Of a DNA stretch of 64,000 nt, positions 1 through 64,000 are shown one piece after another. The position numbers and the translations under genes were made by a program. Origin of the DNA: Anaerobacillus sp. CMMVII (GTDB lineage: Bacteria > Bacillota > Bacilli > Bacillales > Anaerobacillaceae); NCBI RefSeq assembly GCF_025377685.1, contig NZ_JACEHK010000003.1, positions 62,001 through 126,000 on the forward strand, written 5' to 3'. The notes under the pieces are model-generated. The model was not told the DNA's origin and did no database searches. It saw only the letters and a list, made by a program, of their open reading frames with translations. How positions within the stretch are numbered: position 1 is the first letter of the stretch; the number at the start of each line of letters is the position of its first letter.

Positions 1-532
1 CCCTTTCATTAGGCTCTACTTCAAACATTCCGTTATACCACTCTACACTATTAATTGGCTCTTCCACGAATGTTGTGAGCAGGTGCTGCAATTCGTTATC
101 AAGTGTTACTTCCTTTGCGGAAGGGTGGAGTGGAAGAATAGCTGCATCTTCATAAGATGCAACAAATGTTGCGAGATCACTTTTCGGATAAACAGCATGA
201 TGAAGCAGAACAGTTAAAATCGTAGTTGCAAGAAAAATAAAATTAGCAAAAAAACCAAGCCATGCAAAACGACGGTATTTTCCCCATGACCCTCTACTAG
301 AGGCATACCAAAGTAAAATCCAGACCCCTAAAGGTAAAATTGGAATTTTAAAAATCGTACCCAACACGGGAAAGTTAAAAGAAAAAACAAATAACCCTAT
401 CAATGTTGCGATAATAGCCTTCCAGATTTTCGGCTTTATCTCTTGTTTTTGATAATAATAGTAAATAAGAAATATCACCAAACCCCATGAAAAAATAGTC
501 CCAAAAACTTCAATAATATTAACATCAAACAA
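1..532 (-). CDS. Membrane protein of unknown function, C-terminus beyond window
   Basis: An open frame runs from the left edge without a stop. I place the start at a TTG at 532 because GGAGGG lies six bases upstream (539-544) and no in-frame ATG is better placed. The visible 177 residues show four hydrophobic segments (about residues 5-25, 35-50, 52-70 and 85-105). They are followed by a hydrophilic stretch rich in Glu and Asp that would face outside or form a soluble C-terminal domain. I do not recognise the family. A family A palindrome begins two bases upstream of the ribosome site, so the promoter is either beyond it or displaced by it. Confidence 0.6.
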   Translation of the reverse strand, partial: MFDVNIIEVFGTIFSWGLVIFLIYYYYQKQEIKPKIWKAIIATLIGLFVFSFNFPVLGTIFKIPILPLGVWILLWYASSRGSWGKYRRFAWLGFFANFIFLATTILTVLLHHAVYPKSDLATFVASYEDAAILPLHPSAKEVTLDNELQHLLTTFVEEPINSVEWYNGMFEVEPNER

Positions 533-545
533 ATATAACCCTCCT

Positions 546-600
546 AGGAAGCGTGGGGACGGTTCTGCTGCTTCCTACGGAATCACCAGAACCGTCCGTC
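546..600. repeat. Family A palindrome, paired arms
   Basis: Forward arm GGAAGCGTGGGGACGGTTCT plus GCTGCTTCC, then a partial inverted arm ending AGAACCGTCC. The segment 544-597 is base-for-base identical to 1441-1494 on the other side of the next gene. Confidence 0.9.
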
Positions 601-722
601 ACAACCAGTTATTAGTTCAAATATGATTAGTCTCATTGGCAGTAGGAACTGCCGATATATGGAAGCTATACCTAATTTACCAAAAATAAAGTAATTTGTC
701 CCCACAAATCGTTGGAGGAATG

Positions 723-731
723 CATATTATA
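723..731 (+). promoter_or_regulatory. Possible sigma-K/sigma-E type -10 element
   Basis: CATATTATA fits the CATANNNTA pattern of mother-cell sporulation promoters. An AC dinucleotide lies about 17 bases upstream (in CCACAAA). The motif is short and AT-rich, so chance is quite possible. It is reported because the downstream gene looks like a spore surface protein. Confidence 0.3.
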
Positions 732-763
732 TTATATCCGAATCTATGAAAGGATTTGATTAT

Positions 764-1444
764 ATGGGATGTAATTGCTGTGGAGGTTGCGATAAGAAAA
801 ATTGTAACAAGAAGTTAGATCGTTTAATCGACAAGTTGCAAAAAGCACGCCAAGATGCTCGTTGCGGAAATTTAAAGCAAGTGGAGTGTCGTTTAGCTGA
901 ATCAATACGTTATATCAAAGAGGTTTTGCATTGTAGTAACAAACCGGTATTTCCACCTACACTGCTACCTGCTTGCGATCCGACAGGTGCGATTCCACTT
1001 ACGTCTGGATTAAACGGAGCCCCCTCAGGTACCTCAAATCTACTGCCAGGGAATAAGTACGTTTCTCCTTTCGGATTGGTCATGACTTGGACAGGTGATA
1101 CCATCACGGTGTGTGAAGTGCCTGGTAATGAGGCTAATGTATGGTCGATATCAGGTCCACCACTAATTATTACAAGTGGAATTGGAACGCAACAAAGAGT
1201 TCCGTCTTTAAATGGAAATCCACAAGCGGCAGCTGTAGGAATTAATGAGGGTTCGATACTTGTTTTTAGTGCTTCTGAAGTAAATGGCCCGATAACCAAT
1301 GCTAGATATGTTTCTAGTCCCGCCTCTCAAACGAGTGCAAGTTACCAAGGGTTTAATACAAGTGCAACAGAGTTTTACTTAAGCTCTAATGGTCGAACAA
1401 TCCTTGATTCTGGCTACACCCTAAGTGAAATGTTAGGAGTCTAG
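764..1444 (+). CDS. Cys-rich N-terminus protein, possible spore surface protein
   Basis: 226 residues. ATG at 764 is preferred over the in-frame ATG at 746 because GAAAGGA lies just upstream of it. The N-terminus is MGCNCCGGCDKKNC, followed by a Lys/Arg-rich helical region (about residues 15-60) and a Pro/Gly/Ser/Thr-rich beta-type C-terminal region with no charged clusters. That composition resembles spore coat or exosporium proteins, and the possible sporulation promoter at 723 agrees, but I do not recognise a named family. The TAG stop (1442-1444) directly joins a family A palindrome. An identical 54-bp copy of that palindrome lies on the upstream side, so the gene is bracketed by direct copies. 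Confidence 0.7.
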   Translation: MGCNCCGGCDKKNCNKKLDRLIDKLQKARQDARCGNLKQVECRLAESIRYIKEVLHCSNKPVFPPTLLPACDPTGAIPLTSGLNGAPSGTSNLLPGNKYVSPFGLVMTWTGDTITVCEVPGNEANVWSISGPPLIITSGIGTQQRVPSLNGNPQAAAVGINEGSILVFSASEVNGPITNARYVSSPASQTSASYQGFNTSATEFYLSSNGRTILDSGYTLSEMLGV

Positions 1445-1496
1445 GAAGCGTGGGGACGGTTCTGCTGCTTCCTACGGAATCACCAGAACCGTCCCT
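1443..1496. repeat. Family A palindrome joined to a stop codon
   Basis: Starts within the TAG stop of the preceding gene. Identical over 54 bp (1441-1494) to the copy at 544-597, in the same orientation. Confidence 0.9.
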
Positions 1497-1557
1497 TTTC
1501 TTATTAAAAATTCTATGCTTTATTAGAAAAGGCAATTCTATAACCTTATTAAAAAGC

Positions 1558-2452
1558 TTATTCTGGATAAGATAATCTTTCTGCTTCATCGTGTAAATTT
1601 AAAGAACGTAATTGCTCTTTGAGGTACAGCTTAACTTCTTCATTATCAAATAGTAAACCCTTAGATTGAGCATCTCGCAAGAATACTAATTTTGATTCTA
1701 ACGTTGAGTTTTCAAAAAGAGTTTTACATTATTGATTGTTAAATTTTCCTCTTTTTCAAAATCAAAAATAGGAGGGTGCTTCACTTCGAGGTTTATATTT
1801 TGATTAACAACTCCGATACCGTCCTCTGTTGTTACAACAATCTCGTTCTCTCGTTCCTGTTTCACTTTCTGCAAATATTCATATAAAGAGTCTATTGGTT
1901 CGAGCTGAAATTTTTGAGTGAACATTTCACGGACTTTTGCTTGTCTTTCATTATTAAAATCAGTAGTTTCTTTAAATTCACTTTTATTTGTAGATATATC
2001 AAAAATATCAAGAGCGTTTGGAGAAAAGGACATGATTCTCAAAAAATCGTGAAAATTTCTTGCGACAATTTTTACAGGGGCGTCAAAGTCCATTGGAGAG
2101 ACACGTACAATATAAGCATTGCTTAAGTCGCTTACTTTTCCGAAATCAGTGAGAAAGCCATAATGGATACCATCTGACCCAGGTCTAGCAATGATATTAC
2201 ATCAAGTGGTGTATTTAAATAACGTGAATCTAGACCATCGTATGAAAAATAATAACCTAATAAATCTCCATGTTCTAATAAACCGTCTTTGTCTAACTGT
2301 TTTTGCAATTCAATGACATGTTCCAGTTTTTCGGGAAAATGGTATTTTCCATAATTCATCCTTATCATTTTATACTGCTCCTTTTGACAACTAGTTAAAA
2401 CTATTAATAGTAGTATTACGAGTGGCACAATAATGCGGATTTTCACAAACAT
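1558..2452 (-). pseudogene. SUKH/SMI1-KNR4-like lipoprotein gene with two frameshifts
   Basis: Three consecutive minus-strand frames read as one protein. Segment 1 starts at ATG 2452, after GGAAGCG. It has a lipoprotein signal (hydrophobic run, then LTSC) and reaches LNTPLDVI. After a frame change near 2198-2203 the next frame continues IARPGSDGIHYGFLTDFG and onward to NNVK. After a second change in a T5 run near 1716-1720 it continues LFENSTLESKLVFLRDAQ and ends LSYPE at TAA 1558. The PGSDGIHYGF region resembles the SMI1/KNR4 (SUKH) fold, which is common in immunity proteins against polymorphic toxins. Reconstructed length is about 297 residues. Either a decayed gene or a gene with two indel errors. 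Confidence 0.7.
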
Positions 2453-2522
2453 CGCTTCCATTTCAATTACATAATAAATTAACAATAATTAGAATTTATA
2501 CCAAAGTCAACTGAAGGACCGC

Positions 2523-2582
2523 AGGAAGCACGGGGACGGTTCTGTTGCTTCCTGCGGAAGCGCCAGAACCGTCCCCATGCTT
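2523..2582. repeat. Family A palindrome, full inverted pair
   Basis: Forward arm (variable dinucleotide GT) and inverted arm separated by four bases, folding into a near-complete hairpin. It lies about 70 bp upstream of the SUKH-like lipoprotein start. Confidence 0.9.
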
Positions 2583-2760
2583 ATTAATATGCAAATGAAA
2601 AAAGGTACCTCATTCATTTATGAGATAGTTTTTTTATAGTACTTATTCCCGTGGATTAAATTATTATATCCATTGTGATTCGTCACTGTAACTACTCGAG
2701 ATTTGTCGAAGAATGTAGGTTAAATAATGTAATAGAATGATAGTTATGAGAACTAGTGTT

Positions 2761-2769
2761 TGTTATAAT
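2761..2769 (+). promoter_or_regulatory. Extended -10 promoter of the toxin locus
   Basis: TGTTATAAT is a perfect extended -10 (TGnTATAAT). I see no good -35, which fits an extended -10 promoter. The start of transcription would be near 2776, about 55 bases before the toxin start. Confidence 0.6.
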
Positions 2770-2829
2770 TAAGGTGCAACACATAAAGCGGATGGGCGGT
2801 TGGCCATCTCCCGAAGGGAGGTGGTAATC

Positions 2830-2943
2830 ATGGTGACTTTTGAAGCAATGAACATGGCAATTCAACTATGTATGTTATTTATAATAACAATAACAGCGAT
2901 TGTAGCAATAATCACACTCGTCACCAATAGAAAAGAGAAATAA
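2830..2943 (+). CDS. Small holin-like toxin (type I toxin-antitoxin candidate)
   Basis: 37 residues: MVTFEAMNMAIQLC, then a single strong membrane segment and the polar tail TNRKEK. Sequence and size match the putative holin-like toxin (Hol_Tox) family of Bacillales, small hydrophobic peptides like TxpA/BsrG that act on the membrane and are held down by an antisense RNA. AGGGAGGTGG precedes the ATG. An extended -10 promoter lies upstream, and two stable hairpins lie over and after the stop (2937-2977 and 3040-3071). The antisense promoter would lie in 2980-3040 on the minus strand; I cannot assign it with confidence. Known of the family: 3'-overlapping antisense control. Inferred: that this copy works that way. 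Confidence 0.75.
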   Translation: MVTFEAMNMAIQLCMLFIITITAIVAIITLVTNRKEK

Positions 2944-2977
2944 CCGCCCCCACGACCAATGGATTAGCGGTTATTTC
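2937..2977. terminator. Hairpin over the toxin stop codon
   Basis: GAAATAACCGC pairs perfectly with GCGGTTATTTC (11 bp). The left arm contains the toxin TAA. On the minus strand it is followed by TCTTTTCT, so it could end an antisense transcript as well as protect the toxin mRNA 3' end. Confidence 0.6.
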
Positions 2978-3039
2978 TGCTGTTAAACATCAAAATTCAT
3001 AAGGTCAGCCGTTCTTCATGCGGCATGTGTTGTTGCATT

Positions 3040-3071
3040 GACTGAGTGTTTCTGCACTCAGTCACTTTTTT
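3040..3071 (+). terminator. Rho-independent terminator of toxin transcript
   Basis: GACTGAGTG, loop TTTCTG, CACTCAGTC, then ACTTTTTTA. A textbook terminator about 100 bases after the toxin stop, typical of the long 3' region of type I toxin mRNAs. Confidence 0.8.
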
Positions 3072-3168
3072 ATTGTGTATATTTTCTAATATAAGTATAC
3101 CTCATTCATTGCTGCTACAGCAATAATTTCTTAGGATCTAATGCCTGTGCGTTGGATCTCCAAAGTTT

Positions 3169-3227
3169 GAAGCATGGGGACGGTTCTGCTGCTTCCTGCG
3201 GAAGCGCCAGAACTGTCCCCATGCTTC
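3169..3227. repeat. Family A palindrome, full inverted pair
   Basis: GAAGCATGGGGACGGTTCT arm with its inverse. One arm has ACTGTCCCC instead of ACCGTCCCC. Lies between the toxin locus and the peptidase gene. Confidence 0.9.
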
Positions 3228-3234
3228 AAAATAA

Positions 3235-3279
3235 AAAGCAACTCTATGAAAATAGTTTTTCAGTAGAGTTGCTTTCTTT
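3235..3279. terminator. Bidirectional terminator hairpin
   Basis: AAAGCAACTCTA pairs with TAGAGTTGCTTT, flanked by A-rich and T-rich tails. Well placed to end the minus-strand peptidase transcript. Confidence 0.7.
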
Positions 3280-3298
3280 TGTTGGTTTGTCCTACTTT

Positions 3299-3330
3299 AC
3301 CGCTTTAACGGACTGGGGGTCAGACCCCAC
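3299..3330. repeat. Family B palindrome, single end
   Basis: TACCGCTTTAACGG, then CTGGGGGTCAGACCCCAC. Same GCTTTAA plus GGGGTCAGACCCC layout as the family B copies after 47 kb; one of only two family B loci in the first 44 kb. Confidence 0.8.
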
Positions 3331-3340
3331 AATACAGAAA

Positions 3341-4915
3341 CTATTTACAATACGCATCGACAAAGTATTGTGGATTTAACTTTTGACCTGTGACTCGTTC
3401 AATCTTTTCGTTCCAGTGGTATTTGGAGCCTGGCTTAAAGAACTGTTCGTTTAGAAAGTTCCCAACTGTTGGATTGAAAAATTGTTCAGAAACCTCGTTT
3501 TTAATATGTTGGTGAAGCTGAGCAGAAGTTAGCTCGCCTAGTAAGTAATTTTGATAGTACACAGGTGCTAGGGTAAAGTGAATTTTTGCTGCCCAGTCTG
3601 GTAGATTACGATCTTCTGGAGGGTTAACTAATTGAATGTCTTTCACTAGCTTCCACCATAGTGCATTTAAATCTTGATCTGGGTTTTCGTATAGTTCTTT
3701 TTCGAAAAATACGAACGTAATAATCCAGCGTCCTGCGATGAGCATCTTTAACTGCTCATATTTTTCAAGGGCTGGTGCAAGTGTTTCTAAACGATCTTTA
3801 TCAAGCTTTACGAACGTTTCTAACCACTCTTTATTTTCGGTCATTTTCCCAAATAACATCGCAATCGCTTCGGTTGTTAAGGTGTGTGCCGGCGATCTTA
3901 GGATATAAGGAAGCTCATTATCTAAGTATTTAAAGTAGGCTGCGTGACCGAATTCGTGGAGCATCGTTCCCATCCAGTAGGCGTTTGGCTGGTTGTTGCA
4001 TAATACACGAGTGTCCCCGTTACGGTCCATGTCCATACAAAAGGCTGTTGGATTTTTCCCAGGACGTGGATCCATATCACTTTTTGCATACAAATCTTCA
4101 ATTGGAATGTTCATGGCAGCAAATGTATCCGCCGTAAGCTTCTCGATGTCTTGACCTTTAAAATATGGGTCAAGATTTGTTTCCTCAGAAGCTGGTGCTT
4201 CTTGGAAGAAAGGATCTACATAATGCCATGGTCGTAATTCAGAAACCGCAATCCCGAACTTCGCAGCTAGCTCTTCGTCTAATTGGTTTTTCAATTGTCG
4301 GAAAGTGCTATCTGAAAGATCAATCAGCTTTTGAAAAATCGAAAAGACTTCTTCGCGATCTAATTCTTGATTTTCAAACGACATTTCATGATAGTTGGCA
4401 TACCCAACAGCTTTAGCTGCTTCATTTCTCGTTTTAACAAGCGTTAGTAGCTTTTCTTCAACGACTTTTCCTACTTCTTTTGAAGCCTTCCAAGCGTCTT
4501 CACGCTCTTGTAAATCCATGCTATTAAGTAAAATATTGCGAATGTCATTGGCTGAAAGTTTCTTTCCATTTACTTCAGGTTCATAGGTATTAAACATATG
4601 ATTCAATTCAGCGGATAGTTGTGATAACTCTTTTAAAATGTCCTTAGGAAGCTGATTTTCCCTGAACGTACTTAGAAGCGATTCTAATTGTCTTCTTTCT
4701 AGGTCAGTTAATTCTGTTTCCGTTAAAAACTTTTGGATCGCTTGGAATGCTTCAGGATTTGAAAAATGTGTACGAAACTCCGTTTGCGCCTCCGCAACCT
4801 TTTGCGCCCACTCTTTCTCCCCGGTAGTTTGGGCCATCCAGCTGGCATTAGTAATGTTTTGATGTAGACTTTTAATCTTCGTATTTTGCTCATTTAAAAA
4901 CTCTTGAACTGACAT
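3341..4915 (-). CDS. M3/M2-like zinc oligopeptidase
   Basis: 524 residues. Zinc site HEFGH at about residues 320-324 with a Glu (TLTTEAIAMLFG) about 25 residues after the second His, the gluzincin arrangement of M3 (thimet/oligopeptidase F) and M2 peptidases. The HEFGH spelling and the 25-residue spacing favour M3-like. The N-terminal 200 residues are helical and Glu/Lys-rich, as expected for the channel-forming half of these enzymes. There is no signal peptide, so it is likely cytoplasmic and degrades short peptides. Start ATG 4915 has GGAGG nine bases upstream. Single-gene unit ending before the hairpin at 3235-3279. The exact subfamily is uncertain. Confidence 0.8.
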   Translation of the reverse strand: MSVQEFLNEQNTKIKSLHQNITNASWMAQTTGEKEWAQKVAEAQTEFRTHFSNPEAFQAIQKFLTETELTDLERRQLESLLSTFRENQLPKDILKELSQLSAELNHMFNTYEPEVNGKKLSANDIRNILLNSMDLQEREDAWKASKEVGKVVEEKLLTLVKTRNEAAKAVGYANYHEMSFENQELDREEVFSIFQKLIDLSDSTFRQLKNQLDEELAAKFGIAVSELRPWHYVDPFFQEAPASEETNLDPYFKGQDIEKLTADTFAAMNIPIEDLYAKSDMDPRPGKNPTAFCMDMDRNGDTRVLCNNQPNAYWMGTMLHEFGHAAYFKYLDNELPYILRSPAHTLTTEAIAMLFGKMTENKEWLETFVKLDKDRLETLAPALEKYEQLKMLIAGRWIITFVFFEKELYENPDQDLNALWWKLVKDIQLVNPPEDRNLPDWAAKIHFTLAPVYYQNYLLGELTSAQLHQHIKNEVSEQFFNPTVGNFLNEQFFKPGSKYHWNEKIERVTGQKLNPQYFVDAYCK

Positions 4916-4975
4916 CTCTTTTCCTCCCTGTGAAAAAATAGATTCCCAATTTCTATTATATAGTTTTTTTGCTAG

Positions 4976-5005
4976 GGAAGCACGGGGACGGTTCTGCTGC
5001 TTCCT
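4976..5005. repeat. Family A element, single arm
   Basis: GGGAAGCACGGGGACGGTTC plus TGCTGCTTCC. A lone forward copy about 55 bp upstream of the peptidase start. Confidence 0.85.
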
Positions 5006-5058
5006 TTAAAAAGATAAAACTCAAAATTGAATAGCTCATCCTATGAATGATGGACATA

Positions 5059-5091
5059 GAACCAGGTATGAGATACGTACCTGGTTCTTTT
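5059..5091 (+). terminator. Terminator-like hairpin before the VOC gene
   Basis: GAACCAGGTA pairs with TACCTGGTTC, followed by TTTTGC. It stands alone between divergent genes, so it may end a short leader transcript or be a remnant. Confidence 0.5.
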
Positions 5092-5101
5092 GCTATGACT
5101 T

Positions 5102-5130
5102 GGGGAGTGCGCGGGTTCTACTGTTCCTAG
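5102..5130. repeat. Decayed family A element
   Basis: GGGGAGTGCGCGGGTTCTAC then TGTTCCTAG aligns to the family A consensus with several losses in the GGGGACGG core, as if an old copy. Confidence 0.5.
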
Positions 5131-5237
5131 GCTAATTAGCACAGATTTCCACATGAATATAAAAGAAACTAGGTAAAGAAGGGAATATCTGGTTAAAATA
5201 GAACTTATATGTGATCAATATACGAGGAGGAGATACA

Positions 5238-5609
5238 ATGGAACTAGGAGCATTTTCTGTAAGTTTAAGTGTAAAAGACATCCATAGATCAAAAGCATTT
5301 TACGAGGAATTGGGGTTTAAAACTTTAGGCGGGGACATTAATCAAAATTGGCTTATCATGAAGAATGAACATACAGTGATTGGTCTTTTCCAAGGAATGT
5401 TTGAGAAAAACCTCCTGACATTTAATCCAGGATGGAATCAAAATGCTGAAAATCTAGAAGATTTTACAGATATTCGAGAACTACAAAAAGAGTTGAAGGA
5501 AAAGGGTGTTAAATTAATACAAGAAGCTGATGAAGCAACAGAAGGGCCTGCATTTATTACAATAGAAGATCCAGATGGCAACCAAATTTTAATCGATCAA
5601 CATCGTTAG
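5238..5609 (+). CDS. VOC (glyoxalase/bleomycin resistance) family protein
   Basis: 123 residues. ATG 5238 is chosen because GAGGAGG lies eight bases upstream; an in-frame GTG at 5211 lacks a ribosome site. The SVSLSVKDIHRSKAFYEELGF opening (split here as SVSLSVKDIHRSK / AFYEELGF) and the ITIEDPDGNQILIDQ ending are the two halves of a VOC domain, the metal-binding fold used by glyoxalase I, dioxygenases and antibiotic-binding proteins. The substrate cannot be told from sequence. The stop TAG (5607-5609) overlaps the start of a family A palindrome. Confidence 0.85.
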   Translation: MELGAFSVSLSVKDIHRSKAFYEELGFKTLGGDINQNWLIMKNEHTVIGLFQGMFEKNLLTFNPGWNQNAENLEDFTDIRELQKELKEKGVKLIQEADEATEGPAFITIEDPDGNQILIDQHR

Positions 5610-5673
5610 AAAGCGCGGGGACGGTTCTGCTGCTTCCTGATAAGGAAGCACGAGAACCGTCCCCACGCTTCCT
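5609..5673. repeat. Family A palindrome joined to a stop codon
   Basis: Begins on the last base of the VOC gene stop. Forward arm has dinucleotide GC, inverted arm CG, so the two arms are not exact mirror copies. Confidence 0.9.
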
Positions 5674-5693
5674 TAGAAATGAGTGGGTAGAAA

Positions 5694-6944
5694 GTGAATA
5701 CAGTAAATAATAATCTCGAGGAGAAATGGTTAAGGAACATAACTCTCTTCCTTACTAGCCAGACGATTTCACTTTTTGGATCGTCTCTCGTTCAGTATGC
5801 CATTATGTGGTATGTAACGCTAACGACAGGATCAGGTTTAATGATGACGCTGTACATCATTTGCGGTTTTATACCAACCTTTATTTTATCGCCAATTGCA
5901 GGTGTTTGGGCAGATCGCTACAATCGAAAAATGCTGATTATTTTCGCAGATGGACTTATCGCTGTAGCGACACTAATCCTTGCGATTCTCTTTTTACTTG
6001 GCTTTGATTCGATTTGGCTGCTTTTTGTAATGGCGGCGATTCGTGCCTTTGGGACAGGGATTCAAACGCCTGCTGTAGGTGCTATTCTACCGCAAATTGT
6101 ACCAAAGGATAAACTGACAAAGATAAATGGAATTAATGGTAGTATTCAAGCTGTGATTATGTTCCTATCACCAATGGTTAGTGCCGCGCTTTTGGCTTTG
6201 ACTTCGCTTGAAATCATTTTCTTTATTGATGTCATTACGGCAGCAATCGCCATTATTACGCTATTTGGCTTTTTAAAAATTGCTGTGCATGAGAAGGCAT
6301 CGGAAAAACAAACAACAAGCTACTTTAGTGACTTTAAACAAGGGTTGCATTACGTGAATAATAATGCTTTTTTAAAGAAATTTTTCTTATTCTTTGCAGT
6401 CTTTTTTGTATTAATGGCACCAGCAGCGTTTTTGACACCGTTACAAGTGGCACGAAGCTTTGGTGAAGACGTGTGGAGACTGACGGCAATTGAGATTGCG
6501 TTCTCCATTGGGATGATGGTAGGGGGAGGTGTGATCGCTTCCTGGGGTGGCTTTCAAAATAAAGTTAAAACGATGGGATTTGCCAGTGTCATTATGGGAG
6601 CCTGTACGTTTGCGCTCGGTATTGTTCCGCACTTTTCGGTTTATCTAGTTTTCATGGCTTTATTCGGACTTGCGATGCCAATTTTTAATACACCAGCGAC
6701 CGTTTTATTACAGGAGAAAATAGAAGAAGATTATTTAGGTAGAGTATTTGGTGTAATGGGGATGATCTCGACCTCGATGATGCCACTAGGAATGATAATA
6801 TTCGGTCCAATAGCCGACTTTATCAAAATTGAATGGTTGTTAATAGGAACCGGAGTCCTCATTATCATCCTTGCTATTCTTTTAGGCCGAAACCAAGTGT
6901 TACTCGATGCAGGGAAGCGTGGGGACGGTTCTGGTGCTTCCTAA
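5694..6944 (+). CDS. MFS efflux-type transporter with repeat-derived C-terminus
   Basis: 416 residues from GTG 5694; the ribosome site is weak (GGGTAGAAA). About 12 hydrophobic segments, the loop-2/3 motif GVWADRYNRKMLII typical of the major facilitator superfamily, and a charged central loop near residue 200. It resembles DHA3-type drug/macrolide exporters; the substrate is unknown. The last nine codons (GKRGDGSGAS) and the TAA are supplied by a family A element at 6912-6942, so the native C-terminus was replaced or extended by the repeat. It follows the VOC gene on the same strand with an 84-base gap occupied by a palindrome. Confidence 0.88.
   Translation: MNTVNNNLEEKWLRNITLFLTSQTISLFGSSLVQYAIMWYVTLTTGSGLMMTLYIICGFIPTFILSPIAGVWADRYNRKMLIIFADGLIAVATLILAILFLLGFDSIWLLFVMAAIRAFGTGIQTPAVGAILPQIVPKDKLTKINGINGSIQAVIMFLSPMVSAALLALTSLEIIFFIDVITAAIAIITLFGFLKIAVHEKASEKQTTSYFSDFKQGLHYVNNNAFLKKFFLFFAVFFVLMAPAAFLTPLQVARSFGEDVWRLTAIEIAFSIGMMVGGGVIASWGGFQNKVKTMGFASVIMGACTFALGIVPHFSVYLVFMALFGLAMPIFNTPATVLLQEKIEEDYLGRVFGVMGMISTSMMPLGMIIFGPIADFIKIEWLLIGTGVLIIILAILLGRNQVLLDAGKRGDGSGAS
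6912..6942. repeat. Family A element inside the MFS coding end
   Basis: Single forward arm (dinucleotide GG), read in frame as GKRGDGSGAS followed by the stop TAA. Confidence 0.9.
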
Positions 6945-7052
6945 ATAGGAGCTGATACGAGGTAAGAGTGGTGGGAAAAGTAGCGGTTTCCTTTTTAACA
7001 AATGTTTTAAGTTAATCGGTTAATTACAGAAAATATTAGGTCCTCTTAGTTT

Positions 7053-7073
7053 TAATTAAACGTTTGATTAATT
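7053..7073. repeat. Family C palindrome (one mismatch)
   Basis: TTAATTAAACGTTTGATTAA, one mismatch from the perfect TTAATCAAACGTTTGATTAA seen at 39.3, 49.7 and 58.1 kb. It lies over 300 bp from the galE start, so an operator role for galE is unlikely. Confidence 0.6.
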
Positions 7074-7191
7074 TTTTCTATAGGTAAGTGGGTAAGGCTT
7101 TGACTTCGACGTTAATAACTGCTATTGCAAACTCCACTTTTACTAGTTAATTGGTGACTTTCACCATTAAGAAACGGTTTTTTGACTAATG

Positions 7192-7240
7192 AAGCAGCCC
7201 TTATGAGAGTGTAACTCTCATAAGGGCTGCTTTTGATTTT
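7192..7240 (+). terminator. Terminator, variant of the composite repeat hairpin
   Basis: AGCAGCCCTTATGAGAG pairs with CTCTCATAAGGGCTGCT, followed by TTTGATTTT. The hairpin and its flank (TGAAGCAGCCCT) are a diverged copy of the one in the composite elements at 15.5, 17.6, 19.2 and 20.7 kb. It probably ends the MFS transcript. Confidence 0.75.
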
Positions 7241-7315
7241 GGAAGCGCCGGGACGGTTCTGCTGCTTCCTCATAAGGAAGCACGAGAACCGTCCCCGCGC
7301 TTCCCCACGCTTCCT
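7241..7315. repeat. Family A palindrome with extra half-arm
   Basis: Forward arm with GCCGGGACGG, inverted arm, then an additional CCCCACGCTTCC, i.e. a tandem end duplication. Confidence 0.9.
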
Positions 7316-7394
7316 AGACTAGTAACCAATCAAGAAACACCTCTCAAACATACAATACAAGGATGAGATAGAAAACACTAAAGGAGTAGTGGCA

Positions 7395-8408
7395 ATGTCG
7401 ATACTTGTAACGGGAGGTACGGGGTACATTGGTAGTCATACGTGTGTTGAACTTCTTCACTCGGGGTATGACGTGATTATTATAGATAGTTTAGTGAATA
7501 GCAAAGCAGAAGTAGTAGAACGGATCAACGAAATTACAGGGAAGGATGTTACTTTTTATCAGGTGGATCTTGTAAATTCTCAGGAACTTGAAAAAGTTTT
7601 TATAAAACATAAGATTGACGCTGTGATTCATTTCGCCGGATTAAAAGCTGTAGGTGAGTCTGTAGAAATGCCGCTTCGCTATTATCAAAATAATATAACT
7701 GGAACATTGGTTCTTTGTGAATTGATGCAAAAGTATAACGTGAAAAAACTCGTATTTAGTTCTTCGGCAACTGTTTACGGAATGCCTGAGCGCGTACCAA
7801 TTTCTGAAGATTTTCCACTACATGCAACAAACCCGTACGGGCAGACAAAGCTAATGATTGAGCAAATTCTCCGTGACCTTTACGTATCAGATCCGAATTG
7901 GAGTATTGCTCTTTTACGGTATTTTAATCCTATTGGAGCACACAAAAGTGGCCGTATTGGTGAAGAGCCGGCTGGAATTCCAAACAATCTTATGCCATAT
8001 ATAACTCAGGTAGCGGTTGGTAAGCTCGCTGAATTAAAAGTATTTGGTAACAATTATCCTACGGTTGATGGAACCGGAGTCAGAGACTATATTCATGTAG
8101 TTGACCTTGCGAAGGGCCATATAAAGGCGTTAGAAAAAGTCAGTTCTGCTGCAGGGGTGGAGGCGTACAACCTTGGAACAGGAAAGGGTTATAGCGTACT
8201 ACAAATTGTTAAAGCATTTGAAAAAGCCTCACAAAGAAAAATTCCCTATAAAATTGTAGACAAACGTCCCGGAGATGTTGCCATTTGTTACGCAGACCCA
8301 TCAAAAGCAAAAGTAGAGCTAAATTGGGAGGCAACAAAAAGTCTAGAGGAAATGTGTGAAGATTCTTGGAGATGGCAAAAGCACGGGGACGGTTCTGCCG
8401 CTTCCTAA
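7395..8408 (+). CDS. galE: UDP-glucose 4-epimerase
   Basis: 337 residues. Interconverts UDP-glucose and UDP-galactose (or the GlcNAc pair) and supplies the neighbouring glycosyltransferases. NAD-binding GGTGYIGSH at residues 6-14, catalytic Ser in SSSATVYG and the YGQTK Tyr-Lys pair near residue 150, and the [16 protein letters not shown] substrate loop. Start ATG 7395 has AAGGAG eight bases upstream (an in-frame GTG at 7389 is too close). The protein ends WRWQ followed by KHGDGSAAS: GalE proteins normally end soon after WRWQ with an Asn/Pro/Gly tail, and here a family A element supplies the last codons and stop. The active site is unaffected. Confidence 0.96.
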
Positions 8409-8444
8409 GGAAGCAGCAGAACCGTCCCCATGCCCCATGCTTCC
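8377..8444. repeat. Family A palindrome inside the galE coding end
   Basis: The forward arm is read in frame as KHGDGSAAS plus TAA; the inverted arm follows immediately, with a duplicated CCCCATG near its end. Confidence 0.9.
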
Positions 8445-8469
8445 ATTATTACAACTAGGAGGTGTGTTA

Positions 8470-9975
8470 ATGTTTAAGAATATCTCGTTTCTAATACCCT
8501 ATAAACCTGACCATGGTATTAGAGATATTAATTTCAATTGGATCAAGACATTTTATCAAAATATTTATCCAGAAGCTGAAATTTGTGTAGGGATTTCTAA
8601 TGATGATCTTTTTAATAGATCTCAGGCCATTAACAATGCTGCAAAGCAAGCAACGAGAGATATATTTGTTTTAGTAGATGCAGATATTTTTTGCGACCCA
8701 AACGTTATCAAGGAATCAATTGAACATATAGAAATAGGAAATGCACCTTGGGTAATACCCTACAAATATATAAAAAGAATATCTGAAGAAAATTCAAGAG
8801 TATTGGTAAAAGAGACACCAACTTGGCCTTTGGAGATAACAGATTTCGAGTTAGTTGATACTAAAGACTACGACTTTGATTGGGTTGGAGGTATAAACGT
8901 CATTAGTCGCAGAAGTTTTTTGGAGGTTGGGGGTTTTGATGAAAGATTTTTAGGCTGGGGCGGAGAAGACCAAGCTTTCAGCTGTGCAGTTAGTACTATT
9001 TGTGGCCCTTATAAGAGATTAGAGCATACTGTTAATCACTTATGGCACCCGGTTGTAGGCTATGAAAATAATCCGAATAGACAAAACAATTTGGATTTAG
9101 GTGAAATTTACTCTCAAGCAAAGTTCGATAAAGAGAAAATGAATAACGTAATTAGGGATGTAAAGAACAAATATTTGAACGAGACAATTGAGCCTAGAGA
9201 TCAAGAGGCTACGACAATTCATGTTGTTACTGTAACAGACGACAACTACGCAATACATCTTGCTGTCATGTTGAAATCATTATTAAAAAAGAAAAAATCA
9301 GAAAATCCAATAAAAATATATGTCATGTATAGCAACATCCAAAGAAAAAATAAGTCCTTGTTAAAGAAAGTTGTGAATAAATATAAAGCAAAAATTCGCT
9401 TTAAAAAAATAGATACGGCAATGTATCGTAGGTTAAAGACATTTGATCATGTTACTAAAGAAAACTATTATCTATTATCTATTTCTGATTTCTTTGATGA
9501 GACTATTGATAGAGTTCTCTATTTAGATAGTGACGTTATTGTTAGAAAAGACATTACTGAGCTGTGGAACACCGATATCAGCCCATTTATAGTAGGTGCA
9601 GTCGAGGATTTTTCCGTAATGGAAACCAGGAATAGTGATCTCCTGATGCCAGCAGAAGCCAAATATTTTAATGCTGGTGTCCTTTTAATTAACTTAAAGA
9701 AATGGCGAGATCTTGAGATAAAGGATAAAATTAGTAACTTTATCAATACGCACTCTAATAAAATTAAGTATGGTGCTCAAGATGTGCTAAACGCTGTCCT
9801 TTATAATCAATGGTTTGAATTGGAGGCCAAATGGAATTATCAGACAGACCATATTCCGAAACTAAAAATAAAACCGGCAATTATTCACTACACCGGTGAG
9901 AATAAACCGTGGAATTCCGACCATCCATTGAAAAAGTACTATCAAAGATATGCAAAGAGAATATTTAAGACCTAA
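8470..9975 (+). CDS. Two-domain glycosyltransferase (GT2/GT7-like plus GT8)
   Basis: 501 residues. ATG 8470 follows AGGAGG at 8458-8463. The N-terminal half (about 1-230) is a GT-A domain: LVDADIF supplies the DxD-type metal site, and the FDERFLGWGGEDQAF block matches the acceptor-side motif of GT2 chain synthases and GT7 galactosyltransferases. The C-terminal half (about 255-501) is a GT8 domain with YLDSDVIVRKDI (DxD), FNAGVLLINLKKWR and the IIHYTGENKPW donor-site His. It is close to the separate GT8 gene at 15.8 kb. Likely cytoplasmic and makes a cell-surface glycan or spore polysaccharide; galE upstream is a plausible donor source. The exact linkage is unknown. Confidence 0.88.
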   Translation: MFKNISFLIPYKPDHGIRDINFNWIKTFYQNIYPEAEICVGISNDDLFNRSQAINNAAKQATRDIFVLVDADIFCDPNVIKESIEHIEIGNAPWVIPYKYIKRISEENSRVLVKETPTWPLEITDFELVDTKDYDFDWVGGINVISRRSFLEVGGFDERFLGWGGEDQAFSCAVSTICGPYKRLEHTVNHLWHPVVGYENNPNRQNNLDLGEIYSQAKFDKEKMNNVIRDVKNKYLNETIEPRDQEATTIHVVTVTDDNYAIHLAVMLKSLLKKKKSENPIKIYVMYSNIQRKNKSLLKKVVNKYKAKIRFKKIDTAMYRRLKTFDHVTKENYYLLSISDFFDETIDRVLYLDSDVIVRKDITELWNTDISPFIVGAVEDFSVMETRNSDLLMPAEAKYFNAGVLLINLKKWRDLEIKDKISNFINTHSNKIKYGAQDVLNAVLYNQWFELEAKWNYQTDHIPKLKIKPAIIHYTGENKPWNSDHPLKKYYQRYAKRIFKT

Positions 9976-9988
9976 TTAAATCTAAACC

Positions 9989-10024
9989 AAAATAGGATGC
10001 CAAGTCTATGGCATCCTATTTTTA
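9989..10024. terminator. Bidirectional terminator between convergent glycosyltransferases
   Basis: AAAATAGGATGCCA pairs with TGGCATCCTATTTT, with T/A runs on both sides. Serves the plus-strand gene ending 9975 and the minus-strand gene ending 10038. Confidence 0.9.
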
Positions 10025-10037
10025 AAAAAAGTGGACT

Positions 10038-11246
10038 TTATAATGAAGTAAGTTTATCAAAGGCCATAACCAAAGTTTCGCATTTTCCACTTGAAGCAAT
10101 TAAATCCCTTTCTCTTATAAGCTGATTGCTAGTTTCAGTGTTATATGAAATACCAACTCTCTCAAGTAGATTGCTTATAGGTAGATCATTATTTGACACT
10201 ATTTTTGGTATCTCTTGTAACATTTTTAAAATTGTATCTTTGAATAATTGAAAACCTTCCTCTAGGCGATAATAGTCTCTTACAGCATCCTCTAAAACAT
10301 TTGCATCATCCAAATTAATGAATTGTAAGGATTTAATACATACATCTATATCCGGATGTTTCTCTTGAAAATATACGATGTTTTTTGCTGCTTCATAGTC
10401 TCTGGTTGGTCCAACCGGATGTTCCTGGTGGTAAACATAGATATTTGGATCGGCAAAATAAATTGCTCCTCCTTTTGTTAGGCGATAACCAAATTCATAA
10501 TCCTCTGCTCCCCAACCTTGGAAATTTTCATCGTAACTACCTACTTCTTCGATAAAGCTTTTTCTTACTGATTTATTAAGGCCAATACAGTAAAGCCATG
10601 ATAAGTGATAATTTTCAACTTTGTTTCCTAGTTTTTTAATAATTCGCGACTCGTATATTTTGGGTTCACTAAGCTTTCGAAGTGTTTTATATCTTTTAAT
10701 GTCTCTTCGACCAATCACTTTTACTGGCTTTGTAGTGTTTAAAATACTAGAAAAGTCATTGGTGGAAATTGTCAGCCTTTTTAGGACCTTCTTTCTATAC
10801 TTTTCGTTCTTGTGCATGAATTTTTCGATGCTTTGTTTTTCCCATTCATTAAATTCAGGCAGGAGATAGCTGTATAACTTATAAAAATTACCTCCAGTAA
10901 CTACGGCTTTATTATATTTTTGATGATAAGCATAATGAAGTGAGATATTATTCGGTTCGACAATTGCCTCAGCATCTAGAAATAATAGAACTTTACCCCT
11001 GGCTTTTTGAATGCCAACATTCCTTGAGCGGGCTCGACCGAGATTTTGCGAATTACGAACATATTGAAATGTAAAAGGAAAACGATATTTTTCTAAAGTA
11101 GGCGTACGGTCCGTAGAAGCATCATCGACAAAAATTACTTCAACTTTTGACAGATCAAAATCTTGTTTTTTAAGTGAATAAAGTGTGAGTTTGTTTAGTG
11201 GATAACGATTATAAGATACAATAATCACGCTAACCTCAATAGCCAT
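10038..11246 (-). CDS. GT2-family glycosyltransferase
   Basis: 402 residues. VSVIIVSYNRYPLNKLTLYS opens a GT-A fold; VDDASTD and FLDAEAIVEPNN (DxE in the usual DxD place) are the nucleotide/metal sites. GWGAEDYEFGYRL is the acceptor-side ED motif, followed by YVYHQEHP. The C-terminal 120 residues are a helical extension. Same general class as the N-terminal half of the 8470 protein (both have the GWG(G/A)ED motif). The start has GAAAGGAGT upstream. Single-gene unit convergent to the 8470 gene; probable role in surface or spore glycan assembly. Confidence 0.87.
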   Translation of the reverse strand: MAIEVSVIIVSYNRYPLNKLTLYSLKKQDFDLSKVEVIFVDDASTDRTPTLEKYRFPFTFQYVRNSQNLGRARSRNVGIQKARGKVLLFLDAEAIVEPNNISLHYAYHQKYNKAVVTGGNFYKLYSYLLPEFNEWEKQSIEKFMHKNEKYRKKVLKRLTISTNDFSSILNTTKPVKVIGRRDIKRYKTLRKLSEPKIYESRIIKKLGNKVENYHLSWLYCIGLNKSVRKSFIEEVGSYDENFQGWGAEDYEFGYRLTKGGAIYFADPNIYVYHQEHPVGPTRDYEAAKNIVYFQEKHPDIDVCIKSLQFINLDDANVLEDAVRDYYRLEEGFQLFKDTILKMLQEIPKIVSNNDLPISNLLERVGISYNTETSNQLIRERDLIASSGKCETLVMAFDKLTSL

Positions 11247-11349
11247 TCTAAAAACTCCTTTCTAGTCCATTCTCTTTATTAAACTATTCATAAGTTATAC
11301 TTTCGTACTTGGTTATAAAAGCAAAATAAAGAAATTGAAGGAAGGCGCG

Positions 11350-11380
11350 AGGAAGCAGCAGAACCGTCCCCACGCTTCCC
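11350..11380. repeat. Family A element, single inverted arm
   Basis: GAGGAAGCAGCAGAACCGTC then CCCACGCTTCC, about 80 bp upstream of sacT and about 105 bp from the divergent glycosyltransferase start. Confidence 0.88.
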
Positions 11381-11460
11381 TTGTTGCTTCGAATAATTGA
11401 TCATGGTTTAATGCATGTATGGATATTATTTTATGAAGTTGATGGTAGGAGAGTTTCCAA

Positions 11461-12282
11461 ATGCGTATAGATAGAATTTTAAATAACAATGCCGTTGTTG
11501 TCGTTGATGGTGAGAAAGAGAAAATTGTTATGGGGAACGGTATTGCTTTTCAAAAACGGAAGAATGATATCATCCCGAAGCATAAAATTGAAAAGGTGTT
11601 TATTTTACGGGACCAATCCTCTGAAAAATTTCAGCAACTCTTAGCTACATTGCCGGAAAAACACATCGAACTAGCGGAAAAAGTGATTGATTATGCGGAA
11701 GGGTATTTAGAGCAACCCTTAAATGACCATATTCATATCGCCCTTACGGATCATTTATCGTTTGCATTGGAAAGGCTGGAACAGGGATTTACGATCCAAA
11801 ACAAGCTTAAGAATGAAATTAAGCTGTTATATAAAAAGGAATTTGAAATAGGCTTATGGGCAAAAGAAGAAATTCAAAAAGAGCTCGGGATTGAAATTCC
11901 TAACGACGAGGTTGCGCATATTGCCCTTCATATACACACCGCAAAAATGGGTAGCAAATCTATGAGTGAAACGATGCAAAAAGCAGAAGTATTAAATGAT
12001 TTTATCAGTAAGTTAGAAGAAAAGTTAACGATAAAAATTGATGAATCAAGTATAGATTACCAGCGCTTGATCACGCATTTGCGCTTTGCTTTAGCTAGGC
12101 TCGAAGAAGACCGTTCGTTTGAACCAATTGACCAAGATATGTTCAAGCTCATCAAAGATAAATATAAAACAGCCTATAACTATGCCGAGGAAATCTGTGA
12201 CTACATTAAGCAAGAATATGGGATTGAGTTCCCACCATCACAAATTGCCTATATTACACTTCACTTCCAACGATTACTATAA
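11461..12282 (+). CDS. sacT: BglG/SacT-family transcription antiterminator
   Basis: 273 residues. N-terminal RNA-binding CAT domain (about 1-55: MRIDRILNNNAVVVVDGEKE), then two PTS regulation domains with conserved His: PRD1 has IHIALTDHLSFAL and HIALHIHTAKM, PRD2 has RLITHLRFALARLE and IAYITLHFQRLL. It binds an RNA hairpin in the nascent sacP leader and prevents termination when sucrose is being transported; phosphorylation by the PTS sets its activity. Its target RNA site is visible at 12383. TAGGAGAG lies seven bases before ATG. SacT and LicT are close, and the sucrose genes downstream favour SacT. Confidence 0.92.
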   Translation: MRIDRILNNNAVVVVDGEKEKIVMGNGIAFQKRKNDIIPKHKIEKVFILRDQSSEKFQQLLATLPEKHIELAEKVIDYAEGYLEQPLNDHIHIALTDHLSFALERLEQGFTIQNKLKNEIKLLYKKEFEIGLWAKEEIQKELGIEIPNDEVAHIALHIHTAKMGSKSMSETMQKAEVLNDFISKLEEKLTIKIDESSIDYQRLITHLRFALARLEEDRSFEPIDQDMFKLIKDKYKTAYNYAEEICDYIKQEYGIEFPPSQIAYITLHFQRLL

Positions 12283-12289
12283 GGAGGCG

Positions 12290-12320
12290 AGGAAGCGTGG
12301 GGACGGTTCTGGCGCTTCCT
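12290..12320. repeat. Family A element after sacT
   Basis: Single forward arm with GGCGCTTCC end, eight bases after the sacT stop and just before the sacP promoter. Confidence 0.9.
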
Positions 12321-12328
12321 TAAACCTC

Positions 12329-12357
12329 TTGACGGTAACGCTTTCTTTAGGTAGAAT
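12329..12357 (+). promoter_or_regulatory. Sigma-A promoter of sacPA
   Basis: TTGACG, 17-base spacer, TAGAAT. Placed directly before the antiterminator hairpin, so the leader begins near 12365. Confidence 0.8.
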
Positions 12358-12381
12358 ATGAAGTACAAATCGCATATTGTG

Positions 12382-12410
12382 GGATTGTGACTGGTTAAGC
12401 AGGCAAGACC
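12382..12410 (+). promoter_or_regulatory. Ribonucleic antiterminator (RAT) site
   Basis: GGATTGTGACTGGTTAAGCA followed by GGCAAGACC matches the SacT/SacY/LicT RAT consensus (GGATTGT.ACTG, GCAGGCAAAACC). Its 3' arm overlaps the left arm of the terminator at 12404, so binding of SacT excludes the terminator. Confidence 0.92.
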
Positions 12411-12482
12411 TAAAATGTATGAAAGAACATAGAGGTGGATTCTCTACCTATGTGCCCTTTCGTATGTTTTAGGTCTTTTTTA
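12404..12482 (+). terminator. Leader terminator of sacPA controlled by SacT
   Basis: AAGACCTAAAA pairs with TTTTAGGTCTT, extended by a second stem (ATGAAAG with CTTTCGT) and an inner ACATAGAGGT hairpin, ending in TTTTTT. It overlaps the RAT, the classic mutually exclusive arrangement. Confidence 0.9.
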
Positions 12483-12543
12483 TTTGCTGTTACAGCTTTA
12501 TCTATGCGAAAACAGCCATTATATAATAGGGGAGGAAACAAAA

Positions 12544-13923
12544 ATGAATCACCGAGAAATAGCTGAAAAGCTGATTACCCTCTTAGGGGGAAAAGACAAT
12601 GTCATTAGTGCACAACATTGTGCTACGAGGCTCCGTCTTGTGATTGATGACGAAAGCAAAATAAACAAAGCAGAGATTGAAGAGTTAGATGAGGTAAAAG
12701 GTGCATTTTCGACATCTGGTCAATTTCAAATTATTTTTGGATCGGGGACAGTCAATAAAGTATTTACCCACTTTGCTCCGTTAGCAGGGGTGTCAGGGGT
12801 GGATGAAGAGACAGACAAAAAGGTTTCTCACAATGACGCTGCCAAAAAGAAACTGAATCCGTTTGCCCGTTTTGCCAGAACTCTTTCAAATATTTTTGTT
12901 CCAATTATCCCAGCGATTGTAGCAGCGGGTATGTTAATGGGACTTCTTGGATTAATGCGAACCTACAACTGGGTCGATCCTGAAAGTGGACTTTTTATTT
13001 TACTAGACATGTTTTCGTCTGCTGCATTTATTATTTTACCGATATTAATAGGTTTTAGCGCTGCAAAAGAATTTGGTGGGACCCCGTATTTAGGTGCGGT
13101 TATCGGAGGAATTATGACTCACCCGGCATTATTAAATCCTTGGGGACTTGCCAATGCCGAACCTTCAACACTTGATTTCTTAGGCTTTGGTGTTGAGATG
13201 CTTGGGTATCAAGGAACAGTTATTCCTGTTCTATTAACGGTTTACATGATGTCTCTTATTGAAAAAGGATTGCGCAAGGTCGTACCTAATATGGTTGACT
13301 TGCTTGTCACGCCATTTTTAACCGTTATTTTTACAGGTTTTATCGCGATGTTAGTTGTTGGTCCTCTAGGGCGGGCGCTTGGTGATGGGTTAACAACGGC
13401 ATTAGACTTCCTTTACAATACAGTAGGTCCGGTTGCAGGTTTCATTTTCGGTGGATTGTATTCTACGATTGTATTAACGGGGGTACACCATAGCTTCCAT
13501 GCGATTGAAGCGGAATTACTGATCAGTGTCGGTGGAAACTTCTTATTGCCAATCTGGGCGATGGCAAACGTTGCCCAAGGTGGAGCAACATTAGCTGTCT
13601 TTTTCAAAACAAGGAATAAAAAAATGAAGGGAATTGCGCTTCCTGCTGCTGTTTCGGCATTTTTAGGAATTACAGAACCAGCGATCTTTGGGGTTAACTT
13701 GAGATACCGACGTCCGTTTATTGCTGCGGCGATCGGCGGAGCCTTAGGTGGATTTTACGTTGTGTTCACGCAAGTAATGGCAAACGGGATTGGTTTAACA
13801 GGTATTCCAATGTTTGCGATTGCGCAAGACCCTCTTAACTATGGAATTGGCTTTTTAATTGCAATTGTAGTGGCCTTTGTTGGCGCCTGGGTTTTAGGCT
13901 GGAAAGAAGAAGTTGCAAAATAA
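12544..13923 (+). CDS. sacP: Sucrose PTS transporter, EIIBC components
   Basis: 459 residues. Imports sucrose and phosphorylates it to sucrose-6-phosphate. EIIB domain at 1-85 with the phosphorylated Cys in ISAQHCATRLRLV, then a ten-segment EIIC domain from about residue 105, with GVHHSFHAIEAELL and ITEPAIFGVNLRYRRPF, the signature loops of the sucrose/trehalose EIIC class. There is no EIIA, as is usual for SacP, which borrows one from another system. ATG 12544 has GGGGAGG seven bases upstream. Controlled by the SacT/RAT terminator; sacA follows 20 bases later. Confidence 0.94.
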   Translation: MNHREIAEKLITLLGGKDNVISAQHCATRLRLVIDDESKINKAEIEELDEVKGAFSTSGQFQIIFGSGTVNKVFTHFAPLAGVSGVDEETDKKVSHNDAAKKKLNPFARFARTLSNIFVPIIPAIVAAGMLMGLLGLMRTYNWVDPESGLFILLDMFSSAAFIILPILIGFSAAKEFGGTPYLGAVIGGIMTHPALLNPWGLANAEPSTLDFLGFGVEMLGYQGTVIPVLLTVYMMSLIEKGLRKVVPNMVDLLVTPFLTVIFTGFIAMLVVGPLGRALGDGLTTALDFLYNTVGPVAGFIFGGLYSTIVLTGVHHSFHAIEAELLISVGGNFLLPIWAMANVAQGGATLAVFFKTRNKKMKGIALPAAVSAFLGITEPAIFGVNLRYRRPFIAAAIGGALGGFYVVFTQVMANGIGLTGIPMFAIAQDPLNYGIGFLIAIVVAFVGAWVLGWKEEVAK

Positions 13924-13943
13924 TAGCAGTGGAGGGGAAGAGA

Positions 13944-15410
13944 ATGTCTACTAAAGATCGTGAATTAAGAGAAAGAGCCTATGAATCCGTTGAGAAGTAT
14001 AAAGAAACGGTCAACAAGGACCCTTATCGACTTCACTATCACATAATGCCCCCTGTCGGTTTGTTAAATGATCCGAACGGGTTTATTCACTGGAACGGGA
14101 GATACCACCTTTTTTATCAGTGGATGCCTTTTAAAACTGGTCATGGCGCAAAGTTTTGGGGACATGTTTCCACCGAGGACTTCATCAATTGGAGAGAAGA
14201 GGAGATTGCTCTAACTCCTTCTGAGTGGTACGAAAAAAATGGTTGCTATTCCGGAAGTGCCATCGAGCATGACGGAAAAATGTATATTTTTTACACAGGA
14301 AACGTCAAAGACGAAAATGGAAATCGCGAAACCTATCAATGCCTCGGGATTTCTGAAGATGGTGTTAACGTAGAGAAGAAGGGACCAGTTGTCGAGCTGC
14401 CCGAGGGCTACACGCCACATTTTCGTGACCCAAAAGTTTGGAAGCAGGATGATCAATTCTATATGGTAGTTGGCGCGCAAACTCTCGATAAAAAAGGGGC
14501 TGTCGCTCTTTTTTCATCGGACAATTTAACAGCCTGGAGCTACGAGGGAGATTTAGCCGGAGGAGGGAAAGGACCTTTAAAGGACTTTGGCTATATGTTT
14601 GAGTGCCCTGATTTGTTTTCTCTAGGTGAAAAAGATATGTTGATTATCTCTCCTCAGGGGCTTAAGCCCGACGGTATGAAATACAGAAATGTTTATCAGT
14701 CAGGGTATGTGGTTGGTTATTTTGATCCAAAGGGTAAGTCGTATGATCATGGTGAATTTGAGGAGTTGGATCGAGGATTTGATTTTTATGCACCACAAAC
14801 AACCGAGGACTCCAAGGGACGAAGACTTATGTTTGCCTGGATGAGTGTCCCGGATCAAAACGAACAGGATCACCCGACGGTTGAATACCAGTGGCTTCAT
14901 AATATGACCCTGCCTAGGGAATTAAAAATGGTGGGCGATAAGCTGTACCAATTGCCGGTGGAGGAGTTGGAAGGACTTCGTATTGGGGAAGCTTTGTCCC
15001 ATCGTGTTACCTTAAGGAATGAAGTGCGGGAACTAGAAGGGGTAAACGGTAGAGCGGTGGAATTACGTGTAAATGACATTTCTCTGGTTGAAGGGTGGTT
15101 TGAAATTGCCATTCATGATGCAGCTAGGATCGTCTATTCAAACGGCGTATTCACTTTAGAAAGAAAAAGCTATGTAGATGGTACAGTTGAAAACCGCCAA
15201 TGTATTCTTGAGAAGCTGGATTCATTAACCATCTACATTGATACGTCATCGGTCGAAGTTTTTGTTAACGGCGGCGAAGAAGTTTTCACAGCAAGATACT
15301 ACCCAGCAGCCTCCCAGCGATCGATTACATTCGGCGCATCAAAAGAGTGCTCGTTTAGTGTTGAGAAGTGGGATTTGGGGAAGCGTGGGGACGGTTCTGC
15401 TGCTTCCTAA
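13944..15410 (+). CDS. sacA: Sucrose-6-phosphate hydrolase, repeat-derived C-terminus
   Basis: 488 residues, GH32. Cleaves sucrose-6-phosphate to glucose-6-phosphate and fructose in the cytoplasm. Catalytic nucleophile Asp in LLNDPNGF (about residue 46), stabiliser in FRDPKVW, acid/base Glu in FECPD, and a C-terminal beta-sandwich domain ending in the ITFGASKECSFSVEKW strand. ATG 13944 has GGAGGGG upstream; an earlier in-frame start at 13929 is not needed. The final LGKRGDGSAAS and TAA come from a family A element (15379-15409), placed after the last beta-strand, so the fold should be intact. Confidence 0.95.
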   Translation: MSTKDRELRERAYESVEKYKETVNKDPYRLHYHIMPPVGLLNDPNGFIHWNGRYHLFYQWMPFKTGHGAKFWGHVSTEDFINWREEEIALTPSEWYEKNGCYSGSAIEHDGKMYIFYTGNVKDENGNRETYQCLGISEDGVNVEKKGPVVELPEGYTPHFRDPKVWKQDDQFYMVVGAQTLDKKGAVALFSSDNLTAWSYEGDLAGGGKGPLKDFGYMFECPDLFSLGEKDMLIISPQGLKPDGMKYRNVYQSGYVVGYFDPKGKSYDHGEFEELDRGFDFYAPQTTEDSKGRRLMFAWMSVPDQNEQDHPTVEYQWLHNMTLPRELKMVGDKLYQLPVEELEGLRIGEALSHRVTLRNEVRELEGVNGRAVELRVNDISLVEGWFEIAIHDAARIVYSNGVFTLERKSYVDGTVENRQCILEKLDSLTIYIDTSSVEVFVNGGEEVFTARYYPAASQRSITFGASKECSFSVEKWDLGKRGDGSAAS

Positions 15411-15691
15411 CTGGTGAGTGGGGGGAAGCGCGGGGACGGTTCTACTGCTTCCTAATCCAATGTGGGATTGAAATTCCTAAACAGTGGTGAATAGTAAGAG
15501 ATGGTTAATTTTGGAGAAAGTTACTATAAAAATTCTTGATAAATGAAGCAGCCCTGATGAGAGGAGAACTCTCATCAGGGCTGTTTTTGTGTTTTGGGAC
15601 AATTAATTAAAGGATGGAGGAAGCCGCCGCGCACTGATGCTTCTTCTTCGTTTGATCGAGGAAGCACGAGAACCGTCCCCATGCTTCTTCC
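15379..15691. repeat. Composite repeat copy 1 (family A ends around a terminator)
   Basis: Two tandem forward family A arms (15379-15409 and 15423-15453), then CCAATGTGGG... and a strong hairpin: AGCAGCCCTGATGAGAG with CTCTCATCAGGGCTG, then TTTTTGTGTTTT. An inverted family A arm at 15659-15691 closes it. Three more copies of this layout lie at 17.4, 19.1 and 20.6 kb. The hairpin should end the sacPA transcript. No coding capacity seen. Confidence 0.85.
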
Positions 15692-15762
15692 ATAGACAAA
15701 ATACTGTCAACATCCATGCAATAACATATTATATAAAAATGAGGATTAAGGAGAGATAGGTA

Positions 15763-16559
15763 GTGAATATTGTGAGTACGTCGAACAATGAATATTCTCA
15801 GCATTTAGGAGTGATGTTAAACTCCCTTCTTGAAAACACAAAAAACAGAGAAATTTTGAATATTTATATTATTGATGGAGGTATATCAAGCGATAATAAA
15901 TATAGGCTTAACAAGGTCACGGGCAGGTTCAAAAAAAAATTACTTTTCTTACGCCAGATGAGGAATTACTGAGGGAACTTCCGACAGATTCAACAATTGG
16001 TTACATTACCAAAGAAACATATTTTAGAATTCTCCTACCAGAATTACTCAGTAGCAAAATAAAAAAAGTATTGTATCTTGATTGTGACCTTATTGTTAAA
16101 AAAGACATCAGTGAATTATGGAATACCGATATCAAGAAGTATATTCTAGCTGCAGTCGATGAGTCTAGCATGTTTGGTTCAGGGAGAAGAAGAAGATTAA
16201 AAAAAGAATTAGGCATATCTAAAAGATCCCGATATTTTAATGCAGGCGTTTTGTTATTGAATTTAAAAAAATGGAGAAAGGATGGAGTTTCTGAGCGTAT
16301 AGTAAATTATTTAAAGCGTCATCCAAAACTAACCTTTATGGATCAAGATGCATTGAATGCTGTTCTTCATAATGAGTGGCACCAACTTGACTACAAGTGG
16401 AATTATACGACTTACCATTGGGACCAGTTTCCTCATGTAAAGCCAGCGATTATCCACTTTTGTGGTTGGCGCAAACCCTGGAACTCAGATATACGTTATA
16501 AAGAAGAGTACTTCAAGTATCTGAAATCATCCATGTGGGAAGAGAGTCAAAATCTATGA
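15763..16559 (+). pseudogene. GT8 glycosyltransferase gene with a frameshift in A9
   Basis: Frame 1 from GTG 15763 (GGAGAGATAGGTA upstream) gives NIVSTSNNEYSQHLGVML, reaching GRFKKK. At the A9 run 15931-15939 the frame is lost. Adding one A gives ITFLTPDEELLRELP and a continuous protein through VLYLDCDLIVKKDI (DxD), FNAGVLLLNLKKWR and IIHFCGWRKPW to TGA 16559, about 265 residues in all. It closely resembles the C-terminal half of the 8470 protein. Slippage at A9 during transcription or replication could restore the frame, so it may be a phase-variable or slippage-expressed gene, a pseudogene or a sequencing error. Its stop overlaps the next start. Confidence 0.8.
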
Positions 16560-17440
16560 AAGTCTCCATTATTGTACCGGTTTACAACACAAAAAAATAT
16601 TTAAAAAGATGCTTAGATTCATTGATAAACCAATCCTTAGAAGACATCGAAATCATTATAGTAAACGATGGATCTACTGATGATTCCCAGAAAGTTATTA
16701 ATAAGTACCATAAGAAATACCCGACTAAGATCGTACCAATAGTGAAGGAAAATGGCGGGCCAGGTATCGCACGTAATTACGGAATAAAAAAAGCCAAAGG
16801 CGATTATTTGGGATTTGTTGATTCTGACGATTGGGTTGACCCTAGTATGTTTAAGAAATTATACAAGTTGGCTACTAAAGGCCATGATTTTATAATCTGT
16901 GATTACGTTAAAATTCATAAAGGAAATAAAAGCCATGTACTAAAGGGTTTTACAGGTAGTTTTTTCGACCATCAGCAAGCAGTTTTGTATTCTACCGACA
17001 CTGCGTTTTCCTGCAATAAACTTATTAATAAGAAATTATTTGATAAAGACCTTCTGTATACGGAAGGTTGGTATGAGGATCTTGCTACCATTCCGTTGTT
17101 GTTGACAAATGCTAAGTCTCCAGCTTATCTCAGAGAGCCTCTCTATTACTATAAATTCCGTTCTGGTTCTATCACTAATAGTAACAATCTCAAAACGTTA
17201 GGGGTTATTCGTTCATGGGGAAGATTGCTAGCGAGAGCAAATCCTCGCTACCAACAAGAAATAGTTTTTGCTGTAGCTAGAAATATCTCTTCGTTTCTAA
17301 AATTTAAACCTGAACATACAACTCAGTTTTTGTCATTTGCAAAAGAGCACCAAGACACAATTAGCAAAAATATTTACTACCAGGAAGCTTTACGTCAAGG
17401 CAAACTAAACGATTTATTTACCTTAACGAATGAAAAATGA
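16556..17440 (+). CDS. GT2-family glycosyltransferase
   Basis: 294 residues. MKVSIIVPVYNTKKYLKRCL with IVNDGSTDDS and FVDSDDWVDPSMF (DxD) is a standard inverting GT-A transferase of the EpsJ/WcaA type. The start ATG overlaps the GT8 stop (ATGA), indicating translational coupling and a joint role in one surface glycan. There is no membrane anchor. The stop TGA overlaps GAAGC, the first bases of a family A element. Confidence 0.9.
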   Translation: MKVSIIVPVYNTKKYLKRCLDSLINQSLEDIEIIIVNDGSTDDSQKVINKYHKKYPTKIVPIVKENGGPGIARNYGIKKAKGDYLGFVDSDDWVDPSMFKKLYKLATKGHDFIICDYVKIHKGNKSHVLKGFTGSFFDHQQAVLYSTDTAFSCNKLINKKLFDKDLLYTEGWYEDLATIPLLLTNAKSPAYLREPLYYYKFRSGSITNSNNLKTLGVIRSWGRLLARANPRYQQEIVFAVARNISSFLKFKPEHTTQFLSFAKEHQDTISKNIYYQEALRQGKLNDLFTLTNEK

Positions 17441-17612
17441 AGCGTGGGGAAGCGTGGGGACGGTTCTGCTGCTTCCTAACCCAATGTGGGGTGAAACCCC
17501 TTAGAGTGATGAATAGAGAGAGTGGGTTAAATTTGGTGACTGTCACCACCCAAAGATTGATAAATGAAGCAGCCCTGATGAGAGGAGAACTCTCATCAGG
17601 GCTACTTTTGTT
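17439..17612. repeat. Composite repeat copy 2, right end lost
   Basis: A family A arm (with a duplicated GAAGCGTGGG) starts on the upstream stop codon. The block from CTAACCCAATGTGGGGTG to the hairpin AGCAGCCCTGATGAGAG/CTCTCATCAGGGCT is virtually identical to copy 3 at 19.1 kb over more than 120 bp. The right inverted arm is absent. The hairpin ends in TTTTGTTTGTTT and should terminate the glycosyltransferase transcript. Confidence 0.85.
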
Positions 17613-17867
17613 TGTTTCTACTAAAAAAGCGGTTCCTAATGTATTCATATACAGTTAGATTGTACTCGGAAAGTTAATCATTTGAGGTATGGAAAGCCTT
17701 ATCATAGATAATATTTATAAATTTATTAGCAGTGTCTAAGAAAGGTAGAGCTTTTTTATAATAATTAATTCGCTATAACGAACAGTTTGGTGTATAATAA
17801 AGAACGATATATGAGTATGTATCGCTACATGAATGGCGAAATACTACAGGAGGAGGTCAAGGTCAAT

Positions 17868-19082
17868 GTGAGAAAATTATACTCTAATTTTTTAAAAACA
17901 AATAATTTGTTAGAGGGCAATGTTTCTATCTATTTAGATTTTATTAGGGGGATATCAGCGATTTTGGTAGTTATGGAACATTTAAGTTCAAGATTGTTTG
18001 TGGGATACGGCAACGTGGAAAATCCAACTATATTTGTACAACTACTTCACCTACTAAATATGTTAGGTGGGCCAGCGGTTATCATTTTCTTTGTCCTTAG
18101 TGGTGTATTTATCTCAAGATCTGTCCTGAAAGCTTTTTATGAGAGGAAGTGGGCATGGAAATCTTATTTGATAAATCGTTTTTCAAGATTATATGTAGTG
18201 CTGATACCTGCATTAATACTTACCTTTATTTTAGATGGTTTAACCGCAAACTTCTTTGAGTTTCAAAGGTATGGGGATGCTATTACAAACCTGACTCAAT
18301 TTGTAGGTAATTTATTTTTCCTACAAAATGTATTTGTAGGGACATATGGAACAAATTATCCATTATGGAGTCTTAGCTACGAATTTTGGTATTATATGTT
18401 ATTCCCACTTATCCTTTTGTTGTTTTCTAAACAAGGGAAAATGAAAAAGGCTATATACTTAATCATCACAGTTCTCATCGTTTCCTCCATTGGAACTAGG
18501 ATGAACTCCTACTTCTTTATATGGTTAGCAGGTACTGTTGTAATTTTATTACCTAGCATTAATATCTTAAAACGCTGGTATGTACCGATTATTGCACTAA
18601 TATTAGTCATAGTTGCTAGTGTGGTTAGACCTCTAGTAATGACTGGGAGACTGTTTACGAATGAGTGGACGACGGACTTAATTTTTGTGGACATATTTAT
18701 TGCATTAGTGTTTGGTTTCTTTGTTTATTCACTGTTGCAAGTTCCATTTACCAAATTTCATAATGTGGATCTCGGTTGGTTAGGGAAATTTTCAAGATTG
18801 ATTGCAGGATTTTCATTCAGTCTTTATGTCATTCATTATCCAATCATTAATATGGTCTACCGGTGGGGAGCGATGAACGGTTATGGTGGTTTACAGCCAA
18901 CGATTTTCTCCTTTATAGTTGAATTGTTACTTGTGACCCTTTTATGCATCATTGCATATCTCTTTTCTAAACTAACGGAAGCTCAAACACCAAAGGTTCG
19001 AAAGTTTTTAGAATCCAAAACAAATGCATTTATAAATCGTGAAAGAAATAAGCAAATTAGAAAGGAAAGTATTCCAGGGTAG
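17868..19082 (+). CDS. Acyltransferase-3 family membrane O-acyltransferase
   Basis: 404 residues from GTG 17868, which has AGGAGGAGG about 11 bases upstream. An in-frame ATG at 17787 is less likely, because a TATAAT (17793-17798) that could be the promoter lies inside that extension. About ten membrane segments, the LDFIRGISAILVVMEH opening with the conserved R and H of acyltransferase-3 enzymes, FFVLSGVFIS, and YPLWSLSYEFWYYML. Enzymes of this class O-acetylate sugars of cell-wall or exported polysaccharides. Its position next to glycosyltransferases suggests glycan decoration. Confidence 0.88.
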   Translation: MRKLYSNFLKTNNLLEGNVSIYLDFIRGISAILVVMEHLSSRLFVGYGNVENPTIFVQLLHLLNMLGGPAVIIFFVLSGVFISRSVLKAFYERKWAWKSYLINRFSRLYVVLIPALILTFILDGLTANFFEFQRYGDAITNLTQFVGNLFFLQNVFVGTYGTNYPLWSLSYEFWYYMLFPLILLLFSKQGKMKKAIYLIITVLIVSSIGTRMNSYFFIWLAGTVVILLPSINILKRWYVPIIALILVIVASVVRPLVMTGRLFTNEWTTDLIFVDIFIALVFGFFVYSLLQVPFTKFHNVDLGWLGKFSRLIAGFSFSLYVIHYPIINMVYRWGAMNGYGGLQPTIFSFIVELLLVTLLCIIAYLFSKLTEAQTPKVRKFLESKTNAFINRERNKQIRKESIPG

Positions 19083-19103
19083 GAAAAAAAGGACAACCCG
19101 TTT

Positions 19104-19363
19104 GAAGCGTGGGGACGGTTCTGCTGCTTCCTAACCCAATGTGGGGTGAAACCCCTTAGAGTGATGAATAGAGAGAGTGGGTTAAATTTGGTGACTGTCA
19201 CCACCCAAAGATTGATAAATGAAGCAGTCCTGATGAGAGGAGAACTCTCATCAGGGCTGTTTTTGTGTTTTGTGACAATAATTAAAGAATGGAAGAAGAC
19301 GCCACGCACCCATGCTTTATCTTCATTTGGTGGAGGAAGCGCGAGAACCGTCCCCACGCTTCT
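19104..19363. repeat. Composite repeat copy 3, intact, about 260 bp
   Basis: Best-preserved copy: forward family A arm 19104-19132, body CTAACCCAATGTGGGGTGAA ... ACTGTCACCACCC, terminator hairpin (19223-19267), a GACAATAATTAAAG... segment, then an inverted family A arm 19333-19363. Ends in inverted orientation and no coding capacity: the structure of a non-autonomous mobile element. Confidence 0.88.
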
Positions 19364-19415
19364 AACATATATATAATTCAAAGAAAAGACAGTTAAAAAT
19401 GAAATGGGGTATGAC

Positions 19416-20240
19416 ATGATACAAGTAGCTGGAAGGCAGTTTTCACTAGAGGGTATTATGGACTTCGGAGAGGTAGAAGGCGTAATCATTCAAGAGATGC
19501 TAAATTCTCCTGAATTGTTTGCCTATCCTTCTATGAATGAACTTAGATTTGAAATTAACATTAGAAAAAATATTATGGAAAGCGCTAAAGAGATGAATGC
19601 GAGTCAAGTTGCGTTTACCATTTTTGAAAATGCTCGTTGTAACCCTACTTATTGGACTTTGACAAATGCTGGAGGTTTTTTGTTGAGGCCAGGTGTGCGA
19701 CCATCTGATGCTATTTTGGACATTTATCAGAACAGTACCCTTTATGGGTTTGAATGCGCGACTGCAATCATCATTATCTATTACCAGGCCATCTTAAAAA
19801 GTATTGGGAGACGTCGTTTTGATTCTATTTTTCAAAACATTTATTTATACAGTTGGCATACAGAGCCTGAATTAGAAATTGACTTCTTTTATTCGGATCA
19901 TTTTTTGCCCGGGGATGTTGTGTATTTTAATAATCCTGACTTTCATCCAAATGCACCATGGTATCGAGGAGAAAACGCCGTCGTTTTGAGCGATGATACG
20001 TTTTATGGTCATGGGTTTGGCATACTTACTGCTGAACAGATGATAGAATTTTTAAATACACAAAGATTTCCAGAAAGTATGCGGCCAGCATACTTAGAAA
20101 ATTTAATCACAAGAATTTCTCCTACAACAATGCATAAGCTTTTAACTTCGCATAGTGGTCGCAGCTCAAAAATTGTCATACATCATAATCTTTGTTCCAT
20201 CTCCAGTATTCAGTATCAGTTTTACCTAAATAATGTCTAA
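19416..20240 (+). CDS. tgl: Spore coat protein-glutamine gamma-glutamyltransferase
   Basis: 274 residues. Cross-links spore coat proteins through Gln-Lys isopeptide bonds late in sporulation. The catalytic Cys lies in YGFECATAIIIIYYQ (about residue 114), with WHTEPELEID and YRGENAVVLSDDTFYGHGFG matching the B. subtilis Tgl core. ATG 19416 (MIQVAGRQ) aligns with the B. subtilis start; an in-frame ATG 12 bases earlier is possible. The C-terminal 25-30 residues extend beyond the usual 245-residue length. It stands alone between composite repeats, next to another sporulation gene. Confidence 0.93.
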   Translation: MIQVAGRQFSLEGIMDFGEVEGVIIQEMLNSPELFAYPSMNELRFEINIRKNIMESAKEMNASQVAFTIFENARCNPTYWTLTNAGGFLLRPGVRPSDAILDIYQNSTLYGFECATAIIIIYYQAILKSIGRRRFDSIFQNIYLYSWHTEPELEIDFFYSDHFLPGDVVYFNNPDFHPNAPWYRGENAVVLSDDTFYGHGFGILTAEQMIEFLNTQRFPESMRPAYLENLITRISPTTMHKLLTSHSGRSSKIVIHHNLCSISSIQYQFYLNNV

Positions 20241-20393
20241 TTCGTTTGTAAGGATGCTTTCGTTACCAAAGAGGGATGCCCCGTGAATCGGTAATAGGTG
20301 ACATTCACCCATTTAATGTGTAGACAGGTTCATATTTCAACTAGGTGAGTATAATGTAGTGTAATTTACTAACCCGAAAGGAAGTGCGAGAAT

Positions 20394-20603
20394 ATGTATG
20401 CAAATGTACCCCCTAATATGATGGCTGGAGCAAATGTACCTCCTAATATGGTGGCTGGCGTAATGGATGGACCTATGCCACATTATGCTATGCCTGCTTA
20501 CGGATATGGTTATGCTGCTCCTACTCATGGGCACGGTTTTCTATTAATTCTGGTGTTGTTTATTCTATTAGTCATTATAGGATGTAGTCTCCCTAAATGC
20601 TAA
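20394..20603 (+). CDS. YjcZ-family sporulation peptide
   Basis: 69 residues. The N-terminus carries two copies of a short motif (YANVPPNMMAG, ANVPPNMVAG), then a Tyr/Gly/His-rich stretch and a C-terminal membrane segment FLLILVLFILLVIIGCS, the hallmark of YjcZ/SscA-like small spore assembly proteins. GAAAGGAAGTG precedes ATG 20394. A family A/composite repeat starts five bases after the stop. Confidence 0.8.
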   Translation: MYANVPPNMMAGANVPPNMVAGVMDGPMPHYAMPAYGYGYAAPTHGHGFLLILVLFILLVIIGCSLPKC

Positions 20604-20607
20604 GAAT

Positions 20608-20878
20608 GAAGCACGGGTGAAGCGTGGGGACGGTTCTCCTGCTTCCTAATCCAATGTGGGGCTGAATCCCCTTAAGAGTGGCGAATAGTTAGGGTTAATT
20701 TTGGTGACCGTCACCATCAAAATTCTTGATAAATGAAGCAGCCCTGATGAGAGTGGAACTCTCATCAGGGCTGTTTTTGTGTTTTGTGACAACTAATGAA
20801 ATGATGAAGGTAGCCGCCACGCCCATGCTTCGTCTTCGTAAGATGCAGGAAGCGCGAGAACCGTCCCCACGCTTCCTT
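20608..20878. repeat. Composite repeat copy 4
   Basis: Forward family A arm with a duplicated end (GAAGCACGGGTGAAGCGTGG), body diverged from copies 2/3, hairpin AGCAGCCCTGATGAGAG/CTCTCATCAGGGCTG followed by TTTTTGTGTTTT, and inverted family A arm 20847-20878 that abuts the stop of the minus-strand transpeptidase gene. The hairpin can serve the plus-strand yjcZ-like gene. Confidence 0.87.
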
Positions 20879-20879
20879 C

Positions 20880-22319
20880 CTAATACACAACAACTGGTTG
20901 ATAGATTTTGAGATTTTCGTAGACTTTTTTCATCATACTAGGGGGGACGTTGACGCAGCCGCCTGAACCTGCTGTGAGATAGGCATTGCTCGCCCAGTTT
21001 TCTCGCCAACTGGCGTCATGGAATCCTTGCCCACTGTTTGTAAAAGGTGCCCAATAATCGACTTCAATTGCATATTCATTATCGTCTACCGATGTGCCTG
21101 TAAGCGTGTATGGTGTCCGTTTATAGAGAATATACCAAACTCCTGGTAATGTATCTTCTTTTGTACTTTTCCTTCCAGTAACCACATTCGTAGTTACGAC
21201 TAAATTTCCATCTTTGTAAATCCAAATACGTTGATCTTTAATGGACACTTCAGCGTATGTATCTCCGATGCCGTAGTTTACCGTAGTTTCGTAGCCAAAG
21301 CCCTCATTGCTCCAGCCATTTCCGTAAATATGAGAAGCGGAAATCGATTTTTCACCTTGTTCAAACGCTTCTTGAATGAGTGCTGTTTCTTTTTCAACAT
21401 CAAGGGCCCAGCCATACCCTTTTCCTTTAACCGAGATAACTGAACCAGAATGAGTTTTAAAGGTAAAATCTTTCCCCAATGTCGATTGTGCGTCATTAAT
21501 TTCAGCAAGTTTATTTTTAATATCACTTGGGTCGTCTATTAAAACCTCCATAGTTTCTGTTAAAGAGGCATTTTTCACAAGTTCGCTAGCCAGTAAAGAA
21601 TGAACTTGGTCCTGCACCGTATAGTCAACGGTATGCAAAAGGAATTCCTTCAATGTTTCCTCTTGTTGTTTTACAACTTCACTGTCTTCTTTTATAGGTT
21701 GTAGGTAAACAGGGGTCAGGTGGATCTCACTCGTATATTCCTGCATATCATATTCCTCTAACAAACTATTAATATCATATTGCTTTCCTTCAACGCTTTT
21801 AGAAACGATAATTTCCCCTTTTTCTAAAAATACGTACGCATCTATCGGAGCTATTAAATCTAGATTAATTGAGATGAGCGTTTGTTCCAGTTCATTTTTT
21901 AAAAAATTAGTGCGGTATTGGTCCTGTTCGCTAGGCTTTAATAAAAAATTTATTGTCTCAAAGGTAGGGAAAAATGACCACTGACTTTTTAATATTTTTT
22001 TGATTTCTGGTAGGTCACTTTCTGTAAATGCCATCTGCGTATCTAATCCATCGAAAATTAGTTGATCTCCAATAAAGACTTCGTTTGTTAAAATGGATGT
22101 TTGTAACATTTTTAGCGCACCTTTAGCCGTCAGGCCGCTGACGTCTACGTCATTAATTTTCTTATTTTCATTAAAGTGAGTTGCCTGATAAAAACTCAGT
22201 GCCCCAATTATGAGTACAATAATGATAACGATACCGGCTATGATAAACTTCCAGTCTCTAAACCATTTTTTCTGTAAAAGAGTAGTTTCTTCCACTAATT
22301 GCTCTACAGCTTCCCCCAT
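20880..22319 (-). CDS. Membrane-anchored L,D-transpeptidase (YkuD) with PG-binding region
   Basis: 479 residues. One N-terminal membrane anchor (about residues 26-48), then a ~290-residue extracellular region starting NKKINDVDVSGLTAKGAL, the PG_binding_4 type seen in YkuD and VanW-like proteins. The C-terminal YkuD domain (about 355-479) has HDASW and the catalytic SGGCVNVP motif. It makes 3-3 peptidoglycan cross-links or anchors proteins outside the membrane. The start has GGGGGAAT upstream. The TAG stop is directly joined to a family A arm shared with composite copy 4. Confidence 0.92.
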   Translation of the reverse strand: MGEAVEQLVEETTLLQKKWFRDWKFIIAGIVIIIVLIIGALSFYQATHFNENKKINDVDVSGLTAKGALKMLQTSILTNEVFIGDQLIFDGLDTQMAFTESDLPEIKKILKSQWSFFPTFETINFLLKPSEQDQYRTNFLKNELEQTLISINLDLIAPIDAYVFLEKGEIIVSKSVEGKQYDINSLLEEYDMQEYTSEIHLTPVYLQPIKEDSEVVKQQEETLKEFLLHTVDYTVQDQVHSLLASELVKNASLTETMEVLIDDPSDIKNKLAEINDAQSTLGKDFTFKTHSGSVISVKGKGYGWALDVEKETALIQEAFEQGEKSISASHIYGNGWSNEGFGYETTVNYGIGDTYAEVSIKDQRIWIYKDGNLVVTTNVVTGRKSTKEDTLPGVWYILYKRTPYTLTGTSVDDNEYAIEVDYWAPFTNSGQGFHDASWRENWASNAYLTAGSGGCVNVPPSMMKKVYENLKIYQPVVVY

Positions 22320-22398
22320 TAATATTCCCCCAATAACATCGTCATCCTTATCTACTCTAAGTTTACATTATTTCCCGTAATTATTACAACTTTATTAC

Positions 22399-22430
22399 GC
22401 AGGAAGCATGGGGACGGTTCTGATGCTTCC
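22399..22430. repeat. Family A element, single arm
   Basis: GGAAGCATGGGGACGGTTCT with dinucleotide GA, about 80 bp upstream of the transpeptidase start. Confidence 0.88.
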
Positions 22431-22514
22431 TATTTGTGCGCTCGTGGCAGCAGGAATAACAAAACAACCGCCCCTATTTCTCTCAATCTATGAAGGGATG
22501 GCATATGATATAAG

Positions 22515-22545
22515 GGGAAGCATGGGGACGGTTCTCTTGCTTCCT
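22515..22545. repeat. Family A element, single arm
   Basis: GGAAGCATGGGGACGGTTCT with dinucleotide CT. Lies 50 bp before the small zinc ribbon gene. Confidence 0.88.
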
Positions 22546-22595
22546 CTAAAAAAATTTGCCACCACTCAAAGTTATTTTTGATAGGAGGGTTAGTT

Positions 22596-22751
22596 ATGTT
22601 ACTACCATGTCAGGAATGTCGAGCTCAGTTTTCAAATTATTGGAACTGGAACGTATGTGGTACTTGTGGCTACCGTATTTGTCATCAATGTCTTGGGTTA
22701 TTAGGCCGGAAGTGTACCAAATGCTCGCTTGGATATTTTGAGAAAAGTTAA
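22596..22751 (+). CDS. Small Cys-rich zinc ribbon/RING-like protein
   Basis: 51 residues: MLLPCQECRAQFSNYWNW then CGTCGYRICHQC and KCTKC. Four CxxC-type knuckles plus a His suggest binding of two zinc ions in a cross-brace or treble-clef fold. AGGAGG lies seven bases before ATG 22596. I do not recognise a named family. The TAA stop overlaps a family A arm (TTAAAGCGCGGGG), as in many neighbours, which supports it as a real gene. Confidence 0.7.
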   Translation: MLLPCQECRAQFSNYWNWNVCGTCGYRICHQCLGLLGRKCTKCSLGYFEKS

Positions 22752-22815
22752 AGCGCGGGGACGGTTCTGGTGCTTCATAGACAGCAGGAAGCACCAGAAC
22801 CGTCCCCGCGCTTCC
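22750..22815. repeat. Family A palindrome, perfect inverted pair
   Basis: Forward and inverted arms are complementary, including the variable dinucleotide (GG/CC), separated by ATAGACAGCA. The forward arm overlaps the stop of the zinc ribbon gene. Confidence 0.9.
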
Positions 22816-22921
22816 TCAGCCTACATAGATATAGTATGATAAATAAGGGAATTGTTTATTGCTTATACATATAAATTCAGGAAGCACTAAAACCTTTGCT
22901 TCCACGAAGGAGCAGATTATT

Positions 22922-23521
22922 ATGTATCCAGTCACTCTGAAATTGGAAGGTAAACCGTGTGTGGTTGTGGGTGGGGGAAGGATTGCTTTTATTAAACTTG
23001 GCCCTCTCCTACAAGCGAAAGCGAATGTTACGGTTGTCAGCCCTGAAATAAGCCCAGAAATTGAGAAGATCTTTCTCGAGGGGAAAATAAAAATTCGTCT
23101 AAAAGAAGTAGAACCCATTGATTATCAGGAGGCATTCCTGATCATAGCTGCCACCAACTCCGCAGAAATAAACCGGGAGATATATGAGAAAGTAAAAGAT
23201 TCAAAGCTTGTGAATGTAGTTACAGATTCTGAAATAGGAAATTTTCATATCCCCGCAACTTTTACCCGAGGCAAACTACAAATCAGCATTGCAACAGGTG
23301 GGGCAAGCCCAATGCTAGCAAAAAAAATCCGTGACGAATTAAACGAGCGCTATGATGAATCGTATGAGGAGTATCTGGAGTTTTTATATCATGCCCGCTT
23401 GAAAATTAAACATAGTGCCTGTTCTATAGAAGATAAACGAGGATTGCTTAAGCAAGCTACTGAAGAGAGATACAAAGACTCAATCAAGGAACGAGAAAAA
23501 TTTTTACTAATGCTAGAATGA
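22922..23521 (+). CDS. sirC: Precorrin-2 dehydrogenase (siroheme synthesis)
   Basis: 199 residues. NAD-dependent oxidation of precorrin-2 to sirohydrochlorin. Rossmann motif VVVGGGRIAFIKLGPLL near the N-terminus, VVSPEI, AATNSAEINREI, and the GGASPMLAKKIRDEL motif of the siroheme synthase N-terminal family, with a helical C-terminus. ATG 22922 has AGGAG 10 bases upstream. In B. subtilis sirC closes the cysH operon; here it sits apart, bracketed by family A palindromes, while sumT and sirB are in the operon at 28.5-30 kb. Confidence 0.92.
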   Translation: MYPVTLKLEGKPCVVVGGGRIAFIKLGPLLQAKANVTVVSPEISPEIEKIFLEGKIKIRLKEVEPIDYQEAFLIIAATNSAEINREIYEKVKDSKLVNVVTDSEIGNFHIPATFTRGKLQISIATGGASPMLAKKIRDELNERYDESYEEYLEFLYHARLKIKHSACSIEDKRGLLKQATEERYKDSIKEREKFLLMLE

Positions 23522-23594
23522 AGCGCGGGGACGGTTCTGGTGCTTCCTAACAGCAGGAAGCATTAGAACCGTCCCCACGCTTCCCGCGCTTCCC
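23520..23594. repeat. Family A palindrome between convergent genes
   Basis: Starts on the TGA of sirC and ends next to the stop of the minus-strand SDR gene; each gene sees a forward arm first. An extra CCCGCGCTTCC end duplication is present. Confidence 0.9.
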
Positions 23595-23595
23595 C

Positions 23596-24360
23596 CTAAA
23601 GAGACGCTTGCCAACCGCCATCTACGTAAACGGTGTGTCCGTTAACGTAATTTGAGGCATCGGAGGCGAGGTAAATGGCTGTACCGATTAATTCTTCTGG
23701 AATGCCCCAGCGTTGTAGAGGGACTTCGCTTTTTACCCAACGGTCGAAGTCTGGGTCGTTAACAAGAGCCTCCGTCAAATCTGTTTTAAAATACCCAGGT
23801 CCAATCGCATTTGTTTGGATGTTGTATTTCCCCCACTCTGTCGCCATAGACTTTGTTAACATTTTCAATCCACCTTTAGCAGCAGAGTAGTTTCCGATAT
23901 TTGGACGAGCTTTCTCTGCATTTAACGAAGTGATATTAATGATTTTCCCTTTTCTTCTATCTCTCATATAGGGAAAGACTGTTTGAGAAACGTAGAAAGC
24001 AGAATTGAGATTTACATCGATGACCTTCTTCCAGTCTTCATCGCGTAGTTCTTCTAGCGGAGCACGTCTATGTATTCCTGCATTATTAATAAGCACATGT
24101 ATTGGGCCGACTTCAGCCTCGACTTTCTTTATGTTTGTTTCGATTGCGCCTCTGTTTGTTACATCAAAGGCTACACCTGCTGATTTTCCACCTTTATGTT
24201 GAATTTGCTTTACGACCTCATCGACATCGTGTTTGGTTCTTCCATTAATGACAACAAAAGCCCCGGCCTCCGCAAATCCTTTAGCTAGACTCAGCCCTAA
24301 GCCACGCGTTGAACCTGTTATTAATACAACCTTGTTTTGTACACTGAATAAGTTGTTCAT
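23596..24360 (-). CDS. SDR oxidoreductase, likely gluconate 5-dehydrogenase
   Basis: 254 residues. NAD(P)-binding TGSTRGLGLSLAKGFAEAGA at about 15-34, NNAGIHRRAPLEE, catalytic Ser in NITSLNA and YSAAKGG (Tyr/Lys pair). The ending GTAIYLASDASNYVNGHTVYVDGG (given here in parts: GTAIYLASDASN, YVNGHTVYVDGG) is typical of gluconate/2-deoxy-gluconate 3- or 5-dehydrogenases. There is no gluconate kinase or permease next to it, so substrate assignment rests on family resemblance only. The start has AGGAAGTG upstream. Confidence 0.85.
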   Translation of the reverse strand: MNNLFSVQNKVVLITGSTRGLGLSLAKGFAEAGAFVVINGRTKHDVDEVVKQIQHKGGKSAGVAFDVTNRGAIETNIKKVEAEVGPIHVLINNAGIHRRAPLEELRDEDWKKVIDVNLNSAFYVSQTVFPYMRDRRKGKIINITSLNAEKARPNIGNYSAAKGGLKMLTKSMATEWGKYNIQTNAIGPGYFKTDLTEALVNDPDFDRWVKSEVPLQRWGIPEELIGTAIYLASDASNYVNGHTVYVDGGWQASL

Positions 24361-24412
24361 ATGATCACTTCCTTCATAAATGATGCCTTCATTTCATTTA
24401 TATTACCACATG

Positions 24413-24482
24413 GGGGAAGCATGGGGACGGTTCTGGTGCTTCATAGGACAGCAGGAAGCACCAGAACCGTCCCCACGCTTCC
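24413..24482. repeat. Family A palindrome, inverted pair
   Basis: Arms with matching dinucleotides (GG/CC) separated by ATAGGACAGCA. Lies between the divergent SDR and yezD/cysH units. Confidence 0.9.
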
Positions 24483-24587
24483 AAAAAAATTTCAATTTTC
24501 TTATTTACATTAAACCTATGGGTATGGTAGGATTAATTTCAACAAAACAAAACTCATTTATTAGCAGTGACAATCAATTTTTATTGA

Positions 24588-24758
24588 ATGGGGGCGAATC
24601 AGCTGAAAGCAGATGAGATAAAAGAAGTTTTTGCGCATATCGAGGCAATGCTCGAAACGTTGAAATACGGATCGATCACACTCGTTGTCCAGGATGGCAA
24701 GATTGTGCAAATTGATAAAAATGAAAAGGTTCGTCTTCAATCAAATAAACAGCGCTGA
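24588..24758 (+). CDS. YezD-like small protein (DUF2292)
   Basis: 56 residues: MGANQLKADEIKEVFAHIEA, then TLKYGSITLVVQDGKIVQID and EKVRLQ. The YGSIT.VVQDGKIVQIDK.EK core is the DUF2292/YezD family, small proteins often next to sulfur uptake and assimilation genes. The ribosome site before ATG 24588 is weak, so the start is uncertain. It precedes the cysH operon and is separated from it only by an intrinsic terminator. Confidence 0.8.
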   Translation: MGANQLKADEIKEVFAHIEAMLETLKYGSITLVVQDGKIVQIDKNEKVRLQSNKQR

Positions 24759-24771
24759 CTAGATAAACTAG

Positions 24772-24811
24772 AGGCGGTCTCCACCATAGCGGTGGCAGGC
24801 TGTCTTTTTTT
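24772..24811 (+). terminator. Terminator/attenuator between yezD and cysH
   Basis: AGGCGGTCT-CCACC, loop ATAGC, GGTGG-C-AGGCTGTCT (14 pairs including G-U, one bulge), then TTTTTTT. It ends only 12 bases before the cysH ribosome site, leaving no room for a separate promoter, so cysH transcription must read through it. This suggests attenuation or partial readthrough control of the sulfate operon. Confidence 0.75.
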
Positions 24812-24837
24812 ATATGTAAAAAAGGAGGTTCGTAGTG

Positions 24838-25554
24838 ATGGCAATAGCATTAACTTATCAAAATTGGAGTGAAAATTCAGTTGCGTTTCCTTACAGTGAT
24901 GAAACCAAAGGAGCGCGCTCGGTTTTAGAGTGGGCTTACCAAACGTATTCAGAAGAAGAGCTAGTCTATGCATCTAGCTTCGGGGCAGAAGCCATTGTTT
25001 TGCTTGATCTAATCCATCAGGTCAAACCAGCTGCCCAGATTGTATTTTTAGATACAGGTTTACACTTCCTAGAAACCTATGAGGTTATTGACAAAATCGA
25101 AGCCCGTTTCCCAACACTACGAATTGAGCGGAAACAACCACAGTTAAGTCTCGAGGAACAAGCTGCCGACTATGGATCAGCGTTATGGAAGCGAAACCCT
25201 AGCCAATGCTGCCAGATCCGCAAGGTCATTCCGTTACAAGAAACGTTAACGGCAAAAAAAGCTTGGATTACAGGTCTTCGGAGGGAACAGTCACCGACAA
25301 GGGCATCGACGGAATTCGTAAATAAAGATGAGAAGTTTGAAAATATCAAAATCTGTCCGTTGATTCATTGGACGTGGGATGATGTTTGGACCTACATCAA
25401 AGAAAAAGATCTTCCCTATAACAGCTTGCATGACCAGCAATACCCGAGCATTGGTTGTTTTCCTTGTACTCAGCCTGTAGCAGCTGATGGTGATACACGT
25501 GCAGGGCGTTGGGTAGGAACGAGCAAGACGGAGTGTGGATTGCACGACCGCTAA
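24838..25554 (+). CDS. cysH: Adenylyl-sulfate (APS) reductase
   Basis: 238 residues. Reduces activated sulfate to sulfite. PP-loop fold with [15 protein letters not shown], and QCCQIRK plus GCFPCTQPV, the four-Cys set that binds a 4Fe-4S cluster in APS-type reductases (absent in enterobacterial PAPS reductases). The C-terminal TECGLH supplies the catalytic Cys. GGAGG lies nine bases before ATG 24838 (an in-frame GTG at 24835 is also possible). First reductase gene of the operon; cysC is nevertheless present, so the substrate could be APS, PAPS or both. Confidence 0.95.
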
Positions 25555-25569
25555 AGGAGGACGTTTCAT

Positions 25570-26628
25570 TTGCTGACAATTATGGCTATTACAATCGGGT
25601 TATTTTTTGCGATGAACATCGGGGCAAGTGGTGCCGCAGCTTCGATGGGAATTGCCTATGGATCAGGTGTTGTCAAAAAAACAATTGCTTTGCTCCTATG
25701 CGGGGTCGCTGTCTTTTTTGGTGCCTGGCTTGGAGGTGGGGAGGTCGTTAAGACGATGGGAAGCGGGATTGTCCCGTCTAGTACATTTACGGTGAACATT
25801 TCTTTAATCGTGATCACGACCGCTGCCTTGTCCTTGTTTTTAGCCAATATTTTTGGAATTCCACTTTCAACAAGTGAAGTTACGGTTGGGTCTGTCGTTG
25901 GTGCGGGGATGGTCTATCAGTCGATCTATCTCGGCAAACTCGTCTGGATCGTTTCTTTTTGGCTGATCACGCCCATTCTCGCTTTTAGTATCGCGATCGC
26001 AGCCGCCACTCTCTTAAAACAGAGGTGGATTAAAAAATGGTTAGAGGCACCGAAAGCTGTTCCGTTTCTGTCAGTCCTTGTTGTACTTTTGGGTATGTTT
26101 GAAGCTTTTTCAGCCGGAATGAACAATGTCGCCAATGCTGTTGGCCCGCTGGTTGGTGCCAGCATCCTCTCGATTGAGAGTGGTATCTTTTGGGGCGGAT
26201 TATTCGTAGCTTTAGGAGCACTTTTGCTTGGACATCGAGTGATTGAAACGAACGGAAAAAAAATTACGACGCTCAAGCTAGAAGAGGGCTGCGTGATCTC
26301 TGGAACAGGAGCAACGATTGTGACTGGGGCATCGATGCTAGGGATCCCAGTTCCGCTAACTCAAATTACGACATCTTCAATTATCGGGATCGGTTTTGCC
26401 AAACATGGGATGGCAGTACTAAAAAAAGATATAGTCGTTCAGATGCTGACCGTATGGATTGTTTCACCGGTGATCTCGATGGTGCTTTCATACACGTTAA
26501 TTCAATTGTTCATTGAGCAAAATGTCTACCCAATCATTGCTATGGTGGGAGTGCTAATTTCAGTGTTCGGTGTTCTATCGTTACTAAAAAGAGCAACAGT
26601 AAGAGAACTGAATTTTAGAAGGGATTGA
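25570..26628 (+). CDS. cysP: Sulfate permease, PiT family
   Basis: 352 residues from TTG 25570, preceded by AAAGGAGG. About eleven membrane segments. Two repeats carry the PiT signatures: [20 protein letters not shown] near the start and [16 protein letters not shown] in the middle. B. subtilis CysP, a PiT homologue, imports sulfate, and the operon position between cysH and sat fits that role rather than phosphate. Sits 15 bases after cysH and overlaps the in-frame extension of sat. Confidence 0.93.
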
Positions 26629-26633
26629 GAGAT

Positions 26634-27782
26634 ATGTCATTCTTACCGAAACCTCATGGAGGAAAACTTATTCAATTATTTGATCCGAATTATCAGGTAA
26701 CCCATATCGAAAAAGAACTTGAAATTGACGCAATCGCTTTAAGTGATCTTGAATTGATTGGCGTAGGGCTGTTCAGTCCGTTAACTGGATTTTTAGGGAA
26801 GGACGATTACGAATCTGTTGTCACGAAGATGCGTCTGGCTGACAATACGATTTGGTCAATCCCAGTGACACTTCCGGTTTCCTATGAAACGGCGGCAACG
26901 CTTACCGTAGGAGAAGAGCTTACGCTTGTTTATAAAAATGAAGCATACGGAGTGATCAAGGTTTCCGAATGGTATGAACCTGATTTAGACAAAGAAGCGA
27001 TCGAGGTCTATAAAACAAAGGAGCTTAGTCATCCTGGTGTCAAACGACTGTATGAAAGAGGGCCGGTCTACGTTGCTGGTAACGTCACCCTTATTAAAAA
27101 ACCGGAAAAAGGTGTTTTTGGAGATGTCTGGCTAGAGCCCGTTGAAACTAGGCAGTTGTTTGAAGCAAAGGGCTGGAAAACAGTTGTTGGTTTCCAAACA
27201 AGAAATCCGATCCACCGCGCCCATGAATACATTCAAAAGGCCGCCCTTGAGACGGTTGATGGACTCTTCGTCAATCCACTGATCGGAGAAACAAAGTCTG
27301 ATGACATTTCTGCCGATGTTCGGTTGAAAAGCTACCGGGTTCTGCTGGAGAATTATTACCCTCTGGAGCGGGTCCAGCTTGGCGTGTATCCTGCGGCGAT
27401 GCGTTATGCAGGTCCAAGAGAAGCGATTTTTCATGCGATTGCCCGTAAAAACTTTGGCTGCACTCATTTCATTGTCGGCCGTGACCATGCCGGTGTCGGT
27501 AATTATTACGGAACGTATGATGCGCAGCATATTTTTAGCGAATTTCCTGAAGATGAGCTTGGCATCAAGCCATTGTTCTTTGAACATAGCTTTTATTGCA
27601 CGAAATGTGAAGGCATGGCTTCAGATAAAACCTGCCCTCACGGTAATGAGGACCGTGTCATTTTGTCAGGGACCAAAGTAAGAGAAATGCTTCGTTCTGG
27701 TACGTTGCCACCATCAACCTTTAGTCGAAAAGAAGTCGTTGAGGTGTTAATCGAAGGAATGAAGGAAGCGACAACGGTATAA
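26634..27782 (+). CDS. sat: Sulfate adenylyltransferase (ATP sulfurylase)
   Basis: 382 residues. Forms APS from ATP and sulfate. [12 protein letters not shown] is the QxRNxxHxxH-type nucleotide motif, and [14 protein letters not shown] is the second active-site loop. [15 protein letters not shown] is a zinc-like Cys cluster found in many bacterial ATP sulfurylases. ATG 26634 starts [12 protein letters not shown], in line with family members; a TTG at 26625 would overlap cysP. Followed 12 bases later by cysC. Confidence 0.95.
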
Positions 27783-27794
27783 GGAGGAGAAACG

Positions 27795-28394
27795 ATGTCA
27801 AAAGCGACGAATATTACGTGGCATGAAACAACTGTTACAAAGCAAGACCGTCGTACAAAAAATGACCATGGAAGTTGCGTCCTCTGGTTTACTGGCCTTT
27901 CAGGGTCTGGAAAGTCGACAATTGCCAATGCCGTATCAAGTGCATTGTACCGGCTGGGAATTAAGGAATTTGTCCTTGATGGCGATAATATCCGCCATGG
28001 GCTCAACCGTGATCTTGGCTTTTCCGACGATGATCGAAAGGAAAACATCAGGCGGATTGGCGAAGTGGCGAAGTTATTTGTCGAAAGTGGTACAGTCGTC
28101 ACCACGGCATTCATTTCTCCATTTCGCGCTGACCGAGACCAGGTCCGAATTTTATTTGCAGAAAGCGAGTTTATCGAAGTCTATGTCGACTGCTCACTAG
28201 AAGAATGCGAACGCCGTGATCCTAAGCAGCTCTATGCGAAAGCTCGTCGTGGTGAAATCAAAGAGTTTACCGGAATTAGCTCGCCCTACGAGGCTCCGGA
28301 ACAACCGGAAATTACGGTTCGTTCGGATCAATTATCCGTACCGGAAGCTGTGGACCAAATTTTAGAATATCTTCGCGTTAAAAAAATGATTTAA
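27795..28394 (+). CDS. cysC: Adenylyl-sulfate kinase
   Basis: 199 residues. Phosphorylates APS to PAPS. Walker [10 protein letters not shown] at about 34-42, [16 protein letters not shown], the [13 protein letters not shown] loop and [32 protein letters not shown] (in parts: [22 protein letters not shown]). AGGAGG lies upstream. A 128-base gap follows before sumT, the largest gap in the operon; I see no terminator in it. Confidence 0.95.
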
Positions 28395-28522
28395 TTAGGT
28401 TGTTTTCAAACAGTATAAGGCATCACACCAAGCTTTTCTAACTTGCCACTTGGCTAAGTAAAGTTATCTGATACAACACATTAAACGAAAAGAGCCTTAG
28501 GCTATGAAAGGGTGGTAGAGCC

Positions 28523-29299
28523 ATGGTTGGCAAGGTTTATTTAGTAGGTGCGGGTCCAGGAGACCCAGATTTAATTACGGTAAAAGGATTGCGATATCTG
28601 CAGCAGGCGGATGTCATCCTTTATGATCGGCTTGTCAATCGTGAGCTTCTCAAGCATGCGAAAGATGGGGCCCAGCTCGTATATTGTGGCAAGCTACCAA
28701 ACTACCACACGATGAAACAAGAGACAATCAACCACTTCCTCGTAAAATATGCGAAAAAAGGCTTACAGGTCGTTCGCTTAAAAGGAGGAGATCCGTTTGT
28801 CTTCGGAAGAGGTGGGGAAGAAGCTGAGGAATGTAGTAAACATAACGTGCCTTTTGAAATTGTCCCTGGTATCACAGCTGGAATTGCGGCAACTGCGTAT
28901 GCCGGAATTCCCGTTACTCATCGGACCTTGAGTAAGAGCTTTGCGTTTATTACCGGACATCAAGTAGGCGATGTCGCAGCAGAGCACCAGTGGTCCCATT
29001 TGGCAAAAGCGGTGGACACCATTTGTGTCTATATGGGCGTTTCACAGCTTTCAACGATTACGCAACGGTTAATTCAACATGGGAAATCACCACAAACACC
29101 GATTGCGCTCATTCATTGGGGAACCTTACGTGATCAGCAAACAGTCGTAGGGACGCTAGCTACGATTGAAGAAAAGGTAAAAGCCGCGAAGCTTGCAAAT
29201 CCAAGCATGATTGTCATTGGGGAGGTCGTTACCCTCCATAAAAAATTGAACTGGTTTCAAGAAGAGATAGTCACAAATCTGCCAGTGGTCCACGGATGA
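28523..29299 (+). CDS. sumT: Uroporphyrinogen-III C-methyltransferase
   Basis: 258 residues. Makes precorrin-2, the first step from uroporphyrinogen III to siroheme, the cofactor of the sulfite reductase encoded downstream. VYLVGAGPGDPDLITVKG, ADVILYDRLVN, RLKGGDPFVFGRGGEEAE and VVPGIT-like VPGITAGIA motifs, all typical of SUMT/CobA. ATG 28523 follows GGGTGG. The stop overlaps the sirB start (ATGA). Confidence 0.95.
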   Translation: MVGKVYLVGAGPGDPDLITVKGLRYLQQADVILYDRLVNRELLKHAKDGAQLVYCGKLPNYHTMKQETINHFLVKYAKKGLQVVRLKGGDPFVFGRGGEEAEECSKHNVPFEIVPGITAGIAATAYAGIPVTHRTLSKSFAFITGHQVGDVAAEHQWSHLAKAVDTICVYMGVSQLSTITQRLIQHGKSPQTPIALIHWGTLRDQQTVVGTLATIEEKVKAAKLANPSMIVIGEVVTLHKKLNWFQEEIVTNLPVVHG

Positions 29300-30015
29300 A
29301 AGCAATCCTTTACATTGGCCATGGAACACGTTCAAAAAAAGGTGCCGAGGAGGCCATCGCTTTTTACAAGAAGGTGAAAAGTCAGATCGCAGTACCAATT
29401 CAGGAAATGAGTTTTCTTGAGCTATCGTCACCTCTTATTGAACAAGGTTTTGAACGGTGTGTCGAGCAAGGCGCTACAGAGATTACGGTGATCCCGCTGT
29501 TTCTATTGGCGGCAGGTCACATTAATGAAGATATCCCGAACGTACTAACAGCGTTACAGGAACGCTTTCCTCAGGTTGAAGTCCAAGTAAAGGCCCCTTT
29601 TGGAGTACAGGAAACCATTCTTGATGCGATCGCTGAGTTAGTCAGAGATCTTGCTGGTAACCTAGCTCCTGAAGACCGCTTGTTGATCGTTGGTAGAGGA
29701 AGCAGTCAGCCGGGAATCCACGCTGACTTTTTAAAGATTGCCAAAGGAGTAAAAAGTAGACTTGGCCTAAAAGAGGTAGCAGTTTGTTATTTAGCAGCTG
29801 CCGAACCGCGGTTTGCTGAAACGCTAGAGATGTTGACCAAAAAAACGGTAGGGAGGGTGTTTGTCGTACCCTATCTATTATTTCACGGACTTCTAAGTAG
29901 CGAAGTAACGAAAAAAATTGAGAATAGGCAAACCGAAGGAAAACAGATCCTTCAAACCGGTCCTTTGAGCGGTCATCAAGTTTTTGTGGATCTTGTCATC
30001 AATAATTATTTGTGA
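29296..30015 (+). CDS. sirB: Sirohydrochlorin ferrochelatase
   Basis: 239 residues. Inserts iron into sirohydrochlorin to form siroheme. ILYIGHGTRSKKGAEEA with the metal-site His, LELSSPLIEQGFERC, and VIPLFLLAAGHINEDIP with the second His, followed by a second half-repeat with weaker motifs (VGRGSSQPGIHADF), the two-fold CbiX-like layout. Four-base overlap with sumT suggests coupled translation. With sumT here and sirC at 22.9 kb all three siroheme steps are present. Confidence 0.93.
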   Translation: MKAILYIGHGTRSKKGAEEAIAFYKKVKSQIAVPIQEMSFLELSSPLIEQGFERCVEQGATEITVIPLFLLAAGHINEDIPNVLTALQERFPQVEVQVKAPFGVQETILDAIAELVRDLAGNLAPEDRLLIVGRGSSQPGIHADFLKIAKGVKSRLGLKEVAVCYLAAAEPRFAETLEMLTKKTVGRVFVVPYLLFHGLLSSEVTKKIENRQTEGKQILQTGPLSGHQVFVDLVINNYL

Positions 30016-30022
30016 GGTGGAA

Positions 30023-31747
30023 ATGTTGCAACTTAAGGTAACAAACAGCCCGTTTAATCAGGAGCAGGTCGAGCTCCTTCATTCGCTTTTGACAAGCTTG
30101 TCAGACACGCAAAAAATCTGGCTAAGTGGCTATCTCGCTGCGTCCGCAGAGGGTCCAGTGGCGAAAAAAGAAGTAACGATTCTTTATGGATCGCAGACGG
30201 GAAATTCTCAGGGATTAGCAAAAAAGGCAGGCAAGTTTCTTGAAGAGAATGGTATCGAAGTAACCGTCTCGTCAATGAGCGAGTTTAAACCTACCAATCT
30301 AAAAAAAATCCAAAACCTGCTTTTGATCGTCAGTACCCACGGAGAAGGAGTGCCACCCGATAACGCACTCACCTTCCATGAGTTTCTTCATAGCAAACGC
30401 GCACCAAAGCTTGAAGATCTTCACTATTCTGTGTTAGCGCTTGGAGATAGCTCTTATGAATTTTTCTGTCAGACGGGAAAGGAATTTGACGCTCGCTTGG
30501 AAGAGCTTGGGGCAACGCGGCTATATAAACGTATTGACTGCGATCTTGATTATGAAGGTCCAGCAGGCGAATGGCTTGAAGGTGTTCTTGGTAGCGTAGC
30601 TGAGACGCAAAAGCGACATGTTTCTATAGTAAAACCTGAAATATCCTACACAAGAACAAACCCATTTCATGCAGAAGTGCTGGAAAATATAAATCTAAAC
30701 GGACGAGGTTCAAACAAAGAGACGCGCCACCTCGAGTTGTCACTAGAAGGTTCAGGTCTCACGTTTAAACCGGGAGATAGTCTTGGGGTTTTCCCAGAAA
30801 ACGATCCGGCTCTTGTAAAATTGCTTTTAGAGGAATTGAAATGGGACCCGAATGAAATCGTTCAGGGAGACGTATCGCTTCAGGAAGCACTGCTTACTTA
30901 TTTTGAAATTACAGTTGTAACAAAACCGTTGCTTGAGAAGATCAACCAATTTTTAAAGAATGAAAAGATAAGTGAGCTTTTAGGTGAAAAAAGTTTAAAA
31001 TCGTACCTTGAAGGACGCGATCTCCTTGATATCGTTCGTGAGTATGGTCGATGGGGCGACACAGCGCAAGAATTTGTCTCCATTCTCAGGAAAATCCCCG
31101 CTCGTCTTTATTCGATTGCAAGTAGCCAAGCGGCTAATCCTGATGAAGTGCATTTGACAATCGGAGCCGTGCGCTATCAGGCACACGAAAGAGAACGGAA
31201 AGGCGTCTGCTCTACGTTTTGTGCAGAACGGTTACAGCCAGGAGATAAGGTTCGAGTCTTCACTCAACCTAACGAAAACTTTAAGTTACCAATGAATCCA
31301 GATACGCCAATTATCATGGTCGGACCAGGGACGGGTGTTGCGCCTTTCCGCGCCTTTATGCAGGAACGGGAAGAGATCGGGGCTAAAGGAAAGTCATGGC
31401 TATTTTTGGGTGATCAGCATTTTGTGACGGATTTCCTTTATCAAACTGAGTGGCAAAAATGGTTACAAGAGGGAGTTCTGACAAAGATGAATGTCGCGTT
31501 TTCGAGAGACAGCGCTGAAAAAGTCTATGTACAGCAGCGCATGCTTGAAGAGAGCAAGGAACTATTCAAGTGGCTTCAGGAAGGAGCCGTATTTTATCTT
31601 TGTGGTGATAAAAAAGAGATGGCGCGTGCCGTCCAAGAGACTCTCCTGACAATTATTGAAATCGAAGGTGGCATGAAGCGAGAACAAGCGGAAGCTTATC
31701 TTGCCGACCTGAAAAAGCAAAACCGGTACCAGCGGGACGTTTACTGA
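30023..31747 (+). CDS. cysJ: Sulfite reductase flavoprotein subunit
   Basis: 574 residues. Moves electrons from NADPH to the hemoprotein. Flavodoxin domain (about 50-195) with TILYGSQTGNSQGLAKKAG and VSTHGEGVPPDNA. FAD domain with RLYSIASSQ and GVCSTFCAERL. NADPH domain with MVGPGTGVAPFRAFMQER and FLGDQH, ending KNRYQRDVY. ATG 30023 has GAGGTGG three to four bases upstream; longer upstream in-frame sequence overlaps sirB and is not needed. In B. subtilis cysJI lie at another locus; here they are fused to the cysH operon. Confidence 0.95.
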   Translation: MLQLKVTNSPFNQEQVELLHSLLTSLSDTQKIWLSGYLAASAEGPVAKKEVTILYGSQTGNSQGLAKKAGKFLEENGIEVTVSSMSEFKPTNLKKIQNLLLIVSTHGEGVPPDNALTFHEFLHSKRAPKLEDLHYSVLALGDSSYEFFCQTGKEFDARLEELGATRLYKRIDCDLDYEGPAGEWLEGVLGSVAETQKRHVSIVKPEISYTRTNPFHAEVLENINLNGRGSNKETRHLELSLEGSGLTFKPGDSLGVFPENDPALVKLLLEELKWDPNEIVQGDVSLQEALLTYFEITVVTKPLLEKINQFLKNEKISELLGEKSLKSYLEGRDLLDIVREYGRWGDTAQEFVSILRKIPARLYSIASSQAANPDEVHLTIGAVRYQAHERERKGVCSTFCAERLQPGDKVRVFTQPNENFKLPMNPDTPIIMVGPGTGVAPFRAFMQEREEIGAKGKSWLFLGDQHFVTDFLYQTEWQKWLQEGVLTKMNVAFSRDSAEKVYVQQRMLEESKELFKWLQEGAVFYLCGDKKEMARAVQETLLTIIEIEGGMKREQAEAYLADLKKQNRYQRDVY

Positions 31748-31765
31748 TGAAAGGAGTTTTTCAAA

Positions 31766-33484
31766 ATGGTGAATAAAAGGTTAACAGCACCGGCTGGAAC
31801 GCCAAGCGATGTCGAAGAAATTAAAGAAAAAAGTGATTATTTACGAGGCACTTTAAAAGAAGTGATGCTCGATCAGATTAGCGCTGGGATCCCAGATGGT
31901 GACAATCGTTTGATGAAATTTCACGGAAGTTACCTTCAGGATGACCGCGATCTGCGTAATGAGCGCCAAAAGCAAAAACTAGAGCCGGCGTATCAGTTTA
32001 TGCTTCGCGTCCGTATGCCAGGTGGTGTCGCAACCCCAGCTCAATGGCTGGTAATGGATGATCTGGCTGAAAAATACGGAAACCAGACGTTGAAATTGAC
32101 GACCCGCCAGACATTTCAAATGCATGGCATTTTAAAATGGAACATGAAACAAACGATGCAGGAAATACATGAAGCACTGTTGGATACGATTGCAGCATGT
32201 GGTGATGTCAACCGCAACGTCATGTGTAACGCCAATCCTTACCAATCAGACATTCATGCCGAAGTATACGAATGGTCGAAACGCTTGAGTGATGATTTGT
32301 TACCAAGAACAAGGGCTTATCATGAGATTTGGCTAGATGAGGAAAAGGTCGCTGGTTCACCGGAAGTGGAAGAAGTTGAACCGATGTATGGTCCACTTTA
32401 TTTGCCGCGAAAATTTAAGATCGGAATCGCCGTTCCACCTTCGAATGACGTTGATGTCTTTTCTCAGGACCTTGGTTTTATTGCTATTATCGAGGACGGT
32501 GTTCTTAAGGGTTTTAACGTGGCTATCGGCGGCGGGATGGGAATGTCGCATGGTGACAAGGAGACGTATCCGCAGCTAGCGAAAGTCATTGGCTTTTGTA
32601 AACCAGAACAAATCTATGATGTAGCCGAAAAAATCATTATGATCCAACGTGACTATGGAAACCGTTCCGAACGCAAAAATGCTCGCTTCAAGTACACAGT
32701 TGACCGCCTAGGGCTCGAAACAGTCAAAGTTGAACTAGAAAGCCGCCTTGGCTGGAGTTTGGATGAAGAGAAACATTACCAATTTGACCACAACGGTGAC
32801 CGTTACGGCTGGTTGAAGGGTGGTAATGGAAAATGGCACTATACGTTGTTTGTAGAAGGTGGCCGAGTGGCCGATAATGGTGATTACAAGCTAAAGACGG
32901 GCATTCGTGAAATTGCCAAGGTACATAATGGTGAGTTTCGCTTAACTGCCAATCAAAACTTGATCATTGCCAATGTCACAAGCCAGAAAAAGAAACAGAT
33001 TACAGAGCTGATTGACCACTATGGCTTGACCGACGGCAAGCACTATTCTGCACTTCGCCGCAGCTCACTGGCGTGCGTGGCTCTGCCATCATGTGGCTTG
33101 GCGATGGCTGAAGCTGAACGTTATTTACCAGTTCTTATCGATAAAATTGAAGAAATTGTGGATGAAAATGGCCTAAGGGACGAAGAAATTACGATCCGCA
33201 TGACAGGCTGCCCCAATGGATGTGCCCGCCATGTTCTCGGTGAAATTGCCTTTATCGGTAAAGCGCCTGGCAAATACAACATGTATCTCGGTGCAGGCTT
33301 TGACGGAAGTCGCCTAAGTAAACTATACCGCGAAAATATCGGTGAAGAAGAGATTTTACGCGAACTACGTCTGCTTCTTGCCCGCTATGCCAAAGAACGC
33401 CACGACGGCGAGCACTTCGGTGACTATACCATCCGCGCCGGGATCGTACAAAAAGTGCTCGACGGCAGAGATTTTTGGTCGTAG
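31766..33484 (+). CDS. cysI: Sulfite reductase hemoprotein subunit
   Basis: 572 residues. Six-electron reduction of sulfite to sulfide using siroheme and a 4Fe-4S cluster. [12 protein letters not shown] and [10 protein letters not shown] in the first half. [17 protein letters not shown] and [18 protein letters not shown] supply the four cluster Cys (CxxxxxC and CxxxC) near residues 440-490. AGGAG precedes ATG 31766, and 18 bases separate it from cysJ. Last gene of the operon: its TAG stop is directly joined to a family A element, with no classical terminator. Confidence 0.96.
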
Positions 33485-33524
33485 GAAGCGTGGGGGAAGC
33501 GTGGGGACGGTTCTCGTGCTTCCT
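33483..33524. repeat. Family A element joined to the cysI stop
   Basis: TAGGAAGCGTGGGGGAAGCG: a duplicated left end, then the core and CGTGCTTCC. It is the only structured element directly after the sulfate operon. Confidence 0.9.
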
Positions 33525-33537
33525 TTCGGGGGGGGGA

Positions 33538-33673
33538 GCGGGGTCTACCCTGTAAATTGTTTTGACTTCGAAAGTTCACTTTCTTATATCTAATGGGTTG
33601 TTCTATCATATTTACATTGTGTATTGGTGAAAGTGAACTTTCATTGGGGTCTGACCCCCACTGCTTTAAAGCC
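33538..33673. repeat. Family B long element (about 135 bp)
   Basis: GGGGTCTACCCTGTAAATTG, then GAAAGTTCACTTTC, about 55 AT-rich bases, then GGTGAAAGTGAACTTTCATT and GGGGTCTGACCCCCACTGCT. Inverted GAAAGTTCACTTTC copies inside outer GGGGTCTGACCCC ends. Related copies at 49.5, 53.1, 56.35 and 63.97 kb. Confidence 0.8.
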
Positions 33674-33750
33674 TTGAAGCGCGGGGGGCAGTTTTCAAGC
33701 TTCCTTTTGATAAATCGAGGCGAGCTTCATCCAAGGTCTTAGAACGAAGA

Positions 33751-33790
33751 AAGAGCCCTGTAGAGATAAATCTCTACAGGGCTCTTTCGC
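33751..33790. terminator. Terminator hairpin (duplicated at 37.7 kb)
   Basis: AAGAGCCCTGTAGAGAT pairs with ATCTCTACAGGGCTCTT, then TCGC. Together with its flank it repeats at 37713-37748. On the minus strand it would follow the small zinc-protein gene copies. Confidence 0.8.
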
Positions 33791-33818
33791 AATCTATTGT
33801 TGCATTTGTTTGTTTGTA

Positions 33819-33970
33819 TTAGAATTTTTCAACGTAAACACAATGTTCACAAGCTCTACCAAGATTTTCTTTTGTTAATAGGATCCCGATAGTAGGTTTC
33901 GAAGTCGACGCAGACACCATTTTCTACTTCCTGAATTATTTCTCTTTGTCCAAGTAATTTATCTAATAAG
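33819..33970 (-). pseudogene. Decayed copy of the small zinc-binding protein gene
   Basis: About 150 bp clearly homologous to the intact gene at 37787-37951. Compared with it, the start codon and first residues are replaced by a family A palindrome (33970), the first Cys pair CSVCGD has become NGVCVD, and one extra base in ATTAACAAAAG shifts the frame before LGRACEHC. The downstream flank, including the terminator at 33751, is also shared, so it was part of a segmental duplication. Confidence 0.8.
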
Positions 33971-34049
33971 AAAGCGCGGGGACGGTTCTGCTGCTTCTTA
34001 AGAACCGGAGGAAGCACCAGAACCGTCCCCGCGCTTCCCCATGCTTCCT
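33970..34049. repeat. Family A palindrome with end duplication
   Basis: Forward arm (GC), inverted arm (CC) and an extra CCCCATGCTTCC. It replaced the 5' end of the decayed zinc-protein gene. Confidence 0.9.
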
Positions 34050-34509
34050 CCTTTCGACATATTTAACTAACGTGAGTGAAAATTCTGTAATATATAGTAA
34101 AATTAGGGTAAATGAATTATTATTGAAGCAGGTATTTATAAATAGTATTTGGTGAAAAACATAGTGCTAAAAAGGCATGCTGGTGGTGCGCATTCAATTT
34201 CTATGCTATTTACATGTAACGAAATATTATACGTTTCGATGTAGTGGTTTGATTTAAGTGAATTTGATAAGCGATGTATAAAAGATATACAAGCTACGAC
34301 CGGGCTAAGTGAGAGTAGGATATTAAGTGATGAAGCGAATGGATTTGATATAAGGAAGCAAGTGACCGTTTGGAATCAGTGAAAAAGTAATCATTTTGGA
34401 GTGAATGCTCTTTACGGAAGTACATAAATTTCCTCCTATATAACAAACGTTGCTTAGAAGCGCTTTCTCTTTCAACATTTTTCATTTTTAAAAAGTGACT
34501 TTTTCAGAA
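34050..34509. other. Gene-poor stretch with one possible 43-residue minus-strand ORF
   Basis: AT-rich and mostly featureless. The only candidate is a minus-strand frame 34425-34294 starting MYFRKEHSLQNDYFF, with GGAGG well placed before its ATG. Composition is not clearly protein-like and there is no recognised family. Nothing else supported. Confidence 0.3.
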
Positions 34510-34577
34510 TTCCCGGACGGTTCTCGTGCTTCCTCTTGCATAATCTATGAAGCACGAGAACCGTCCCCATGCTTCCC
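34510..34577. repeat. Family A palindrome, matched arms, damaged left end
   Basis: TTCCCGGACGGTTCTCGTGC and the inverted arm with matching dinucleotide (CG). The left GGAAGC end is lost (AGAATTCCC). Confidence 0.85.
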
Positions 34578-34678
34578 TTAAAATAGTATAATAGACATTA
34601 GTAGATTGATTACTCTATGTAATATACTTTTTTTGTAATCTATTAGTTATCGTAAAGTACAAACAATGTGTATAGGGG

Positions 34679-35257
34679 ATGAGAACAATTTATATTAAAG
34701 TAAGCACAGTAGCGGATTTGAATTCTTTTAATCAAATTTGGATGGAATGTTGGCTAGAGAAAGGCTATATGTTAGACCTATCTTCAACAGAAGCGGATCA
34801 ATTTATCATTCGTAATTCTGAAAAGCACCATATTGGTACGATTGAATTCAAGCCCTATTATCCTACCAAGGAGAACTACATCAATACTGTATTTCCTTTT
34901 CATAAAATAGACCATCTTGCTAGAAATCCAGAAAAAGTGAGGGAGATCGATAAGGTTTCTATACTGAAGCAACACCGCGGAAAAAATCTTGAGAGGTTAA
35001 TATCATTATTCGTCGGTTATTCAGAAGTCTACAAAATTGAATCTTGTGTTGGTCTCTTTGAAAGGGTCTTTTTTAAGGCTTTAAAAAATTTTTATAAAAT
35101 TCCAGTGGAAGCTGTCGGGGAACCATTTTACTATAAAGGTGATTATGTTATTCCAGGAGTTGTTTATCCAAACCTTATTTATACTGAGAAACAAAGGTTT
35201 CCATGGTTACTATCTGTGAATCCGGAGTTGAGCAAATCTATATATGTTACAAGTTAA
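34679..35257 (+). CDS. GNAT/acyl-homoserine-lactone-synthase-like protein
   Basis: 192 residues. The pattern of an N-terminal helix region, LEKGYMLDLSSTEADQFIIR, HIGTIEFKPYYP, then EIDKVSILKQHRGKNLERLI and a C-terminal PVEAVGEPFYYKGDYVIPGV, resembles N-acyl amino acid/autoinducer-synthase-like GNAT proteins, where a conserved beta-strand precedes an R-G-x-x acyl-CoA loop (HRGKN). No enzyme activity can be assigned. ATG 34679 has only AGGGG overlapping it, so the start is uncertain. It ends 10 bases before the GGDEF-EAL gene, suggesting one operon. Confidence 0.6.
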   Translation: MRTIYIKVSTVADLNSFNQIWMECWLEKGYMLDLSSTEADQFIIRNSEKHHIGTIEFKPYYPTKENYINTVFPFHKIDHLARNPEKVREIDKVSILKQHRGKNLERLISLFVGYSEVYKIESCVGLFERVFFKALKNFYKIPVEAVGEPFYYKGDYVIPGVVYPNLIYTEKQRFPWLLSVNPELSKSIYVTS

Positions 35258-35267
35258 GGAGAAAAGC

Positions 35268-37622
35268 ATGTTTAACAAGAAAGATAAAAAAATTGCGTAT
35301 CTATTCATTGCTACTTTCATTGTTTTAAATCTTTCTTGGAATTATCTATTTCAAAATAATCTGGTCATCCTAGACTGGGGTGTGGCAGTATTGCAACTTG
35401 TTGCCTGCCTCACCGCCTTTGGTTGGCTTATGGTTACTTATAAAAATGATCAAGGAAGAACAAGAAGGTTTTGGCTTTTCTTAGGGTTAGGAATTTTAAG
35501 TTATTTATTAGGAATCCTTGTTTGGGCTTTTTACCATTTTACGTTGAATGTTGGAGCTGAAGAAGCCCTTTTACCAAAGGTGTTTTGGATATTTCAAAAT
35601 ATCTTTTATTTTGTTGCCCTTTTGTTGATGATGAACGTCATGAAAAAAAATAACTTGCTAACAATACGTTTCTTGTTTGATATATTAATCGTGATGTCTG
35701 TTGCAACAACATTTATTTGGTTTTTTATTATGAACCCACTAATAAATAACACGGAGCATTCCTTTTTAGTTATTGAATTACTTTATCCAATCTTAGATTT
35801 AGGAGTTTTAGTTGGTGTTCTTAGTCTTATGATTGCTTCTAAGGCCATTTTTACTAAAATCACTTCCTATCTACTTGTGGCAGGATTTTTAGTGCAAATT
35901 ATGGCTGATTTGATTTTTTCATACTTAACAGTCAAAAACATTTATACAGTTGGTAGTTTATCTGAACCATTATGGATCTTATCTGTATTTTTACTGGGAC
36001 TAGCAGGACTTTATCACGAAAATCAATCTGAAGATGAGTATTCCACAGTTGCTGATCTAAAGCCTAAAAAAAATAACTTCTTAAAGCATAGCTTCCCATA
36101 TCTAGGCGTTATTTTCCTTTCCATTTATGCTATTTCGGAAATTCAGGATAGTACGTCGATTGTTTTAGGTTTATTTTTAAGTATATTACTTGTGATCTTA
36201 AGACAGGTTTTTACACTTCTAGATAATGATAGATTGGTAACTGATTTAAATAACTTGAATGAAGCATTAGAAATAAAAGTAAAAGAGCGAACAGATCGGT
36301 TAGTAGAAACGGTGAACAAAATGGAACACTTGGCTTTTCATGATGTCGTGACAGGCCTTCCTAATAGGCGGTATATTGAAAAAAGATTGTCCCGTGCGAT
36401 AATAAACTCAAACTCTTCTAGTCGAAAAAAAATCGCCTTCTTATTACTTGATTTAGACAGATTTAAACAAATTAATGATAGTCTTGGGCATTCATTCGGA
36501 GACTTATTATTAAAAGAAGTTGGTAGGAGACTAAACCTTGTCATGCGGCCAAATGAATTGGTATGCCGAATTGGCGGTGATGAGTTTGCCATCATACTAG
36601 AAAACGTCAATATGGCAAGAATCGAGAAAAGGGCACACGTAATCCTAGAGACACTGCGAGAAGTATATGATATTTCTGGTGCGGAAATTCATGTTACTCC
36701 TAGTATAGGAGTTGCTATTTATCCAGAGCATGGAGAAGACTTCGAAGCACTTCTCATGAAGGCAGATACTGCGATGTATAAGGTGAAAGAAAATGGCAAA
36801 AATCACTTTAAACTATATAACGAAACCATGGACATCGAGCCTCAGATGGCTCTAGAAAATTCTTTAAGAAAAGGGCTTGAACGAGAAGAGTTTGTGTTAT
36901 ATTACCAACCTCAGATATTGTTAGAGACCGGTGAATTAGTCGGGGTAGAGGCACTACTCCGTTGGATATCACCAAGCCAAGGATTTGTTTCACCTGCAGA
37001 ATTTATCCCACTAGCAGAAGAAACAGGACTTATCCTCCCAATAGGTGAATGGGTCCTGCGCGAAGCCTGTAAACAATCCGTCGAATGGGAAAAACAAGGG
37101 TTCCCACCACTAAGAGTAGCTGTAAATATCTCTACACTGCAATTTCAGCAGTGTAATTTCGTTGACACAGTAGCAAAAATTCTTTCTGAGACAGAAGCTA
37201 ATCCCGATAATATAGAATTAGAGATCACAGAAAGTATGGCAATGGGATCCACAGAGGATGCAATTACTAAGTTAACACAACTAAAAAATATGGGGTTCCA
37301 CATCGCAATCGATGATTTTGGAACAGGTTATTCATCATTACAATACTTGAGTCAATTTCCAATCGACCGTTTAAAGATTGACCGCTCATTTATCTCCTTA
37401 TTGAACACAAGCGAAAAAAATGACGGAATCGTTAAACTAATCGTAATGATGGCAAAAGGGTTGAACTTCAAAGTAATCGCTGAAGGTGTTGAAACCGAAA
37501 CACAAAAGTCCTTCCTTCAACAAATAAACTGCGACGAAATCCAAGGATTCCTGATCAGCCCCCCTCTCCCCCCAGAGGAAGCAAGGAAGCGTGGGGACGG
37601 TTCTGGTGCTTCCTTAGGTTAA
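35268..37622 (+). CDS. Membrane GGDEF-EAL cyclic di-GMP protein
   Basis: 784 residues. About eight N-terminal membrane segments (residues 10-310, a MASE-like sensor), a short coiled coil, GGDEF domain (about 355-510) with intact RIGGDEFAII, and EAL domain (about 530-770) with intact VEALLRW, DDFGTGYSSLQYL and IAEGVETETQ. Both synthesis and breakdown sites look functional by motif; no I-site was checked. ATG 35268 follows AAGGAG. The EAL domain ends at GFLISPPLPPEEA, after which a family A element supplies RKRGDGSGASLG and the stop, replacing the usual C-terminal tail. Confidence 0.93.
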   Translation: MFNKKDKKIAYLFIATFIVLNLSWNYLFQNNLVILDWGVAVLQLVACLTAFGWLMVTYKNDQGRTRRFWLFLGLGILSYLLGILVWAFYHFTLNVGAEEALLPKVFWIFQNIFYFVALLLMMNVMKKNNLLTIRFLFDILIVMSVATTFIWFFIMNPLINNTEHSFLVIELLYPILDLGVLVGVLSLMIASKAIFTKITSYLLVAGFLVQIMADLIFSYLTVKNIYTVGSLSEPLWILSVFLLGLAGLYHENQSEDEYSTVADLKPKKNNFLKHSFPYLGVIFLSIYAISEIQDSTSIVLGLFLSILLVILRQVFTLLDNDRLVTDLNNLNEALEIKVKERTDRLVETVNKMEHLAFHDVVTGLPNRRYIEKRLSRAIINSNSSSRKKIAFLLLDLDRFKQINDSLGHSFGDLLLKEVGRRLNLVMRPNELVCRIGGDEFAIILENVNMARIEKRAHVILETLREVYDISGAEIHVTPSIGVAIYPEHGEDFEALLMKADTAMYKVKENGKNHFKLYNETMDIEPQMALENSLRKGLEREEFVLYYQPQILLETGELVGVEALLRWISPSQGFVSPAEFIPLAEETGLILPIGEWVLREACKQSVEWEKQGFPPLRVAVNISTLQFQQCNFVDTVAKILSETEANPDNIELEITESMAMGSTEDAITKLTQLKNMGFHIAIDDFGTGYSSLQYLSQFPIDRLKIDRSFISLLNTSEKNDGIVKLIVMMAKGLNFKVIAEGVETETQKSFLQQINCDEIQGFLISPPLPPEEARKRGDGSGASLG

Positions 37623-37690
37623 TCGGGGCGAGCTTAGTAGGAAGCGTGGGGACGGTTCTGGTGCTTCCTTAGATTAATTGGGGCGAGCTC
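37584..37690. repeat. Tandem duplication containing two family A elements
   Basis: Two consecutive ~53-bp units: family A arm, then TTAGRTTAATYGGGGCGAGC. The first unit encodes the C-terminus of the GGDEF-EAL protein. The same GGCGAGCT flank occurs at 33.72 kb beside a decayed family A arm (33675-33706). Confidence 0.85.
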
Positions 37691-37712
37691 CAATCAAGCT
37701 TAAAACGAAAGA

Positions 37713-37748
37713 AAGAGCCCTGTAGAGATAAGCTCTACAGGGTTCTTT
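37713..37748. terminator. Terminator hairpin, second copy
   Basis: AAGAGCCCTGTAGAG pairs with CTCTACAGGGTTCTT. Homologous to 33751-33790; serves the GGDEF-EAL transcript and, from the other side, the zinc-protein gene. Confidence 0.8.
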
Positions 37749-37786
37749 CGCATCTTATTTATATTGTTTGCATTTGTTAATATGTA

Positions 37787-37951
37787 TTAGAATTTTTCAA
37801 CGTAAACACAATGTTCACAAGCTCTACCAAGGTTTTCTTTTGTAATAGGATCTCTAAAGTATGTTTCAAAATCGCCGCAGACACTACATTCTACTTCATG
37901 AATTATTTCCCTCTGGCCAAGTAATTTATCTAATAATAGTTCAAAGTTCAT
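37787..37951 (-). CDS. Small zinc-binding protein
   Basis: 54 residues: MNFELLLDKLLGQREIIHEV, then ECSVCGDFETYFRD and GRACEHCVYVEKF. Two CxxC knuckles 20-odd residues apart suggest one zinc ribbon. AAGGTGGAGA precedes the ATG. A family is not recognised. A decayed duplicate lies at 33819-33970, which confirms that this frame was once selected. Convergent with the GGDEF-EAL gene. Confidence 0.75.
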   Translation of the reverse strand: MNFELLLDKLLGQREIIHEVECSVCGDFETYFRDPITKENLGRACEHCVYVEKF

Positions 37952-38019
37952 TCCATCTCCACCTTAATAGATAGTTACTTAATTTATATACAAGTAGTGG
38001 GGAGAATATAACCTGTATA

Positions 38020-38105
38020 AAGCATGGGTAAAAGCATGGGGACGGTTCTGCTGCTTCATAGACCAGAGGAAGCAGCAGAACCGTCCCCACGCTCCCCCAC
38101 GCTCC
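38020..38105. repeat. Family A palindrome with both ends duplicated
   Basis: AAAGCATGGGTAAAAGCATG on the left and CCCCACGCTCCCCCACGCTC on the right. Both arms share dinucleotide GC. One of two close copies upstream and downstream of the RAYT gene. Confidence 0.9.
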
Positions 38106-38475
38106 GAAAAAAATGGTGAAATTTGTTATAAAATTGTATATGATAAATGTAAAGATTCAGCCCCCTATTACTAAACTTAAGACAGTATTCCTCATTTAGG
38201 TTTCCTTCAACTGAAGTCCATCACATTCTTGTTTTATTCCCTAGCTGTTCAAATCCCAATTTACCGAAATCCCACGCTTTACCGATTCCATTTGCAAGTT
38301 TGAGAGCGTTATACCTCTGTAATGAATTCTGTAATCAGATCCCCATCGAAAACACTAACCTATTGCTGAAACACAAAAAGTTAATACTGCTATTACTAAT
38401 TAAAGACAAGAAAGAAGGAGGCTACTAGGTTAAAAGAATCAAAGAACGTATGTCCATAGAAAAGGGGTGGTCAAT
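38106..38475. other. Intergenic region upstream of the RAYT gene
   Basis: No convincing ORF, hairpin or promoter seen. Only the AAAGGGGTGG ribosome site at its right end is clear. It probably carries the RAYT promoter. Confidence 0.4.
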
Positions 38476-39252
38476 ATGCCTCGTCAAGCGAGGGTGAAAA
38501 GTCACAGCAAAATATACCACATTATCTTGAGGGGAGCGAATAGACAAGAAATTTTTCATGATGAGGAAGATTGTATGAGGTTTCTTGATATTCTTGGTAA
38601 AAATAAACGAAAGGCAGGAATGGATGTTTATGCTTGGTGCTTAATGAATAACCATGTCCATCTTCTTTTAAAAGAAGGTGATGAGTCTATTTCTATTACT
38701 ATGAAACGGATCGGTGTTAGTTATGTTAGGTACTATAACTGGAAGTATGGTACAACAGGACATCTTTTTCAGGATCGCTTCAAAAGTGAGAATGTAGAAA
38801 CGGTTAGGTACTTACTAGTCGTTGTGAGATATATTCATCAAAATCCAGTAAAGGCAGGCATCGCCAAACGTGTTGACGAATGGAAGTGGAGTAGTTGTCG
38901 TTCCTATTATGGTCAACCGATCTCATCAGTAAAGTATTTACTTGATGGAGATTATATACTTAGCTTGCTTTCAGCCAATAAAGAAGCTGCTACAGAAAGA
39001 TTTAAGGGGCTAAATGAAAGAAGAAACAATGATCAATGCTTAGATGAACCTGGAAAAACAAGATTAACAGATGTTGAGGCACGCCAACTAATGAAAGAGT
39101 TGTTAGGTACCTTGGAAATAGCAAAAGTTAAGAGTTTGTCTCGGCTGGAAAGAGATGGAATTCTTCGGAAAGTAAAACAGATTAATGGTATTTCACAACG
39201 CCAAATTGCAAGAATTCTAGGCATTTCGCCAAATTTAGTTTTTAAAGCATGA
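38476..39252 (+). CDS. REP-associated tyrosine transposase (RAYT, Y1 family)
   Basis: 258 residues. MPRQARVKSHSKIYHIILRG opens an IS200/IS605-like Y1 HUH nuclease domain. The metal-binding pair is in LMNNHVHLLLK (HVH), and the nucleophile Tyr is in VVRYIHQNPVKAGI. GHLFQDRFKSE is also typical of RAYTs. The C-terminal helix-turn-helix (SQRQIARILGISPNLVFKA) is the DNA-recognition part of this group. RAYTs mobilise REP palindromes rather than their own flanks, and this gene lacks IS ends. ATG 38476 follows GGGGTGG. Its TGA stop is the first base of a family A element (GCATGAAGCGTGGGGACGG), tying the enzyme to the family A repeats. Confidence 0.93.
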   Translation: MPRQARVKSHSKIYHIILRGANRQEIFHDEEDCMRFLDILGKNKRKAGMDVYAWCLMNNHVHLLLKEGDESISITMKRIGVSYVRYYNWKYGTTGHLFQDRFKSENVETVRYLLVVVRYIHQNPVKAGIAKRVDEWKWSSCRSYYGQPISSVKYLLDGDYILSLLSANKEAATERFKGLNERRNNDQCLDEPGKTRLTDVEARQLMKELLGTLEIAKVKSLSRLERDGILRKVKQINGISQRQIARILGISPNLVFKA

Positions 39253-39280
39253 AGCGTGGGGACGGTTCTCACGCTTCCTT
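39251..39280. repeat. Family A element joined to the RAYT stop
   Basis: Begins inside the TGA of the RAYT gene; dinucleotide CA and CGCTTCC end. Confidence 0.92.
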
Positions 39281-39340
39281 AACAGCAAAAAGAAAAAATC
39301 AAGCTACAGGGTTTCCTTTTGCTATTGAGAAGTACATTGG

Positions 39341-39384
39341 AAGAATTAATCAAACGTTTGATTAATTCTTCCTTTTTGTTTTTT
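39341..39384. repeat. Family C palindrome, 30-bp perfect, with T-rich tail
   Basis: AAGAATTAATCAAAC and its exact mirror GTTTGATTAATTCTT without a loop, followed by CCTTTTTGTTTTTT. Lies between the convergent RAYT and esterase genes, so it might act as a terminator as well as a repeat. Confidence 0.7.
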
Positions 39385-39459
39385 GAAGCATGGGGACGGT
39401 TCTCGTGCTTCATTATTTAGGGCTACGAGGAAGCACCAGAACCGTCCCCGCGCTTCCTA
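39385..39459. repeat. Family A pair next to the esterase stop
   Basis: Forward arm 39385-39411 (CG) and inverted arm 39428-39459 (CC), which runs into the TAG stop of the minus-strand esterase. Confidence 0.9.
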
Positions 39460-41304
39460 CTCAGTAGTAAACGGGGATGCGGGTAGGCCTTCTTTGTTAT
39501 AGAGGTTTGCGCCAGCGGGGTTGTCGGACCATGCGTAGCGTACCTGCTGAGGTTGCTTGATTTGCTCGCAGCTGACAATAACATTATGGCCAGAGATGAC
39601 AGCATTTGCTGGAACAAAATGACCATCTTCACCGCATATCATAAACTGCTTTAGTTCACCATTTCGCGAAGTCAGTCCACTACCAACGTGGTCAAAATAT
39701 AAACAAATGGCATCATCAGTCTTTTCCATTCTCTGATAGATTGGGCCACTATAGACAATGTTCTCGTCGTAAGCTAGTTTTTTAGCGCATAAGCCGAGTC
39801 GCTGCCCAAGGGTCTTCTTATCTTGAGGATGTAAATCATTGTGTTCACCAATATCAATCGTCACGGCCATTCCTGTATTGTTTATATTTTGGGCCTTCCG
39901 TTGTTCTTCACGTAGCTCTGCCCAATTACTTTGACCCTTTTCCCAGGCATCAAAATTCGCTAGTTGAGTATAAAGAAACGGAAGCTCGTTCATTCCCCAA
40001 TTTTTACGCCAGTCATTAACTAAAGCTTCAAAAAGCTTATGATACCCTTTCGGCTGAGGAGTATTGGACTCACCTTGGTACCAGGCAACACCTTTGATTT
40101 TATAGTTTTGTAAAGGTGATATCATCTTGTTATAAACGCCAGATGGCATGTATTGAAAAAATGTTTGTGGCTCCAGTCTCTCGGTCACTGCTCCAATTCG
40201 ATATTTCCAAGTGCCCTCTAAGTTTAGTTCGTGACCATTTGCAATTAGTTTATAGGGCATATCTTTTAAGAATCCACCGATATTTTGAGTACTGATGATC
40301 CTGACGGCAATTGAATTTTTTCCAGGCTTTAAAAGTCCTGTTGGAATCTGGTACCGTCTTGGTGGATACATGTAGCCTGTATTTCCGATCAATGTCCCAT
40401 TAACGTATGTATCGTCACCATCAATGATGGTCCCTAATGCTAATTTTGCCTCGCAGTTTAGCATCTCTTCAGGGATATTAATCTCTGTTCTGAACCATAC
40501 AGAACCTCTTACCGTTTCTAGCTCACTGCCTGCCCATGAATTCGGGACCACAAAATCTTGCCATTCGCTTGTATCATAGTCGGCTTGATGCCAGCATTTT
40601 TTTAAGCCCAGATCTCGCTCATTTAAATCTTCATACCAATCATGATTACGTTTTTCGTCGTTTTGTTTCGTACCGGCTACATAAGAATCATCTTTCAACT
40701 TAGCAAGACGTTCCTCGTAGCCACCGATCTCTCGTAACGTTTTTTCACTAATCCAGGCCTCAATCGGCGTTCCACCAACTGCAGTCATAATTAATCCAAT
40801 TGGAACTCCGTATGTTTCATAGAGATCCTTTGCGAAAAAATAGCCAGCGGCGCTAAAACTCATGACATCAGTTTGGTTGGCAGCAATCCAGTTTCCACCG
40901 GCCAAGTCCTGTTGGGGAGCATGGAAATCGTACAATTGTGGAACGGCAAATTGGCGGATATATGGTTGATTGACCGTTTTCATTTCCGCGGAGAACAAAT
41001 CAAGAGTTCTGCGAACCGGTAGTTCCATGTTCGATTGTCCACCAAGGACCCATACATCACCAATCAGAATATCCTGAATAACTGTTGTTTCTTCATTGTC
41101 AATGATCACCATTTGATAGGGGCCACCTGGCTTTAAATCGTTAAGTGTTACGGTCCAATTGCCATCGCTATCAGCCTGTGTTTCGTATGTTTTTTCAAGG
41201 AATAATACCTTCACTACCTCGGAGCTTCTAGTTTTCCCCCAGATAGCAACCGCAGCATGTCTTTGCAGGACCATCCCGTCACTAATAATGCTTGATAATT
41301 TCAT
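39457..41304 (-). CDS. Sialate O-acetylesterase-like SGNH esterase
   Basis: 615 residues. GGQSNMELPV holds the catalytic Ser, WYQGESNT the oxyanion block, and DLHPQDK the Asp/His pair near the C-terminus, as in the SASA family. A beta-sandwich insertion (about residues 235-375, NSWAGSELETVRGSVWFR) and an N-terminal Ig-like region are usual for these enzymes. There is no signal peptide, so it is probably cytoplasmic. It removes O-acetyl groups from sialic acid, xylan or other sugars; the substrate is unknown. The start has AAAGGGGG upstream. The TAG stop joins a family A arm. Confidence 0.9.
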   Translation of the reverse strand: MKLSSIISDGMVLQRHAAVAIWGKTRSSEVVKVLFLEKTYETQADSDGNWTVTLNDLKPGGPYQMVIIDNEETTVIQDILIGDVWVLGGQSNMELPVRRTLDLFSAEMKTVNQPYIRQFAVPQLYDFHAPQQDLAGGNWIAANQTDVMSFSAAGYFFAKDLYETYGVPIGLIMTAVGGTPIEAWISEKTLREIGGYEERLAKLKDDSYVAGTKQNDEKRNHDWYEDLNERDLGLKKCWHQADYDTSEWQDFVVPNSWAGSELETVRGSVWFRTEINIPEEMLNCEAKLALGTIIDGDDTYVNGTLIGNTGYMYPPRRYQIPTGLLKPGKNSIAVRIISTQNIGGFLKDMPYKLIANGHELNLEGTWKYRIGAVTERLEPQTFFQYMPSGVYNKMISPLQNYKIKGVAWYQGESNTPQPKGYHKLFEALVNDWRKNWGMNELPFLYTQLANFDAWEKGQSNWAELREEQRKAQNINNTGMAVTIDIGEHNDLHPQDKKTLGQRLGLCAKKLAYDENIVYSGPIYQRMEKTDDAICLYFDHVGSGLTSRNGELKQFMICGEDGHFVPANAVISGHNVIVSCEQIKQPQQVRYAWSDNPAGANLYNKEGLPASPFTTE

Positions 41305-41322
41305 GGTTTTTCCCCCTTTAGT

Positions 41323-41412
41323 GGAAAGCGTGGGGACGGTTCTCGTGCTTCATTTTGTTCACGAGGCGAACAAAATGAAGCAGCAGAACCGTCCCGGTGC
41401 CTCTGTGCTTCT
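41323..41412. repeat. Family A pair with an inner palindrome
   Basis: Forward and inverted arms (CG and GC) separated by ATTTTGTTCACGAGGCGAAC, whose own ends (TTTTGTTC / GAACAAAA) extend the hairpin. Lies between divergent esterase and HEPN genes. Confidence 0.88.
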
Positions 41413-41620
41413 TTGGTTACTTCCCTTAAAAATACCACCTAAGTTCGGTGATTTCCACAAGAAAGTAGAAATGTTTTGTGAGGGTTCTAGTGATATTCCG
41501 TTTCTGAGGATATGTAGTAGCATTACTGTCCCTACGCTTCCCCCTACCGAAGCATTCTTGTATAATATATGGTAACCAATATTTTACACTTATTGAAGCT
41601 AAATCGGAGGGAGAAACCTT

Positions 41621-43129
41621 ATGATGTTCAATCCAACAGAAGTTCTTCAAGCCAAAAATTTAACTAATTTTAAGGCTTCTGAAGTTATCGCTGTAATCGA
41701 TTACCTGATAAACGAATTAAGAGAAACAAAGAAGGAATCTTTGCCTGGTAAAATACTAGAGTTAATTACATATCTAAAAAGAAAGTTTGTTGGTAAACAA
41801 ATTTATCCGATTGCTGAAATACTTGAAAGTGATTACTGGTTTGCAAAACACCTCATTCATTCAAAAAAAACTTCCGAGTGGAACAGCAAAATGAGACAAC
41901 AGCAATTGTTTATCCTCGAAAATCTTTTCACTGAATATGAAGAGAAAACAATACCACCATTAATATGGAATAATATCTGCATTACATATTCTGAGGCCCT
42001 AATGAATATTGGTAGACCGATTGAAGCATTAGCGGTTATAGAGAAAATGATTGAAAATGAAGATTTTTATTACGAAAAAAAGGTCCCTCAAACAGGTTGG
42101 GGATTATTATTCTACTCCACCCTATTAAAAGGAACCCAAGATAAAATGCATTGTATCTATAATGCCCATCAAAAATTAAAGACGTACAAAGAAAACATCA
42201 AGGACAAAGATAATTTGATGGTTTATCAACAGCGCTTTAAGGTGGCAGAAGATATGTATGAACAATTAGGGATAGACGACGTCGGCGTTCATAAAGGTGG
42301 AAACCGCTTTTCAGGAAAAGAGAAGGTCTATCGAAAATGGTGCGCTGCTAACCGTTTATTTTTAAATGGATCGAATGACATTGACCTACATTCGATGGTT
42401 CAAGTTGATGCCTTCTTATATAGTGACAATAACTTTCCTAATGAAACGCATTCTTTCCGTTCAAGAGTGTATCAAAACTTTTTAAATTCGTTAAGTCAAG
42501 AATTTATCACACTACGATGGCTTCTGTTTGATACGATTCATCAATCAAAAGAAAAACCCCATTTGGCGGACAATGACTTGTTATTCAATAACGAGGGGAT
42601 GAACGTATATAGCATTCGTACTGATCTATTAAAAACTGTCTATCGGATGTCTTATTCGATTTTTGATAAGATCGGCTATTTTCTTAACCATTTCTATAAC
42701 CTTAGCATCCCTAACAATAAAGCTAGTCTTAATCACATTTGGTTTATTGATGAAGACCCAAATAAGCCACTAAAGAAGTTTTTTAAACAGAAAAAAAATG
42801 ATGCATTACAATCTTTATATTGGCTTTCTAGAGATATCTACGGGTATGACAAAATCTCTGAACAGAGCATGTTTGTAAAAAAAATAAGTCACTTACGAAA
42901 TATGATGGAGCATAGCTACCTCCAAGTAACCGAGTACCCAGACTCCTTACTTAATCATGAAAGTGGAATTAAACTAAACCTAGATTCTATTAAATTTGGA
43001 GTAGGAGAATTCCATTCTCACAACCTATCATTAAACGAATTAGAAAAATTAACAATGGACTTAACTAAAAAGACACGTAATGCCTTATTATACCTTAAAT
43101 TTGCAGTTGATCACGAAGCGGGAGAGTAG
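41621..43129 (+). CDS. LA2681-like HEPN-domain protein
   Basis: 502 residues. The N-terminal ~210 residues are helical repeats of TPR character (NNICITYSEALMNIGRPIEA, then AVIEKMIENEDFYYEK). The C-terminal half (about 280-500) carries KKISHLRNMMEHSYLQ, an R-x4-H motif as in HEPN ribonucleases, and KKTRNALLYLKFAVDHE. The layout matches LA2681-type HEPN proteins, proposed RNases in stress or phage defence. GGAGGGAG lies seven bases before ATG 41621. No antitoxin or other defence gene adjoins it, so it would act alone or its partner is elsewhere. Function inferred from motif only. The TAG stop joins a family A palindrome. Confidence 0.7.
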   Translation: MMFNPTEVLQAKNLTNFKASEVIAVIDYLINELRETKKESLPGKILELITYLKRKFVGKQIYPIAEILESDYWFAKHLIHSKKTSEWNSKMRQQQLFILENLFTEYEEKTIPPLIWNNICITYSEALMNIGRPIEALAVIEKMIENEDFYYEKKVPQTGWGLLFYSTLLKGTQDKMHCIYNAHQKLKTYKENIKDKDNLMVYQQRFKVAEDMYEQLGIDDVGVHKGGNRFSGKEKVYRKWCAANRLFLNGSNDIDLHSMVQVDAFLYSDNNFPNETHSFRSRVYQNFLNSLSQEFITLRWLLFDTIHQSKEKPHLADNDLLFNNEGMNVYSIRTDLLKTVYRMSYSIFDKIGYFLNHFYNLSIPNNKASLNHIWFIDEDPNKPLKKFFKQKKNDALQSLYWLSRDIYGYDKISEQSMFVKKISHLRNMMEHSYLQVTEYPDSLLNHESGIKLNLDSIKFGVGEFHSHNLSLNELEKLTMDLTKKTRNALLYLKFAVDHEAGE

Positions 43130-43206
43130 GAAGCGTGGGGACGGTTCTCGTGCTTCCTCAGATAAATGAAGCAGCAGAACCGTCCCCATGCTTCGCGACG
43201 CTTCCT
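43128..43206. repeat. Family A pair joined to the HEPN gene stop
   Basis: Forward arm (CG) starting at the stop, inverted arm (GC) plus an extra GCGACGCTTCC end. Confidence 0.9.
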
Positions 43207-43211
43207 TTTTT

Positions 43212-43238
43212 TGAAACCTTTCTCCAATTGGTTTCGTA
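43212..43238 (+). promoter_or_regulatory. Sigma-W-like promoter of pspA
   Basis: TGAAAC, 17 bases, CGTA, matching the ECF sigma-W pattern of the B. subtilis pspA operon. It is about 180 bp from the pspA start; a family A palindrome occupies most of the leader between them. Confidence 0.75.
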
Positions 43239-43321
43239 AAAGTAGTACTACACAATGAAAAAAAACATCTAGGCGTACTCAATAATAATGAAGATTACAT
43301 ACAATAATAAGGTGGTAATCA

Positions 43322-43400
43322 GAAAGCGCCGGGACGGTTCTGCTGCTTTCTTCGTGAATCAAATGCTTTAGGAAGCAGCAGAACCGTCCCCACGCTTCCT
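43322..43400. repeat. Family A pair inside the pspA leader
   Basis: Forward arm with GCCGGGACGG and matching inverted arm, ending six bases before the GGGAGG ribosome site of pspA. Within the transcript it would form a large hairpin just ahead of the start codon. Confidence 0.9.
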
Positions 43401-43417
43401 GGAAAGGGAGGATGGAC

Positions 43418-44089
43418 ATGAGTATGATAAAGAGGTTTAGAAGTATTATGGCGGCTAACTTTTATGCCATGCTAGAAAAAGCGGAAGATCCTGAAAAGAT
43501 GCTTGCTCAATATTTACGAGACCTACGTAGTGATTTAGGTAACGTGAAGGCTGAAACGGCTTCGGTTATGGCAGAGGAACAACGGACAAAACGAGCGCTG
43601 GATGAAAATTCAGCTGAGATCAATAAGCTGCAACGGTATGCAGAAAGAGCGCTAGAGCTAGGAAATGAAACGGATGCCAGAGCGTTATTAGAGAGAAAAG
43701 CAGCGGTAGCATTGCGAGAAGAAGGACTTAAAGATGCTTATGAAGTAGTCTGTGAAAATGCAAAAAAAATGCGTGACATGCATGATAAGTTGAATTCCGA
43801 TATAAAAGAATTAGAAGCCCGTAGTCACGAAATTAAACGAAAGCTTACTGCGGCGAAAACGCAAGAAAAAATAAACAGAATGACCGGTGGCTCTACAAGA
43901 ATGGCTGACCTTGATAGATTGGAAGAGAAGGCCGATCGAGCGCTATATACAGCAAATGCGATGGCAGAGCTGAATGCACCTAAGGATGACATTGATGATT
44001 TAATGGCGAAGTATACTGATACAGACAATGCTAAACCAAGCATTGACGATGAGCTAGAGGCCTTAAAGAATAACTTAAAAAAGAAATAA
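43418..44089 (+). CDS. pspA: Phage shock protein A / IM30 family
   Basis: 223 residues, almost fully coiled coil. SMIKRFRSIMAANFYAMLEK is the membrane-binding amphipathic helix; EKMLAQYLRDLRSDLGNVK and ARALLERKAAVALREE are family blocks. Assembles into membrane-repairing ESCRT-III-like polymers under envelope stress. ATG 43418 is six bases after GGGAGG; neighbouring in-frame ATGs at 43412 and 43424 fit less well. Orthologue of B. subtilis PspA (YdjF) by gene order: ydjG, ydjH, ydjI follow, though a 360-bp repeat-filled gap separates pspA from ydjG. Confidence 0.95.
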   Translation: MSMIKRFRSIMAANFYAMLEKAEDPEKMLAQYLRDLRSDLGNVKAETASVMAEEQRTKRALDENSAEINKLQRYAERALELGNETDARALLERKAAVALREEGLKDAYEVVCENAKKMRDMHDKLNSDIKELEARSHEIKRKLTAAKTQEKINRMTGGSTRMADLDRLEEKADRALYTANAMAELNAPKDDIDDLMAKYTDTDNAKPSIDDELEALKNNLKKK

Positions 44090-44182
44090 GCTAGAACGTC
44101 TATTCTAGCTGTTGACTTGCAGAAGCAAGGACGGTTCGCATGCTTTTTTGCAAGAGATAAGTAGAAGCGTTTTAGAAGTTAT

Positions 44183-44390
44183 GTCTAGCTTCAGGCGCCC
44201 AGCCCCTCGAGGTCGAATGTTCCTGTTCACTAAGCCGCTGCCTCTGTGGTCCAGTAGGTCCTCGAGGCAAAGCTGCATGTAGTAACTCTAGAAGTAACAC
44301 ATGTTGTGAACGAGGTCAGTAACTTTTGTCGGGGCTAAGCAAAGAAAAAGCACTACACTTTTTCCTAGGGCGTTTACGCTTTTTTATTTC
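44183..44390. repeat. About 200-bp Bacillaceae-type intergenic repeat
   Basis: GTCTAGCTTCAGGCGCCCAG, then CCCCTCGAGGTCG ... GTCCTCGAGGC ... TTGTCGGGGCTAAGC and GGGCGTTTACGCTTTTTT. The CTCGAGG/GTCGGGGCT/GCG.TTACGCTTTT pattern resembles a GC-richer interspersed repeat I recall from many Bacillaceae genomes. No ORF. A decayed family A element (44120-44149) lies just before it. Splits pspA from ydjG. Confidence 0.6.
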
Positions 44391-44400
44391 GTAAGGCGAA

Positions 44401-44430
44401 GGAAGCAGCAGAACCGTCCCCACGCTTCCT
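44401..44430. repeat. Family A element, last copy in the window
   Basis: Inverted arm GGAAGCAGCAGAACCGTCCC then CACGCTTCC, directly before the ydjG ribosome site. No family A copy is seen after this point. Confidence 0.9.
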
Positions 44431-44449
44431 AATAGAGGAGGGATGAAAG

Positions 44450-45475
44450 ATGCTCATTCATTATAAGTGTCCGGATTGTGGATCTGATATGAAGTTTGAT
44501 AGTGAATCGGGAAAGCTTGCTTGTGATAGTTGTGGGAGAGAGGACAACATTGATACATATCCCAAAGAGTTTATGTCGCAGGAGTTTGCGGAAGGAGAAG
44601 CGGTAGAGTATCATTGCAAGAACTGCGGTGCTATCGTTTTAACCGACGCGGATACTGTAGCGACGACCTGCTGTTTTTGTGGGGCTGGGGTTGTGCTTGC
44701 CGATCGATTGTCTGGAAATTTGGCTCCTTTGAAGGTAATTCCTTTTACGATTAGCAAAGAGCAGGCAGAAAATGCGTTTGTCGCCTGGTGTCGCAAAGGA
44801 CTTTTAACCCCAAAAGGCTTTATGACAGCTGATCGGATCAAAAGCATTACTGGGATGTACGTGCCTTTTTGGCTGTATGATTTACGCAGCAAAGGAGAAG
44901 CTGACGCTGTATGTACGAGAGTACGAACGTACAGTCAGGGCGATTACAACTATACTGAGACGAGTTATTATGATGTTTATCGAAAGGTCGATCTTCAGTA
45001 TTTGAAGGTTCCGGTCGATGCTTCTGAAAAAATGGATGATCAGTTGATGGATAAGCTAGAGCCCTACGATTATCGCAATTTAAAAGATTTTAACACGCCT
45101 TATTTAGCAGGTTATATCGCTGAAAAATATAATTATGACGACAAAGAGCTATTTCCAAGAGTAAGGTCTAGGGTTGATACTTATGTAGAATCCTATATTA
45201 AATCGACGATCAATGGCTACGCGAGTACCTCATTTCGCCGTAAAAACATTGATACGAAGCCATTAAACGCCTACTACACACTGATTCCTGTATGGATGGT
45301 CAGCTATGATTACGATAAAAAAGAGCATATTTTTGCGATGAACGGACAGACAGGAAAAATTGTCGGCAAGCCGCCGATTAGCTCTGGAAAAGTGGCTGCT
45401 TGGTTTACAGGGGTTGCTGGTGTCACGTTTATTACCATCAAAACAATCGCTTGGCTTATGGGAGGTGGTATTTAG
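44450..45475 (+). CDS. ydjG: TFIIB-type zinc ribbon membrane protein
   Basis: 341 residues. Two zinc ribbons at the N-terminus (YKCPDCGSDM ... LACDSCG and YHCKNCGAIV ... TTCCFCGAG), a long middle domain with GMYVPFWLYDL, and one C-terminal membrane segment (about 315-335). Orthologue of B. subtilis YdjG by domain order and by being in the pspA-ydjGHI cluster; in that system YdjG and YdjH help place YdjI at the membrane. GAGGAGGG lies eight bases before ATG 44450. The stop overlaps the ydjH GTG by one base. Confidence 0.88.
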   Translation: MLIHYKCPDCGSDMKFDSESGKLACDSCGREDNIDTYPKEFMSQEFAEGEAVEYHCKNCGAIVLTDADTVATTCCFCGAGVVLADRLSGNLAPLKVIPFTISKEQAENAFVAWCRKGLLTPKGFMTADRIKSITGMYVPFWLYDLRSKGEADAVCTRVRTYSQGDYNYTETSYYDVYRKVDLQYLKVPVDASEKMDDQLMDKLEPYDYRNLKDFNTPYLAGYIAEKYNYDDKELFPRVRSRVDTYVESYIKSTINGYASTSFRRKNIDTKPLNAYYTLIPVWMVSYDYDKKEHIFAMNGQTGKIVGKPPISSGKVAAWFTGVAGVTFITIKTIAWLMGGGI

Positions 45476-46326
45476 TGAAAAATTTCGTTCGAACACTTTC
45501 CTTATTTATTCTTTTTTCAATGATTTTATCACTAACGGCTTTGGCCTCGACCGAACAAAAAATTTATGATTTTGCAGAGCTGTTAACAGCTACAGAGGTA
45601 GAAGAGCTAGAAACCTTAGCAGACATGTACAGCGATCAAACCCAGGTAGATATCATTATTCTAACGACAAATGGAACAGACGGAAGACCTGTTGAGCAAT
45701 ATATGGGCGATTTTTATGACGAGAAGGGGCTAGGATATAATAGGGCTCATGGAGATACCGTGATTTTAACGATCGATATGCTTGAGCGTGATGTGTATGT
45801 CGCCGGTTTTTATAAAGGTGAGACGTATGTTGATAATGACCGAGCCGAAATGATTCGTGAAGAAATTACACCTTACCTTTCCGATGGTGATTTTTACGGG
45901 GCCTTTTGGGAATTTATCGAGTTAACGAAGTATTATCTGGAGATGGAACCAGAGGCGCCACGTCCTTCTGACCCAATTAAAACGCCGAATTACAATGAGA
46001 CGCCGCAGGTAATTTATCACCCACCCGCAGAAGAAAACATCTTTTTTGAGCTTTGGTTTCAGCTACTAGCTTCCGGAATTGTCGGGGCTCTCGTTGTTGG
46101 GATTATGGCCTATCATTCTAGTGGCAGGAAAACGACGAACGCAAGAACGTATTTAGACGACAATAACTCAGCGTTGATCGCAAAAAATGATACATTCGTC
46201 AGAAAAACAGTGACGAAAACGAAAAAGCCAACGAGCAATAACAACCGCGGTGGCGGCGGTGGTTTTGGTGGCGGCGGCTTTACAGGCGGTGGCCATTCCC
46301 ACAGCGGTAGCAAAGGGAAATTTTAA
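45475..46326 (+). CDS. ydjH: TPM-domain membrane protein
   Basis: 283 residues from GTG 45475, preceded by GGAGG. N-terminal signal/anchor (about 5-25), TPM domain (about 28-165: YDFAELLTATEVEELETLAD, DIIILTTNGTDG, YDEKGLGYNRAHGDTVILTI), a second membrane segment near 200-220, and a C-terminal Gly/Ser-rich tail (RGGGGGFGGGGFTGGGHSHSG, written here shortened) as in other TPM proteins. TPM proteins work in envelope stress or photosystem repair. The overlap with ydjG indicates one operon. Confidence 0.88.
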   Translation: MKNFVRTLSLFILFSMILSLTALASTEQKIYDFAELLTATEVEELETLADMYSDQTQVDIIILTTNGTDGRPVEQYMGDFYDEKGLGYNRAHGDTVILTIDMLERDVYVAGFYKGETYVDNDRAEMIREEITPYLSDGDFYGAFWEFIELTKYYLEMEPEAPRPSDPIKTPNYNETPQVIYHPPAEENIFFELWFQLLASGIVGALVVGIMAYHSSGRKTTNARTYLDDNNSALIAKNDTFVRKTVTKTKKPTSNNNRGGGGGFGGGGFTGGGHSHSGSKGKF

Positions 46327-46347
46327 AACGGGAGTGAGGAGAACGAT

Positions 46348-47415
46348 ATGTTTTTTAGAAATCAATTTGCCAATGTAGTTGAGTGGGAAGAATTTCGAGA
46401 TGATATGATTTTTTGGAAGTGGAGCAATCGTGAAATTAAAAAAGGTAGTAAACTGATCATTCGTGCGGGTCAGGATGCGATTTTTTTACGGTCGGGAAAA
46501 ATTGAGGGAATCTTCGAGAAAGAAGGGGAGTATGACATCGAATCGCAAATTATCCCCTTCCTTTCCACGCTTAAAGGATTCAAATTTGGCTTTAACAGTG
46601 GCATGCGCGCGGAAGTGCTTTTTGTGAATACGAAGGAATTCATCGTCAAATGGGGAACGAAAAATGCAATCAATATCCCGCATCCGCAGCTCCCTGGCGG
46701 GATCCCGATAAGAGCGAATGGAACGTTTAATGTAAAAGTTAGTGACTATATAGCTTTGATCGATAAGATCGCCGGGATCAAAAATAGCTATTATGTCGAC
46801 GATATCAAATTGCGTATCACCTCAGTGTTAGATCAGCTGTTAATGAAGTGGATTTCAAAAGAAGGCAAAGACATGTTCAACCTTCAAGCCAATGCCTTTG
46901 ATATCTCAAATGGAATTCGAGAAGACCTCGATATGAGCATTCTAGGCGATGGCCTAACCATTACGAAATTTACAGTCATGAGCTTCAACTACCCTGAGGA
47001 AATTCAAAATCGAATTACCAAAACTGCTTCACACTCCATGATCGGTGACCTAGGCAAATACCAGCAAGTCGAAATGGTCGACGGCATGGCCTCAGGCAAA
47101 GTCCAAGGCGGCGGCGCAGCCTCTGACATGGCCGGCATGATGATGGGCATGAACGTCGCCAACGAAATGATGAAGAACATGAACCAGGGTCAGGGTCAGG
47201 GGCAAAATCCAGGTCAAAACCAAAGTCAAAATCAAAATCAAAATCAAGGTCAAGGGCACAACCAAAATCTAGGGCAAAATCAAAATCAAAACCAAAACCA
47301 AGCGCAGCAAAATCAACAAGATGAGCCTAAAGCAAGACCAAACTTCTGCCCAAACTGCGGCGCCAAAACAGGCGAAGGCAACTTCTGCTCCAACTGCGGC
47401 CATAAGTTGGTGTAG
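46348..47415 (+). CDS. ydjI: SPFH-domain protein with Gln/Asn repeats and zinc ribbon
   Basis: 355 residues. SPFH/band-7-like domain (about 1-235), opening FFRNQFANVVEWEEFRDDMI, as in YdjI/virion core-type proteins. Then a Met/Gly-rich linker, a low-complexity stretch of QGQ, NQN and GQN units (about 285-325) and a terminal zinc ribbon (FCPNCGAKTGEGNFCSNCG). In B. subtilis YdjI is the membrane partner of PspA. The DNA of the Gln/Asn stretch is a tandem array of CAAAAT/CAAGGT hexamers that could change length by slippage. Last gene of the operon. Confidence 0.88.
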   Translation: MFFRNQFANVVEWEEFRDDMIFWKWSNREIKKGSKLIIRAGQDAIFLRSGKIEGIFEKEGEYDIESQIIPFLSTLKGFKFGFNSGMRAEVLFVNTKEFIVKWGTKNAINIPHPQLPGGIPIRANGTFNVKVSDYIALIDKIAGIKNSYYVDDIKLRITSVLDQLLMKWISKEGKDMFNLQANAFDISNGIREDLDMSILGDGLTITKFTVMSFNYPEEIQNRITKTASHSMIGDLGKYQQVEMVDGMASGKVQGGGAASDMAGMMMGMNVANEMMKNMNQGQGQGQNPGQNQSQNQNQNQGQGHNQNLGQNQNQNQNQAQQNQQDEPKARPNFCPNCGAKTGEGNFCSNCGHKLV

Positions 47416-47429
47416 ATGGGGGGGCTATA

Positions 47430-47606
47430 TGGGGGTCTGACCCCCACTACGTAAAAGCGTTAAAGTGGTTAGGAGAATAGGTTCATAATAAAAAAGGGAG
47501 CAGAGATCATTTTGAAAAATGATCTCTGCTCCCTTTTCATATAACTAGATCAGCACTATGTAGTCTACCACTTTAACACTTTACTCCGCTGGGGGTCAGA
47601 CCCCAA
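47430..47606. repeat. Family B element with long terminal inverted repeats
   Basis: About 177 bp. Left end GGGGGTCTGACCCCCACTAC, then GTAAAAGCGTTAAAGTGGT; right end is the inverse, ACCACTTTAACACTTTACTC then CGCTGGGGGTCAGACCCC. In the middle a perfect terminator: AAAAGGGAGCAGAGATCATT with AATGATCTCTGCTCCCTTTT. Non-coding, MITE-like; the internal hairpin ends the ydjGHI transcript. Confidence 0.88.
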
Positions 47607-47642
47607 ATGACACAAATGACAAAAGAAGAAAAAGATAAATAA

Positions 47643-47677
47643 GGATGATACTAAGAAGGGGGGCCTTAGTTTCATCC
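47643..47677. terminator. Hairpin, possible terminator
   Basis: GGATGATACTAAG pairs with CTTAGTTTCATCC across AAGGGGGGC. It follows the minus-strand small gene at 47756 on its 3' side. Confidence 0.55.
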
Positions 47678-47755
47678 TCATTTATATATCAGATATGTTA
47701 CCGAATAAATATTTTGAGAAAACTTTTAGTATAGGTTGACCTAATTAAAATGGTG

Positions 47756-47866
47756 CTAAAGAGTATTAGTATATGAAGGATCTAATAATAGTTCATCTTC
47801 ATGTACTTCTTGTTTGGCAAGCTCTAACATCTGATTAATATTTGCGATGTATTCTTGTAAACTCAT
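47756..47866 (-). CDS. Small acidic peptide of unknown function
   Basis: 36 residues: MSLQEYIANINQMLELAKQE, then VHEDELLLDPSYTNTL. GGAGCG lies nine bases before the ATG. Amphipathic helix plus acidic end; no family recognised. It is supported only by the ribosome site, the biased composition and the downstream hairpin. Confidence 0.45.
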   Translation of the reverse strand: MSLQEYIANINQMLELAKQEVHEDELLLDPSYTNTL

Positions 47867-47971
47867 TTTTTAGCACGCTCCTTGTTTGATCTTAGTTACA
47901 GTATCACCAAACTATTAAACTATTAAACATAAGTCTTAAAATATTTTTTAACTAATGGTTAAGCAAGTACG

Positions 47972-48020
47972 AAAAAAGGAGTTCCACTCATTTGTTGTTA
48001 ATGATTGGCACTCCTTTTCT
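47972..48020. terminator. Terminator of the small Asn/Lys-rich gene
   Basis: On the minus strand AAAAGGAGT...ACTCCTTTTTT, with inner CCA/TGG pairs; directly after the stop of the 48027-48134 gene. Confidence 0.75.
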
Positions 48021-48026
48021 CAGATT

Positions 48027-48134
48027 TTAGTGGAATTCGTTCTTTTTATTCGCGCTACTGCTTGTTTTATGTTTATTGCCGCTTTTTTGCTTCTTATTAT
48101 TTTTATTATTTTGATTTTGCTTATTATCGCTCAT
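48027..48134 (-). CDS. Small Asn/Lys-rich hydrophilic peptide
   Basis: 35 residues: MSDNKQNQNNKNNKKQKSGN then KHKTSSSANKKNEFH. GAAAGGAGG precedes the ATG and a strong terminator follows the stop, so this minus-strand frame is preferred over the overlapping hydrophobic plus-strand frame. Composition is like small spore core or coat-associated peptides, but no family can be named. Confidence 0.55.
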   Translation of the reverse strand: MSDNKQNQNNKNNKKQKSGNKHKTSSSANKKNEFH

Positions 48135-48196
48135 GGTCAAATCCTCCTTTCATAGATATGCTTCCCATTGAAAGAGACTTCTATGATATATAACGA

Positions 48197-48236
48197 GCCT
48201 GACATCAATGAAAGTTCAATTTCATTGATGTCAGGC
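48197..48236. other. 17-bp perfect hairpin
   Basis: GCCTGACATCAATGAAA and its exact inverse around GTTCAA. No T-run on either strand, so not a classic terminator. Lies after the minus-strand endonuclease-like gene. Confidence 0.6.
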
Positions 48237-48277
48237 CCCTAGAAGGTTATTTGAAAATAAAAACTAACAGATAAAAG

Positions 48278-49339
48278 CTATTCCATTAAGATGAAAATCC
48301 CTAAGACTGGATTATGGTCACTATGTTCAAAACCTAGATCAACAGCGTAGACTTCAGCTATTTCAACATTCGGTGAAACTAAGAAGCCATCGATAACTGA
48401 GACGAAATTGACCCCAGGCTGATACGCAAATGCGTTGTTTCTAACCGTTGGAACTGTTATGTCACTTCCCCATGTAAAACCTTCTGGTGTAAAATCGCCT
48501 GGGAGAGATTGTACCCAAAACGGAGTATCTTCCGTTGTTTCAAAAACACTTTGATCCGTTCCAGGTATGACATGATTCCAGTCCCCACCTACAATTAAAT
48601 AGTTTCCTCTCTCATATTCTTCGATCATATATTCTTTTAAGAAGTCGAGCTGTTGTTTTCGAATTAATCCGCCTTCATCATAAGCAGATAAGTGTACATT
48701 CACTAAAACCAACTCTTTTCCATTTTCAACAGGAACTCGATTTTCAATAAAACAACGGTCAAGTTCAAAGAGCTGAACTGGCCATTTTTCTTTTCCAGGT
48801 AACTGGTATCTCGAGCTAGAGTCAGTGAAAAACTTTGAAAGTGTCACAACCCCTGAATGTACAGCACCCATCGGTTTTGTAACCGGAACTGGCACCCACT
48901 TCACTTGATAATTCATTCCAAATGTTGAACTATAATCAGATAATAAATTTGAAAAATACTCTTTTTGATCAATGTGAAAACTTCTACTCGATTTAATATC
49001 AACTTCTTGGAGGAAAATCAAGTCGCTATTTTGCTCATGTAAAAATTTGCCCATTTGTTCTAGGTTAGTCCATGTTTGATCTTCACTACTTGAACGAGAC
49101 ATTGTTCCCCCATCCATAAAGAAGTCTTGGGCTTGATCTAAACCGCCATAGCCAATATTAAAAGTAATGATTGAAATAGGAGTGTTAATCTGAGCAATAC
49201 TTCCTTCGTTTGCTTCAGTTGTCAATGGAATGATGGGTTCAGGGTTTACATCTGTTATGCTCATGTACACTAAAAAGGCTATGAAAAGTACTATTGGGAT
49301 AGAGAGTAGTATGAAAAACCTGGCGACTAACCTCTTCAT
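48278..49339 (-). CDS. Membrane-anchored endonuclease/exonuclease/phosphatase-fold protein, paralogue 1
   Basis: 353 residues. N-terminal anchor (about 8-28), then a DNase I-like (EEP) fold with its motifs in order: TFNIGYGGLD, IFLQEVDIKS (metal Glu), VNVHLSAYD, IVGGDWNH and FEHSDHNPV (catalytic His). Likely outside the membrane, acting on nucleic acids, phospholipids or phosphate esters; the substrate is not predictable. ATG 49339 has GGAGGG eight bases upstream. A close paralogue of the same length, with most motifs identical, lies at 58364-59419. Confidence 0.85.
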   Translation of the reverse strand: MKRLVARFFILLSIPIVLFIAFLVYMSITDVNPEPIIPLTTEANEGSIAQINTPISIITFNIGYGGLDQAQDFFMDGGTMSRSSSEDQTWTNLEQMGKFLHEQNSDLIFLQEVDIKSSRSFHIDQKEYFSNLLSDYSSTFGMNYQVKWVPVPVTKPMGAVHSGVVTLSKFFTDSSSRYQLPGKEKWPVQLFELDRCFIENRVPVENGKELVLVNVHLSAYDEGGLIRKQQLDFLKEYMIEEYERGNYLIVGGDWNHVIPGTDQSVFETTEDTPFWVQSLPGDFTPEGFTWGSDITVPTVRNNAFAYQPGVNFVSVIDGFLVSPNVEIAEVYAVDLGFEHSDHNPVLGIFILME

Positions 49340-49408
49340 TTCCAAATCCCTCCAATATTAGTTGTTAAATATAGTTTATAATATTTCAGAATTTATTTAT
49401 ATGGGTTA

Positions 49409-49455
49409 TTTTTGGTTTTGGTGGTTTTTGGTTTTGGTGGTTTTGGGTTTTGGGG
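49409..49455. repeat. G/T-rich short tandem repeat, possible two-layer G-quadruplex
   Basis: Units of TTTTTGGTTTTGGTGG repeated about three times, ending TTTTGGGTTTTGGGG, which runs into a family B end. Many GG pairs at short spacing on the plus strand. Confidence 0.6.
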
Positions 49456-49609
49456 TCTGACCCCCAGTGGAGTAATGCTTTAAAGCGCTGGGGGTCAGAC
49501 CCCAAAGAAAGTTCACTTTCACCATTGAGATTGTAAATCTATTTTGAGCTACTGAACTTGATAAGAGAAAGTGAACTTTCGTAGTTAAAACTATTTACAG
49601 GGGTAGCCC
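49451..49609. repeat. Two abutting family B elements
   Basis: A compact hairpin TGGGGTCTGACCCCCAGTGG ... GCGCTGGGGGTCAGACCCC (49451-49504), then a long-type element sharing that end: GAAAGTTCACTTTCACC ... GAAAGTGAACTTTC ... CTATTTACAGGGGTAGCCC to 49609. Confidence 0.82.
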
Positions 49610-49654
49610 TTAGTGAAGACACAGTATTTGAGTTATCTTGAGTCTTGTAAATAG

Positions 49655-49700
49655 AAAAAGGAGTCATAATCATTACAACATGATTATGACTCCTTTTTTT
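49655..49700. terminator. Strong terminator hairpin
   Basis: AAAAAGGAGTCATAATCAT pairs with ATGATTATGACTCCTTTTT. No gene ends close by on the plus strand; it may be an internal part of a decayed element, like the hairpin at 47.5 kb. Confidence 0.7.
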
Positions 49701-49712
49701 GGGGGATTAAAG

Positions 49713-49732
49713 TTAATCAAACGTTTGATTAA
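49713..49732. repeat. Family C palindrome, 20-bp perfect
   Basis: TTAATCAAACGTTTGATTAA. In the same gap as family B elements, not near a start codon. Confidence 0.7.
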
Positions 49733-49790
49733 TTATTAAGTCCGCAAGAAAGCTACAGTCACATGTCAACGCTTTGATGCTTTAATGGGG

Positions 49791-49846
49791 TGGGGGTCTG
49801 ACCCCAGTGGAGTAAAGCTTTAAAGCGCTGGGGGTCAGACCCCCAC
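49791..49846. repeat. Family B compact hairpin overlapping a gene end
   Basis: GGGGGTCTGACCCCAGTGGA ... GCGCTGGGGGTCAGACCCCC. On the minus strand the right end gives the last codons and TGA stop of the FAH-family gene. Confidence 0.85.
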
Positions 49847-50425
49847 TCGATTATTTACCTCTCCAAGTTGTGGGCTGCGTAGTTCGATTGTATCGCCTTT
49901 TTGAATTTCAAATGCACCGACTGGTGTACCTGATAAAATAATATCTCCTTCCTCTAACGTGAATAGGGAAGAGATATAGGAGACAAGATAAGGGATGCTA
50001 TATCCCATGCCAGATGCGGTAGCTGACTGCTGTAACTCTCCGTTACGGTAACTCTCAATCTTGATTTCTGAAGGGTTTTCGATGGTGAAAAACTCGCCGA
50101 TCGGTGTAAACGTATCATACAATTTTCCTAATGAAGGGAGATCTTCGCCAATAGCGGTAACGTCATTACAGATGGCATAGCCATCAATTACTGCTAACTC
50201 TGTCACTTCTTCAACGGAGATATTTTTGACGGTTTTCTTCATCTTGATCGCAATTTCAACCTCTGCTAGGACCTTCTCAACATTACTTGGCAGCTCAATC
50301 GTTGAGCCGGTTTTGATGATTGAGCTCGTTGGTTTAATAAATAAAAATGGCTTATCTGCTAAAGTTACGCCTTTACTTTCTAATAAACACTGATAATGTG
50401 GACCAACACCAATAATTTTCCCCAT
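49835..50425 (-). CDS. Fumarylacetoacetate hydrolase family protein
   Basis: 196 residues, about the length of single-domain FAH proteins. KPFLFIKPTSSI, VEKVLAEVEIAIKM (metal Glu pair), DGYAICNDVTA and the ILSGTPVGAF loop are typical. Members cleave or hydrate acylpyruvates and related diketo acids. Start ATG 50425 follows AGGTG. The ending GEVNNRVGV plus TGA lies inside a family B palindrome, so the native end has been replaced. It follows the AllA-like gene by 50 bases, which suggests a shared catabolic operon. Confidence 0.85.
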   Translation of the reverse strand: MGKIIGVGPHYQCLLESKGVTLADKPFLFIKPTSSIIKTGSTIELPSNVEKVLAEVEIAIKMKKTVKNISVEEVTELAVIDGYAICNDVTAIGEDLPSLGKLYDTFTPIGEFFTIENPSEIKIESYRNGELQQSATASGMGYSIPYLVSYISSLFTLEEGDIILSGTPVGAFEIQKGDTIELRSPQLGEVNNRVGV

Positions 50426-50474
50426 TTGTTCATCACCTTTTCTTTTGTTTAATTAACAACGTTGTTATTTCATC

Positions 50475-50911
50475 CTAAAAATCACTGCTAACTAAACCGA
50501 CGGTAATCGCTTCTTTTAACGTATGATGGAGGGATTCAATCTCCGTTGCATTTTCGGTAATTTTTACTGCAGCTTGTGCAGATAACGCTATGTTCGCGTG
50601 CCATACGTTTTTATACAAGCAAACTGGTTGATCTAATAGAAAGGCTTTGATATTATCAGGTTCTTCTTTTGTAGCTACAACAATGACAACTACACCGTTC
50701 AGCGGTTCAAAGGACTCTCTTGTGTTCGGATGCAGTCCTAGCTTTTTGACTATCCGTTTTCCTGATAGATTGGAGACAGCAATCCGCCAACCATTTACCT
50801 GCTCTTCAGATAAAACTACTTGGAATGTATCTGATGAAAAGGGGTTTACCTCAATGATTTCTCCGTATGGTGCAAAGCTTTCCTTAATAAATTATGTATC
50901 ACAATGTTCAT
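50475..50911 (-). pseudogene. Ureidoglycolate lyase-like (AllA) gene with an early frameshift
   Basis: ATG 50911 (AAAGGAGG upstream) gives MNIVIHNLL; one base is missing near 50885-50889. Afterwards the frame reads KESFAPYGEIIEVNP, VNGWRIAVSNLSGKR, KKLGLHPNTRESFEPLNGVV, QPVCLYKNVWHANIALS and ends GLVSSDF at TAG 50475. The FAPYGEII, LGLHP, F.PL.G and WH motifs are those of the AllA family. About 145 residues if repaired. The frameshift would destroy the protein unless it is a sequence error. Confidence 0.7.
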
Positions 50912-51232
50912 AAGCATCCTCCTTTCTTATCATTGTACCTATCATATTCGTGCCTGTCATCACCGGAATAAAATATGAACAACGCAACTCCCTTAATAGG
51001 AGGTAATACTAGTGGAACTTGTGGCAAAGAAGAAGTTCCTGTTTAACGTTGGAGCCGTGTAACGTATTGGTAAACTGTAGAAGTGCTTTCCGAAAAAGAA
51101 GGTAATATGTACTAGATTGCTAGTTTACTGCCGTATTGTTATAATGAAATGTCGGATTCGCAGTAAGCTATCCTTATGGAGTAGTGCCATTTATTTGCAA
51201 GAGTATTATAAGTTGGAAGTGAGGTATTTTGA
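50912..51232. other. Intergenic region between divergent AllA-like and PIG-L genes
   Basis: No ORF of note, no strong hairpin and no clear promoter hexamers. A GGAGG followed by a 12-codon frame near 51000 is too short to call. Confidence 0.4.
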
Positions 51233-51985
51233 ATGAAGAAAATAGCTATTATTGCTTTTTTAGTGGTTGTTGGTTTGATTGTTTTCAATATATCCAGTTC
51301 ACAAGAGTCTAGTAAAGCTACACACATTTTTTATGCTCCACATCCTGATGATGAGGTTTTAACAATGGGAATGGCTATTCTTCAGCAAATGTCCGAGGGT
51401 CATGACGTTCATATTGTCCTTTTGACAAGAGGTGGAGCTTCTAAAAGAGCTAGAAGAGAAGTAAATGAAAAACTAGAAGCTGAAGGTAGAACTCCGCTCA
51501 CGGTTGAACAATTTATGGATGCACGAGAGAAGGAATTTCATTTAGCTTTAACAAAGCTAAATATTGATAAAGAAAACGTACACGTTTTTGATTATCCAGA
51601 TGCTGCGTTACAAGCAACGGATGTCAAAGAAGTTATGATCAATTTTGAAACGAAATACCCTGGTGCTTATCACCATGGGTTCACTTATTATGATCCTCAC
51701 AAAGATCACAAAGCAACTGGAGAAGCTCTAAGAGAGCTGAAGGAAGATGGTTTAGTTGAGAATGCTACCTTCTTTGTTCCGCGCTATGTTGAGTTAGAAC
51801 ACCTAGGTCAGTTAACGACCACAGAAAAAGAGTTAGAGCAGATCGTTGAAGAAGCCTTTGATGCTTATGCTGTTTGGGACCCAGAAAATGGATATTATGC
51901 TGTTGGGCGAATTTTTTCTGTACCGCAGCATTTTGAGTTAATGTTGACTGATCACAGAAATAGATTTCATGGAATTGATGAATAA
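51233..51985 (+). CDS. PIG-L/LmbE-family deacetylase, membrane-anchored
   Basis: 250 residues. N-terminal anchor or signal (about 3-20), then YAPHPDDEVLTMGMAI (metal-binding PHPDDE), LLTRGGASKRARRE, and HHGFTYYDPHKDHKATGEAL with the third metal His. The family removes N-acetyl groups from GlcNAc-containing substrates (e.g. mycothiol/bacillithiol or GPI precursors, antibiotics). An extracytoplasmic location would point to a cell-wall or glycan substrate. AAGTGAGG lies before ATG 51233. The next gene, a membrane sugar acetyltransferase, starts 24 bases later and may work on the same sugars. Confidence 0.87.
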   Translation: MKKIAIIAFLVVVGLIVFNISSSQESSKATHIFYAPHPDDEVLTMGMAILQQMSEGHDVHIVLLTRGGASKRARREVNEKLEAEGRTPLTVEQFMDAREKEFHLALTKLNIDKENVHVFDYPDAALQATDVKEVMINFETKYPGAYHHGFTYYDPHKDHKATGEALRELKEDGLVENATFFVPRYVELEHLGQLTTTEKELEQIVEEAFDAYAVWDPENGYYAVGRIFSVPQHFELMLTDHRNRFHGIDE

Positions 51986-52008
51986 ATTTAATAAAGGGAT
52001 TGTTATTT

Positions 52009-53133
52009 ATGACAGAAACTAAGACTCCCCAGAAGAAGTTGGGGCGAATTTACTCCCTAGATATCGCTCGGGGATTTATCATATTGGTCGCAATTTTCCT
52101 TGGTAACATCCCTGGTGGTAATGGAGAGTATGAATGGGCGCGGCATGCGCGTTGGGAAGGACTTCCACTGTTAGACATGCTGTTTCCAGCATTTTTAACG
52201 TTATTCGGAATTGGAATGGCGGTCGCCTACAGAAACGGGATCAAGTGGAAAAAAGTGCTTCGTCGGACGATTATTTTGTTTGCGATTGGGCTTGTCTATA
52301 ACGGATTAGTAAATTGGAGTATAGATCTAACTACATGGCGCATAACAGGAGTTTTACAGCTATATGCAATTGTGGGGCTAGTTGTTGTAATTTTGATTTG
52401 GATTAATCGTTCATGGATTTTTGCTGTATCGGTAAGTTTATTCGTGCTATTTAGTTATAGTGCTCTTCTTTCAATCATTAGTGCTTCATGCACTGGAGGG
52501 GCTCTTGTTCCAGATTGTTATTCGCTGGTAAAAATTGATTTATTGATTTTTTCAGAAAATCATCTATGGCAACAGGGAAGGCGAGGCTATGATCCTGAGG
52601 GAATCATGACCATGTTTAGTGCTATCTCTAATGTTTTATTTGGATATGCAGCAGGACGAATATTAGTTATAAAAAGAGAAACTGGTGCTACAAAGTATCT
52701 CGCTTTTCTAGCAATTGGAATTGCATCGTTAGTTCCGATCTTACTAACGTTTTCACCAATTATTAAACGAATCTGGACACCTGCATACGCTGCTTCCACT
52801 GCTGCTATTACGATATTCTTGTTTGCTTTGATTTATTTTTTAGTGGATCAATTATTTAGAGAATCACACAAACGTTTTATCGGAGTTTCGGTTCTTGAAG
52901 CACTTGGTAGAAACAGTCTTATTATTTACTTTGGAAGGGGCCTGATTTCGAGAGTATTAGCGGCAATCAATGTCCCATTCATTACGGAAGAAGTTCGTGT
53001 TAGTGATTATCTAGTAGCACTATTCACTCACTTTTCATCACATCCAAAAATTATTTATGCCATTTTCATATCCTGTTGTTGGATCTTACTAGCCATCCTC
53101 CTCCACAGAAAAAAGATTTATGTAAGAGCGTAA
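52009..53133 (+). CDS. NagX/heparan-glucosaminide acetyltransferase-like membrane protein
   Basis: 374 residues. About ten membrane segments. RIYSLDIARGFIILVAIFLG with WEGLPLLDMLFPAFLTLFGI is the opening of the DUF5009/YeiB-type acyltransferase group that includes heparan-alpha-glucosaminide N-acetyltransferase. GRNSLIIYFGRGL is the late conserved block. ATG 52009 has AAAGGG nine bases upstream. Paired with a PIG-L deacetylase; a transmembrane acetylation/deacetylation of an amino sugar is a plausible joint function, inferred only. Confidence 0.82.
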   Translation: MTETKTPQKKLGRIYSLDIARGFIILVAIFLGNIPGGNGEYEWARHARWEGLPLLDMLFPAFLTLFGIGMAVAYRNGIKWKKVLRRTIILFAIGLVYNGLVNWSIDLTTWRITGVLQLYAIVGLVVVILIWINRSWIFAVSVSLFVLFSYSALLSIISASCTGGALVPDCYSLVKIDLLIFSENHLWQQGRRGYDPEGIMTMFSAISNVLFGYAAGRILVIKRETGATKYLAFLAIGIASLVPILLTFSPIIKRIWTPAYAASTAAITIFLFALIYFLVDQLFRESHKRFIGVSVLEALGRNSLIIYFGRGLISRVLAAINVPFITEEVRVSDYLVALFTHFSSHPKIIYAIFISCCWILLAILLHRKKIYVRA

Positions 53134-53138
53134 TAGGA

Positions 53139-53325
53139 AGTGGGGTTTACCCTGTGATAAGTATTATCTTTGAAAGTTCACAATCTTTAATAAAACTAAT
53201 TGCGCAACAATATTTGGAGAAAGTCGACTTTTCAATGGGGTCCTCATCTGTAAATAGATCTCAGCGAAAGCTTTAAGGAAGAATAATCCGAGGGTAAAAG
53301 TGACCTTTCATTGGTCTAACCCATA
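53139..53325. repeat. Degenerate family B long element
   Basis: GTGGGGTTTACCCTGTGATA ... GAAAGTTCACAATC ... CTTTTCAATGGGGTC ... ATCTGTAAATAGATC ... AGTGACCTTTCATTGGTCTA. Order of parts matches the long type with many changes and one extra inner end. Confidence 0.6.
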
Positions 53326-53331
53326 TGAAAT

Positions 53332-53365
53332 AAAAAGTAACCACTCAGAAGTGGTTACTTTTTTT
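53332..53365. terminator. Terminator between convergent genes
   Basis: AAAAAGTAACCACT pairs with AGTGGTTACTTTTT across CAGA. Ends the minus-strand lipoprotein transcript and could serve the plus-strand acyltransferase. Confidence 0.85.
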
Positions 53366-53378
53366 CCCCTAATAGAGG

Positions 53379-54080
53379 TTATTCAACAATTTCGAGAACA
53401 GCTTCACCTTTATAACCGTGTTCTCCTGTTACTTCGAATGTTTCTTTAATTAGTCCTACTTCTGGTGCGAAGTATTTTCTGAAAATCGTATCTGCGTCTG
53501 CAACGTCATCAGTCACTTTTTCGATCACAAATACATTGGCAAATGTTCCAAATGGAACTGTTACAGCTTCACTATCACTAATAAGTTGCCAAGTGGCAGA
53601 ACCCTCAAGGTTAATCAGTGTATCTGGGTTTGTCATTTGCTTAAAGTCACTTAATCGATTTTTGTATGGATCGGAAGGTGCTGGTTCCTCATAGAGAAGT
53701 GTTATTTCGCTAGTTGTCCATTTATAAATTTGCGTTGTTGGATTTCCACCGAGAAAGATTGATACTTGGATATGTTGCTCATCTTTAGCGATGATTTCAT
53801 ACACGAATAGCTCTTCCTCTCCGCTTGAATAGGTCATTTTGCTACCTACCTTTGGACGATAGTCTAATAGACCACCTTTCTCTACAGTTACTACTTCAGC
53901 CTTATCTTCAGTATCTATTGGTTCTTCGTTAATTTCTTCATCTATAGCGATGGTTTCCTCTACAATTCCTTTAGTTTCTTCAAAGGTATCATAGTTCTCC
54001 TTTGAGTGTTCTATTGTTGGTGTTTTTGAACAGCCAAAAAGGAGAGATGCACTTAAAAGGATTCCAATGAATTTTTTCAT
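53379..54080 (-). CDS. Lipoprotein of unknown function
   Basis: 233 residues. Type II signal MKKFIGILLSASLLFGC with lipobox LFGC, an acidic linker (about 25-65), then a beta-rich domain: LLDYRPKVGSKMTYSSG, VPFGTFANVFVIEK, FAPEVGLIKETFE. The pattern 'PKVGS..TY..GEE...' and 'FG.F.NVF' is shared by putative Bacillus lipoproteins of unknown role. GGAAAGGAGT precedes the start. It follows the broken amidase gene by 55 bases on the same strand. Confidence 0.75.
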   Translation of the reverse strand: MKKFIGILLSASLLFGCSKTPTIEHSKENYDTFEETKGIVEETIAIDEEINEEPIDTEDKAEVVTVEKGGLLDYRPKVGSKMTYSSGEEELFVYEIIAKDEQHIQVSIFLGGNPTTQIYKWTTSEITLLYEEPAPSDPYKNRLSDFKQMTNPDTLINLEGSATWQLISDSEAVTVPFGTFANVFVIEKVTDDVADADTIFRKYFAPEVGLIKETFEVTGEHGYKGEAVLEIVE

Positions 54081-54134
54081 GTTGTATTACTCCTTTCCAA
54101 AAGACAACGCTAGTTAGGGTCTAGCTACGTTTTC

Positions 54135-56223
54135 TTACCTAATCGCATTCCTGATTTGGTTAATAGCTGGGTCCTTAACAATTCCCCCAATGACAATGAC
54201 GTCTTCAACTACGTTTTTTTCAGCATACTCCATTAGAAATAGCTCAAGAGCAGGAGACAGACTATTTCCTACAAGAATAAGTGGTGCTTTACTATGAATT
54301 GCTAACGGTGCAGAAGCAAGCGCGTCAGGGAAGTTTGTTCCGGTTGTTAGGATAATTTGATTTGAGTTCACTTCTTTGCGGAAGTGGTTTAATAACAACG
54401 AAAGAGTATCATAACGAGTTTTACCGGCATATCGTACCGCGCTTTTCTTTTGTTTATAGTTGGTAATTGTAGTTTCAACTTTATCTGACATTACTAACTG
54501 GCCACCAAGCATAATGACATCTTTGTCATTTAAAATTGGCAACGACTCAGTAGGGAAGTCATTTTTAGGGCTGAGAACAATTCCCCAATTGTTTGCTGCT
54601 GCAATTGGAGCTGCTGCAATTGCATCTGCAAAGCTTCTTCCTGATGTAACAAATACGCCACTTAGATTACCTAATCTTTCGAGAATTAAACGATTTGTAT
54701 CATATCTTGTCCGCCCACTAATTCGTTCTGTCTCAAGTCCTAGTTCAATAATTTGCTCTTCAACAATTTCTTCTATGGCTAAATGTCCACCAAGAATAAT
54801 GACTTTCTTAGCTTGAAGGCGAAGGATTTCATTTTTCGTAGCTTCGGTAAGTTCATTGGTTCTAGTAAGTAGAATTGGAGCATTGCCATAAACGGTTGCT
54901 AAAGGTCCCGCGGATAATCCATCTGCAGCATCTTGACCTGTTGCTAGAATGACTACTTTTTGATCTTTTTCTTCTGGAAAGCCGTTTGGATACAATGTCT
55001 TCGATATTTCAACAGCAGTGATATAACGAGTCTGCCCGCTTAATTTAACTGTTGAGAGATTTCTAGTGACTTTACTATTTGTTTGGTTTGTCCAGAGTAC
55101 ATCTCCAGTTAAATTGTTAACGATCCTTGCATTTGTTTTACTTTTTGCTTCGTTGTGGGCGAGATTATAATCATAAAAACTATCAATCATGTTGTTGTTG
55201 ATGATAAGGTCATATTTTTTTGTTAAAAAGTTAGACCAGACTGTCCATTTTGTGTCTAGCGAGATAATTCGTGTGTTTTTTCTTGATTTTGCAAAATTGA
55301 TTGCATCTTCTAAATTATAGAAACTTTGTAAAGTTCCATTTGTTCGGTGTTGAACTTCATGGGTAGGTTGATTGGTGAAAATCACCTTTTGTTTATCTTT
55401 ATCAAATACTGTTACTTTTGTTTTAAAGGTTTTAGCGTAATTAATGGCATCGGCTTGTTTTTGAAAAGTTCTTAACTTCTTATTTTAGCATCAAATACTT
55501 CAAAAACCTTAAAATAATTAACAATAGAATCGGCTAAGGATTGTGCTGCTTTCTGCTGAAAACTATTAGTTTTAATTAGTTTTTCTTCATCAGGGTTTGT
55601 CATAAAACCTAATTCAACAAGAATAGCTGGCATCTGGGCATTGCGGATCACATAAAAGCTTTGATCATTACGCACTTTGCGGTCAATTAGCCCTAAATCC
55701 CTGACTAAGCGCGGATGGACAAGCTCTGCAAATCTCTTATTCTCTGAGAGGTAGGTAATCTGCATGGGATCATGGGGCCATTCTGGTTTAAAATGATTTA
55801 CACCATCGTAGTAATAGGTTCAATGCCTCTTACAAACGTGCTCGTAGGGTGGGCATTATGGTGGATTGATAAAAAGACACTATTGTCATTATTCCCTTTG
55901 GCAAACCCGTTGGCAATTGCCATTCGCTTTTCGAAGTCACCACCAGCATCTGCTAAGTAGGATGCAAACGCCTTGTCGGTGCTACGTGTTAAATGAACTT
56001 GAATATCTGTTTTTTTTAGGATGTCTTGTAGTTGTAATGCGACCAATAAATTTGCGTCTTTTTCACAAAAACCTGTTCTGTTCCCTGTATAACCACAGGT
56101 GCCAGAAAATTTCCCCCCGTGTCCCGGGTCAATGACTACTATTTTTTGTGCATAACTAGTGACAGGGGAAATAAGTAGTAGAAATGCAAATAAAAATAGT
56201 ACTCTAGTAAGTTTCTTTTTCAT
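54135..56223 (-). pseudogene. LytC-type N-acetylmuramoyl-L-alanine amidase gene with two frameshifts
   Basis: Three frames form one protein. Segment 1 (56223-55798): signal peptide, then IVVIDPGHGGKFSGTCGYTG and FLSIHHNAHP, the Amidase_3 zinc site. It breaks at GIE-CCTATT, where one A is missing. Segment 2 (to 55472) continues TYYYDGVNHFKPEWP, QMPAILVELGFMTNPDE (catalytic Glu). It breaks at GCTAAAATAAG, where one A is missing. Segment 3 continues KKLRTFQKQADAINYAK, two short FxxxxDAINxAK-type repeats and three cell-wall-binding-2 repeats (VVILATGQDAADGLSAGPLA and similar) to 54135. About 695 residues if repaired. Would be a vegetative or sporulation cell-wall amidase; as written, only fragments are made. 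Confidence 0.82.
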
Positions 56224-56351
56224 TATGTACCTCCCTAGATGTGAAATCTCCCAATCTAATACTAAATTGAGAATTTACAACAATATAATTACTATCTTAA
56301 TACAAAAACACCCACGTTTCTACATTATTATGTCGAAGGAAGGATAAAGGG

Positions 56352-56467
56352 TTGGGGTCTCCCCTGTAAATAGATCTGTCTTAAAAAGTTTACTTTCCTC
56401 TATTAAAATAATTTTTTCAACTATATTTGCATCGCTTATTGGTGAAATTGAACATTTGGGTCAGACC
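56352..56467. repeat. Family B long element, degenerate
   Basis: GGGGTCTCCCCTGTAAATAG, AAGTTTACTTTC, AT-rich centre, ATTGGTGAAATTGAACATTT and GGGTCAGACC. Between the amidase gene and the acidic-protein gene. Confidence 0.7.
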
Positions 56468-56745
56468 AAATGTTTACTAGATTAATAAGGTGAGACTTCT
56501 TGATATTAATCTAAAATTTATTTTCTAGTTCAAGAAAGAAGTAGCAAAGGAGATCTAATGAACGCTGAGTGTGCTAACTATAATTGACGAGCTTCGCGAA
56601 ATCGCTTTTGTCACAACTTAATAGGATATTTTTAATGGAATTACCGATGGAAGCAGTAACTATTTAAATTTTTAAAAAAACATCCCCCTAAAAAATAAAC
56701 TACCTCGTATAGAATAGTGAAAAACAATTTAGGAGGAATTATTTC

Positions 56746-57953
56746 ATGTCAAAACATAAAATTCGTTTTAGTAAAAATGTTCGTAATGTTTTAGCGACTA
56801 GTGTGATCACAACGGCTCTAGCCTTTACTTCGGTAACTGGACAAGTTTATGCAGGTAATCAAGAGGTAGAAGTAGATGTAACAGTAGAGGAAGTAACAGA
56901 TGAGGATTCAATCTATGAAACTACTGAAGGTGAAGTAGTAGAAGTAGATGTAACTCTTGAAGTAGAAGAAGATGTTGAAGGTGAAACTCCTGCACTTCTT
57001 CCTGGCGATTTCTTGTATTTTGCTAAAAAAGTATTAGAGACTGTAAAGCTTGCATTAACGTTTGACGATGTAAAAAAAGCTGAATTACTAATTTTATTTA
57101 GCCAAGAGAGAATTAAAGAGGTAGAAGCTCTACTAGCTGAAGGAAAAGTAGATTTAGCTAGCGAAGCTCTTCAACGAGCAATTGAAAAATATGAAGAAGC
57201 ATTAGATAAATATGGTGACACAGAGGAAACAACAGAAGAGCAAGAAGGTACTGAAGAAGAGGGAACAGAAGAGTTAGACGGTAGTGAAGAGGCATTAGAA
57301 GATGAGGAAATAACTGAAGATGAAACAACAGAAGGTGAAGAAGAAGTTCTTGAAAATGATGAGGCTACAGAAGAAGAGGATCAACTAGCTTCAATTCGCG
57401 CTGAGCTTGAAGCGAAATTTTCTAAGAATATTCTTGCTCTACAAGCAGCATTAGAAAAAGTAACAAACCCTCAAGCAAAAGAGTCTCTACAAAAGAACAT
57501 CGTAAAGCACAAGAAAAGCTTGAAATGAAAGTTAATAAAAGACTAGCTAAGCTACAACTTCAAGAGGAAGAAGTTATCGAAGAAGAAGTGGCAACTGAAG
57601 AAATTGTAGAAGAAGAGTACAACCAAGAGACAGAAGAAGTTATTGAAGAAGGAACAGAGGAAGTTGCTGAAGTAGTAACAGAAGAAGATGCTGAAGTGGC
57701 AACTGTAAAAGCAGCAAAAGACGTTAAAGGAAAAGCAACAAAGGAAGTTAAAGAAAAAACAACAAAAGACGTTAAAGAAAAAGTAAACAACCAAGAAAAA
57801 GCAAACAACAAGGTCCAAGCGAAGAACCAAGACCGTGGTAACCAAGAAAAAGCCGCAGCTAAAAAGCCTGAAGTAAAGAAACAAGACACAAAGAAAGAAA
57901 ACCAAAATAAATCTCAAAATGCTAAAAAGCAAAATGAGAAAGCTGGAAAGTAA
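56746..57953 (+). pseudogene. Secreted acidic DUF5667-like protein gene with one frameshift
   Basis: AGGAGG before ATG 56746. Signal peptide (NVLATSVITTALAFTSVTGQ, VYAG), an acidic Val/Glu segment, then a DUF5667-like helical domain: LLPGDFLYFAKKVLETVKLA, QERIKEVEALLAEGKVDLAS, followed by Glu/Thr repeats. Near 57498 one base is missing: the first frame ends KHKKSLK at TGA 57528, while the other frame gives RKAQEKLEMKVNKRLAKL and continues through a Lys/Glu/Asn-rich tail to TAA 57953. About 402 residues if joined. Reading on both sides is clearly one low-complexity coding region, so a true split into two genes is unlikely. Probably a cell-surface protein of unknown role. Confidence 0.75.
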
Positions 57954-57990
57954 TATTCACATATAAAAAACTATTAGTCCAATACACATA

Positions 57991-58027
57991 AACAGCCCTG
58001 CGGAGATGATCTCTGCAGGGCTGTTTT
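57991..58027. terminator. Terminator after the acidic-protein gene
   Basis: AACAGCCCTGCGGAGAT pairs with ATCTCTGCAGGGCTGTT, followed by TTGTG. The CAGCCCTG/CAGGGCTG stem resembles the hairpins at 33.75, 37.7 and 63.1 kb. Confidence 0.85.
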
Positions 58028-58052
58028 GTGATTATTGGGGGTTATTGGACTA

Positions 58053-58096
58053 TTGGGGTCTGACCCCCAGTGCAGTAAAGCGTTAAAGCAGCTAGA
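58053..58096. repeat. Family B end
   Basis: TTGGGGTCTGACCCCCAGTG, then CAGTAAAGCGTTAAAGCAGC, one end of a compact element without its partner. Confidence 0.8.
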
Positions 58097-58101
58097 TCTA
58101 G

Positions 58102-58125
58102 AATTAATCAAACGTTTGATTAATT
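58102..58125. repeat. Family C palindrome, 24-bp perfect
   Basis: AATTAATCAAAC and its exact mirror. Lies six bases after a family B end, between convergent genes. Confidence 0.7.
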
Positions 58126-58206
58126 TTCAGGACTCGCGAAATGTGGTTTTTCTCAGGTTTGTTGATGCCTTTTATTCTCTTTTAATATGGCTCTTTTCGC
58201 AAAGTT

Positions 58207-58250
58207 TTTCACGTGTAAAAATCCCAAAAGCCGGATTTTTACACGTGAAA
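58207..58250. other. 18-bp perfect hairpin
   Basis: TTTCACGTGTAAAAATCC and its inverse around CAAAAGCC. T-rich on the left and A-rich on the right without a clean T-run. Convergent gap; may be a terminator or a separate repeat. Confidence 0.55.
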
Positions 58251-58363
58251 TTAAGATTTCACTAATTATTTAGTAAGTAGTGCTCTTTTCTTACTCAAAC
58301 TATTGGGTGATGTCTTCATCTAAGGGATTTTTCCAATTATTTAGGTTAAATAGCAACAATGTT

Positions 58364-59419
58364 TTAGAAAAGAGCCTTTAATATGAAGGTTCCGACGACT
58401 GGATTATGATCACTATGTTTGAAATCTAAATCATGGCCATTTACCTCTACAATCTCAACATTGGGAGATACTAAGAAACCATCAATAATAGAGACGAAGT
58501 TCATACCTTTTTGGTAAGGAAAGGCGTTATTTCTAACCGTTGGAATTGTGGGGTCACTTGCCCATGTAAAATTCATTGGTGTAAACTCCTCAGGAAGATC
58601 TTGTAGCCAAAAAGGTGCCTGTTCCGTCGTTTTAAACATGAGGTGATCGGTGTTTGGCAAGACATGATTCCAATCCCCACCTACAATGACGTAGTTTCCT
58701 TTTTCATATTCTTCACCAATATAAGTTTGGAGGAAGTCTAGCTGCTGTTTTCGTATGAACCCGCCTTTATCATAGGCGGAGAGATGTACATTCAGTAATA
58801 CCAATTCGCTACCACTTTGCACTGGAATTCGATTTTCAATAAAGCAACGATCTAAACCAAAGAGTTCTACTGGCCATTTTTCTTTTCCGGGTAATTGATA
58901 CCTTGAGCTAGAACTCGTATAGAATTTAGATTTTGTGACAAGTCCGGAATAAACGGAACCAATCGGTTTTTTAATCGGAATAGGGATCCATTTTACCTGA
59001 TGGTTCATACCGAAAGTTGAACTATAATTGGTTAAAAGACTAGCGAAAAATTCGTTTTGATTAATGTGAAAGCTTCTCGTTGCCTTTATATTAACTTCTT
59101 GTAGAAAGATAAAATCACTATCTTGCTTACGTAAAAATTTACCCATCTGTTCTAAATTAATCAACGTTTGTTCTTTGCTACGGGACCGAGACATCGTTCC
59201 GCCATCCATGAAAAAATCCTGGTCTTCGTCTAAACCAGCATACCCAATATTAAAAGTTGTAATGGAAAATGGGTTGTTGGTTTGCATAATAGTCCCTTGA
59301 TTATTTTCAGTTTTCAATGGAGTAATTGGGTCAGGGGTGTTATGTGTGATAGACATGACCGATAAAAAAATAACCGGGATGGAAAGAAGAGCAGACAACC
59401 CAAAGACTATTTTTACCAT
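58364..59419 (-). CDS. Membrane-anchored endonuclease/exonuclease/phosphatase-fold protein, paralogue 2
   Basis: 351 residues. Same architecture as the 48278-49339 protein: anchor (about 3-22), TFNIGYAGLDEDQDFFMDGG, IFLQEVNIKATRSFHI, LNVHLSAYDKGG, VGGDWNHVLP, FKHSDHNPVVGTF. Catalytic Glu, Asp, Asn and His all kept. Start ATG 59419 after AGGATGATT. Two near-identical genes 10 kb apart in the same orientation indicate a duplication followed by divergence; both look functional. Confidence 0.85.
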   Translation of the reverse strand: MVKIVFGLSALLSIPVIFLSVMSITHNTPDPITPLKTENNQGTIMQTNNPFSITTFNIGYAGLDEDQDFFMDGGTMSRSRSKEQTLINLEQMGKFLRKQDSDFIFLQEVNIKATRSFHINQNEFFASLLTNYSSTFGMNHQVKWIPIPIKKPIGSVYSGLVTKSKFYTSSSSRYQLPGKEKWPVELFGLDRCFIENRIPVQSGSELVLLNVHLSAYDKGGFIRKQQLDFLQTYIGEEYEKGNYVIVGGDWNHVLPNTDHLMFKTTEQAPFWLQDLPEEFTPMNFTWASDPTIPTVRNNAFPYQKGMNFVSIIDGFLVSPNVEIVEVNGHDLDFKHSDHNPVVGTFILKALF

Positions 59420-59450
59420 TCCTAAATCATCCTTTAGTTATAAAATATGG

Positions 59451-59492
59451 AAAAGAGCACCAACCATATCATACACGGTTAGTGCTCTTTTT
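59451..59492. terminator. Terminator of the PAS-GGDEF-EAL gene
   Basis: AAAAGAGCACCAACC pairs with GGTTAGTGCTCTTTT. On the minus strand it follows the stop at 59505 and precedes the paralogue 2 start. Confidence 0.85.
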
Positions 59493-59504
59493 ATGTCCCT
59501 GGCA

Positions 59505-62500
59505 CTACATAAGAATCTCATTATTCATTACAAAATCGCCAACTTCTTGATACATCTCATTATTAATGCTTGATTGAACTGTATCTAGAAGACTTATAAG
59601 TTGTGATTGTTTGTTTTTAGGTAACGAAAATTCCAGTCCATATTGGTGTAGTTCATTATCAACTTCCTTGGTCCAGACTAGAGAACCAAGGAGGTCAATT
59701 GATTGGTTATTTAGTTTCAACTTAAAATTCAGGATAAGATCTGATCGAACTGGTAGTCTTACATTTGTAAAAAAACGTAAGCCACCACCACTAATATTTT
59801 CTATTAAAACTTTTGTGGTCCCTAAGGTTACATTTTTACCACCAAGGTTTACGATCGTCATATCGGCACGCAACCGATGCTTAAATTCTATGCGATAAAA
59901 TTTGCGACGATTATTTTGAACAACCTCTGGTGCAGTATATGCAATTGTTTTTTTGTTACCGTTTGACAGCAGTTGTTCAAGTTCTTTACTCGGTACTGGT
60001 TTATAAAAATAATAGCCTTGAACATAATCGCAATCTAAAGCTTGAACACAGGAGAGTTGCTCCGAAGTTTCTACTCCCTCTGCAACGATCGCCATTTTCA
60101 GAACTTTCCCTAACTTAATAATGGTAGACGTAATTTCTTTAGATTCTAAATCTTCAGTAAGATCTTTGATAAATGATTTATCTATTTTTAAACAATTAAA
60201 CTTAAATTTTTTCAAGTAGTTAAGAGAGGAGTATCCCGTGCCAAAGTCATCAATGGCAATTTTTATTCCAAGGTTCTTTAATTTCGTTACGGTTGAAAAA
60301 ACGGCTGTTTCATCTCTAACTAATGAAGTCTCTGTCAGCTCAATCATGAGATATTTTGGATCCAACTTCGACTTTTCAAGGATCGCCTTAATTTTTTCGA
60401 ACAAATTCTCTTGCATGAACTGCTGCGGAGAGATATTTACAGAGACTGTTATTGGAGGTAATCCAAGTTCCTGCCACTTTTTATTTTGAAAACATGCTGT
60501 TTCTAACACCCACTCTCCGATCGGAACAATTAATCCAGTTTCTTCGGCAATGGCAATAAACTCGTGTGGTGGAACTTTTCCCCACTGAGGATGATTCCAA
60601 CGGATAAGTGCTTCGGCCCCGATGATCTTTTCAGTTTTAACATCTACCTGAGGTTGATACTCTAGCATAAATTGCTGACTACTTAGTGCTCTTCTAAGGT
60701 CATTTTGTAATGTGAAAGTCTTGTAGGAATGTAAATTCATTGTCGAGGAGTAAAACTGAAAATTGTTTTTTCCTCTTTTTTTCGCTTCTTGTAAAGCGAT
60801 AGCAGCATTTTTCGAGAGTCCGACCACTGTATCTCCAGTAAATGGATAAATACTAATACCGATACTTGTTGTTAAGTAGATTTCGTGAGTGTTAATTAAA
60901 AAAGGTGAATCAAATGATACAATTATTGAGTTAGCAAGTGTACTGATTACTTGAAAATCACTAATCTGAGGAACAATAATAAAAAATTCATCTCCAACAT
61001 TTCTGGAAAGAAGACCATTTTTTTCAGTAGTAAATTTTAATCGGTTAGCTATTTCGCATAATAATTGGTCACCAATCTCATTTCCTAGTGTCTCATTAAT
61101 ACTATTAAATCGATCTACATCTAAATGAATTAAAGCCAATTGTGTATTGTGTACTCTGGCCTCTTCAAGGGCTTCATTAAATTTCATCTCAAAAAATTTC
61201 TTGTTAGGAAGTCCTGTTAAAAAATCATGGTAGGACATTTTTTCGATTGTCTGCAATGCATCTTTAGTTTCAGTGATGTCGCGGTAATTAATGACAATCC
61301 CGTTAATACTTGGTTCGTTAAGGAAATTCGTATAGGTTCCTGAACAGTGGCGCCATGAGCCATTGCAATGTTTAATACGACATTCAAACGCTGTTTGTCC
61401 TTCTACATTAGTTAAAGCTGAAAGAAAGTCATTTTTGACGAATGGCTTATCCTCCTGGTGGATTAAATCAAATACGTATTTTCCAAGCAAATCTTCAATT
61501 TTATAGCCTAACTTTTCAACAGACGGGCTCTGATAGGTGATAATTCCGTTTTGATCAACGATCGTGATTAGATCATTGGAGTGTTGAACTAGTGAATATA
61601 ACCGTTCTTCCCCAAGGCGAATTTGCTCTTGTTTATAGATCATTTCTTCTTCTATCTTCTTGCGTTCGGTAATATCGCTTCTAATTGCAATGTACTGATA
61701 AGGCACACCTTTCTCATTAAGAAACGGGATAATCGTTGCATCCATCCAGCTAATTGTACCGTCTTTTGCTTTGTTTCTAATTTCACCCCGCCAAATTTCT
61801 CCTTTGGCTACAGAACCCCAAAGTTCCTGAAAAAATTGACTCGAATGGTATCTTGAATTAATAATTCGATGGTCCTGTCCAAGCATTTCTTCTCGCGGGT
61901 ATTGATATTTTTCACAAAATTTATCATTTACATAAGAAATTTTCCCATTTGCATCCGTTACAGAGACGATAGCAGATTGGTCCAGTGCATATTTTATATC
62001 ACGAATATCCTGCTCACTTTTTTTTCTATCAGTTATATCTTGGTAAAGAGCTACGTACCCACAAATCACTCCTTCAGAGTTATAATAGGGGGTTGTCGAA
62101 ATCCATAAATCAACGTATGAACCATCTTTTCTCTGCCGAGTAATCTCGCGATTTGAAATTGATTTTCCTTTGGTTGTAAGCTCAAAGAAGCTATGAAATT
62201 CATCACCATCTTTCAGAAATGGTAGCGTTTTACCGACAACTTCTAATGCCTTCCAACCAAATAGTTGTTCTGCACCTTCATTCCATATCTCTATTTTTTT
62301 ATCTAAATTGAGTATGATAGTTGCGATAGGGAGACCATGAACAAGCATTTTTATCTGTTGTTTTTCAAGGTTAATTAATTGTTGTGTGTTTTTTTCGGTT
62401 GCTTGAACTAATGTATAATTCTTGCCATTAAGGCATATTGGTATCGATTTGGTTATCTCAATGGAAATTAAGGTTCCATCACTTTTTATTCCTCTAACGA

Positions 62501-62720
62501 CAAAAGGGGAGGAGACGTTATTTAATTGGTTGATAAGAAATCGTTGGTCTTGCTGATCGAATAAGTCAAGATAATTCCTGCCAATCAATTGTTCTTTGCG
62601 ATATCTAAAGTTACATGCAAGAACGGAACTTATATCTACAATCTTATTTTTTTCTACAATAAAGTGAGATTGCTCAACTTCTAGTTGTTGGTTCTCTTGT
62701 TGAATGAAACTTATCTGCAC
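59505..62720 (-). CDS. PAS-GGDEF-EAL-PilZ cyclic di-GMP phosphodiesterase/sensor
   Basis: 1071 residues from GTG 62720 (GGGGG upstream). No membrane segments. Four PAS domains (about 10-110, 125-240, 245-370, 380-500; e.g. GLPIATIILNLDKKIEIWNE, DGNGIITY-like DQNGIITYQSP). GGDEF domain (about 510-665) with the degenerate site RNVGDEFFII, so cyclase activity is doubtful. EAL domain (about 680-925) with intact GAEALIRW and DDFGTGYSSLNYL. C-terminal PilZ (about 945-1060: RRKFYRIEFKHRLR, ENISGGGLRFF), a c-di-GMP binder. Likely a soluble phosphodiesterase that senses its substrate through PilZ. A c-di-GMP-I riboswitch lies in its leader. Confidence 0.92.
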   Translation of the reverse strand: MQISFIQQENQQLEVEQSHFIVEKNKIVDISSVLACNFRYRKEQLIGRNYLDLFDQQDQRFLINQLNNVSSPFVVRGIKSDGTLISIEITKSIPICLNGKNYTLVQATEKNTQQLINLEKQQIKMLVHGLPIATIILNLDKKIEIWNEGAEQLFGWKALEVVGKTLPFLKDGDEFHSFFELTTKGKSISNREITRQRKDGSYVDLWISTTPYYNSEGVICGYVALYQDITDRKKSEQDIRDIKYALDQSAIVSVTDANGKISYVNDKFCEKYQYPREEMLGQDHRIINSRYHSSQFFQELWGSVAKGEIWRGEIRNKAKDGTISWMDATIIPFLNEKGVPYQYIAIRSDITERKKIEEEMIYKQEQIRLGEERLYSLVQHSNDLITIVDQNGIITYQSPSVEKLGYKIEDLLGKYVFDLIHQEDKPFVKNDFLSALTNVEGQTAFECRIKHCNGSWRHCSGTYTNFLNEPSINGIVINYRDITETKDALQTIEKMSYHDFLTGLPNKKFFEMKFNEALEEARVHNTQLALIHLDVDRFNSINETLGNEIGDQLLCEIANRLKFTTEKNGLLSRNVGDEFFIIVPQISDFQVISTLANSIIVSFDSPFLINTHEIYLTTSIGISIYPFTGDTVVGLSKNAAIALQEAKKRGKNNFQFYSSTMNLHSYKTFTLQNDLRRALSSQQFMLEYQPQVDVKTEKIIGAEALIRWNHPQWGKVPPHEFIAIAEETGLIVPIGEWVLETACFQNKKWQELGLPPITVSVNISPQQFMQENLFEKIKAILEKSKLDPKYLMIELTETSLVRDETAVFSTVTKLKNLGIKIAIDDFGTGYSSLNYLKKFKFNCLKIDKSFIKDLTEDLESKEITSTIIKLGKVLKMAIVAEGVETSEQLSCVQALDCDYVQGYYFYKPVPSKELEQLLSNGNKKTIAYTAPEVVQNNRRKFYRIEFKHRLRADMTIVNLGGKNVTLGTTKVLIENISGGGLRFFTNVRLPVRSDLILNFKLKLNNQSIDLLGSLVWTKEVDNELHQYGLEFSLPKNKQSQLISLLDTVQSSINNEMYQEVGDFVMNNEILM

Positions 62721-62741
62721 GATTTATCCCCCTTAAATATG

Positions 62742-62772
62742 AAAAAAACACACCCGTAAGCAAGGGTATGTT
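62742..62772 (-). terminator. Expression-platform terminator of the riboswitch
   Basis: On the minus strand AACATACCC, loop, GGGTGTGTT, then TTTTTTC. Between the aptamer and the GTG start 22 bases later. Confidence 0.85.
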
Positions 62773-62792
62773 AGATTGTGGTCTACTTGACT

Positions 62793-62876
62793 ATACGGTA
62801 ACTGGCTGGCATATCAATCGATGATTTAGCCCCTTTAGCTTTGCGTCACTGCGTTTCCGCAGTTTTGCCTTTACTA
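62793..62876 (-). promoter_or_regulatory. Cyclic di-GMP-I (GEMM) riboswitch aptamer
   Basis: Minus strand AAAGGCAAAACTGCGGAAAC, GCAGTGACGCAAAGCTAAAG, GGGCTAAA, then ATGCCAGCCAGTTACCG. The GGCAAA, GAAA tetraloop on a paired CTGCG/CGCAG stem, GACGCAAAGC, GG.CTAA and GCCAG.TTACC blocks are those of the GEMM-I class. It precedes a terminator and a c-di-GMP enzyme gene, so c-di-GMP would control its own turnover enzyme. Confidence 0.93.
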
Positions 62877-63006
62877 TATTTAACTATGAATGGAAATCTT
62901 TGTTTACATAAATATACCATGATTAGGGACTAATTCACTACATAATTTTAAGTTTTGGTGACAGAATTTGTGAAATTTGTCGCGGGATAGGGGATGGGAG
63001 GGGGGA

Positions 63007-63050
63007 TGGGGGTCTGACCCCCAGGGGAGTGAAGCGGTAAAGCAGTAAAG
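63007..63050. repeat. Family B end with GTAAAGC repeats
   Basis: GGGGGTCTGACCCCCAGGGG, then AGTGAAGCGGTAAAGCAGTA. Preceded by a G-rich GGGGATGGGAGGGGGGATGG run. Confidence 0.75.
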
Positions 63051-63083
63051 CTACCCCGTAGCAGGGGAAACTCATTCTCAAAA

Positions 63084-63119
63084 ATTAGCCCTGTGGAGAG
63101 GGCTCTCTACAGGGCTAAC
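63084..63119 (-). terminator. Terminator overlapping a stop codon
   Basis: Minus strand TTAGCCCTGTAGAGAG pairs with CTCTCCACAGGGCTAA, then TTTTTGAG. The TAG stop of the next gene (63115-63117) lies in its left arm. Confidence 0.85.
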
Positions 63120-63891
63120 TTAATAGATTGGTTTTTTTAGTTATTTCGTCATTCTTTCTTTTAAAATATAGCCTTGGATATAAGTAATACCTGCCAGAAT
63201 TTAGTGAAGACCAGTAATAAATTAACGCAGCATTTTGATTAACAATCTCCTTTAGTTTCACCATTGAACCAGCTTCAGAAGGATCAAATTGGTATCCGTC
63301 TCTAATGTATTTCTTAAAGAGGTTATATTGCTCAAAAGTTATAGGAGTAGAATAGTGGAAAACCGCTTCATAAAGTAATGTTTTGCATTCATCGGTTAGT
63401 TTTTTATTATTACATATACTGTTTACTAGGGTGTGTTTGCCGTTTGAAATTGCGAGTTCCTTATAGTCATCCGGAACATCAGGTTGAATAAGGTATTTTT
63501 TTATTTCCTTCAGTTCAATCCCACTATCCTCAGATATTTGTTCCGCAGTCTTTTTATCATCATTAAGTAAGTTCCTAATTAATTCCATTTTCACTTTCCA
63601 ATAACTATTTTCCAGATAACAAGATTGAAGGAGCTTAAGTGTCCACTGATATTCATTGGCTGGTCCTTGATGTATTTGGCATGGAATTTTCAGAGTTGAA
63701 TTTAGTACCTTTAAGGTTTGGTAAACCTCAATACCTTTCCACAAAAAGTAGTTTCCAATCTTGTCCTTGAAAACATGTATTAGTGGCCGGTTTGATTTTA
63801 GTAGAATAGGGAGTTTCTTACTTGCAGTGTTACGAGTTGGCAAATATTGATGCCTGACATTGATCTGATTAGCAGATAAATATTTCGCCAT
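63115..63891 (-). CDS. ParB-like protein of unknown role
   Basis: 258 residues. The N-terminal part (KYLSANQINVRHQYLPTRNT, RPLIHVFKDKIGNYFLWKG) recalls the ParB/sulfiredoxin nuclease fold, in which a short 'parameter' is read before a G-x-x-x-Y helix (GIEVYQTLKVLN). The middle contains a helix-turn-helix-like stretch (KKTAEQISEDSGIELKEIKK). This resembles ParB-type regulators found singly in Bacillales chromosomes, but the match is weak. Start ATG 63891 or GTG 63897 are both possible; AAAGGA is about 11 bases before the GTG. The stop codon is inside a terminator stem. Confidence 0.5.
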   Translation of the reverse strand: MAKYLSANQINVRHQYLPTRNTASKKLPILLKSNRPLIHVFKDKIGNYFLWKGIEVYQTLKVLNSTLKIPCQIHQGPANEYQWTLKLLQSCYLENSYWKVKMELIRNLLNDDKKTAEQISEDSGIELKEIKKYLIQPDVPDDYKELAISNGKHTLVNSICNNKKLTDECKTLLYEAVFHYSTPITFEQYNLFKKYIRDGYQFDPSEAGSMVKLKEIVNQNAALIYYWSSLNSGRYYLYPRLYFKRKNDEITKKTNLLS

Positions 63892-63968
63892 GAACACCTT
63901 ATCTCAAATCCTTTCTGTTTTTATAAAGTTTATGAGATTGCTAGAATGTCCTATTCGAAAATGTTTGG

Positions 63969-64000
63969 GACTTTCATTGGGGTCTGACCCCCACCGAGGT
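63969..64000. repeat. Family B end, cut by the window edge
   Basis: GGGACTTTCATTGGGGTCTG then ACCCCCACC, the right end of a long-type element, in the upstream region of the ParB-like gene. Confidence 0.75.

Follow-up and report, generated by a model that had tools for sequence, protein, structure and literature searches.

TIRYTs are relatives of the RAYT transposases that are flanked by terminal inverted repeats (TIRs), an arrangement for which the term TIRtron is used (Di Nocera et al., 2013; PMC3733652), and they have been equated with subclass 2.1 of the TnpA-Y1 proteins (Quentin et al., 2018; PMC6006769). In the sections of these papers covered here, the C-terminal extension of TIRYTs is given as HTH_23, HTH_28 or Bac_DnaA_C, the motif GGGGWSAS is present in the majority, not all, of the described TIRs, and TIR families are said to be moderately abundant (PMC3733652); no REP-like sequences were found near subclass 2.1 (PMC6006769). 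GTAG REPs, REPINs and REPtrons are treated by Nunvar et al. (2010; PMC2817692) and Di Nocera et al. (2013; PMC3733652). In the covered parts of both accounts, many GTAG REPs lie within 20 bp of the 3' ends of ORFs, their termini often provide a TAG stop codon, and they build up near rayt in four species.

Our analyses of a window of 64,000 nucleotides (the whole stretch of DNA under study) from Anaerobacillus sp. CMMVII make it probable, albeit well short of certain, that the repeats found in it are the TIRs of a TIRYT-kind HUH/Y1 transposase and of its short non-autonomous elements, and that their placement at gene ends is in part due to the capture of stop codons. The window contains 46 copies of GGGGACGG, compared with 0.57 expected from shuffles. 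When up to 5 mismatches are allowed, 51 half-elements of 29 bp are found at positions 547-44429, somewhat more than the approximately 40 copies in 44 kb of the original prediction, and close inverted doublets account for 30 of them. In the stretches examined from the same genome, 50 convergent pairs are present, with a core-to-core distance of 43-64 nt in 46. As a high-copy, extragenic 29-bp palindrome the family belongs to the REPs in the wide sense, and its inverted doublets also agree with the definition of REPINs; in 8 genomes, 347 of 403 halves are located in a spacer or at most 15 nt from one. The arms differ from genome to genome (viz. GGAAGC/GCTTCC, TGAAAC/GTTTCA, TGTTAA/TTTGCA, and GTGTTGGT/ACCAACAC) and the core is constant. 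Covariation of the arms within genomes was not detected, the sole low value being that within halves of G059 (26 of 2000); Rfam holds no known RNA family at the repeats, and the core letters gave no match on bacterial repeats in the literature, as judged from titles and the beginnings of abstracts. An even spread of the repeats is not borne out: 141 of the 148 exact copies of GGGGACGGTTCT in this genome fall in stretches that were chosen for their copies. L012, L013, and L021, three stretches of 20 kb with no copy listed, contain none; these were not chosen at random and are not random controls, L012 adjoining a cluster and L013 and L021 surrounding other transposase-like genes. L013 is a plastic region as well.

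The transposase gene (38467-39252, + strand) encodes 261 aa and is located inside a region (37640-39457) bounded by inward-pointing repeats. Profile matches to PF01797 (56.9 bits) and, at residues 232-260, to HTH_23 (26.0 bits; cut-off 24.6) show that the HUH/Y1 core and a C-terminal HTH extension are present, with HTH_28 scoring under its cut-off and the NCBIfam profile REP_Tyr_transpos (76.8 bits) falling slightly below its cut-off of 80. The N-H-x-H motif and Y122, which we take to be the catalytic tyrosine, are invariant in 11 sequences. The protein thus fits the published description of a TIRYT, being an HUH/Y1 protein with a C-terminal HTH. In 13 of 25 loci from relatives, the core-like repeats closest to the gene on either side face inward. 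The gene of the window is enclosed by inward-pointing repeats, yet its nearest downstream half reads in sense. This half (39250-39278, +) is the element on which the RAYT gene was correctly stated to end, the TGA of the gene being the first three bases of the element (TGAAGCGTGGGGACGG).

The proposed link between the repeat and this transposase is upheld by its distribution across genomes. All 9 genomes with at least 17 cores are among the 12 of 61 that carry the transposase at 58% identity or more, and the remaining 49 have at most 8 cores each, so that copy number tracks the transposase clade. Low counts occur inside the clade in G035 (7), G004 (1), and G038 (0), and the transposase gene of G038 has an internal TAA. 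Copies also crowd round the gene: 40 kb surrounding it contain 35 cores in G059, 33 in G014, and 25 each in G025 and G031, and 26 kb contain 8 in G037. These five stretches were chosen by the transposase alone, and those of G000, G002, and G010 with the positions of copies known. The core is found in 27 of the 28 loci of relatives with at least 53% identity (among the best 80 of at least 576 loci), and hence the repeat is not absent from other genomes with this RAYT; some deeper relatives (43-45% identity) have GGGGACAGGT. The clusters C4, C13, and C17 contain no close member of the transposase. The transposase would mobilise non-autonomous forms (viz. single halves, close inverted doublets, and composites of 250-270 nt), probably reading GGGGACGGTTCT in an imperfect hairpin whose arms, we infer, changed together in each lineage. 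The crowding round the gene is observed; a spread of copies mainly in its vicinity would account for it.

The single orientation of the repeats, which read in sense at all of the named gene ends as predicted, is mainly a matter of the geometry of terminal repeats marking the ends of elements. Outside the transposase, 56 halves are sense and 2 antisense, and the stop of the transposase itself has an antisense half in 11 of 17 loci; it is this split that reveals the inward-pointing geometry. Whatever its direction, each element would open with a repeat that points inward, and neighbouring genes read the halves in sense because these are inward-pointing terminal repeats; doublets look sense from both sides because they are symmetrical. 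Among halves without a convergent partner (defined with at most 2 mismatches), the ratio of sense to antisense was 53:3, 44:3, and 23:3 for search distances of 70, 120, and 350 nt, respectively; a stricter screen, which admits chance partners, gave 10:3 (p 0.09), and the 25 other loci gave 19:10 (p 0.14), which becomes 18:0 once the transposase's own stop is removed. Oriented insertion, for which the single orientation is no evidence, was rejected as the main reading, since the transposase meets its own repeats in antisense and outside genes meet them in sense.

Four composite copies, 81-98% alike, are present in the window, all inside a span of 5.5 kb. Those at 15424-15688, 19103-19363, and 20618-20876 carry a terminator-like hairpin, which in the first is an intrinsic-terminator-like hairpin between a terminal repeat and an inverted terminal repeat; the copy at 17448-17611 (+) consists of the left repeat and 135 nt of inner sequence, its right repeat not being found. 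The composite at 19103 begins 20 nt past the gene 17787-19082, and that at 20618 has its left end 14 nt past a 69-aa ORF and its right end, a full half, 3 nt from the stop of the gene 20880-22319 (- strand). Another 6 near-full copies, 90-92% alike, are found in G002. As a tentative suggestion, it is possible that the transposase spreads gene-ending cassettes made up of a stop-bearing repeat, an intrinsic terminator, and an inverted repeat, with two congeneric species each having captured and multiplied a different terminator; unrelated neighbouring genes would then share a mobile 3' end, and some would lose their native C-terminus. The outer parts of the transposase region (37641-37791 and 39335-39457) are joined without the transposase gene at L022:9725-10024. 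A comparison of G059 with G014 yielded no clean new insertion or empty site; nearly all copies are common to both, and the differences are tandem changes in copy number.

These common copies bear on an alternative that we regard as rather doubtful, namely that hairpins at gene ends are kept because they make mRNA 3' ends more stable, delay ribosomes at termination or bring transcription to a close, with the transposase serving only as a source of raw material. In the copies common to G059 and G014, the identities of the arms (0.95/0.93) and core (0.95/0.96) exceed that of other intergenic DNA (0.84), and those of the variable sites (0.73) and inner spacer (0.70/0.75) lie below it, which at the level of sequence indicates constraint on both the arms and the core of these shared copies. 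However, the core identity is inflated, the copies having been found by their core in one species, and gene conversion or continued recognition by the enzyme would also conserve both the core and the arms, which were not used in finding copies. As RNA, doublets form strong folds (-47 kcal/mol for 86 nt), the composites have a stem with T's behind it, and E. coli REPs lying no more than 15 nt from a stop are reported, in the part of the source covered, to affect translation (PMC12306157). Against this, density is equally high in the divergent spacers of the Anaerobacillus genome, so that a role at transcript ends is not suggested for all copies. The constraint on shared copies may leave room for an mRNA 3'-end role, and in the mobile-repeat reading that we favour, retained copies might likewise act as mRNA 3' hairpins.

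The placement at stop codons is well marked on a fine scale. The original prediction counted elements at the stops of at least 15 genes, and with our gene calls (from a home-made codon-usage caller with no annotation behind them) a sense half lies -38 to +20 nt from the stop in 16 of the 34 genes starting before 45 kb, one of which also has an antisense half at +9 that is the far side of a doublet. The sites named at 1442, 5607, 17438, 20880, 23519, 33482, 39250, 39457, and 43127 match their description; no called gene ends at the TAA at 22749. A half (1444-1472, +) with a degenerate inverted partner next to it supplies the G of the TAG of the gene 746-1444, and the doublet 39384-39457 does so for the gene 39457-41304 (-). 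Doublets also lie on the TAG of the genes 5211-5609 (5609-5672) and 41621-43129 (43129-43195). A further doublet (23519-23584) separates the convergent genes 22859-23521, whose TGA it occupies, and 23596-24360 (-), whose stop is 11 nt away. At 17438 and 33482 the stop abuts a partial left-end copy (AGCGTGG and GAAGCGTGGG, respectively) that precedes a full half beginning 7 and 10 nt after it, the latter (33495-33523, +) behind the TAG of a cysI-like gene. The cys operon is free of elements as predicted, no half being present between 24482 and 33495.

The cluster stretches of 8 genomes contain 403 halves, of which 123 are placed at -5 to +14 nt relative to a stop where 27 were expected, a 4.5-fold excess over random non-coding placement that is seen in every genome. 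In 25 further loci (the 28 mentioned above less the two that are G004 and G014 and one partial contig) the figures are 74 of 259 against 18, a 4.2-fold excess present in 23. These excesses are what speaks for an improbable second alternative, in which a cue such as terminating ribosomes or the single-stranded DNA where transcripts end would guide the transposase complex to the 3' ends of genes. The excess is one of fine scale; at a coarse scale specificity for 3' ends fails in the Anaerobacillus genome, which has 2.22, 2.30, and 2.35 halves per kb of convergent, codirectional, and divergent spacer; the 8 genomes together show a mild gradient (3.68, 2.79, and 2.09). Equal density in all spacer classes of its own genome argues against targeting, as does the outer flank, in which base frequencies over 12 nt beyond the arm revealed no clear motif, only an A beside the arm extending the palindrome.

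The phases and the shortened genes also count against targeting. Overlapped stops in the 8 genomes (n = 45) comprise 13 TAG at -1, 19 TGA at -3, and 13 others. In the Anaerobacillus genome they are spread over three phases (7 at -3, 4 at -2, and 10 at -1), and in the others 15 of 24 are at -3, where the arm starts with TGA; a fixed target could yield the same dominance. In 6 of 9 informative genes, 2-22 residues of the native C-terminus have been lost, and the remaining 3 have their native end within one residue. Part of the stop-codon coincidence is therefore of the element's own making, since a shortened gene receives its new stop from it. Elements that overlap gene ends include the half 6913-6941 (+) within the last codons of the gene 5694-6944, coding for the tail GKRGDGSGAS and a stop; the doublet 8377-8437, which stands in place of the C-terminal end of a GalE-like gene (7389-8408; tail KHGDGSAAS); and halves that replace the final native codons of a sucrose-hydrolase-like gene (15379-15407, +; gene 13929-15410; tail GKRGDGSAAS) and approximately the last 11 codons of a GGDEF/EAL gene (37585-37613, +; gene 35244-37622). 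The product of the gene 39457-41304 is 2 residues shorter than that of a relative. Hence stop capture, with three phases and 6 of 9 genes shortened, fits better than a fixed stop-codon target: copies hitting the last codons would end the gene, either because the edge of the arm gives TAG, TGA or TAA in any of three phases or because the element is read through as far as a stop just behind it. Stop capture does not account for the numerous halves that follow an intact stop at 0-11 nt, such as the one located 8 nt after a LicT-like antiterminator gene with its native stop (12291-12319, +); of 5 genes with a half at +7 to +11, 4 are unchanged. Many copies simply lie straight behind a native stop. 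Insertions at gene ends would do little harm and bring along their own hairpin and at times a terminator-like stem. That the excess is an artefact of gene calling, of tandem duplication of whole loci or of clustering is very improbable, for while the calls are home-made and some neighbouring copies are duplicates (as the composites), which makes copies non-independent and p-values too small, the excess recurs in each of 8 genomes with different arms and in nearly all of the loci from other genera, and element-free relatives confirm the native stops of several genes.

The family described here is a large and well-replicated example from the Bacillota of a TIRYT-type repeat family, and its natural sets (same core, differing arms, and gene-centred clusters) lend themselves to studies of enzyme recognition and stop-codon placement. 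If the composites move as units, host genes would have the ends of both their proteins and their transcripts rewritten by a mobile element. With gene-less MITE-like elements the family shares composites with inverted ends, and the L022 locus resembles the transposase region minus its gene; it differs in the dominance of single 29-bp halves and in an inner part with a terminator-like hairpin. The E. coli REPs, as presented in the covered part of PMC12306157, are likewise hairpins within 15 nt of stop codons, but they have another sequence, and their function was tested in E. coli. With the GTAG REPs and REPINs it has in common short palindromes, inverted doublets, a copy number tied to the cognate transposase, and copies that lie near ORF 3' ends, supply TAG stops and accumulate near the transposase gene; unlike in those, it is the core, situated in the loop region, that stays conserved and the arms that change, and base frequencies in the 12 nt outside the arm revealed no GTAG (or GTGG) foot. 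With TIRYTs and TIRtrons it shares a RAYT-like HUH/Y1 protein, a C-terminal HTH, flanking inverted repeats with a GGGGWSAS-like motif, and repeats of which some form families as singles, dimers or groups. The motif here is GGGGACGG, whose seventh base is G and not A and which does not conform to GGGGWSAS; 105-234 copies are present in 7 of 61 genomes, in contrast to none or moderate numbers in the covered literature; and placement of TIRs at stop codons is absent from the sections of the published descriptions covered. For other families, REPs beside stop codons and clusters close to a RAYT gene are on record in the literature, and the repeats described here represent a new branch of this known type of bacterial repeat.

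Our analyses have identified 51 copies of the 29-bp half-element GGAAGCRYGGGGACGGTTCTNNTGCTTCC between window positions 547 and 44429; some stand alone, and others form close inverted doublets or longer composites. Exact GGGGACGGTTCT is found 148 times in the whole genome, and 141 of these copies lie inside the stretches fetched because of them, the main ones being C3:4.8-106k (which includes the window part), C4:61-108k, C13, C17:389-410k and C1:484-488k. The elements of C4:55001-111190 (stretches L014-L016) have in common a loop, TTCGTTTCGCTAAACGAA, that the C3 elements listed do not show, which hints at cluster-specific subfamilies.

There is an excess of halves close to stop codons. Of the 34 genes called in the window before 45 kb, 16 have a sense half between -38 and +20 nt relative to their stop codon. 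Over eight genomes, 123 of the 403 halves are found between -5 and +14 nt of a stop, where 27.4 would be expected if they were placed at random in non-coding DNA (an excess of 3.3 to 8.1 times in the individual genomes), and 25 further loci gave 74 of 259 against 17.8, although the p-values for this excess are too small because the copies are partly duplicates. Among 45 overlapped stops, TAG at -1 (13 cases) and TGA at -3 (19 cases) are found, and the phases in the genome of the window are -3 (seven times), -2 (four) and -1 (ten). Comparison with element-free relatives indicates that native residues (2 to 22) were lost in six of nine informative genes with overlapped ends and that the native end was kept to within one residue in the other three, one additional case being ambiguous; of five genes with a half at +7 to +11, four are unchanged and one differs by 3 residues. 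Halves in the window's genome are equally dense whether the spacer is convergent, codirectional or divergent (2.22, 2.30 and 2.35 per kb of spacer), and a mild gradient is present over the eight genomes (3.68, 2.79 and 2.09).

Halves near stops are in the sense orientation in 119 cases and antisense in 4 (eight genomes), an excess which for doublets follows from their symmetry. Halves near stops that have no convergent partner are 23:3 sense to antisense (10:3 by a stricter count), and those of the other loci are 18:0 when the transposase's own stop is left out and 19:10 unsplit. At the transposase's own stop, 11 of 17 loci have an antisense half, and in 13 of 25 loci the repeats closest to the transposase on either side both face inward. 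A simple reading is that the repeats mark the ends of elements and point inward; single halves would then be remnants, or ends with a far or worn partner.

Four composites at 15.4-20.9 kb of the window are 80-98% alike in their inner part, which contains the stem CAGCCCTGATGAGAG/CTCTCATCAGGGCTG and a run of T's after it; their left ends fall 6-20 nt after an ORF, in one case a 69-aa ORF missed by the gene caller. The genome G002 has six near-full composites (90-92% alike) with a different inner part carrying its own stem and T-run; four of eight left ends tested there are within -3 to +12 nt of where an ORF of at least 40 aa ends. A match at L022:9725-10024 covers the two outer parts of the transposase region of the window and lacks the gene. 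Partial left-end copies (GAAGCGTGGG and similar) immediately precede full halves at 17438-17448, 33485-33495 and 20608-20618, as if produced by slippage or by several events at the same site. Another duplicated 3' region (about 300 nt, 83% alike) follows two unrelated genes (33676-33969 and 37641-37936).

The transposase gene (38467-39252, + strand) encodes a 261-aa product with a Y1 domain and a C-terminal HTH. Relatives of at least 58% identity are present in 12 of the 61 genomes searched, whose GGGACGGTTCT counts are 160 (the window's genome), 234, 193, 193, 155, 120, 105, 37, 17, 7, 1 and 0, the zero belonging to G038, an internal TAA being reported in its transposase gene; the remaining 49 genomes have at most 8 each. 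One of the compared genomes, G004, shares the genus of the window's genome, its contig C8 being identical to NZ_MLQR01000008.1 of Anaerobacillus alkalilacustris. The exact core lies near the transposase gene in 27 of 28 loci of at least 53% identity (several Bacillota genera), taken from the best 80 of at least 576 transposase loci, and some deeper relatives have an altered motif (e.g. GGGACGTTCT, ten times in L121, and GGGGACAGGT, nine times in L123). Stretches picked by the transposase gene alone contain 35 (G059), 33 (G014), 25 (G025) and 25 (G031) cores in 40 kb and 8 in 26.5 kb (G037), about 10- to 20-fold the mean density of the genome. In G002, all 37 copies fall in 94 kb spread over two stretches, and the transposase gene is in one of these.

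Constraint was compared over a 26-kb stretch common to G059 and G014 (blocks 80-89% alike), with each species as reference in turn. Identity was 0.949/0.933 for arms, 0.950/0.963 for cores (inflated because copies were located through the core, which does not directly affect the arm figure), 0.734/0.729 for variable sites of shared halves, 0.700/0.747 for inner spacers and 0.839/0.842 for other intergenic DNA. Arm sequences vary between genomes and both arms match each other at consensus level; within a genome, arm-pair covariation did not exceed that of shuffles. G059 and G014 also differ in the copy number of their tandem arrays, which consist of halves or of fragments of arms (L060+L061 and L066+L067).

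Other features were also observed. A further repeat, some 120-150 nt long and distinct from this family (33540-33690), lies behind a cysI-like gene and has matches on many contigs of the same genome (e.g. C8, C9, C13 and C17) and in G003, G005 and G006, and the palindrome GGGGTCAGACCCC (3313-3330), behind an M3-peptidase-like gene, may come from another repeat family. Sequences of 1.4-1.5 kb at L054:13497-14892 and L013:445-2005, which recur at several sites elsewhere in the genome (80-97% and 98-100%, respectively), are probably insertion sequences. The large GGDEF/EAL gene at 59505-62720 (- strand) has a c-di-GMP-I riboswitch (Rfam RF01051, 79.1 bits; 62794-62879, - strand) immediately upstream.

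The open-licence full texts yielded no description of this repeat family in Bacillota, and two papers among them use the terms TIRYT or TIRtron. In the portions consulted of the comparison literature (PMC3733652, PMC6006769, PMC2817692, PMC12306157 and PMC8266576), GTAG REPs are already published as lying at most 20 bp from ORF ends, giving TAG stops and accumulating near the transposase, and the accumulation of REPs near rayt is described in four species (Nunvar et al., 2010, PMC2817692).
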